Below, in pieces: positions 1 through 64,000 of a stretch of DNA of 64,000 nt. Below the pieces are notes generated by a model that had not been told where the DNA came from, did not search any database, and saw nothing but the letters and a program-made list of their open reading frames with translations. A program made the position numbers and the translations under genes. Source of the stretch: Desmodesmus armatus (Eukaryota > Chlorophyta > Chlorophyceae > Sphaeropleales > Scenedesmaceae); contig VIIQ02000595.1 in assembly GCA_007449985.2 (NCBI GenBank), forward strand, positions 62,001 to 126,000, read 5' to 3'. The number at the start of each line of letters is the position of its first letter. Positions within the stretch are counted from its first letter, which is position 1.

Positions 1-138
1 TGTTTGTTGTCAGTGGCAGCACCTTCCGACAATCTGACTGGATCGCAGCCTGCTGTTTCTGCTGTTACTGTTGTTACTGCTGCTGCTGCAGGCATCAGTG
101 ATGCTACAGCTGCTAGCAGCGCTGCTGAATTTGCTCAC

Positions 139-438
139 CTTCTGACCACCCATGCCATGACCCATGATGAGCACAGGAGGCTTTGCGCCTCCAATTCCTT
201 TCGGCATGTACAGCCATGCTTCGCAGGTGTCACCATTGCAAGGAAACTCCAAGGTGCTTCGGATGTAGCTGTCAGTTTCCATAGGCTGGGTGTTGTCTGT
301 TTGGAGGATGGTGCGCTCCAAGGGACCCACCCTCACTTCAGGCCCTTGCAACGAAGGTACCATTGCTAGACAGACTGCTACGATAGCTAGCAACGCCGCT
401 AGCTTCGGGCACGGAGACACACACAAAGGGCACCCCAT
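139..438 (-). CDS. Alpha/beta hydrolase, first exon (gene continues off left edge)
   Basis: The exon encodes 100 residues from an ATG at 438 and ends at a clean donor (AAG|GTGAGC) at 139. Residues about 8-30 are hydrophobic after a short basic/cysteine-containing start and look like a secretory signal peptide or anchor. Near the end the reading PPVLIMGHGMGGQK is the strand plus oxyanion-loop HG.GG signature of alpha/beta hydrolases of the dienelactone hydrolase / S33-like type. The nucleophile elbow and the Asp/His would lie in exons left of the window, so substrate and catalytic status cannot be judged. The gene is divergent from the dehydrogenase at 898. The reading beyond 139 is intronic and rich in CAG. 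The fold is fairly sure; the exact family is not. Confidence 0.62.
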
Positions 439-897
439 GGCCAGCTACTGTTGTGAGGGAGAAAACGGAGCTGCTGCGCTTGAACGTTTGCTGGGATGTC
501 GAAGCAGAAACACAAGACTTTTGTTTCAAATGAGCTTGCCAATGCTCGCTTTTCACGGCCTCAGCTTCGACCTTGGACAAACAGCTCCTCGACGTTGGAC
601 CCAACCTTGAAGGCACGAAAAGCGCAAGTGAGAGTAGGACACAACCGTTCATGCAGCTTGCAGGCGGTCCAGCAGGCAGTGTGCGTTCACCTGTCATAAC
701 ACCCTGGAGGTCTTTGCACCTCACAGTCTATCAGCATCATCAGCAAGAATGCCTGCCAAAATTGTTACTCTGGTGAGTGATTCATCAGTGGCAGATCCAC
801 GCACACACGTTTCAAGTATCTTTCGCGCCAACAAGCTGGGGCAACGCCTGGCCGCTGGCATGCTGCCTTTTGTGATGTATGAAATGAACCAGCTTCA
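439..897. promoter_or_regulatory. Divergent intergenic region between hydrolase and SDR
   Basis: About 460 bases separate the two divergent start codons, so a shared or bidirectional promoter is expected here. I see no convincing TATA box. A short ATG reading at 750-773 is followed by GTGAGT and could be a 5' leader exon of the plus-strand gene. Confidence 0.35.
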
Positions 898-3800
898 ATG
901 CTGAAACACAGCACGATGTCCTCTTTTGCACAGCCCTCTGTTTCACGCAAGCCGCTCTTGATAGCAGAGCGCACAGCACCACCGAAAAGGGTCCTCGTGA
1001 CAGGAGCCACCGGATATATTGGTAAATTGGGTGCTCGAACGCTGTGCTGGGCCATGCAACGAGAAACCGGGCCGGCATTCTGTCAGCCCCAGCGGAAGTG
1101 GCTGACCGCGAAGCATGCAGCTATGCAGCCTGATTGCATTTGTTGGTTGTCATACTCTTGCAGGCAGCCGTGTTGTGGAGCGCTTGCTAGCATGCGGCCA
1201 CGACGTGCGTGTCCTGGTCAGGGAGAGAGTCTCACCAGGCCCACATGACATGCTGCAGTATCTCAAGGTAAGCTCTGCAGCCCCGCTAGCTCACATCTAA
1301 GGTCATAGCAAATCTACCTTGAAGGCGTTGTTGACTTCTTCTTGGCAATGTGACCACCCAGTAGCCTGTATCCAAAGCCTACAGTGCTAGTCAAACAACA
1401 CAAGCCTTGAGGGGATAGCGGCTGCTGTTGAGCTCCGTTGTGAGTGTCGAGCACCACCTGCTGACACAACTACACATCCCCTCATGAACGATCGTCGCCA
1501 CCTGTCTCCCATGCACACCCGCTCACTGCACAGGTGCTGCCTGGTGCTGCCCAGCACCTGACAGTCATCAGCGGCGATGTGTCAGATGCAGCTGCACTGC
1601 AGGCCGCTATGGTGCAATGCGAGCAGCTGGTGCACTTAGCTGCTGTGGTGAACATTGCACCACCAAAAGACGAGCAGCACAGGCAGGAGATGATACAGAC
1701 AGCACTGGACGGCACCCGCATTGTCCTTGGTAAGCAAGCTGAACTTATCACTATGACGATCATCACCAACAGCACCAGCCCTCTGTTGCCTGCCGCAGCT
1801 GCCGCATCACAGCTGCTCTTTCAGCCGCGGCTGCAACAACCGTGCTTTTTACTGGGGAGATATGGTGTTGGATTGCATGAAGCCCACATCCCCCTTACAA
1901 GACTTGCTGTGCCCCCTGTTGCGCTGTGCAGATGCTGCGACCGCTTCTGGCAGTGTTCAAAAAGTCATCCTGTGCAGCAGCATTGTGTCGATCATGTGGG
2001 ACTGGTGGGAGCGAGGCCCTGGCTACCTGTACTCAGGTGCGACAAACACTCAGCAGCAAGAGGGGGGCTGTCTCTTGTCTTGCTGTCGGTATGCAGGCAG
2101 GTGCTTGGGATAACGGCTGAGCAATACCAACGGCACGCTCATCAGCACAGGGATGCAGAGGCACAGGACTTTAACCACGAGGATCATGGGTGAAGTCAGA
2201 AAGTGGGAGGCTCAGGCTGAATTCAGTAGTCTACCCAGCTCAGCTACTTTGCGGTGCTGTTGACCCACTGTTTGGGAGGGTGGGGGGTTGCTAGCCACAT
2301 AATTGCTCACACCTGCTTGACGCATGTGTTGTGGTTCATTTGGTTGGTGTGCCGTGTGCACAGAGAAGGACTGGACCCTGGATAGCTCTGTGGCGCTCAA
2401 CTGTTATGCGTACTGCAAGCGGGAGAGTGAGCGGCTGGCTTACCAGATTGCGCAGGGCAAAAGGTGTGTGCGTGTACATGGCTTACTGATACATTATTAT
2501 ACCAACAGACACAGCACCGCCTGTGAGCGCTTGAACTGATGTACACCTTCCTTAGTGGGGCGATCATGCATGAGTACAAGACACGCAGCAAGTTTGATGG
2601 GCCGGATGAGGTGCCGATTGGATGGTGATGGTTACCGGGCAGCCCAGCAGCCTGCATGTAGCATGTCGTTGTTACTGCGCCAAAGGTTTTGGGGGTTAAA
2701 CCCTCAACCTTTAAATCCTTAACCTTTGTGTGTTGCAGGTGGGAGCTGGTGACGATCAACCCAGGCATTGTGTTTGGGCCGGTGGCTACCTACAAACTGG
2801 CTGAGAGCGGCTCGGTCTGGCAACCCATTGTGCAGCACATGAACGGCGACAAGTGAGTGGTGTGGCTGGCAACCCAGCACTGCGTCTGAGACTCAATGCC
2901 AGGCTGTTTATGTTGTTGTTGCACTTGTTGCTGTGGCTCGACTTGGCAATTGGAGCAGCTGTATGTTATAGGTCGTGAAGAACCTTTACAGCGCTTTGCT
3001 GCACAAGAACGCTGTAGGGTTGAAAAGTAGGTGGGACACTCCCTGTTTCAGCGCTGTCATCTTGAAGGTGCAGTGTCTGTATGGTACACAAGTTGGTGCC
3101 TATGATATTGCAATGTCCCCAAAGGGTGGTTAATGGTTTAACGTCGTCTGCAGGCGACGCTGAATCACTAACCATCCAGGGAGCCTTGCGGGCTCAAAAG
3201 CATCTTCTGCTTGTACTGATGATCACTCATTGCACACACCTTCAGCAACAGATGTGCACTAACGGAACTGGATCCCCACGTGCATTCCCCACGTATTATG
3301 GCTGTTGCTCACACATCACACACATTACACATCAAAGGCATTGCATGCAGGCACCAGGGCAAGCCAGCAAGGGTGTAAGCATTCTGTCTTGCGCAGTGTC
3401 CACACATCAACTAATGCATTAACTGCGCACAGGGTCAAGACAGGTCATACAGGGCAAACAGCAGCAGCAACAAACAGCCTTTCCTCTTTAGGCAGGAGCT
3501 CCCGCAGCAGTGTGTTTGCTGGCAAACTTTAATGACATAAAGTGCATGGGAAACTATGGTGGCTGTTTAGCAAAGTTGAGATGTTGTGCTATTGACAGGG
3601 TTCTACTAGACTGAGGTTTGGATAACGATTGCAAACCACGACATGTGTTGCAGGTACCCCTTCACCAGCAACATGTATGCAACGTGCCTGCAACGTGCCA
3701 TGAACGTGCCATGTACCCTGAACGTGCCATGTAACGTGTTACAGGTTCCCCTTCACCAGCAACCTGTATGTGAGCCATGTTGACCTTGACGATGTTGCAG

Positions 3801-5291
3801 CAGCAACCTGTGGGCTGTTGGCAACACCTGGCGCAGCTGGCAGGTACGCCGGTGGTGTATGTAACATACCTGGCGCTGCGATGGCTGTCCTGATTTATTG
3901 CTCTGAGACGCCAGGCCGGCAGACTGTGCGAACATCATATGATGCGTGTCTACCTGTGTGGTCTGAGCCTCAGTTAGCTTCACGCCCTATGCCGCAATCT
4001 GTCAGAGTCTGCGCAAAGTGGTCTGGCATGCTCAGACCTCCATTCATTGTTGCAATCAGTGCCCCAAAGAGGGCGCACCAATCAGCTTGCAGAGCGGTGC
4101 AGCACCAGCTTTCTCGAGGGTGCGTGGCTTTGCTGTTGATTGACCATTGCATGATGAATGCTTACTGCTGCTCGACACTGCTGTTTGCTTACCGTTCAGG
4201 CACTTGCTGATGTCTGGTCCTGCGCCAAGCATGCCACAGATCGCAAGTATGCTGGCTGAGGCGTACCCCACGGTGCGTGCCGGTTGTTGCAATAAGCACG
4301 GCAGCGTAAGCCTTGCTGATTGAAAACATGGGCTGAGCAAGCATGACCTTACCTGCACGTGCACTGGGTTCTCGCGGTGGCGTAGGATGTCTGCACCCGG
4401 CCAGACTATTCTAATGAGTCAAGCAGCATGTGCGGCACTGCAGCAAACCGTGTTCACAGCAGCAGGCAGTCGACGTAGTCATCACATGGCGTCGTGGGCG
4501 CCACCCATGATAAGTTATCTTGCACCCGTAGTGTTGTCACCCTTGTTGTGGGATCGTGCATTGCAGGTAAAGGTCCCTTTCCTGACGGCCCCCGGGCTAG
4601 CTGTCGCGCTGCTGGCCAAGTTCTGCACCCACCGGCTGGGCTTCGACATCCACAAGTTCTGGTGAGCGCAAGCTACCGCAGTGTCCAAGCTGCTGTCCGA
4701 TTGTGCCAAAAGATGCCACTGACGTTGCTGCGTGCATTTCCCCCCGCTCGTGTTAGCGCCTTGCCGTGCGTCCTGCGACCTTGCCGTTTGTCAAGCTGTC
4801 GTACGCTTCCTGCAATCACCTTGACGTTTGCGCTTCCTGCAACTACCTGAGTCATCATGTGCTGCTTACGATCTCGCAGGGCGATGCACAACAAACCTTA
4901 CAACGTGGACGCATCAAAGATAACACGCGTGCTTCCAGACTTCTCCTACATCCCGCTCAAAGACTCGGTGCGCGCAGCAGCAGACTCCGTGGTCGCCATG
5001 GGCCTCGCAAGCTTCTATTGGCCGAGCAGTATGTACTGCTTTGGTCTTCTGCGCAGCTTGGGTGCTGCACTGGGCTGGAGGGGCGCAGCGGCATCCGCTG
5101 CTTCTGTCGAAGCCGCGGAAACTGCGCAGCGCGCCGTTCAGGCCTCACGAGTTGCAGCAAGTACTCAGGAAGATCTCTCTGAATCTGGGGCCGTTGCTGT
5201 TATTGTGATGACTGGATCAGTGCCAGCGAAGCCAGTGCCAGCAAGCGCGGAGCTCATACTCAGCAATGGCGGCGCCAAAAAGGTTGTCTGA
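898..5291 (+). CDS. Extended short-chain dehydrogenase, DFR/cinnamoyl-CoA-reductase-like (10 exons)
   Basis: Exons: 898-1021, 1164-1267, 1534-1729, 1932-2036, 2364-2463, 2739-2852, 3745-3843, 4200-4272, 4567-4661, 4880-5291. All phases agree and give 473 aa (ATG at 916 would give 467). The Rossmann glycine motif TGATGYIG is at residues 35-42, a VHLAAVVN strand follows, the catalytic pair Y191/K195 reads YAYCK, and the C-terminal core has WELVTINPGIVFGP and PYNVDASKITRVL. This is the order of NAD(P)H-dependent dihydroflavonol/cinnamoyl-CoA reductase relatives (extended, epimerase-like SDRs). Such proteins reduce aldehyde or ketone groups on bulky substrates; the substrate here is unknown. The last exon adds about 100 Ala/Ser/Val-rich residues beyond the usual length. 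A degenerate copy of the start of exon 7 lies just upstream of it. No frame damage is seen. Confidence 0.86.
3655..3683 (+). repeat. Degenerate copy of SDR exon 7 start
   Basis: After a TTGCAG acceptor this stretch reads like the true exon 7 start at 3745 (PFTSN then a Met/Leu-Tyr), then diverges. It lies about 90 bases upstream in the same intron and orientation. Confidence 0.6.
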
Positions 5292-8200
5292 GAGCGACGC
5301 TCGACTTGTGATCGAGGAAAACTGCAGGCTGCGAGCCAGCACCCAGGATGCTAGCTGGCTGCCGCCATCAGCAGGCTGCCTCTAGAGACAAGCAGGCCGT
5401 ATGCTTGCAAGCCGCTTGTCGAGCGAGCCTGCACAGGCTGGTTGACGAGTCCAACTGTGTGGCGTCCGATTCCCTGTCGGCAATTGTCCCGGGCGACGTG
5501 CATGCCACAAGCCGCTGGATGCAGCAGCAGCCGGGGACACTCCCCTTGCTCAGGCTCCATATATGATTTGTGCAGCACACATGCGGCATGCTCATGTTAC
5601 TAGTGTTGGGTTGCATGGACAACCCATATATTGTTGCTACTGGCAGTACCCCTGCTTTCACATTATGAGTCCAATGTTGTGCAAGCCGCCTCTGCGCAGT
5701 ATGTTGTGAGCTGTGCTTGATTGACTTGATGGATTGCGTTGCAGCCGTCGCAGCTAGGAGCGCCATGCATGCACCGCTCACGCAAGCCTGCTGTCACACC
5801 GCAGTTTGGTTACAATGTCTGGTTGATGTCACTTGTGCACGCCATCACCACTTGCCTATTGTATGGTTTTGCACCATTTGCGGGTGTTGCAAACGCACCA
5901 TTTGCGGGTGGTGCAAACGCTCAAGAATGTTGGGTGCAAACAGCCTGATGTGTGTGGCATTGTTCTCTTGGTTTGAGAAGTTGACCGAAGGGTTGAGCCA
6001 ACACGCGGTTGCGGCCTTTCTGCCGGAGCTGTGTTGATGCCCGCGATAGTGCACACACCAGCTGAATTGAGTGGTGCGTGTTGTTGTCCCGGCACCACTG
6101 TCACCTGCCATGGGACCATTTTCCTGTTCAGAAGGTTGCTGTCTAAACTATGTTGGAGTTGAGGACCTATCTAGCGCTTGTAGTGCCGTTCTGGGAGGTG
6201 AGAAAGACTGTTTGTTGCCATCACCCGCCATGCTGCATCGCATATGATTGATGTCGTTCATTTGTTCAGAGTCGTGCGGTGTGTGTGTGTGTGTGCATGG
6301 GCGTTTTGGTCTCTACTCCAGCACATAGAGGCTATCAAGGGCGCTGTCCTGCAAAGGTGCGGAGACGCCTGACCGTCTGAACCTGTTTGCAAGGCTGTCA
6401 CCAGCTGCTTGTACTGCATGCACGCATACCTGTTGGGACAACACAGTCGCAGACTGTGGTCGTTGCTACTGTCCAGACCTGTACCTACCCTGCAAGCAGG
6501 CTTGTGGTCTTTGCAGTTGCTGTTGCAGGCTATACGTCCAGCACCAGATGTTAGCTGCTTTTGCTTCTGCCTCAAAGAGCACCGTAGGCGTAGGGTTCAT
6601 CGGCCGCTTGTGCGTTGTTTCAGTTAAGTACTCAGGTCTGGTCAGTGCACGCATGAGTGTGTGGCACTTTTCCTAAACCCTAAACCCTAAACCTCTGAGC
6701 TTTGTATTCAGTACAAAGGCTTTGCGGGAAGGCCTTGGGACAGCAAGCACATCACATGTTGCTTGATTATCTGTTACTGTTGAAGCCTACAAGGGGATTA
6801 GTGAGTGGCAATCCTGATAATCCTAAACTAGAAGCAGCCATAGGTCGTGTGTCGACTGCCCTCTGGTTTCCTTGCTCCCTAAGGGTCTGACCAGGTGACT
6901 GAAGGGACCTGCCATCCCAGTGTCGGGGTGGGTAGGTGGAGTCGGGCACCCCAGTTGTCTGCATTGCAGCGAGACTGTCCCTGTGTGTTGTGCGGTGATG
7001 TTTCCTGCTCGTTCAAGACACGCTGATCCTGTGAGACTGGTGAAAGAGCCTCAAAGGTTTCAAGCAATGTGTGCTGACATTGTATGTATCTAGCTCCAGC
7101 CTGTGCTGCTGCCTGGCTTCGCTGTTGACATCCTTTTGATACGCAGTGAACGCCAACGGTGCAGCTGTGCACTTGTGCATCGGGCGCAGCTGCAGTTACT
7201 GGCAGCCGTTTGCTTGCATGTTTGTTCCCTGGTTGCGGCGTGCGGTGTGGTAGAGGTTTAGACTGTCAAAGGTTAGGAGATTACCCTCTGGTTGACCAAC
7301 CCCATATTGTCAAGCTGTTGACCTTGCACTTTTGAGGTACCGCACCTGGCAATCCCCAGGTACTGCTAGTAATACCAGCCTGATTCAAGTGACTGGTTGT
7401 CCCTGATGCGCATCATGCGCAAGTACCCTGGTTCAGCCTGATGTCTGCCGAGCCTTTGGAGCGGCAAGAGGCTCAAAGAGTGGATGGTCACCAAGGTCAC
7501 CATTGCAACAACACCCCTGCTACAACGTAGTGTTGTTGTGTACCCGGGGTAACCCTGCTGTGTATGTTAGGTGTGTGTGCCAGTCAAGGCACATCAGGCA
7601 TTCGCGCCTGCATTGATTTTGCCGCTCTGGCTGTATGAAACTGTATGTTGTTGCTATGTATGGTGTGTGACTGCTCACATGGGCCTAAGCCACTTGAAGG
7701 TTAGTCATGAAATCAGGCGCCCTGGGTTGCCAACTTGAAGGCTTCACTGTTTCTGTTGCACACGTGTACCTGAACAATGGTAGGGAGCTTACACAACTCA
7801 ACGCCTCATGGGATCTGGGATGTGCTGCAGCTTTTGCATTGTCAATCTGAGGGTAGTTTCTCTGAGAAAAAGCTGATGGTCATGTTGATCCTGTCCAACG
7901 TACCAAATGGATACATACAGCCATAACCTGACTCAGGTGAAAGCTTCACTGCCAAGTCACAGATCAGAATGCCACACTACAATAGCAACAGACAACTGCA
8001 AATGCCATACAAGTACATTCTCAACCGCTTTCTGTTTGACATGGCTAAGTGACCCTGCAGCAGACACACATGCTGCTTCCAACCTACTGCAGTCCAACTC
8101 AGAAGGTGCTCAAAAGCTGCGACATTATGCTGCGCATTCCACCCTGTCAAGCACACCACAGTGAATGGATGCAGACTGCACCGCTGCAGACTGCTGCGCA

Positions 8201-8510
8201 GTCTATTTGAACCACCTTCTTTCCAACAGCGGACGGCGCCAGCTCTGAGACCATTGTCAGTTGCGCATCTGAATGCATAGTCAGCCACTGCCACAGGCCC
8301 CGTCAAGTTTGGCATGTGTTGATAAGGCAAAGCATGCACAAAGTCCACAACTACTCTATGCGAGGATGTCATCAACCTCAACTCGACCCCATGGCCACCA
8401 GGCATCTGTACGTTACGTCCGTACGTCCTGTACGTGTATGTGCTCCTGCAGCTGTCAACATCGTCTGCATGTGTCTTGGACTGGGTCGTGCACTAAGTCT
8501 GTAGCGTCAC
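5292..8510. other. Convergent intergenic region with no recognisable gene
   Basis: This 3.2 kb holds the 3' ends of two convergent genes. I find no exon with family resemblance on either strand. It contains a short tandem repeat at 5867-5922 (GCACCATTTGCGGGTG twice), a GT run near 6278-6296 and a telomere-like tract at 6672. A TTACA at about 7784 could be the TGTAA polyadenylation signal of the minus-strand C2 gene. Confidence 0.5.
6672..6693. repeat. Short interstitial telomere-like tract
   Basis: Three consecutive CCCTAAA units (the complement of the plant/green-algal TTTAGGG telomere repeat) stand alone in the intergenic region. A single further doublet occurs near 13498-13508. Confidence 0.75.
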
Positions 8511-31052
<22,542 letters not shown>

Positions 31053-31547
31053 GCTGTTGGTGCTGCTTTCTCTTCGGGGGATTCCCTGCTGGAGCGCTCT
31101 GTCGAAGTATGATCACGATGAACTATCGGGGATGCATCAAAGCTCAATGTGGAGAGGTGGCAGGACTTTCCACTGCCCCGCGCCGAGGTCTGACGACACT
31201 GTGAGTCACCAACCTTGGATCGCACTATGTGTGGCTGGCACACACGCCAGGCACACATTTGGGATCATTCAAGTGTGTTTGTTTATCTCTTGTAACATTT
31301 CCGAATGTTCAAGAACGGCAGTGTGACACTGTTCACGTGTCTGATCCAACAGATCCTCCTGGCTGCTTACTACAGTGGGCTGATGCTTGCCATCTGATAA
31401 CCTATACACTAAGCTTGCAAACAGTAAGGGCTCTCAAAAGGCAACACGTTTGAACTGCTGAGGTTTGAGCTGTGGTTTGAGGTGGGAGGTGCATTTGCCG
31501 CTAGCCACTCGGACGGCACATCAACTGGCGATCCGCTCGAGAGATAA
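31053..31547. promoter_or_regulatory. Divergent promoter region of C2 gene and CCCH/CCR4 gene
   Basis: The two start codons are 495 bases apart and face away from each other. No clear TATA box is seen. Confidence 0.35.
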
Positions 31548-31763
31548 ATGACTACAGCAGACTGCTGCCAACCGGATGATGATATGCATGCAGCACGCTT
31601 GACTGCATCAGTTGCATCAGGGCAGCAGCTGTGCCGATGGTACTACCATTCTGGGACCTGCCGGACGCCAAAATGCGCTTTGAAACACGTCAGATCTGCG
31701 GATGTTGGAGCTCAGGCGCATGCTAGCTACGATGAGCGACTGTGGACCCTATCCTCTACAGAG
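31548..31763 (+). CDS. Exon with CCCH zinc finger (first exon of CCR4-like gene or small separate gene)
   Basis: An ATG-started 72-codon reading ends at GAG|GTTGGT. It contains C-x8-C-x4-C-x3-H (CRWYYHSGTC then RTPKCALKH), the CCCH finger found in mRNA-binding proteins. That would suit the N-terminus of the deadenylase-like protein encoded downstream on the same strand. However, its phase does not join directly to the exon at 32349-32533, so an undetected exon or an independent gene is possible. The finger is convincing; the linkage is not. Confidence 0.5.
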
Positions 31764-32280
31764 GTTGGTGGGGGGTGCTGGTCTGTTCAGAGGGGGGTAG
31801 TTGACCCTATGTGTCTCTGGCAGGCATTGTCCCAATCACAATAAAAGAATACACACACATCAAGCAGTAGGTTATCCTCCACAGCAGACTGCTTGAGAAT
31901 CCCCTATCTCCAGCACGATTGCAAGCAAGCAGTGCAGCTCGTGACAGTTTTGCTGTACTGTTCATCAGGCCCACATAGTGTCTGCAGTTGTGCAGCAGCG
32001 CGCATAGGACAGAAGCATCCTGGCCCCAACAACCTCCAAGCAATTCACAACGCAGGAGCCAAGCTGCAATCAGCAGAAACAGTTCAGCAGCAGGTCCTAT
32101 CCGCAGCTGCTGATTGCTGAACTGGGTCCATCTGTGTGGCACGCAAACGGGTTGCTGTCGTGGCTGACTGTGCTAGACAAGGCCAGGGCGTAAGGTGTTG
32201 CATCTCCCCAATTAGAACCTCGTGTGTCAATGCAGTGAGGCCTGGCACCCCACCGGCAGGTCAAACTTTGGTCAGCATAC

Positions 32281-32288
32281 TATTTAAA
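32281..32288 (+). promoter_or_regulatory. Possible TATA-like box
   Basis: TATTTAAA lies about 60 bases upstream of the ATG at 32349 and might mark an alternative transcription start for the CCR4-like gene. Confidence 0.3.
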
Positions 32289-32348
32289 CCGCAGCCTTCC
32301 CCAAGGAAGTGCACAGTGAGCTACACCCCTGCCTCCTTACTCTGCACA

Positions 32349-32533
32349 ATGTCTCGTGCTACAGGATGTGCCACGTCAGGCTGCTTACCAAAGCACAATG
32401 AAGGTGGGATTTTTCACAAATCCCGTCTTCATTGTGTTGGCAAGCACGCAGATGTGGCACGCCATGTTGCACGAGACAGTGTACAGTGTACGGAAATAGT
32501 GGTACACTCCACACCACTACCTCCAAAAGGATT
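32349..32533 (+). CDS. Uncertain exon, Cys/His-rich N-terminal segment
   Basis: It begins ATGTCTCGTGCTACAG and ends at a strong GTAAGT donor. The reading includes CATSGCLPKHNEGGIFHK and a second Cys/His group (LHCVGKHADVARHVA). I recognise no family. It may be the first exon of the CCR4-like protein, or an internal exon entered through the CTACAG acceptor at 32364. Its end phase (2) does not match the next certain exon (33417, phase 0), so at least one exon between them is missing from my model; the CAG-rich stretch 32815-33000 is a candidate. Confidence 0.35.
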
Positions 32534-33077
32534 GTAAGTGGTATGCCTTACACCCTTTCCTTTCAAAACAGGACCTGGGGGAGGGGGGGGGAGTCAAGTA
32601 GCAGCAGTAGTAGCAATGGACATATGAGCCAATCTGTGCTGAACGGTTTGCCCATTGGGGTTTACTCGGCAGGTGTAGCAGTCAATGCATGCAAGCAGTT
32701 TGGATCAAAATCACACCTGTGATCGCAATTGCAGAGCCTCTCCACGTGCTTTAGCAATGTGTTCAGTTGGTGCAACAGCCACTAGCAGAAGCTGGTGCAG
32801 CTATCATCTTGTGTTTTCAGCAGCAACAGCAGCACTTGATGCTGCAGCAACAGCAGCAGCAGCAGCGGCAGCAGCAGCAGCAACAACGGAGCGCACCACC
32901 AGCAGCAGCAGCCCAGCAGCAGCAGCTTCGTCATCCAGCGTCACCTTTACACATGTCCCCATGCAATCGTGGACTTGCTGCAGGCTTATCTCACTCCACC
33001 ATGTCAGGACAATTGCATAGCGCACATGCATCAATGTAGTAGCAGCTGCTGCTCTCCCCCCTCTCGCCTTCCCTACA

Positions 33078-33117
33078 AGAGGGTGAGCCAGTTTTGGTGC
33101 AGCAGTCATGGCACCTG
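33078..33117 (+). repeat. Degenerate copy of CCR4-like exon start
   Basis: GGTGAGCCAGTTTTGGTGCA followed by GCAGTCATGGC parallels the true exon at 33417 (GAGCCAGAGCTGGGTCAGCA). It lies 340 bases upstream and has lost the frame. Confidence 0.6.
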
Positions 33118-33416
33118 GGGGCTGCGTTCGCTGTGTATATGGCTCTGCTTGTGTGCAAAGGCGTCACAAGGTCTCACACAAACCAAAAGTGTGCAGTCGC
33201 ACTGAATGCCTGCAGGAGGGTCAGCCATGCTCACTCTCTTGACAGGCTCACTCTCTTGACAGGAAGCGCAGCTTTGTATTTGGTCCGACTTTGTGTGTGG
33301 GGGGGGGGGGGGGAGTGCTAACGCCCCCTGACGTTACAAGGTGGTACTTGTGTGTAGTCCGCCTGTGTGTGAGGCATGATCACACAAGCGCCCTGCTGTC
33401 CTATTGACTGCTGCAG

Positions 33417-36027
33417 GAGGATGAGCCAGAGCTGGGTCAGCAGTCGTGGCGCTTCAGCGTTGCCAGCTACAACATTCTGGCAGACAAATACGTGAGTAGT
33501 ACAGTACAGCAGCAGTGCACTCACATACCCTAGGCGTGCTTACTGGGGGGGTCAGTGGCAGCGTTTCAGCACACCCCCTTGACATCACCAACCAAAACAG
33601 ACTCAGGGTACTGTGCTGCAGTTGTCAGGAGATCGATGCATTGAAGTTGGCTTGAGCTTGTGTCTGTCCTTTATTGCTGTGACGGCCCCCACACAGTATG
33701 CTGCGCTGTCATTACTGTGCCACTCGTGTGCTGTGCTGTGCTATGCTATGCTGCCCCCCCCCCCCCGTGTAGGCCCATCACTACCGCTCGTACCTGTATG
33801 ATGGTGTTCCTGCCACGTGGCTTGAGTGGCACCACAGGAGGGCAGCTATACTGGCAGAGCTGACCTGGCTGCTGCCTGGCATCATATGCATGCAGGTGGG
33901 GGGGGGGGGTGTGGGGCTGTGTCGGGGGGGGGGGGGGGGGAGGGGAGTGAGGGGGGGGGGGGAGTGAGGGGGGGGGGGCGGAAGGGGGGGGGCAACTTCA
34001 GTTCAGCAGCGCCTAGATCAGGAAAAGAAACGGGAGGGGGGTGCTGCGGTTTTGGTGTGCTTTATTGGTTTGTGAGCGGCGCCTGGCATCGTGTGCATGG
34101 ATATGGGTGCCCTGGCCAGCTTCAAGCTGCAGTACAGAGCAGCGGGGGCGGGTGATTGTTACAAGTCGGCTCATGACTTACCATGCATCAATGCCAATGT
34201 GTGTCAGGATGCAAAAGTATGCAACTGCAGCTGCCTGTGCAGCACGTGGCAAGGAGGTTGCAGCACGGCTTGTTGCAGATGTCGTGGATCCCAGAGTAGC
34301 TAGACTGCAAAGTATGTCATCACAGGTATCACTGCACTCTTGCACTGCTTGTCTTATATCCAGTCTGCCTCCGCTGCTGCTGCTGCTGCTGCTGCTGTGT
34401 ACATGTAGGAGGTTGACCGCTACGAGGATCTTGAGGCAGAACTGGCACAGCTGGGGTGAGCAGAGATGATATGTGTTGTTTGGGGGGGGGGGGGGGGGTG
34501 AGCAAAGTCATTTTGTCGGGGGGTGGGGTGGGGGGGGGGGGAGTAAAGATATGTTGTCGAGGCGGGACGGGACGGGGGGGGGGGGGGGGGGGGGGTGAGC
34601 AAGGATTTTCTGTCAGGGGAGGGGGTACAAGTAGGATATGGGGCATGGACTGCATCTGTTGTTGAGCTGTAGGGACCCTGTATGACCCTGCTTAGTATCC
34701 TTGCAGCCACTACGGTTCACACTTCCTCCCAGTTCCTTGCCGAACTGCCACCACCCAGCCACCCACTCACCACCATGACCTACACCAACCACCCCCGCAC
34801 CCCCCCCCCCCCCCCGTTTGCTCCAGGTACTCAGGCATCTACCTTCAGCGTGACGGCGGCCGACGTTACGGCTGTGCAACAATCTCCCTCCACTGCCACC
34901 ATCGCCACCAATATCCACCACCACGACCTCAACTGCGCACCATCACCACCACTATCCATTACCACCACCCACCACCACTTTGTTTCGATTTTTCTTTCTT
35001 GCTCTTTGATTATTGTTGAATGCTTCCATCGCCCCCCCCCCCCCCGGTAATTACCGCAGGTACTCAGGCATCTACCTTCAGCGTGACGGTGGTCGGCGTG
35101 ACGGCTGTGCAACATTCTGGCGCACCTCACTGCTGCGCCCAGTGCTGGTCAGGCAGGTGCGCTGTGTGTGATGGGTTCTTACACAGCTGTTCAACCTGTA
35201 ACGAAAGCCCTTCCCCCCTGATGGTGTAGCATTGACGGCGTCACATGGATTGTCTGTTGGGGTTGATCAAGGGTGTGGGTCTGAACCAGAAAGAGGGTGG
35301 CAAACACACTTCTGTGAGCTTACGACAACCTGGAGGGCGGTGGCACAAGTATAGCAGTTGGCTGCTGTTAGTGCTTGTGCTGCTGCTCGTGGTGGTGCTG
35401 CATGTCTAGAAAGACGCTGTGTGAAAAGTCTCGGTCCATCCCCCCGTCCAATATGCATGAACCCTACTCCTGCACACCTCCAGCACGTCTTGCTGCTTCC
35501 ATGGTTGTCCATCAGGTGCGTTTCAGTCACCACGACCTCAAAGACAACGTAGCACTGTTGGTGCTCTTCGAACCCTGCAGCAGCAGCAGCAGCAGCAGCA
35601 GCATGCTACAGTACAACACATCGACTGCTTCTACAGCAGAGGCAGAGGCAGCACTGGAGCAGCAGCGCCAGCAGCAGCAGAACGGAGTGTCACTCGAGCA
35701 GCAGCAGCAGCAGTACGGGACGTCGCCCGAGTGTCACCCCAGCAGCAGTGGGCCGCTCAGCCAGTGGCTGCCCAAGGGGTGGCTCTGGAGCAGCAGCAGC
35801 AGCAATCAGGCGCGCAGCAGCCAGCTGCTGTTGCGGCCGGTGCACCCCTCGCACAGCAGCAGTACTACTGCTGCCGCTGCTGCTGCTGCTGATGGTGGTG
35901 GTGGTGGTGGTGGTGCTGCGAGCAGCAGCCCTGCGTGTGTTTACCTAGTGCCCACACAGCAGCAGCAGCAGCAGGGTCCGGCGGCTGCTGCTGCTGGAGG
36001 CAGGCGTTCGCGTTCCATGGAGGTCCC

Positions 36028-36063
<36 letters not shown>

Positions 36064-36208
36064 CCGTCACCAGGGGGCCAGCAGGCAAGCGGGGAAAAAC
36101 CTCAGACGCAGCAGCAGCAGCAGCAGCAGCAGGCGGCATTCACTAGAACGGCACATGCAGGGCAATGGGGGACCTGAGGATAGGTTCCCGCCTCATCCAC
36201 ACACACCT

Positions 36209-36242
<34 letters not shown>

Positions 36243-36380
36243 TGCCGGACTGGGGTGGTGCCAGCTGTGCACTGCTAGTGGCTAACACCCATATTATCTT
36301 CACTCCTGATAAGGGGGAAGTCAAGCTGGGCCAAGCTCGATTGCTGGTGCAGGAAGTGAACCAGATGGCGCAGTGGTACC

Positions 36381-36434
<54 letters not shown>

Positions 36435-36514
36435 TGGCGTCACCCGAGTGTCACCCCAGCAGCAGCAGCGGAGCAGCAGCAGGAGGGGAAGGCGGTGCTC
36501 CTGGTGACATCACC

Positions 36515-36551
<37 letters not shown>

Positions 36552-38065
36552 ATGGCAGCAGCAGCAGTGGTGCACTGCTGCCGCCCGACGGCTCCCCAGC
36601 CGTCGCTGCCATTCTTACCGGTGACTTCAACGCCACCCCTCACAGCCCCCTGTATGCCTTTATGTCAGGGAGCTGCCTGGACCTGCAAACCATCAACAAA
36701 CGCCACGTGTCTCACCTAGCCGCCGGCAGCAGCAGCAGCAGTCACCACCACCATAAAGGGTACAGGGGGTATAGGAGGGCGCAGGTTAGCAGACGTCGGT
36801 CAGCAGAGTTCATACAGCAGCAACAGCAGGAGCAGCAGGACGCCATGGCAGCAGCAAAGCAGCAGCAGCAGGTACCCGAGCTGCAGACAGTTACAGTAAC
36901 CGCCACTGCTGCTACTGCTGCTGCTCAACAGAGCAATGTGTCGGGTGCTTCAAGCAGCAGCACCAGCTGGGCAGCCGCTGGTGCTGCTGCCGTCGAGATA
37001 CACCAGCAGTCACCCGGACCCATCAGCAGCAGCAGCAGCAGTACGCAGCACCGGCAGGACAGCAGCAGTGCGGATTTCGTCCCTGGCAGCAGCCCACCAT
37101 CCATACCAGCAGCAGCAGCAGCGTCACCAGTGCAGCGACAGGGCAGCTTGCAGCGGCACTTCCGTTGGAGTGAAAAAGAGGTTCGACGAGCAGCAGGCAT
37201 GTCTTACGACGAACTGGTCGAAGCAAGCATCTCACTGCTAAGTAGCTCAGGCACTGATGCAGATAGCCCTGCAGATACTACAGCGTCGACTGACGAACAG
37301 ACAAATAGCAACGGACGCGCGGCGGCTGCATTCGCAGCGACGGTGGCGGCTGGATCGGGCGCAGCCGCCGCAGGCGCGGCCGCCGCCGCCGCTGCTGCTG
37401 CTGCTGATCTTGCGGGTGGTGCTGTCGGCGGCAGCAGCAGCAGTTTCAAAGGGTGGTTTGGGGGGTTGTCGCGCAGTCAGTCTGGCGGTCAGCCGCTGCT
37501 GCTGCAGCATGGGCTCAAACTGCAGAGCAGCTACAAGAGTGTGCTCGGTAAGTCATCGCCACCCTATGGGGTCTGTTTGGGGGCAGGCAGGACTTTCGAA
37601 GCATGAGGATGCAGCAGGATAGGGTTTGCTTATATGCTTATCGCAGGAGGGCGTTGAAGGTCCTTGCCAAATATTTGGTTTGGGGGTTGTCGCGCAGTCA
37701 GTCTGGCGCGTCACAGCCACTGCTGCTGCAGCTTGGGCTCAAACTGCAGAGCAGCTACAAGAGTGTGCTCGGTAAGTCATGTACTTTCACCGAACGATAG
37801 GAGGGCTGGGTAGATGGGATGGGGTCCGTTGGGGAGTTGTTGGCAGGACTCTGGCAGGATGATGCAGGAGGGTAGGACAGGCTGTCACAGGAGGGGGGGG
37901 GGCATCAGGAGGGTGCACCAGGATAGGACAAGCTGACACGATGCTGTTGCTGTTGTATTAGCATGGTGACCATGTGCTGTCCTCCAGTGTCTGCCCTGCT
38001 GTCATGCTCTGCGTTTGCACAGATCAAGAGCCTGACTTCATCATCATTTTGCTCAGTGTGTCTGC

Positions 38066-38100
<35 letters not shown>

Positions 38101-38453
38101 CTGCTGCTGCCGCTGCTTCTGCTGGTGGTGCTGCTGCCGCCACACTCTGCGCCTGCACAGGTCAGCAGCGTGACTTCATCATGTGTCTCACATGTTGTTG
38201 TTGTCTCCACTGCTGCTGCTGCTGCTGCTGCTGCCGCCACGCCCTGCACCTGCACAGATCAAGCGCCTGACTTCATCATCATTGTGCTTACGTGGTTGCT
38301 GCTGATATGCTGTGTCACAGACCCTGCACATGCTGTAACATCATGCGTTGCTGCTGCTGCTGCTGCTGCACTCCTTGCGTCTGCTCAGGTCAAGAGCTGA
38401 AGTACACCAGCAGCCACTCCCAGTTCATGCCTGCACATGGTGTAACATCATGC

Positions 38454-38485
<32 letters not shown>

Positions 38486-38574
38486 GTCTGCTGCTGCTGC
38501 GTCTGCTCAGGTCAAGAGCCGGACTACACCAGCAGCACTCGCAATGCATGCCTGCACATGTTGTAACATCATGC

Positions 38575-38668
<94 letters not shown>

Positions 38669-38972
38669 AGGTCAAGAGCCCGACTACACCAGCAGCCACT
38701 CCCAGTTCATGGACACCTGTGACTACATATGGTACACAGCCACACCCCTCACACCACAGCAGCAGCAGCAGCAGCGATCTCACCCGGCGGCTAGCAGCAG
38801 CAGCAGCAGCAGTGCTCAGGGTCAGTTTGAGCTGCGTCCTGTGGCAGTGCTACAACCGCCAGATGGTATGAAGCTGCCTAAGGGTTTGCCTAGCAAGAGC
38901 TTGGGCAGCGACCACATATGCCTGCTGACTGACTTTGAGCTAGTGCTCAAGAGCAAGCAGTCTTGCTCTTGA
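33417..38972 (+). CDS. CCR4-type EEP nuclease (deadenylase-like) with giant low-complexity insertions
   Basis: Certain exons: 33417-33491, 33773-33895, 34409-34455, 35060-35156, 35516-37547, 38671-38972 (891 codons, phases agree; N-terminus upstream is unsettled). The endonuclease/exonuclease/phosphatase motifs occur in CCR4 order: ASYNILADKY, MQEVDRYED (metal-binding Glu), DGCATFWRTSLL, VANTHIIFTP, LTGDFNATPHSPLY and GSDHICLLTDFEL, with EPDYTSSHSQFMDTCDYIWY before the last. CCR4 proteins remove poly(A) tails of mRNA using Mg2+. Between motifs, the 2 kb exon inserts three Q/S/A-rich blocks of roughly 220, 70 and 150 residues (35577-36240, 36383-36600, 36720-37160), mostly CAG-derived. The 3' half of the protein therefore consists largely of disordered loops around an intact catalytic core. 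Copies of several exon edges lie in its introns and past its stop. Confidence 0.88.
34827..34880 (+). repeat. Copy of CCR4-like exon 35060 start
   Basis: After a CCAG acceptor it reads YSGIYLQRDGGRRYGCA, as in the true exon (YSGIYLQRDGGRRDGCA), then diverges before TFWRTS. It is 233 bases upstream. Both copies follow a poly-C tract. Confidence 0.75.
37676..37772 (+). repeat. Copy of CCR4-like large-exon 3' end
   Basis: It repeats LSRSQSG..QPLLLQ.GLKLQSSYK to the GTAAGTCAT donor of the exon ending at 37547, 225 bases downstream. The insertion CGT between SG and QP keeps the frame. Confidence 0.8.
38013..38530 (+). repeat. Five degenerate copies of CCR4-like terminal-exon start
   Basis: Starts near 38020, 38159, 38256, 38387 and 38510 repeat an AG acceptor followed by GTCAAGAGCC-like sequence (GQEPDYTSS and decayed forms DQEPDFI, GQQRDFI, DQAPDFI, GQELKYTSSHSQFM). 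All but the first are preceded by (CTG)n. Only the sixth copy at 38671 continues into MDTCDYIWY. Confidence 0.8.
38577..38667. repeat. (TGC)30 tract abutting the terminal-exon acceptor
   Basis: Thirty CTG/TGC units run directly into CTCAG|GTCAAGAG, the 3' splice site of the last CCR4-like exon. Confidence 0.93.
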
Positions 38973-39109
38973 GCGAGCGAGGGAGTGAGTATCTGCTGCC
39001 GCAGCTGGCCGCCACCAGCAGCAGCAGCGGCTGCCGTTTCGGCAGCAGCCGTTTCGGCAGCAGGTCTTGAGCTTGGCCTTGTCACAGAGCTTTGGTGGGA
39101 TTGTGCTCA

Positions 39110-39215
39110 GATGTTATGAAGTTGCCGAAGGGTTTTGCTTAGCAAGAGCATGGGCAGCGACCACACCTGCCTGCTGACTAACTTTGAGCTAGTGCTCAGA
39201 AGCAAGCCTCAGTGA
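39110..39215 (+). repeat. Copy of CCR4-like last-exon 3' end beyond the stop
   Basis: It repeats GATG.TATGAAG..GCC.AAGGG to SDH.CLLT.FELVLKSK with indels, 230 bases past the stop codon, and ends in its own stop. It is too damaged to code. Confidence 0.75.
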
Positions 39216-40299
39216 GGGAGGGAGTGTCTGCTGTTGCAGCTGGTCCAGTTTGGACTTGTGGGCAGGCTGCAGATGCTGGATGGCATGTGGTCTTCCTAGT
39301 AAGAGCCCGGGCGTGCAGAACTGTGCTGATGGGGCGCTGCCCCCAGTCATGGAAGAAGAGATGGAAGTGTGTGCTGTATGCTGGTGCTTGTCTTTGTGTC
39401 TGTCTGCTTGTCTGTCTTTGTGTCTGCTGGTTTTCCTGTGTCCTGCTTTTTATAAAGCTTGTTTTACAGTTGCAATGAATGTGGGCGATGGTTGTGAGAT
39501 AGGGTTGCCAGGGTAGTGTCATGCAAGGCAATTCAAGCGAGCTGGTTTGCCGGCCTGTCAGGAGAGGTGGAAGGGGAGCTGAGAGGGAATGGCTGACAGG
39601 CTGGCACCTGCCAACATGTCGAAACACTTCGTCTTTCTGTTGCTTCTGTCGGTGTGGGAGTGTACGTCTGACTGTGTCCTGGTGTGCTACATTTGTGGTG
39701 TGTTGTGCCGGGTGCCATGGCATTCCTTTCCTGTTAACAGATCCGCTGGCTAGGGTCAACGGTAGCCGAGGTAGGGGTCCGTCGGCCTAGTGGTTATGCT
39801 GTGTGGAGGTGTGGCTGCTGCACCATCGATCACGTGGCAGTTTATGGACACATCTGCAGCCACTCTGTGTGATGCATGGTGGTTGTTTGTATGACGCATG
39901 GTGGTAGTTGTGTGACGTGTAGTCATTCTTTGGCAGTCTTTTGCAGTCCTGTGGTGGCCGCAGACACTGCCAGGGCTCACCCACCCATCAGCCACAACAC
40001 CTCAATAGTGCAGCAACAATGCTGCTGTGCAGCTGAGTGCGAGCTGTTCGTTCTGTCATCCTGTTGATAAGTTTCGTCACAAAAGCACGATACATGTGTC
40101 AAGCTGAACACATGGACAACGGTTGTGCATGTTGTAGTACGGATTGTTGGTAGAAGTGAGACAGTGCAGCTGTGATCTGCGAGCATGCCCCAACAGCCTG
40201 ACTGGTCAGCTACTGGGCAGACACCTTCATGGAGACAGAAGGGCAGCTACTGGCCAGACACCTTCATGTCACAGTGAGCCAAGGTTTGGGGGCCCCCAA

Positions 40300-40480
40300 G
40301 CTCGTCTAGCCGCATTTGCACCTGCATATGCATCACTAACCACTAATGCGTTACTACTTCTTTTCGTTGGCAGACACGGCAGCTTCAGCCTCTGCGATCT
40401 TATTACAACATCACTAACCACTCCTTTTCGTCGACAGACAAGACAGCTTCAGCCTCTGCGATCTTACTACAACAGCCTGA
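40300..40480. repeat. Dispersed repeat upstream of LHCA3
   Basis: It contains GCCGCATTTGCACCTGCATATG and two tandem copies of GACA.GACAGCTTCAGCCTCTGCGATCTTA. A third copy with both parts occurs at 45662-45772 downstream of LHCA3, in the same orientation. Confidence 0.75.
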
Positions 40481-41162
40481 CTGGGGTGTAATGTCTGTGT
40501 ACTGGTGCTTGCAAGACACGTCACACTGTACAAACAGTGCTTTATGATTCGGCAGGATTAAGAGGTCAACAACTCAGTAGGTGTGACTTGATCAGGGCAA
40601 AAGGAGAAGGTCCCCAGACCCAGTCGCTCTGCTGCTTGATGGTTTTGAAGGTACCCATGTAGTTTGAAGGCTGGGGGACTGCTCCATGGCACACAGCAAC
40701 ATGCATGCAGATGCACCGTCAACGCAACCAAAAATGCATGTGCTTGGCCTGAGCGATGCACAGTGTGCCCGGCACACCCACTCCCTCCCCACACACTCTG
40801 ACCTGTGCAAAGCAGGCACACAGCGTTACCCGCTGTTTTAAACCACTTTCACATATGCATACTTGTCTTGCTGTGAGTGCATATAGTGATAGACCACCTT
40901 TTGTCTGAATAGATGCTGCACAAGGATCACTGGCTGTGGGACAGCTTGGCCGTTGCCTGCTTTCACGTTGATGATCAGCCTCACTCGAAAGCAAGCAACC
41001 CGACAGTCTGACGCTGCAGGGGGGTAAGTTGGTGCGTTCGCGATCGAGAGGGTTTTGTATTCGGTCTTGGGGGAACACAGATCCGCCAAATGTCTCCGTA
41101 TCGCACCAGCCATCGCCAGACTGCAGAGCACGTGTCAAGGAAACCCTCAGAAAACCAGCGAG

Positions 41163-44100
41163 ATGGCTTCCATGATGCTCCGCAGCTCCAACCTGGTATG
41201 TTGCATCGCTTGCCCAGAGTCTCCAAGATGCGGGTGACAGCTAGCTAATCGGCCCTGTGTGTCACCTGTGCAGGCCGCTAAGGCCGGATGCCGTCCCAGC
41301 GCTGCTGGCCGCAGCCGGGTTGTGCTTTGCCGTGCCGAAGACAACAAGTCCATTGTCAAGGTGGACCGCAGCAAGGACCAGCTGTACTTCACCAGCGACG
41401 CATCCCTGCAATACCTGGATGGCTCTCTGCCTGGGTAAGCCAGCCGGATGCAGCAGCAGCTCCAGGGCGAGCTAGAGACTTGCTCCAACAAGATCAGTTG
41501 GTCAGTTTGAGATACTGTCAGGATTTGCCACCAGCAGCGCAGGATCCGGGTAGAGGGAACTCCAGCTACGTTGTTCCGGGTCTCAAGTCATCTTGGCTGT
41601 GCTGTCCTGCTGTGCAGTGACTTCGGTTTTGACCCCCTGGGCCTGCTGGACCCAGTCAACAGTGGCGGCTTTGTCAACCCACAGTGGCTGCAGTACTCAG
41701 AGGTGTGTCAGCATGCAGGAGCTTAGCAGATTACGTCATCAGCAGCAGCTGCCAGCCAGTTGCTCAACACCGTGGCTGCGGCCAGCTTGAGCAGCACATG
41801 GTGGCCCGCGCGCTTTAGCACATGGTTCCGCGCAGGATCTGTGTCAGCACGATGCTGTAGATGTGTTGGTAGCATGTTGTGTGCAGACCCAGCACACAGC
41901 CATGCGTGCTGCAGGATGCAGCAGCAGCAGAGCATGTTCGCACTGCAGCGTTGGTGCCAACAGCACAGGAGGTGGACAGAGGCCCTTTAGCAGCGGGTGC
42001 CTGCGCATCATCATCTGCTGCGTGCGAAGCAGTCCAGCAGCAGGCCTTGCTCGAGGCTGTCATTGGGCATGTCTGCGTGCGTGGTGTATCACAAGCCTCT
42101 TGGGCTCGCCAACCCCGTCTGGCAGCTTTCTCGTGGCTCAGCTGTCCCAACTGCCAGCAGCTGCGCGCGTGGGCCCTCACACTCCTCACTCTCTCTGCAC
42201 CTTATCACATCTCACCGCCTTCTCAACATGCCCAGTGACTAACACACTGACTCCTCTCATCGGGTGTCTTATTTTCCCATGCGCAGGTGATCCACTGCCG
42301 CTGGGCCATGCTTGGTGCAGCTGGCATGTTCGCCCCTGAGGCACTGGCCGCATGGGGTGTGACCCCAAGTGTGACCGGCCTGCCCTGGTTCAAGACCGGC
42401 GTCATCCCCCCTGCTGGCACCGAGTACAACTACTGGGCCGACAACTACACCCTGTTCTACCTGGAGGCCATTGCAATGAACTTTGCTGAGCTCAAGAGGC
42501 TGCAGGACTACAAGTGAGTGAGATGTTTTAAGTGTGAGAGTGAGCTTATTGATCAAGCAAAAACGCCGATGGAAGTGTTGTATTCTACAGCAGGCTGAGA
42601 GGCAAGTATACCATAGCTTTGGACGCAAAGCCACAGCCATCAGCACACATGCAAGTGTTGCGACTGCTGCAGCTGGCACGGGGACTGCAGGAAAGCAGCA
42701 CGCCTGCAATAGCAGTCACCCCCATGTGCTGATGCGCTGCTGCACCCCATGCTGTGCTGATACTGGCACGCTCTTGACCTCCGGCCTAGCTCCTACGGCA
42801 AGCAGTGGCTCCCTGTGCAGACCCATGGTCCCGTCGCTGCCTGCTCCCGCAACCTCAACCACTGAGATCTGTTACCACTGTGATGTTGACCCTGATTTTC
42901 CCGCACTTCAGGTACCCCGGCTCCCAGGGCAAGCAGTACTTCCTGGGTCTGGAGGCAGTGCTGGGTGGCTCCGGCGACCCCGCATACCCAGGTGGGTGCT
43001 GGCACAGGGTGTGTGGTCGTGCTAGCTGCTGGGTTTTGAGGGTTGATTGTAAGACAGACAGAACAGCCGGTTGGCTGTCACCAGATCAGCAGCCTACCCA
43101 GGTGTAAAAACACTTGATGCCGGGGCTGGTCCTCAGGGTTCAAAAGAGGGGTTCAGCAGGGTTTTATGTTTTGGCAGGGGTGTGCACACTAACCAGGGAC
43201 AGCACACCAGGTCACTGGGGTGGGAGAAGGCAGGCGACGGGGCAAGGGGCGTGTTGCTTTCACCGCTGGGCGCTTACTCGACTTACTATCACTACCCGAC
43301 TTGTGTCAGTAAGTGAGCTAGGGACCCCTGGGCTGCCGGGTACCTGACCTGCTGCAGGGGTTGGAGCAGCAGAACTGACTGCTTGGCTACTGCATTGCGG
43401 GGGGCTGGCTCAGCTCGTAGCTGCCTGAGCATTGAGTGCCAATCAGACCGTACGACTGCTTTCGTGTTTGTGTCCGGACCATAGCTATGTGATCCTGGTC
43501 ATCTAACAGGCAGGCGGTTGTAGGGGTTGTCTGTCCTCACGTGCATGGACAACATGGCTGAGTGAATCAGGGGGTTGCATGGCATCTGCAGGCCGGAGAC
43601 AGATGCTGTACCGCACCTGCGCCTCCTCCCTCAACTGCTTGGACACGAGCCACAACATCAGGCGCCTCCTCCTGCGTCATGCTGTGCTGGCCCTCTCCCC
43701 ATGCTGTGCTGGCCCTCTCCCCATGCCGTGCTGACATGCTGTGCTGGCCCCTGCCCCCATGCTGTGCTGTGCTGACCCTCATGTGGCCCCTGGTTCCAAC
43801 CTGTTCCAACCTGGGCGGCAAGTCTGAGGCTGAAATAACACTGCTGCTGCGCCATGCTGAGCTGGCCCTCTCCCCGCGCTGTGCTGACTCTCTCCCTGTG
43901 CTGTGCTGACCCCCCCCCCCCTACACCCCCAGGTGGCCCCTGGTTCAACCTGTTCAACCTGGGCGGCAAGTCTGAGGCAGAGATGAAGAAGCTCAAGCTG
44001 AACGAGATCAAGAACGGCCGCCTCGCCATGCTGGCAGTCTTCGGCTACGGTGCACAGGTTGGTGTCTTGCATGATGGAGTCCGCCTTGCAGGGCGATTTC

Positions 44101-44500
44101 ATGCATGCACAGCAGATGGTTGCCCATCTTTCCTGCAGCCTTGCATGGCTGCAGAAGCGCAGCACACTGCGCTGACTATAGAACAGTTGCGCGAAAGGAG
44201 ACATGTCGAGGAGCACATAGGGCTAGCTTGCTAAGTGGAGTGCAAAGCAGCATGCATGCGTGTGTGTGATGTGTCCTGCAAACTGTGCTGACAACGGAAG
44301 GATACATTGCATACATCGCCAAGAATTCTACTGCACTGACAACCACACAATCTGCTGACAGTTAGATTGACGCATGGGTGTGCTTGTCGCCGTGTGTCCT
44401 GCAGGCTGTGCTGACCGGCAAGGGTCCCTACCAGAACCTGGTTGACCACCTGTCTGACCCCGTGCACAACAACATCCTGGGCAACTTCCTGCCCCACTAA
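41163..44500 (+). CDS. LHCA3: Photosystem I light-harvesting chlorophyll a/b protein Lhca3
   Basis: Exons: 41163-41195, 41274-41434, 41618-41702, 42287-42513, 42912-42991, 43933-44057, 44405-44500, all in phase, giving 268 aa. The first about 30-40 residues ([11 protein letters not shown] then Arg/Ala-rich) form a chloroplast transit peptide. Helix B is at about 93-110 ([14 protein letters not shown]), the loop [20 protein letters not shown] leads to helix C, and helix A is at about 214-235 ([16 protein letters not shown]). The end [17 protein letters not shown] is diagnostic of Lhca3. It binds chlorophylls and carotenoids in the PSI antenna belt of thylakoids. The helix B ligand position is His (IHCRW), whereas plant Lhca3 has Asn, the residue linked to red-shifted chlorophylls. 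Frame is intact throughout. Confidence 0.95.
43783..43840 (+). repeat. Degenerate copy of LHCA3 exon 6 start
   Basis: GTGGCCCCTGGTTC, then CTGGGCGGCAAGTCTGAGGC, repeats the exon at 43933 about 150 bases upstream, with two single-base C insertions that break the frame. Confidence 0.8.
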
Positions 44501-45661
44501 GCAGCAGCAGCAGCAGCCAACAAGGGTTAAGTAACCCCTTGGGTTGACTAATCCCAAGCCGACCACGCACGCAGCAGCAACAGCCGCAGCAGCAGCCTAT
44601 CTTACTTGGGTGGCAGCAGCAGCTGTTGCAGGCAGCGCGCAGCAGATGGTCTGTGTTTGGCATGTTACGGTGTTGCCTGGGTTTGTTCCAGGATCGCTGT
44701 TGTGTGTCCATTGTAGGCTCTGCTGCCGCGTGGTGGATCGGCAGCCAGTATTCAAGCAGCAGGGTGTGTGTGTATGTTTAGGTTAGAGTGGTTGGGGTTT
44801 TGCTGGTCCCATGCAAAGGGCTTGAGCTCTGGGATGGTCAGCAGCTGGTTTGGTAGAAGCGACAGAGTGGAGTGGGGTTTTGTGCGACCCTTGGGGCATC
44901 GCCCGATGTCTGTAGTCGGGTAGTGATGCTGGCGTTTGGTTTTCTGGTGTTCTTTGGTTCCTCTGGGAGCAGGTTTGTTGTTGGCAGTCCGCCCTGTTTT
45001 TCAACAGCCTCTGATACGGCCGTTCTTGCTCGCGTTTGCTTGCAATGTTCCTCCTTTCTGTAGCCGGCCCTGTACTGTCCACATCTGCTGCCTGTTGTGT
45101 ACGGACCGGTGCACGGACCGTACCTTGCAGCTTTTGGTGGCAGGAGGGGTGTGTGCCCAAGTGTGCAGTGTGTCCGAGAGTCTAAGGTTCTTGCAGTTGT
45201 GCCCTCTGCAGCTGTTGCAACATGCCAGGGGAGGCTAGGCCTGCATCGTGCATGTGTGTACAACGCACCTCTTGGTCTTGTGAGGTGCATGCATGATGCT
45301 CCCCTTGCTCCGCCACACTTACCATAGTGGCGCGGGTGTGCACCTCATCTCGACGACTATCACACCTGCCTATGGGGTGGTGGTAGGCTGGCATGCATGC
45401 AAACTTTGGGGGGCTGGCAGATGATGTAAGCAGTCCCATGAACATGCTCTACTGAGATGACAGTGAACGTCGCATGGTTTGTGTGTGCAGAGGACTGATC
45501 AACCACATGAGCTACTTTTTGAGCGGGAGAGTGTGTTTGTAAATCCGAGTCATTACACAAAATGTCTTTACACTTTGAAAACACACAAGCATTGCTGATC
45601 CAACCCCGCAGGCTCACACACACACACACAAGGAAAGCACCCAATCAGATCACCAAAGAGT

Positions 45662-45772
45662 ATAAGCTCGTTTAGCCGCATTTGCACATGCATATGCATC
45701 ACTTACTACTTCTTTTCGTTGACAGACACGGCAGCTTCAGCCTCTGCGATCTTATTACAACATTACCAAAGA
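45662..45772. repeat. Dispersed repeat downstream of LHCA3
   Basis: Copy of the element at 40300-40480: GCCGCATTTGCACATGCATATG, then ACACGGCAGCTTCAGCCTCT and GCGATCTTATTACAACA. Confidence 0.75.
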
Positions 45773-45924
45773 GTATAGCTTCATTTTAATTGTAACAGAG
45801 CAGCAGGACAACAACACACACACTTTGGAGCTGGAGACCAGGTCAGCAGCAACACCTCACAGCAGATAAGCACACACAGGGGGCTTTCAACATTTGCGTA
45901 CCTGCACGCACAGGTCGCTTTCAA

Positions 45925-46290
45925 GACAATCAACCTTTGGTCTGCTCTGCTGGACCTGTCCAGCTGCAGCCACGACATGTGGTGCTGTGATCTGAGATCT
46001 GCCCTACTGCACATTGCACTAGAGCTACTGCACATTGCACACACTGGTAGCTCCAACATGTGCATACCTGCACACACTTCCAGGACAACAAAGCTTTGGT
46101 CTGCTCTGCTGGACCTGTCTAGCTGCGGCCACGACGTGTGGTGCTGCGATCTGAGATCTGCCCCTACTACTGCACATCACACACACAAGTGGGCTTCAAC
46201 ACGTGCACACACTTCCGGGACAAGCAAGCTTTGGGCTGCTCTGCTGCACCGGTCAAGCTGCAGCCACAACGTTCCATGTCGTGTTGAGAT
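45925..46290. repeat. Three-copy tandem repeat
   Basis: TTTGG.CTGCTCTGCTG.ACC, then AGCTGC.GCCAC.AC.T and GATCTGAGA, occurs at about 45935, 46098 and 46229. Non-coding. Confidence 0.75.
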
Positions 46291-46559
46291 CTGAGAATCG
46301 CCCTGACTACTGCACACTGCTGCAGACCATCCGACACCCTTTCCCCAACCAAGAGAACAGATCCCGACACGGCGCCAACGCAGCCCAGTCAGTGTGCATC
46401 AGCAACTTGCCTTTGGCACACATAGAGCAGATACCCCTTGACTACCATGTGGCCCAACCCTCAACCCTGTGGCTACCTGGCACCAAGGCTACTACGCCAA
46501 AGCACAGTGCCTGCTGCAGCTGCTGCTGCTGGTGATAGCGTGTTGTAACCTTGCATGGC

Positions 46560-46995
46560 GCCGTCACACATGCGCCCAGAGGCATTATTGCGGCGCTGCT
46601 AGTGGCAGCGCGTCACATACCTGCACGGCGGCATCGCACACGTGACCAGCCATATCTACAGCGCTGCACCATTGACCGCTGCCGCTGCTAGTCATAGCGG
46701 GTCACATAATCGCCAGGTGGCGTAATCAGCGGCGTCCACCGTTGCGGCTTTGGGGGAGCGCACCGCACCACTTACCGCTGCCGCTGTTGATGGTAGCCCG
46801 TTACGTAATCGCACGGCAGCGCCACACATTCAACCGGCGGCGTCCAACTCTGCGGGACTGGCTGCGCCTTTGGTGGGAGCACGCTACACCAATGACCGCT
46901 GCTGCTAATGGTAGCCCGTTTCGTAATCGCACGGTGGCGTCACACACGCAACCGGCGGCGTCCAACGCTGCGGCACCGGCTGCGGTTTTGGTGGA
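46560..46995. repeat. Tandem GC-rich repeat reaching into the last exon of the next gene
   Basis: Units of roughly 100-120 bases carry CCGCTGCCGCTG.T..TGGTAGCCCG, AATCGCACGG.GGCG and CGGCGTCCAACGCTGCGG. The most similar pair is at about 46778-46880 and 46896-46995. The right-hand unit overlaps the final coding codons of the strictosidine-synthase-like gene (46940-46995). Confidence 0.75.
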
Positions 46996-49900
46996 GCGTT
47001 GTGAGGTCCACATAGCTGACATAGTGGGCGGAGAGGCCGCCCAGCCACAGTTTGCCGTTGTGCTCGTGTGCTGATGAGATGCGAAAGGCTGAGGGCTCGA
47101 TGTTCTTGGCGGGATCGCCGGGGTCTTCGAGGAACTCCAGCACCTCCCCTTCGGGCGAAACCTGTTTCGAAAAGGTCGGAGAAAACCGCGAAGCCGTCGA
47201 TGATCGTCGGATTTTCAGGGTTAGGCGGGCTGGTTTCTCTGTTCCTCCTCCTTGCCCCTGTTTCCGAAGTCCGTTGTGCAGCTGTAAAGCATTATACTGG
47301 TGCAGTGTTGCAGTCAGCAAAAGCAGCATCAGGCCGTGTCCATCACACTGCTGCATGGCTGTAGAGTCACTGGATCATCATGAAATCATGTGCTGTGCTG
47401 ACAGCACCAGGCTGCTGCCCACTAATGGCCCTGCAGCAGCTCACCTTGACCACCCCTCCCCACTCAGTGACTGCTGGCCGGATGCGCTCAGACATCCAAG
47501 GCAGGATCGCCCGGATGATGGGCAGATGAAATGTCTGCAGCCAAAAGCAATCAGCAGGATGCAATGGACATCAGCGTGAGTGGCAAGGCTGTGCACGCAC
47601 ACGCATTCGTATTACACCTTAAGCTGCACCATTTTGGAAGCTGCCTGACAAGTGCGCGGGGGTACCTAGCCAGAGTGCGCGAATGAAGGCGCAACGGCGC
47701 AGTGCTACATAAGCGCACACCACCAACTAATCCACCAGCAGCGCCTGTCAGCAAGCGCGACGTCTCCTTGCTCACCCCCCCACCCCACCCTGTCCCCCAC
47801 CCTCACATATGTGCGCGCATGTCCCCCAACCTCACCCTCACAGCCGGCCCCCGCCCCTGCCCTTAACCCCACCCCCACCCCCTTTGTCCCCCCCCTCACC
47901 CCTCCGCCCCCGTCCCCCCCCCCCCCCCCCACCCCCACAAACACACACCTGCGTTGCTTTGGGAGGGGCTACCAGCAGTGCGACCCAGAAGTTGCCGTCA
48001 GGGGCACGTGCCACACCATCCGGGTGCCTGGCAGATGACTAATCATCACCTCCATGCTGCCAGCCTGACCACAGCATGACACAGCACAGCACGACACAGC
48101 ACAGCACGGATGTGAGCCGGCACAAAAAGGACATGCCACCCAGTATTGGCTTGAACTGACTCACTGTGTGGTGTCAGCATGCCTGCAGGTCATGTGCCCA
48201 TGCTACAGCATAGACGGCACAGCGAGACACCCCCCTCCCACCCCGTTTGCCCCACATATCAGATCATCAAATGTGGGGGTACCGCCCAGCGGTGAAAGTA
48301 TTCACTTGTAACAACCTGCCCCCCTCCCCTGCAGATGTCCCTCTGTGGCATGTTGCCAACAAACTCAGTAAGTCAGTGACGTACCGGCTGGCAAGTGGCC
48401 TCAGAGAGAAAGCAACAATCTTGTATCCTGCAACCACACCATCGTCATCTTATCACTGCCTACGTTGCTGTTACTGTGACTGTTACAACCGTTACATATT
48501 TCCAAACAAGCCCTGGGCGCCCGGTACTCCTACCTTTGGTCCTTTGAGCCAGTACTTGACTAATCGCAGCCTGTCGGTCTCGCTGATGACGAGGAATGAG
48601 TCATCAGCAGCAACTGCAATGCCATTGGAGTAGAAGAACCCGCTGGCCAGCAGGTGGGTCTCACGGGTGGTGGGGTTGTAGCGGTACACCTTGCCGCGAG
48701 GCAGGCCCTGCGGGGGGGGGGGGCGTGATAGTTCAGGGGTCTAGCCATGGCAGGGTTTAGGGAAGGAGCACCCTATAATGCAGCAGGTGGGTCTCACGGG
48801 TGCCGGGTTGTAGCGGTACACCTTGCCACGAGGCAGGCCCTGCAGGGGGTGGGGGTGGGGAGGGGGGGGGGAGGCGACAGTTTGGGGGTCCGTGGGGGGG
48901 GGGGCAGGGACAGGGGGCAATTCAGGCGTCAGGCCACAGGCACTGCATTGGCAATGGGCTGGGGCTGGGGCGGGGACAGGGGGCAGGGACAGGGGCAGGG
49001 ACGGGAGCGGGGCACACATTGCAAGAGGGTATTGTGCATGCAGCACTTTTGGGGGTCCGTTTGCAAAGGTAAGGGTCCGATAACACAGGGTCTGGCCACA
49101 GCCAGGGTAGGGGAGGAGCACATACTGCAAGAGGGGTCTCGTGGGTGGTGGTATTTTAGGTGTGCCTTGCCACACTAGTGTGGCCAGGCCGGCACTGCAG
49201 GGTGTGCAGAGAGCAGGGTGTGTGCAGAGACAGCTACTCCCTCTCTGCCTCCCCCTTTCACCAGTCCCTCCCTCAATCCCCCCCCCCTCACCTGGCACAT
49301 GCCCAGCCCCCAGCCCTTGACTGTGTCCCAGTAGCCTGCCCGCCCATCAATGGATGGAACCCACTTGATGCGGCTGTCAATGGGGGCATTCCTGTGCACA
49401 CGGCACAGCACAGCACAGCACACAGCACAGTTGTGAAAAATGTGGACCATGCCTGCTGAAGCAATGTCCAGGTCAGTGCCCCCGCCTTTATTACACCCAC
49501 CCACGCCCCCAAGCACACACAACCTGTTGTTTGCCCGCCCCATCTCCCCCCCCCCCCACACACACACAGAGAGTGGCTGGCCAGCCAATCTGTGTCTCAG
49601 GAGGTGCATCCATAAATGCACTTCCTGTGTCTACACAGGACACAGGTAGATGGTCGCACCTGTGTACTTGATGTCGACCGAACATGTGAAGTATACCATG
49701 CAGTCTGCAGCAATGTCCAAGTCACCCCCCCCCCCTTCTGCCCACCCACGCCCCCAAGCACACACTGCGTGATAATTGCCCGCCCCTCTCCTCCCCCCCA
49801 CCAAAACACACAGGACGCACGTACTAGTACACGGTCTCCCCCCCCCCGACCACATACAGGACACACCTGTGCAGAATGATGTCGACCGATGATGTGAAGA

Positions 49901-50757
49901 CCATCCCATGAGCAGCAATGTCCAGGTCGTTGGCGTATATGATGGGCTGGTGTGCCCCAGCCCCCCCAAACACACGTCTGTGCCCCCCCCCCCCCCCCCC
50001 GCCCCCAAGGACACACTGCGTAATGTTTGCCCCCTCCCTCCCTCTCCCCTACTGCCCCGCCCCCCAAACCTTTTTTGGGGGGGGGGGGGCACACGTACTA
50101 CCATGATGGCCGCACCTGTGCAGAATGATGTCCACTGATGATGTGAAGTAAACCATGCCGTCAGAAGCAATGTCCAGGTCGTTGGCGTATATGATGGGCT
50201 GGTCGGGCTCCAGGGGGGAGGACCCACTCACACGGCTGGCCACAAACTCAACTTGGGTGCTGCCCTTGCGCAACAGCAGCAGACCCTGCAGGAAGCAAAG
50301 GAGGGGGGAGGGGGTGGGAAGCAACTGTGTGTGTAAGGCAGAGAGGATACAAGTGTAGCTAGCATGTGTGTGTGTGTGGGGGGGGGTGTCAATGTGTTGC
50401 AGTCCATGTGTCGGCGTTCTCGCCAACCACACCTCCCCCCTCCCCTCCACCCCCCCCCCCCCAGCAACACTCCTCTCCCCAGCCCTTCCCCCCTCACCCC
50501 CCCCCCCAAACCCCCCTTCCCCACCCACCTTCAGTGCATCACACACATACAGGTCCCCCTGTGCATTGAAGGCTGCACCCAGTGGCCTACCAGGTCCCAG
50601 GTAGGCAGTGGGCCTAGGGTTTAGCAGTGAAAATGTGCCGTCAGGGTTCTCTGCTGCCTCAAAAACCCCGCCAAATTTGTCCAACATGGTGGCCACGCCA
50701 TCAGGGGACACGATCACAGACTCTGCAGCAGCGGCAGCAGCAGCAGCAGCAGCAACA

Positions 50758-50789
<32 letters not shown>

Positions 50790-51338
50790 GGTTGTTGTAG
50801 CAGCAATATTGAGCCCCTAAGAGATGGACTAAGAGATGGTGGAGGTGTGTCGCTGAGTGCCAAGTACAGCACATGTGGCAAATGCCTTTCTGGGTCAAGC
50901 TTTATGCTCGCTGTGCCCCCCCTCCCCCCCGGGCTTGCGGCTGCCTGCCCCACTCTCTCTTTGACCCCACACTTCCTGCTGCGGCCTACCCGAGCCATCC
51001 ACCACTCCCTCAACAACCTTTGTGGTGATAAAGTCCTCCTGCTTTTAGACCCTCGACCCCTATATTCCAAAAGGCTGTGGAGGTGCGGGGGTGAGTGCCT
51101 TGCTTCCCGTACTGTGCATGTGAGGATGCCTTTCCGGGATCAAGTTGATGTGCTTGCTGCCTCCCCCCCCCCCCCCACCAACTCCCTGCGCTATCACCCC
51201 CCCCCCCTGGGGCTTGCTGCTTCCTGCCAATTTGTCTTTTGAGACCCCACACTTCCTGCCGTGCCCTACCTGATCCATCCACCACCCCCTCGAACACCCT
51301 CTTGGCTTGCAGGCGTGAGTTGCGGGTGAAGGCACCCT

Positions 51339-51383
<45 letters not shown>

Positions 51384-51807
51384 TGGCGGCAGCATCAGCA
51401 GCGGCAGCATCAGCAGCAGCGGCAACAGCATCAGCAGCATCAGCAGCAGCAGCAGCAGCAGGCGGAGGTGGATCACTACAATACTTCCATGCCACTGGCA
51501 TTGCCAGAGCATCAGCAGCGGATGCAATGGACTACAATCTCTACCTCAGAGACCCCCCTCACCCCCCCCCTTTGAGGTATCATACATGGCATGAAAGCCT
51601 GTTGAACTTTGACAGACTTTGATGCCATGCATCTCACAACCCCTTCAGGGACCTCAACCGTGTGTGTGGGTGGGGGTGGGGGGGGGGGGGGTACGGTGGA
51701 GGTTATTGCCGCTGCTTGTGTCCTTGTGATGCTGCTGTACGCAGGTGCTGCATTTACATGCCGCAGCTGGTTTAGACGCATGCTGCTGGTCCTGCACTGG
51801 AGGCCAC

Positions 51808-51858
<51 letters not shown>

Positions 51859-51900
51859 GCCACCATTGCTGATGGCATGAGTGCTGCTTGATGCTGCCTG

Positions 51901-51963
<63 letters not shown>

Positions 51964-52559
51964 AGCCGCCAGTGCTAATGATATGACAGTTGCTTGACGC
52001 TGCCTGTGTGGCTGCCTGTGTGGCTGCCTGTTTTTTGTTTGGTTCCTCGTTCATGTGGCTGCCTGTTTGGCTGCGTGTATGGCTGCGTGCGTGTCTGCCT
52101 GCATTGTTGCCTGTATGTCTGCCAGAAATACACGGTGTATGTCTGCGTGTATGGCTGCCTGTGTGGCTGCGTGTATGTCTGCCTGTATGGCTGCGTGGAT
52201 GGCTGCGTGTAGATACAGGAAGTGCATCCAGCCAATGCATCAACCATCCGTGTATGGCTGCCTGTATGTCTGCGTGTATGACTGCCTGTGTAGCTGGTTG
52301 TGTGTCTGCCTGCCTTGCTGCCTGTATGTCCGCCTGTTTGTCTGCCTGCATTGCTGCCTGTGCGTCTGCGTGAATATCTGCGTGTGCGGCTGCCTGTCCT
52401 GCTGCCTATGTGGTTGTGGCTGTGCCGCACCTCATAGGGCGGTGGGCTTTCTGCTGCTGCTGCTGCTGCTGGAGCTGCTGCTGCTGCTGCTGCCGCCGCC
52501 ACTGCTGATGATATGCATGTGGCTTTTGCTGCCTGTGTGGCTGCCTGTGTGGCTGCTTC

Positions 52560-52632
<73 letters not shown>

Positions 52633-53187
52633 TGTTATGGATGAATAGCATGAATGTTGCTTGATGCTGCCTGTATCATAGTGCCGCACCTCATAGGGTC
52701 GCGGGTGCCAGGGGAAGACATCTGCTGGGTACAGCTGCACCTGCTGGTTCACAGCTGGGTAAGGAATAGGCACCTTGATAGCACCTGCAGCAGGATTTCA
52801 TGGGGAAACCGAGTGGAAAGAAAGCACAGAACCATCACAGTTGTGTCTGCACAACAGAACTTCTCCCACATTGCTGCCTATCGGCCTGGCCCCAGGGAGT
52901 CTGATAACCAGCATCAGGTCAAGCGATACATAACGTATGCAAGCTATACGTCTGATGGTAATTTTGGTTGCAGGAGTATTTCCCTTGGCTCTGTGCCTCC
53001 ATGTGTACAGTCCCATGTTATACAGCAGAAGCAGCAATGGTGGGTAGCCCAGAGCACCGGATGGCCACAATGCCAATTCCAGCATACCTGTGTTGATAAG
53101 GTGTATGGTGAAGCTACAGACGGCGAAAAGTGCTGCCGCGATAAGTGTGGAGGGGCCCCAGCCACTGCGCGCGCTCTTTGCCCCCAT
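46940..53187 (-). CDS. Strictosidine-synthase-like / APMAP-type beta-propeller membrane protein (10 exons)
   Basis: Exons in coding order: 53187-53088, 52784-52690, 51336-51270, 50722-50529, 50285-50116, 49391-49292, 48707-48534, 48064-47949, 47534-47445, 47161-46940. One added base in the eighth exon makes all phases agree and gives 442 aa. Residues about 13-32 (STLIAAALFAVCSFTIHLI) form a signal anchor. The six-bladed propeller motifs follow: GRPLGAAFNAQGDLYVCDALKG, IIYANDLDIASDGMVYFTSS, KVYRYNPTTRETHLL, FYSNGIAVAADDSFLVISE, KYWLKGPKAG, LPG.PDGVARAPDGNFWVAL and EHNGKLWLGGL. Plant and animal relatives sit in the endomembrane system; enzymatic alkaloid synthesis is not implied. Exon 8 lacks one C (reads LPGT then shifts). 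The last 15 or so residues (Arg-rich) come from the tandem repeat beyond the propeller. Confidence 0.86.
48782..48846 (-). repeat. Copy of strictosidine-synthase-like exon 7 start
   Basis: GLPRGKVYRYNPA then a deletion relative to the true exon 7 (48707); acceptor and poly-C context are retained. A fainter trace is at about 49150-49200. Confidence 0.75.
49437..49476 (-). repeat. Third copy of strictosidine-synthase-like exon 5 3' end
   Basis: Reads DLDIASAGMVH then diverges; a decayed form of the exon 5 end at 50116-50190. Confidence 0.65.
49655..49722 (-). repeat. Second copy of strictosidine-synthase-like exon 5 3' end
   Basis: Reads DLDIAADCMVYFTCSVDIKYT and ends in CACAG|GTGCG, the same donor as exon 5. 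Confidence 0.75.
49866..49958 (-). repeat. First copy of strictosidine-synthase-like exon 5 3' end
   Basis: Reads IIYANDLDIAAHGMV with a one-triplet/one-base shift, then TSSVDIILH and CACAG|GTGTG. It is about 250 bases downstream of exon 5. Confidence 0.78.
50728..50790. repeat. (CAG)n tract upstream of strictosidine-synthase-like exon 4
   Basis: Interrupted CAG/CAA triplets immediately precede (in coding direction) the CTGCTGCAG acceptor at 50723. Confidence 0.85.
50960..51040 (-). repeat. Copy of strictosidine-synthase-like exon 3 end plus intron start
   Basis: GTTGAGGGAGTGGTGGATGG, then CTCGGGTAGG and AGGAAGTGTGGGGTC, repeats the exon 3 end and the first about 30 bases of its intron (51240-51300). 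Confidence 0.75.
51805..51964. repeat. Two long (CTG)n tracts
   Basis: About 16 and 20 CTG units with a short spacer containing a near-repeated flank (CGCCA.C.TTGCTGATG). They lie in intron 2 of the strictosidine-synthase-like gene. Confidence 0.9.
52000..52430. repeat. GCCTGT-based minisatellite
   Basis: More than 25 imperfect 12-base units of the type TGCCTGTRTGKC / TGCGTGTATGGC. It gives repetitive Cys/Ala or His/Thr readings in all frames but sits within an intron. Confidence 0.88.
52426..52446 (-). repeat. Copy of strictosidine-synthase-like exon 2 3' end
   Basis: CCGCCCTATGAG|GTGCGGCA repeats the exon 2 end and donor at 52690. Confidence 0.65.
52561..52629. repeat. (CTG)23 tract
   Basis: Perfect CTG run in intron 2 of the strictosidine-synthase-like gene. 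Confidence 0.9.
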
Positions 53188-54336
53188 TGCCTCTGCGCGG
53201 CAGTAGTTGCCTTGCGTTAGACGTGCGTTTATGCATATTTCTCTGTTAATATTCTATATCTAAGCTGATTGGGTTAGTAAGTGCTGGCAGAATCAACTAA
53301 AGTGGATGGCCTGGATTAGTCACCCAGCGTCAACTGGCACCACCCCGCTCGACGCACACAGCCAGCCAGTCAATGTCAACCCGGTGACACATGATCGAGG
53401 AAGCAGATTTGGAGTCTGTTCACGTGCGGACGTGCTCAGCAGAGGCTGTTGGCCTTGTCAGTTTGTGAGTCCAAACACCCCGCACCTTCCGTTTGTTCCC
53501 TACTTTGTTGACTGGGCTGCACACATCACCCCGTACACCTTCCCCACCTTCTGCCCACGACTGCAAGTCAGTCTGCTTGTCACATACGTAGTGCACCAAC
53601 CGTAGCAGCGGTGCGCACATGTGGCCATCACATGTCCTCTGCTCCTGAGACTAATAAGACTGCTCATTCTGCAGCGGGTGGTATAACGCCTCCCCCCAAC
53701 TTCACCTGACCAACAGGACTAATCATTAGTTGCCTGTAGGATTGAATATGGGCAGGAACAGTCCACAGCCTGGGAGAAAGGAGCACACGACCAAAAACCT
53801 GAAAACAAGCTTGGTCGGCTGCTGCGCTCAACTGCAAGCAAAGGTGCTTGGCAATAGCCCGTGCACACCCCTCCACCACTGCAACAATCGCCGTACAACA
53901 ATGAAGATACAATGTTACAAATTCAAATACCAGGATACTGTACAACCACTTGTGTGGTCTGTCAGGCGGCAGCAGCAGACTGTGAACACACAGCATCCAC
54001 CTGGCCTCAGCTCAAACTACGCACTACGTGCCAGGAAAGGTGAGAGCGAGCAAGGGTGGCAACAAAGCACACCAAGTGAAAACTTGCTCAGTCGGCAAGC
54101 TGGGGGCCACCCACCCTCCACAAGCACACCCCGTAGGGGGCCAGCGAGGCTCACGGGGCACGCGATCACAACACGTCTGGGAATGTGCTTGTGCGAATAT
54201 TGTCTGGCTGTGCCACCATGGTGCCGTCAAGATATGATGTCATGCTGCCAATCGCCAGATTGTGCCCACCACACCCACGCAGCCTTGCTGCATCCCCCCC
54301 CTCCACCCCCCCTCCCCCCCCCCCCACCACCGGCTG
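53188..54336. other. Intergenic region between RMD5 and strictosidine-synthase-like genes
   Basis: It contains the 3' flank of the RMD5-like gene, including a copy of its last exon end at about 54168-54240, and the promoter of the downstream gene. TTACA at 53915-53919 (TGTAA on the minus strand) is a plausible polyadenylation signal about 420 bases past the RMD5 stop. No other gene is seen. Confidence 0.45.
54168..54240 (-). repeat. Copy of RMD5 last-exon end beyond the stop
   Basis: It repeats the sequence encoding GP.ARPDNTRTLTFPDV with many substitutions, about 150 bases after the true stop at 54337. Confidence 0.65.
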
Positions 54337-55207
54337 TCACAGCACGTCCGGGAATGTGAGTGTGCGTGTGTTGTCTGGCCGCGCTTCCATTGGGCAGTAT
54401 GGGCACTTGAACACCCGGCTGCGGCTGCGCGCAATCTTCTGTATGCTCTGCTCACACAGCACATGGTTGCAGGGCAGCAGCTTGGGGGGTTGTCTGCACA
54501 GCAACAGCAACAGCGACACACCATGAACAATTACGTGGTGCAGATGGTGACATAAACAACAGATGTTTGCAACCCAAAATCGGAGGAACTCAGCGCCAAT
54601 TTCTCACCATGTACTATCCCTCCCTGCCCCGGCACCTTCCACCCACATGCTGTGCTCTGGGCCCTGCCAACGGGCCACAATTGAGTCGTACACAAACTCA
54701 GGCCAACTACATGCCGGCACCCCCCCCCCCTTCTGTTTTCCCACACCAATGTTCGCCATGTATCTCCCCCCCCCCCACCCCACACGCCCCTCACCCACCT
54801 GCTGTGCTTTGGTCCCTGCTGACGGGGCATGCGAATATTGAGTGGTACACAAACTCCTGCCCCAGCTCAATCTCTATCGGCAGTTGGTCGCAGCTGGCCA
54901 GCTCTTGCCCTCCCTTCTCCATCACACCAGCAAGCTTCAGCAGCGCAGGCAGCACGACACTGCCGGCAGCGAGGGTCACTGCGAGCGGGCTGTCGTACGC
55001 CTGCGCAACGGAAAATGCAAGCGGAAACACAAGAGCAATGTTGAAGAAATGCACATGGAGTGGTGCAGCAGCAGCAGGAGGTTCAGCGGCGCAGGCAGCG
55101 CAACACTGCCGCCTGCAAGCGTCACTGCGAGCAGGCTGTCGTATGCCTGCATGCGCGGCAGAGCAATGCGGGATGTAAAGCCGATGAAGTGTAGAAGTGG
55201 AGCAGAA

Positions 55208-55259
<52 letters not shown>

Positions 55260-57515
55260 GCTTCAGCAGCGCAGGCAGTGCAACACTGCCGGCTGCAAGC
55301 GTCACTGCGAGCGGGCTGTCATAAGCCTGCGCAACGGCAAATCAGAACAACGGTGTATATCCACAAGTAGCAGTTTTTGTTGTCCAGTGCAGTCACCATT
55401 GCAGAGGGAGTGGGCAGACATGCAGAGCACTACGGGGGGGGGGGGGTAGGGGGGGTACCACATGTCAGCAACGGCCCAGTCTTGCAATAAGCCTTCGTAG
55501 CATGGGTTCAAGACGAATGTGGTCGCCCATCAATCGTTTTGTGAGAGCTGTTGGCACCAATGAGCCGCGACCTGTGGACTAGCAGTAGTCCCACCATGCA
55601 TTGCTTCTGTAGCCCTCCAGGTCAGGCATGGTGGGCTACAGGAGCAGTGCACAGTGGGACTACTGCAAGCCGACAGGTTGTGGCGGCTACGCGGGTTGAA
55701 GCTGTGCTGTGGTGTGAGTCACGTGGTTGTGAGTCACGTGGTCATGTGGTTGTGAGTCACGTGGTCATGTGGTTGCGAGTCACGTGGTCATGTGGTTGCG
55801 AGTCACGTGGTCATGTGGTTGTGAGTCACGTGGTCATGTGGTTGTGAGTCACGTGGTCATGTGGTTGTGAGTCACGTGGTCATGTGGTTGTGAGTCACGT
55901 GGTCATGTGGTTGTGAGTCACGTGGTCATGTGGTTGTGAGTCACGTGGTCATGTGGTTGTGACTGTACTGCACCAACAACAAGGAATCACACAACACCAC
56001 ACAACCTGCACATGCTGTACCCTATCGCACCCCACCCACCCCACCCACCTGCCTGCCCCATGAGGCTGCAGGCCTGCCGGGCAAACTATTGAGCCGCGTC
56101 ACCCCCTGCGTCCCTGCCAGTCCCCTGTACAAGCTTCTCTCTCTGTCTCTGTCCCATAAAGCTGCAGGCCTGCCGTGTAAGTCGTGCGCCACACCCTCCC
56201 CTGGCACTTATGCCAGGCCTACTGCAAGAGCTTGCAACACAATCTCAGCGGAAGGGGGGGGGGCAGTTGTCTTGGGCTTCGGAAGGGTCACGTGGGCGGG
56301 GTGGGAATAGGGAGGGAGGCGAGGGGCAGTGGGGGGGGGGAGAAGGGGGGGTGAGGGGAACGGGAAAGGCGCAGGATGGGAGGGATGTCATCCACACGCA
56401 CCTGTCCCATAGGCTGCAAGCCTGTCGTGCAAACTCGTGTGCCACCTCGTCCCAGCGGCTGCCACACAGCAGGTCAGCGTAGGGCGTGTCATCCGGTGCG
56501 CGGTCAACAAACAGCAGGCAGCCCATCAGCCGCTGGATCTCACACATGTGACGAGCCTGCGGTCAAGGAATGAGAGTGAGAAAGAGTGAGGAGGTGGGGA
56601 GGGCGCACGCACACTGGGTGAGAACTGGTTTGAAACTCATGCTCTTCACTACCTTCAAACAAACAGCAGGCAGCCCATCAGCCGCTGTATCTCACCCATG
56701 TGACGAGCCTGCAAGGGAGCAGGATAAGGGGGAACACACACACACACACACACAGGGTTATACCTCTGTGCCCTTTGCTGACTTCTTGATGCACATCTTT
56801 CCAGCCACCATCCACAACACAGCGCGATTTGAGCTCTGCTGGCAGAGCAGACATGACATATGCAGCACGTTGCCGAGCAAGCCATTATGCACGCATACAC
56901 GTATCCGCTGTCACACCTCAGCCAAGCTGCCGCCCACGAATTTGGGTCATTTGTTCAAGCAGCAAACGGGAGTACACCTTTGTAGGGACGGCAGTACGCG
57001 TAAAAGGAACAGTGAAGATAACAATGGCGGAAGAAGTTGAGAAGTCGTCAAGAGCCACACACATGTAACTCATGTGTTTAACACACTCACCCTGAATGGT
57101 CCAAAGTGCTGCTGTGCGTAGCGAAGAGCCGCTGCCTGTCCGCTGCTGCTGAGTGTGTTTAGGAAGTTGAGCTCGTGCAGCCTGAACTCAAAGCCACCTG
57201 GTGCACCGTCATGCGACAACTGGCTGCGGTGCTGCTGCGCCCAATCCAGGCGGGACCTAGGTTGTGGGCCTTGATCTGGGGGGCAGGGGGGGGGGGAGGG
57301 GGTGGGGGGGGGAGGGGGGGGGGGGGGTGCACACAGCAATTGTGAAAACAGGTCAACGGACAAAGTTGCTGCTGCTGAGTTTGTTTAGGAAATTCAGCTC
57401 ATGCAGCCTGATCTAAAAAAAAAAACCGGGGCACCGTCGTGTGACAGCTGGCTGCGATGCTGCTGCGCCCACGCGGGACCAAGGTTGTGGGCCTTGATCT
57501 GCGGGGCAACGTGTT

Positions 57516-57546
<31 letters not shown>

Positions 57547-59283
57547 CACAGCAATTGGAAAACAGGTGTAACGGACAAAGTTGCTGCCAAAGCGAAGATG
57601 TGAGACAAGAAGCAGACGGACGAGCAACATGAGATAGGACATTAGGGCCCAGGGTGAAAAATGTCCACACCTCCTTGCTCCAGTACTGAGTGCAGTGCGG
57701 TGTATGGTGCCTTGAAGTGTGCTGCATCCGCCACCCCCGCTTCACACACACACTGCCTGCCCCCAGTCTCACCCCTAGGACGTGTCTTGCTTTGATCCAA
57801 ACCGTACCGCCGTGCTGAGGGTTTGAAAGTGCCATTCCTTGCTCTGCCCTTCTTGCCCCACCTGCCTTACTGTTCCCCCTCCCTCCCTCCCCCCCAGGCC
57901 CCAGGAAACCATACAGCACCCCCGCCCCGCCCCCCAAAAGCCCACCTGCTCCAGCACTGAGTGCAGTGCTGTGTATGGTGCCTTGAGGTGTGCTGCATCC
58001 GCCACCCCCGCTTCAAACACAAACTGGTCTGCCAGGTCAAAGCGGCCCTCACGGTACAGGTGCTCAGCAATAACCTGCGAGGCAGGCAGCAGCACACAGC
58101 AGTGTGTTGACACATGCAAGTCCTAGCTTATGCAGGTGTGGGAGGCAGGCAGGCAGGCAGGCGGGCAAACGGGACGGATGGGCGGTAGGTTTGCAAGTTG
58201 GCGGCAGCACACACTAGTCACAGTGTGTGCGATTGTGTTGCAGCCAGGATTGCATTGTGTATGCTAGGTGTACATAAAGGAAGCCTGCATGGTTCCGGTT
58301 TGTGTGCATGGTACGCGTTTGTGTGCATGGATACGTTTTGTGAGCATGATTCGGTTTTGTGTGCTGCAGTGCGTCCTTTGTGGCCGCTGCATGCGATGGT
58401 GTGCTGACCAAACGGTTATCACTGCTGGTTGGTCTGCTGCTCACCTTGTTGAGTGCTTGCTGGTCAAACTGTGTATTCTTCAGAGCCTTGCAGTGTGCCA
58501 GACCTCAACAGCGCTGCTAGCATGGAGTTTGAAGTCCAAATTCAAACCCATTTGAACGCACACACCTTGGCGGGACTGCTCACCTTATTTAGTGCTTGCT
58601 GGTCAAACTGGGTGTCCTTTAGGGCCTTGCAAATGTCTGTGGACGTGTCAAAAGCCTTGTCAAGGGCCTGCAGTCATGTCAGCACAAGCAACACCAGCAC
58701 CACACATGTCACACATGTCGATGCAAGTGTGACAAGCTTCACTTTTGTCAGCCTGCCAGCCGACGGGACCACCCAGCACGTCAGAGTCAGCATAGCAGCG
58801 GTGATGGGCCCCGCCACTGATTATCAACAGTGGCCACCCATCCTAACCGACACACAATGTCATCATCACAAGCGGCCCCCGACCCTTCGCCCCCCCCCCC
58901 CCCCTCCAAAACACCACCACCACCAGCATAGGGCAATCCTTTGTGTATGCAACACGCACTTCGTCATGTTGCACCACACGTATTGAAGGTATGACACACT
59001 GGCTGCTAGTCATGAGCAGCTACAAGCTTGTCTCACACACCTTGCTGAGCTTGTTGATGCTGCTGTGCAACTCCTTCGTGCTGCTGTTCATCTCCTTCTG
59101 AAGCCCCTGCTTCTCCGCCTGCGTCCTCAACTGCTGCAAAACATCGCACGTGGACCCCGCGAGTAGCTGCTGTCGCGACTGCTGTGCGAGCTGCATCAGC
59201 TGGTCCAGGCAGTCTGACACCTTGCTGGAGCACAGCTTCTGCTTCTTGATGACTTTGCCTGCCTCATCAAGTGCTGCATCCAT
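54337..59283 (-). CDS. RMD5: RMD5/RMND5-type E3 ubiquitin ligase subunit of the GID/CTLH complex (7 exons)
   Basis: Exons in coding order: 59283-59041, 58667-58584, 58074-57946, 57275-57091, 56556-56402, 55000-54799, 54493-54337. If one C/G is restored in exons 4, 5 and 7 all phases agree and the protein is 385 aa, the usual RMD5 length. A helical N-terminus (LDEAGKVIKKQKL...) is followed by LisH (VIAEHLYREGRFDLADQFVFEAG), CTLH/CRA (NLGPAL.WAQQHRSQL, FEFRLHELNFL, EIQRLMGCLLFV, PYADLL) and the degenerate RING ACPVSRDQST..NPPKLLPCNHVLC..KCPYCPMEA. In yeast and animals RMD5/RMND5 pairs with a MAEA/GID9 partner to ubiquitinate substrates. Copies of exons 2, 3, 4, 5 and 6 edges lie in the introns. 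Confidence 0.88.
54600..54670 (-). repeat. Copy of RMD5 exon 6 3' end
   Basis: Reads EFVYDSIVA, then a shifted version of SR.QST and GGGTG, paralleling EFVYHSIFACPVSRDQST at 54799-54860. Confidence 0.7.
55085..55160 (-). repeat. Copy of RMD5 exon 6 start (second copy)
   Basis: QAYDSLLAVTLAGGSVALPA with a CAG acceptor, 140 bases upstream of exon 6 (QAYDSPLAVTLAAGSVVLPA). Confidence 0.8.
55255..55335 (-). repeat. Copy of RMD5 exon 6 start (first copy)
   Basis: QAYDSPLAVTLAAGSVALPA LLKLA after GCGCAG, followed by a CAG run. It is more similar to the true exon than the middle copy. Confidence 0.8.
55715..55965. repeat. 23-bp minisatellite carrying eleven CACGTG palindromes
   Basis: About ten and a half near-identical 23-base units, each GAGTCACGTGGTC plus ATGTGGTTGT, in RMD5 intron 5. 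CACGTG is the G-box/E-box core. Readings through it on the plus strand are not genes. Confidence 0.92.
56060..56215 (-). repeat. Two decayed copies of RMD5 exon 5 3' end
   Basis: About 56152-56200 (GVAHDL..RPAALWDR) and 56070-56095 (FARQACSLMGQ in part) repeat EVAHEFARQACSLWDR. The second preserves GGGGCAG where the true exon has GGGACAG. Confidence 0.7.
56646..56715 (-). repeat. Copy of RMD5 exon 5 start
   Basis: ARHMGEIQRLMGCLLFV after TGCAG, then a TGA; parallels ARHMCEIQRLMGCLLFVDR at 56556. Confidence 0.8.
57362..57505 (-). repeat. Copy of RMD5 exon 4, internally deleted
   Basis: Reads IKAHNLGPAWAQQHRSQLSH, then a poly-T run, then sequence like the FRLHELNFLN part. It lacks the LD residues present in shifted form in the true exon. 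Confidence 0.75.
57660..57755 (-). repeat. Copy of RMD5 exon 3 3' end
   Basis: EAGVADAAHFKAPYTAL with a deletion near SVLEQ, paralleling EAGVADAAHLKAPYTALHS at 57946. Confidence 0.75.
58440..58500 (-). repeat. Copy of RMD5 exon 2 3' end
   Basis: CKAL.NTQFDQQALNK plus GTGAGC donor, with one mismatch base, 145 bases downstream of exon 2. Confidence 0.78.
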
Positions 59284-59837
59284 GCTGCTGGCTTTACAAT
59301 GTAATAGGCATGACTCAGTTTGCAGTGGATGTGACTGCTTGGATGGATCTGCTGTGTTGGGATCAGACAGCTCAGCTCATTCATACACCACCAGACGAGT
59401 GGTAGCTCCAAACGGCGGTCTGAACTCAATCAATACTGCGCTTTCCACTGCACTGCTGACGGTCCGAGTCGAGCAGCACCGAGTGGTTGTCAACCGTCAC
59501 CTGACAATTACTGAGCAGTCACTGAGGATTGCTCAGCTTGGTCCTGAAAGCTGACATTGCCTGTGATAGTGACCTTAGCCTTGTACCCCCTGCCTCGTCC
59601 CGCTACTCCTTCTGCCACAGTGACACCCCCCCCCCCCCCCTCCGCCAGCCTAGCAATAACTACAGGAGGCTTGTACATGCCGTTACAAGGCTTGTACATG
59701 CCGTCAGAGTTCACTGCTGACAAAATCCTCCAACACCTCCACACACACAGCCACACAGGCTCAGAATCCCTGATGCTGTAACGGCCTCCCTATTTCTAAG
59801 GACCGGCACACTGGCGCCCTCTTCCACTCCCAGCTAG

Positions 59838-59882
59838 CACTGCACTGCACTGCACTGCACTGCACTGCACTGCACTGCACTG
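59838..59882. repeat. (CACTG)9 microsatellite
   Basis: Nine perfect pentanucleotide units in the intergenic region. Confidence 0.9.
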
Positions 59883-60294
59883 TACTGTGGCACAGCTCTT
59901 GCAAACACCGGTGCCTGAGCTGATCGACAAGCAAACACACAGCCACAAACTGACAGAGCCACAGAGGGCAGCTATGCCAGCAGCGAAACAGCACAGGGGC
60001 CAAATTATACAAAGCCATCAATACAATTTGGGGTTTGACCTGGCCCGGGTCCAGTGGCAGTTGCTCTCAACCTGAAAGGGAGACCCACACATGTCATGAC
60101 ACAAAAGCCAAGCCTGGCCTTGGCTTTGGCCCCCAACAAAGGTGAAGTGTCAACATTTTGGACGAGGGCCAGGCAAGATGTGAACCCTACAATTGTGTAC
60201 ACACACAATGCATGCATGGCGCGGCAGTAGCAGATCGAGGTGCCATCACACCCCAGTAGCACTAGCGGCTTGACACAGTGATGTGTCTGACATT

Positions 60295-60365
60295 ATGCCT
60301 TCTGGAACACCCCAGGCACCAGCTCTGTGAGCCATTCAGGCTGTATAGCCATGACCCCCGTCAAA
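60295..60365 (-). repeat. Third surplus copy of helicase terminal exon end
   Basis: TGVMAIQPEWLTELVPGVFQKA then TAA. Full reading frame of the exon end is kept. Confidence 0.8.
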
Positions 60366-60534
60366 TCACACCACCACAACCCACGACGACGAAGGGCGGC
60401 ATGTCAAGCAGATGTTGCCTAGTACAGTTACATGCACCATGCATACACATGCCCGCAAGATGATGTACATGCCCGCAAGATGATGTAGCACCACAAAACC
60501 ACACACACACCACAGCACTATGGTCTGTGACACG

Positions 60535-60612
60535 CTACGCCCTCTGGAACACCCCAGGTGCCAGCTCTGTGAGCCAATCTGGCTGTATGGCCGTGACCCC
60601 CGTCATCTCGTA
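60535..60612 (-). repeat. Second surplus copy of helicase terminal exon end
   Basis: YEMTGVTAIQPDWLTELAP GVFQRA then TAG, identical in the core to the true exon. Confidence 0.8.
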
Positions 60613-60789
60613 CCACCAGGCGCCACTGTGGTGACCACAACCCACTGAAGAACGGCAACATGTCACAGCAGATGTGGTCCAGCACATGTGCATCCTCCGT
60701 GCATATATGGCATCACCACAGGAAAGGTGATATCACCACCACATGTGGCAGCACAGCACAACGGTCTGTGGCGCAGTGTTGTGTCTCAC

Positions 60790-60875
60790 GCTACGCCCTC
60801 TGGAACACCCCTGGTGCCAGCTCTGTGAGCCATTCTGGCTGTATGGCCGTGACCCCCGTCATCTCGTACCAGCCT
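60790..60875 (-). repeat. First surplus copy of helicase terminal exon end
   Basis: YEMTGVTAIQPEWLTELAP GVFQRA then TAG, 60 bases past the true stop. Confidence 0.8.
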
Positions 60876-60932
60876 CTTTGGAGCGGACACCTACTCACTG
60901 CCTGAACCCTGGCACCCTATCACACTGCTGCC

Positions 60933-63900
60933 TTACCCCCTCTGAAACACCCCTGGAGCCAGCTCCGTGAGCCAATCTGGCTGTATGGCAGTGACCCCCG
61001 TCATTTCGTACCAGCCCTCCTCACTCTGCTGGCAGCCCAGGAACAGCAGCAGCTGCGGCTGCGTGCGGAACAGCACAGACGAGGGGTGCACACGCAGCTT
61101 CAGCGGCCGACCTGCAGCAGCAGCAGCAGCAGCAGCAGCAGCACACAGGCTTGTGTCATAAGAATCTAGTGTAGTTACAACCCGTCACAGGGGGCTGACC
61201 TATCTATATTTGCAGCTCCTGCCACAGGAACACCCAAGCTTGCTGCAAAGCTGGGCAACATTAAAAGGAGCCAAAAGCAGTTGTAAGCACAAGACCATGC
61301 ATCAATAACAATGGCTCAGTGATCGAACTGCTGGACTTACGTGGCTGCACATGCCTCAGCAGGCGGTACACGTTGCTGCCAGCATCGTTGGCCCTAGTGG
61401 GGTCGTACTGCGTGTGGTCAAACTGCGCCGCATTCATGAACAGACCACATGTGACGGCCTTGCACACCTGCACGGGCGGTATCGCAACACACAAACACAC
61501 AGCGGTATGGTGATCGAAGGGCAAGAAGGTGTTTCTCCTGTGTGCCGACTTCCAGTGGTGATGATGATCCCACACCCCTTCCTCCCATATATACCCTCCT
61601 CTGCCACCTTCAAGCTGTGTGGCAAAGTGTCCAGCAAGAGCTAGCAACAACAGGCACCCCCCCCCCCTTTTCGGCCCCCATCCTCCACTCTCGCCCCTCC
61701 TCTCACCCTCCACCCCCACCCCCTCATCCCCACTTCCTCGTCCCCCTCGACTCTGCTGTAAAGTCCGCAGCCCCCAGGCGCTTCAGCTTGCAGCAAAGCT
61801 GCGGAAGAAAAACCCTTCCCCCCACCACCCGTGATGATGTTACGTCTGAGAAGGGTAGGAGAACACCCCCTCTCTTCCCTTGCCACCCCAAGGCAGGTTG
61901 CAATGACGGTGTCTCTCACCAGGTCAACATCCCCCTCAGCGCTGCTGTCGGTCCGCAGCCCCAGGCGCTTCAGCTTGCGACACAGATACTGAGACACCCC
62001 CGCCCTTCCACCCAAATCCTGTAGATGTGATGTCTGCCAGAAGGGGAGAGTGAGAAGGGGAAGAGATTACCCCCCCCCCTTCTGTACTTTTTTTGTCCTC
62101 TGTACTTCTCTTCCTGCAACTAACTCTCACCAGGCCCACGTCCCCCTCAGCGCTGCTGTCGGTGCGTAGCCCCAGGCGTTTCAGCTTGCGGTGCAGCTGC
62201 TGTGACACCTCTGCCGCACGCAGCATGCCGTGCTGGTGGACCCCATTGCGAGCAGACCTGCAGCAGCAGGTGTGCACACAGCCATGAGCACACAAACCTG
62301 CTGATTTGAGGGTGTCCTGGTGAGGAATACACAATTTCACGCCCCCCCCCCCACATACACACACCCCCTCACGCCCCCCCCCCCCCCCACACACACACAT
62401 GTGCACGCATGCAGTCTCTCTGTCGACACACACACATACACACACACTTCCCAGTGTCTACACATACAAACAGCATCAGCCCGATCAAATCCCCGTTCAG
62501 CAGTAGCGACCTTGGCCTGGGCAGCACCACACCATCTTTGCCCACAATTGCACTTGAAACACACAAGCTGAGGGTCTAGGTACGATCCCAAAACATAACT
62601 CCAGTACTATTTGTAGATGTAGTACGCCGGTGACTTCTGAACCCTACACATACCCACTCACCATCTGTGTGACTTGCCGTGCTCCAGCCACGCTCTGTGC
62701 ACATTGAGGAATGTGACCAGGTCCCCCCCCCTCCCGCCGCAGCAGCAAACTCAGCCTTGGCAGCATTCCAAGAAAACCTCATCGCTCACATGTCTGACTG
62801 ATTACACACCAAGATGAGGGTCCAGAGGCAAGCGCCAACCCCACACCAAACTACATTTAACCCCAAAAAACCTTCAACGTACGGCCCTACACATACCCAC
62901 TCACATCTGTGTGACTTGCCGTGCTCCAGCCATGCTCTGTGCACATTGAGGAATGTGACCAGGTCACCCTCAGCAGCAGCAAACTTGCCTTGGCAGCATC
63001 CAAGCCTTCTTGCCACCCACAACACCTGTCACGCAATTTGAAACATACTTGTCACAGCACATGTGTGAGAGAGTGACAGCATTCTGGCTACAGAGTCAAT
63101 GCAACAGTCAGCTAGATTTGTAATGCTGCATCACTAAATGTGCCTCTTTGTCAGCAAGCAGTAAGTACTTGGTGATGCAATAGCCAGCTGACTTGGAATG
63201 CCCAAGAGGCTTCTCACTCACCAGCCACACACTGGGTACTGACAGCACGTCTTCTTCTTCGTGGAGCATGCCTAGAAGCAAGCATGTTGCTAAGTGACTA
63301 AATGCAGTAACCAGCTGCAATGGACTTGTACTGCCCAAAACCTTTCATTTCTTCTCAAGTAGCAGGCATTCAACTCACCAGCAGCGGCCCACACACTGGG
63401 CACCGACAGCATGCCAGCTATCGTTAGCAGCTCCTGGCAGCAGCCAAAGCGGGTGCAGGCTGACAACAGTGCAGCACCTAGCTGAGGCTCTAGCGGGAGA
63501 GCTCTGCTAGAGGGAGGCCCACAGACTTGGTCAACCTGCAGCAGCAGCAGCAGCAGCAGCAACAGGGGCGGCAGCAGCAGCAGCGACGGCGGCAGCAGCA
63601 GTTGTTGTTGCAGCAACGGCAGGCAGCCGCGGGGGAAATGCAGGCAGCGGTTGTGCATACACGGGTGTATCCCCAATGGCATATCGACAAGTCGGCCCAC
63701 CGTGCATCGCTGTCGAGTGCCCCCAGTGCATGCAGCAGCTCAAGCCCCCTTCCACCTGAGTTGACTGGTAGTGGAGTGACAGCACCCTTGACACCCAACC
63801 CTATATGCCCCTGGTAAAACCAAAAAAAAAATGCCCTAGTGCCAATGTTAGTGCTCGACATGTCGGCCCACCTTCCATCGCTGCCGAGTGCCCCTCCCCC

Positions 63901-64000
63901 CGAGCTGCGTGCAGCAGCCGGCAAATCAACAGTACCAACATCAGTACCGGCCTCCATCAACAGTACCAACAACAGAAGGGGAGGTCTTGCGGGGTTGATG
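60933..64000 (-). CDS. DEAH-box RNA helicase, C-terminal part (5' end beyond right edge)
   Basis: Exons seen in coding order: about 63765-63698, 63535-63379, about 63010-62905, 62257-62131, 61467-61341, 61111-60933 (stop TAA). Family landmarks: LLHALGALDSDAR, LTKSVGLPLAEL..PLEPQLGAALL, CCQELLTIAGMLSVPSVW, GDLVTFLNVHRAWLEHGKSH, a shortened W-C-type motif, SQQLHRKLKRLGL, VCKAVTCGLFMNAAQF and the OB-fold end LRVHPSSVLFR...GVTAIQPDWLTELAPG. This is the winged-helix/ratchet/OB tail of DEAH helicases (DHX8/DHX33/DHX35/PRP22 group). The ATPase core lies outside the window, so splicing versus ribosomal role cannot be told. Frame breaks occur near 63495, 62987 and 62257, each curable by one extra C/G. 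Partial copies flank almost every exon. Confidence 0.85.
61760..62000 (-). repeat. Two copies of helicase exon 62257-62131 3' end
   Basis: LCRKLKRLGLRTDSSAEGDV DL with a GTGAGA donor at 61919-62000, and a shifted version of the same at 61750-61795. Confidence 0.75.
62480..62770 (-). repeat. Copies of helicase exon 63010-62905
   Basis: 62668-62765 repeats NAAKAEFAAA and, after a nine-base G run that breaks frame, VTFLNVHRAWLEHGKSH. A fainter trace (AAQAKVATAERGFD) is at 62480-62525. Confidence 0.75.
63140..63275 (-). repeat. Copy of helicase exon 63535-63379 3' end plus intron start
   Basis: VLSVPSVW and the GTGAGT donor, followed by intron sequence (GCCTCTTGGGCATTCCAAGT) resembling that after the true donor (63290-63360). 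Confidence 0.75.
63850..63950 (-). repeat. Copy of helicase exon around 63720
   Basis: CTGCTGCACGCA..CT.GG, then GGCACTCGGCAGCGATGGAA GGTGGGCCGAC, parallels the LLHALGALDSDAR exon end and donor, with a GGGGGGAGGG insertion. Confidence 0.65.

Follow-up and report, generated by a model that had tools for sequence, protein, structure and literature searches.

Patch-mediated repair in rice is said to leave same-strand local duplications at breaks, with the copies contiguous, and internal gene or exon duplication, the subject of Gao and Lynch 2009 and Letunic 2002, reportedly sets duplicated exon sequence beside its source. Pace et al. 2009 (PMC2671141) describe repair-mediated duplications in which proximal DNA is captured through synthesis-dependent strand annealing (SDSA). 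Their proximal copies have a median of 147 bp, 824 of 1,136 donors lie within 5 kb, and copies occur in introns and include exons and splice sites; two whole-exon copies were tested and lacked coding constraint, and at least one inverted example is given, with no rate attached.

The window (the whole stretch of 64,000 nucleotides analysed) was compared with itself using blastn and dust, and low-entropy matches were dropped, a choice that biases the counts. Direct matches at offsets of 30-600 nt outnumbered inverted ones by 70 to 2 (arrays counted several times), and the 70 near matches compare with 21 at 600-5000 nt. For the window plus 16 further loci (223.8 kb), the near matches were 156 direct and 6 inverted; over offsets of 30-600 nt only, these 156 had a median length of 96.5 nt and an offset peak at 150-270 nt, in agreement with the copy lengths of 20-120 nt and distances of 60-400 given by the earlier note. 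A donor near its acceptor and a length of about 150 bp, as in SDSA capture, are therefore found here on the strength of that peak and median; copies in either orientation, a property that is perhaps not defining for such capture, are not found. Near direct matches were present in 12 of the 16 sampled loci and lacking in four. An assembly or sequencing artefact is scarcely credible, because it would give near-identical copies, and the pairs differ by 2-30% and recur in those 12 other loci; a C run near 48023 holds a possible single-base frameshift, and small errors may exist. The local copies in the window are real. Thirty-five non-overlapping direct pairs with a spacer of at least 40 nt, 71-96% identical and part of them without exon assignment, lie in 139..64000. 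The best explanation, to which we give about an even chance, is recurrent same-strand local recopying coupled to repair, with selection keeping only those events that leave the exon intact.

Two sets were drawn from the window and the 16 loci: 76 non-overlapping pairs (offset 60-600, spacer at least 40), and 87 clusters obtained by the same criteria without the spacer demand. Flanks were usable in 75 of the 76 pairs, and z exceeded 3 in 40 of these 75 as compared with 23 of 75 in the control. By an exon finder whose training set was highly expressed genes, which is a caveat on the excess, 55 of the 76 pairs lay at predicted exon edges (31.9 +- 4.3 at random), as did 28 of the 34 pairs of at least 88% identity (12.8 +- 2.6 expected). 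That the excess peaks in the most similar pairs, above the twofold persistence expected if the exon side alone resists change, counts against recopying, and so does its weakness in the window alone, where 20 of 35 pairs lay at predicted edges against 14.9 +- 2.8 (15 against 9.4 +- 2.7 by a stricter count). More than 35 copies had been claimed; that all of them are exon edges was not confirmed. This edge test superseded a classing of pairs by coding score (33 of 76 coding-like, 16% expected), which missed weakly biased genes, and when the ends of unannotated pairs were scanned for motifs, splice sites did not stand out as a clear peak.

The rule that copies of exon starts lie upstream and copies of exon ends downstream was borne out. 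Of the 39 copies of annotated exons, 37 extend to an edge on the side that the rule predicts, two are interior and none lies on the wrong side, in a test that six extra window exons and two CCR4-like edges entered because copies were present, and that is tilted toward the rule because the longest or homologous copy was chosen as the true exon in ESYT, DHX35, RMND5 and CCR4. The exons of six window genes gave 17 of 18, the other copy being interior on the downstream side, and in a separate tally of 14 copies, 12 sat at one edge on the side the rule requires, one spanned a whole exon and one was interior. For a less circular set (PEPCK, strictosidine-synthase-like, Lhca3 and family cores) the count was 24 of 25, including one whole-exon PEPCK copy of arbitrary direction. 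Recurrent border duplication with graded decay, as had been proposed for the window, was found beyond it too.

Copies were placed in six window genes; the claim of seven in eight was not confirmed. Four are anchored by homology: Lhca3, a strictosidine-synthase-like gene, RMND5 (RMND5A match) and DHX35 (weak, E 0.0013). The other two we take to be an SMP/C2 "ESYT-like" gene and a CCR4-like gene; one of the 123 window ORFs has an SMP match. The strictosidine-synthase-like gene (minus strand) has a true exon GLLLLRK...VDIILH with a donor at its 3' end at 50116..50285 (homologue P0001 by tblastn, frames, exon finder). Its 3' edge is copied in the downstream intron with donor GTGTGT and gaps of 3 nt and 1 nt (49864..49960) and again with donor GTGCGA (49649..49723); a third, partial copy (49446..49474) stops short of the exon edge and is below the direction-test threshold. 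In the same gene, true exon GLPRGKVYRYN...KGPK (48534..48707; homologue tblastn, exon finder) has an upstream copy of its 5' edge with acceptor CTGCAG and one 1-nt gap (48781..48855). The Lhca3 exon (43933..44057, plus strand; homology, exon finder) has a start copy upstream at 43783..43836, with two single-base insertions and the AG lost.

Three true RMND5 exons (minus strand; exon finder, RMND5A match) carry copies. VIAEHLYREG...HSVLEQ (57946..58074) has a downstream 3'-edge copy, 94% over the match and with GT lost (57676..57755); the exon ending QQALNK (58584..58667) has one with donor GTGAGC (58437..58492); and ARHMCEIQRLMG... (56446..56556) has an upstream 5'-edge copy, 96%, with acceptor TTGCAG (56658..56712). 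In DHX35 (minus strand; exon finder, weak DHX35 match) the longest copy, AAEVSQQLHRKLKRLGLR... at 62131..62232, was taken as the true exon; downstream lie a 3'-edge copy with donor GTGAGA (61913..62004) and a more decayed second copy with an interior match (61741..61858). The presumed ESYT/SMP-like gene (minus strand, exon finder) has an exon ...PQMMADAAKQYGAGYLTALELMEFDLGQ, again the longest copy taken as true (21489..21667), with five downstream copies of its 3' edge within 20523..21415 (approximately 21308-21415, 21091-21196, 20944-21015, 20802-20907 and 20523-20598), and an exon IPPRLDGVKVYDEV...GSNIK, taken as true (19969..20064), with a downstream 3'-edge copy including the donor (19695..19771) and an upstream 5'-edge copy including the acceptor (20202..20265). 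In the presumed CCR4-like gene (plus strand), the exon start YSGIYLQRDGGRRDGCATFWR (35060..35119, the first 60 nt used) was taken as true and has an upstream 5'-edge copy with acceptor 231 nt away (34801..34885); an exon 3' end followed by GTAAGTCAT, also taken as true and within a 744-aa open frame (37448..37547, the last 100 nt used), has a downstream copy of exon end and donor, 94% with gaps of 1-2 nt (37676..37780). Rfam at gathering scores gave no match in the window.

The copies are mostly non-coding debris and their decay is mostly neutral. Pooled over 20 alignments (single copies could differ), differences fell 17/14/40 by codon position and five of seven indels shifted the frame, so that the coding constraint of alternative or mutually exclusive exons was not found; the third-position share, 0.56, is near the value of about 0.46 that we reckon for a neutral copy whose source exon is constrained. 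Copies held by selection as functional alternative borders or exons would suit the survival of GT in 21 of 22 copies of exon ends and of AG in 12 of 15 copies of exon starts, a splice context that matches true sites even where not copied, and three PEPCK copies that differ from the exon by third-position changes only (3, 3 and 2). This reading is nevertheless very unlikely: the 33 of 37 intact dinucleotides (0.89) are what neutral decay predicts (0.86), 31 of the 71 differences are at codon positions 1 and 2, frameshifts prevail among the indels, and the PEPCK exons join gap-free onto known PEPCK. Silenced splice sites were rejected on the same neutral rate of GT/AG, and recursive splice points were rejected, several copied exon ends being without a terminal AG. 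At hand-picked sites with non-homologous flanks, the pyrimidine content of eight acceptors (two without AG) was 0.70 against 0.48 at location-matched CAG, and four of seven donors scored 2.0 against 0.73 of 3 (P 0.003); such splice-grade context is unpredicted by random recopying and counts against it.

Copies that adjoin were not the general finding. Among 33 clusters of at least 88% identity, 26 had a match/offset below 0.6, three were nearly contiguous and four contiguous, with adjoining copies in L023 (three young units, period about 124 nt, 90-99% identity) and L014 (5640-5990, 97%). A contrast case in the window is a contiguous array of eight units of about 240 nt at 26082-27839, which aligns over whole units at moderate identity (67-71% over 0.5-1.7 kb). 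Plain contiguous duplication of 100-300 nt across a border, with the intron parts drifting and the constrained exon part staying alignable, would account for these examples, for the spacers that look similar by eye in the strictosidine-synthase-like gene, and for flanks that stay similar at the same offset in 18 of 76 pairs (3.8 expected). The flank similarity marks a tandem origin for some pairs; it counts against recopying, as does the fast turnover of some introns, which also suits plain duplication: between tubulin paralogues most of intron 3 resists alignment (53-73%, with gap columns in the hundreds). Flank similarity is, however, rarest at the highest identity (4 of 34 pairs at 88% or more), its rank correlation with identity being -0.15 on raw sequence (p 0.19) and -0.27 after homopolymer compression (p 0.02). 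Compression did not bring it back, 6 of 76 pairs exceeding the 95% null; few of the most similar clusters are contiguous, and introns 1 and 2 of the same tubulin paralogues can be aligned over their full length at 78-97%. Because those introns and the array still align, ordinary decay seems too slow to have wiped out the flanks of copies that are 90-97% identical. Plain tandem duplication with decay does not suffice alone, and as the main account it is unlikely. "Tandem duplication", as the earlier note had it, fits some ordinary arrays (26082-27839) but is otherwise inexact, because the spacer is mostly not duplicated.

An introner-type element would recur in many introns. A genome search with window 14000-28500, window 20000-21000 and L011, in which part of the candidates were scored, gave no support for a spacer origin elsewhere: there was no spacer family in these stretches, and one dispersed repeat each of about 70 nt and about 920 nt, the latter at L011 7603-8522 with at least 23 near-full places. 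Low-complexity tracts occupy 8.3% of spacer sequence as compared with 3.5% overall, an enrichment that also favours recopying. Such a tract lies just before the second copy in 27 of 76 pairs (12.3 +- 3.4 expected), and both results are in line with the suggestion of slippage; the other three pair ends, with 12, 17 and 11 of 76, were not enriched.

Old tandem duplications could instead have had their exon-derived part kept bright by gene conversion while the intron parts escaped and diverged. The LHCB-like paralogues L037/L038 behave in this manner, their exons being identical at 318/320, 225/225 and 92/92 bases, with intron 1 hardly above a shuffled alignment and intron 2 weakly aligned; the uncoupling of identity from flank similarity and the concentration of the edge excess at high identity are also consistent with conversion. 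Differences are not clustered as patchy conversion predicts, however (Fisher p of 0.11 over 64 pairs and of 0.06 over the 35 with at least 84% identity), and at least one pair without coding signal (L009 1886/2085) is equally sharp at 96%. We consider this origin doubtful.

That duplicated exon segments containing AG|GT gave birth to introns is highly improbable. Duplications carrying a splice border are frequent here, but the birth signature (exon end matching intron end and intron start matching the next exon start) was found in 0 of 58 annotated introns, and matches at a single side rose above the 95% level set by mismatched introns in four of the 58 for one side and in none for the other. 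The copies sit instead in existing introns, and copy-bearing introns are longer (p = 0.009), a comparison in which longer introns also offer more room for finding copies; in both tests consecutive cores may skip an undetected exon. The claim that almost every gene is affected is too strong genome-wide, a copy being present at 8 of 80 conserved exon cores (family-search cores only, PEPCK excluded as it was noticed through its pairs). The Volvocales, suggested for comparison, are a doubtful choice: one tested protein was 46-50% identical to Chromochloris, Scenedesmus and Tetradesmus (which we take to be Sphaeropleales) and 40-41% to Chlamydomonas and Edaphochlamys (presumably Volvocales). Overall, the note's observation is partly confirmed and its interpretation partly supported.

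Under local recopying, the starting point would be a break or a stalled fork in low-complexity intron DNA: in the course of its repair, a newly made strand would pair with the sister at a shifted position and copy a patch nearby for a second time. The process would depend on synthesis and resemble slippage or a staggered break, contiguous tandem duplication being one of its products. Each copy, of about 40-130 nt, would come to lie some 90-300 nt away from the source, in most cases across a spacer of unrelated sequence. Purifying selection would remove every event that breaks the exon, so that start-edge copies survive only upstream and end-edge copies only downstream; introns would grow and gain extra good-looking splice sites, with no new introns made. 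Alternatively, and rather improbably, exon borders may be the preferred unit, an edge and its signal being recopied or rehomogenised into the intron by a process tied to splice sites or boundaries. Were this so, introns would carry reserve borders that are splice-competent after flank turnover, and duplication in this genome would be coupled to splicing landmarks, with introns growing border by border.

How introns lengthen and how often splice sites are duplicated are questions usually answered by inference from single cases. With many graded copies under a strict direction rule in one genome, it becomes possible to count how often border duplications occur, how old they are and what becomes of them, how far duplicate splice sites are used, and whether such duplications seed introns; decaying look-alike borders bear on how introns grow, and the absence of the birth signature in 58 introns despite many border duplications is informative in itself. 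Among the matches listed (titles and abstract openings of mostly non-subscription literature), none announced exon-border copying in a green alga.

In internal gene and exon duplication the copy likewise adjoins its source; the copies here are mostly partial, edge-anchored and non-coding. The potato RdRp case (PMC4974935) is alike in that the duplicated segment spans an intron-exon border and brings splice signals with it, but there a new intron is gained, whereas the copies here stay within an existing intron without the both-ends signature. Small tandem duplications from staggered-break fill-in (PMC8355091) are also same-strand, local and made at breaks; they are contiguous, whereas most of the similar pairs here have unrelated sequence between them. 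The system of PMC2671141 shares short local copies in introns that include exon and splice-site sequence. Its copies are insertions in interrupted transposons in which exons are rare (a handful of the 824 donors), whereas those described here are almost all same-strand, lie mostly within 300 nt and are enriched at exon borders.

Short same-strand copies were counted in the window and 16 further loci (223.8 kb, 5 kb of that N) from an assembly of 115.8 Mb in 831 contigs; the window sits in a 436.6-kb contig and has a GC content of 52–61% per 2 kb. Near matches were direct in 156 cases and inverted in 6 (arrays counted several times), and their offsets were most frequent at 150–270 nt. At least one near direct match was present in 12/16 further loci, at densities of 0–19 per 10 kb (window, 10.9), and 76 non-overlapping spaced pairs were obtained, 35 of them inside the window. 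The local direct copies described in the earlier note are therefore real in kind.

Coincidence with exon edges was assessed with an exon finder (splice and codon scores, trained on conserved exons), the null being the same pairs placed at random. A predicted exon edge lay inside 55/76 pairs vs 31.9 ± 4.3 at random (41/76 vs 22.3 ± 3.8 at a stricter setting); by identity, this was seen in 28/34 pairs at ≥88% (null 12.8), 18/24 at 80–88% (null 11.0) and 9/18 below 80% (null 8.4). For the window pairs alone the exon-edge character claimed in the note was weaker, i.e., 20/35 vs 14.9 ± 2.8 (stricter, 15 vs 9.4 ± 2.7), so the claim is confirmed in part. Either the excess is carried mainly by the sampled loci, or the finder overlooks the window's weakly biased genes. 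Homology defined 16 exons in Lhca3, the strictosidine-synthase-like gene and PEPCK (L021, one of the sampled loci). Of the 14 copies that these exons yielded, 12 sit at a single edge, on the side predicted by the note, one spans a whole exon and the last is interior. CCT, Rpb2, LHC and tubulin genes yielded 12 copies on 8 of 80 exon cores, with none at tubulin (12 cores) or the LHC set (16 cores); the control, four times as many searches against other genes' flanks, gave 5 matches. Pooling with the window genes gave 39 copies, 37 at an edge and obeying the proposed rule (exon starts copied upstream, exon ends downstream), 2 interior on the downstream side and none on the wrong side; the true copy was chosen by the analyst for some window genes, and a less circular set gave 24/25.

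Differences between copy and exon numbered 17/14/40 at codon positions 1/2/3, and 5/7 indels in the copies broke the frame. The third-position share was 0.56 vs about 0.46 reckoned for a neutral copy, assuming that the exon changes at silent third positions only and the copy anywhere; this leans slightly to constraint, yet is far from a coding exon. The copies are mostly neutral debris. The PEPCK exons fit a known enzyme gap-free, and thus the PEPCK copies are absent from that protein. Introns with a copy had a median length of 642 (n=12) vs 374 without (n=53; p = 0.009), although longer introns give more room for finding a copy. The suggestion that introns are born here by AG|GT duplication was not upheld: the expected matches at both intron ends were found in 0/58 introns despite the many border duplications, whose effect in this sample is thus to make existing introns longer, with no sign that new ones were made.

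Among 33 clusters at ≥88% identity, 4 were contiguous, 3 nearly so, and 26 had a match/offset ratio below 0.6. Intron decay need not be fast enough to explain spaced similar pairs: introns 1 and 2 of tubulin paralogues (exons 94–99%) still align at 78–97%, intron 3 being largely replaced, and a contiguous array at 26–28 kb of the window retains alignment at 67–71%. Three tubulin paralogues (L031, L032, L033) are clustered on contig C602, with intron 3 strongly unlike in length and sequence. Flank similarity at the same offset was present in 18/76 pairs vs 3.8 expected; it did not rise with pair identity and was scarcest among the most similar pairs (4/34). Locus L023 holds a contiguous duplication of three units; a TTAGGG-like interstitial repeat occurs within them, in the intron after exon core 4780–4900. 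The spacing, the persistence of some introns and the scarcity of flank similarity among the most similar pairs therefore indicate duplications that are partly contiguous and mostly either spaced from the outset or refreshed only in their exon part. Such refreshing by gene conversion is possible: the exons of two LHCB-like paralogues (L037 and L038) match at 318/320, 225/225 and 92/92 bases, whereas intron 1 does scarcely better than shuffled sequence (79% over 263 columns and 108 gap columns, vs 73% and 114) and intron 2 is weakly alignable (80%, 65 gap columns; shuffled, 70% and 88); differences within the local pairs, however, are not significantly clustered. These paralogues lie about 7.3 kb apart on contig C219, and their similarity is exon-limited (635/637 exon bases the same, introns strongly diverged).

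The account we favour, at about even odds, is repair-coupled local recopying with selection as a filter; we infer the molecular step, in which a local patch would be recopied in the course of repair, and selection would then filter such events. Flanks unlike that of the true exon still resemble a splice site in small, hand-picked samples: 8 acceptor copies with a non-matching flank (2 of them without AG) had a pyrimidine fraction of 0.70 vs 0.48 for location-matched CAG and 0.69 for true acceptors, and 4 such donor copies matched the donor at 2.0 of 3 positions vs 0.73 (location-matched) and 1.91 (true). Random recopying does not predict this; it would follow if the flanks had been copied and then scrambled, if selection acted on the two sites alike, or if copying were linked to splice sites. 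These flanks, and the excess of exon edges among highly similar pairs, are the basis for proposing exon borders as the preferred copying unit.

Other repeats were seen. A dispersed sequence of about 70 nt (window 21838–21908), without an Rfam or tRNA match, recurs on both strands in at least 38 further genomic places at 86–100% identity (39 of 183 candidates scored). A repeat of about 920 nt (locus L011, 7603–8522) has at least 23 near-full places at 79–97% identity (39 of 695 candidates scored) and would suit as a neutral ruler of local duplications. A 23-nt unit is repeated 10.7 times at 98% (window 55718–55962). The tRNA-Leu(CAG) call at window 13455–13539, adjoining long CAG and GCAGCC repeats, may be false, because Rfam does not report it there. 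The strictosidine-synthase-like gene probably carries a single-base frameshift at about 48023 of the window, within a run of Cs that falls between HLPGT and PDGVARAPDGNFW; it is either an assembly error or real.

The earlier note had named Volvocales for comparison. The single protein compared had a EukProt transcript as its top match (70%). The next best named sources were Chromochloris zofingiensis, Scenedesmus and Tetradesmus, which we take to be Sphaeropleales, at 46–50%, ahead of Edaphochlamys and Chlamydomonas at 40–41%, so that the alga looks closer to Sphaeropleales than to Volvocales judging by this protein.

No report announcing such a pattern in green algae was found in the portions of the literature available to the search. 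Among described processes the closest is the repair-mediated kind of duplication in which proximal DNA is captured (PMC2671141). A border duplication is also seen at the potato RdRp intron (PMC4974935), but the outcome differs; break fill-in yields small contiguous duplications (PMC8355091). The alga's pattern is unlike these in its orientation, tight distance and focus on exon borders.
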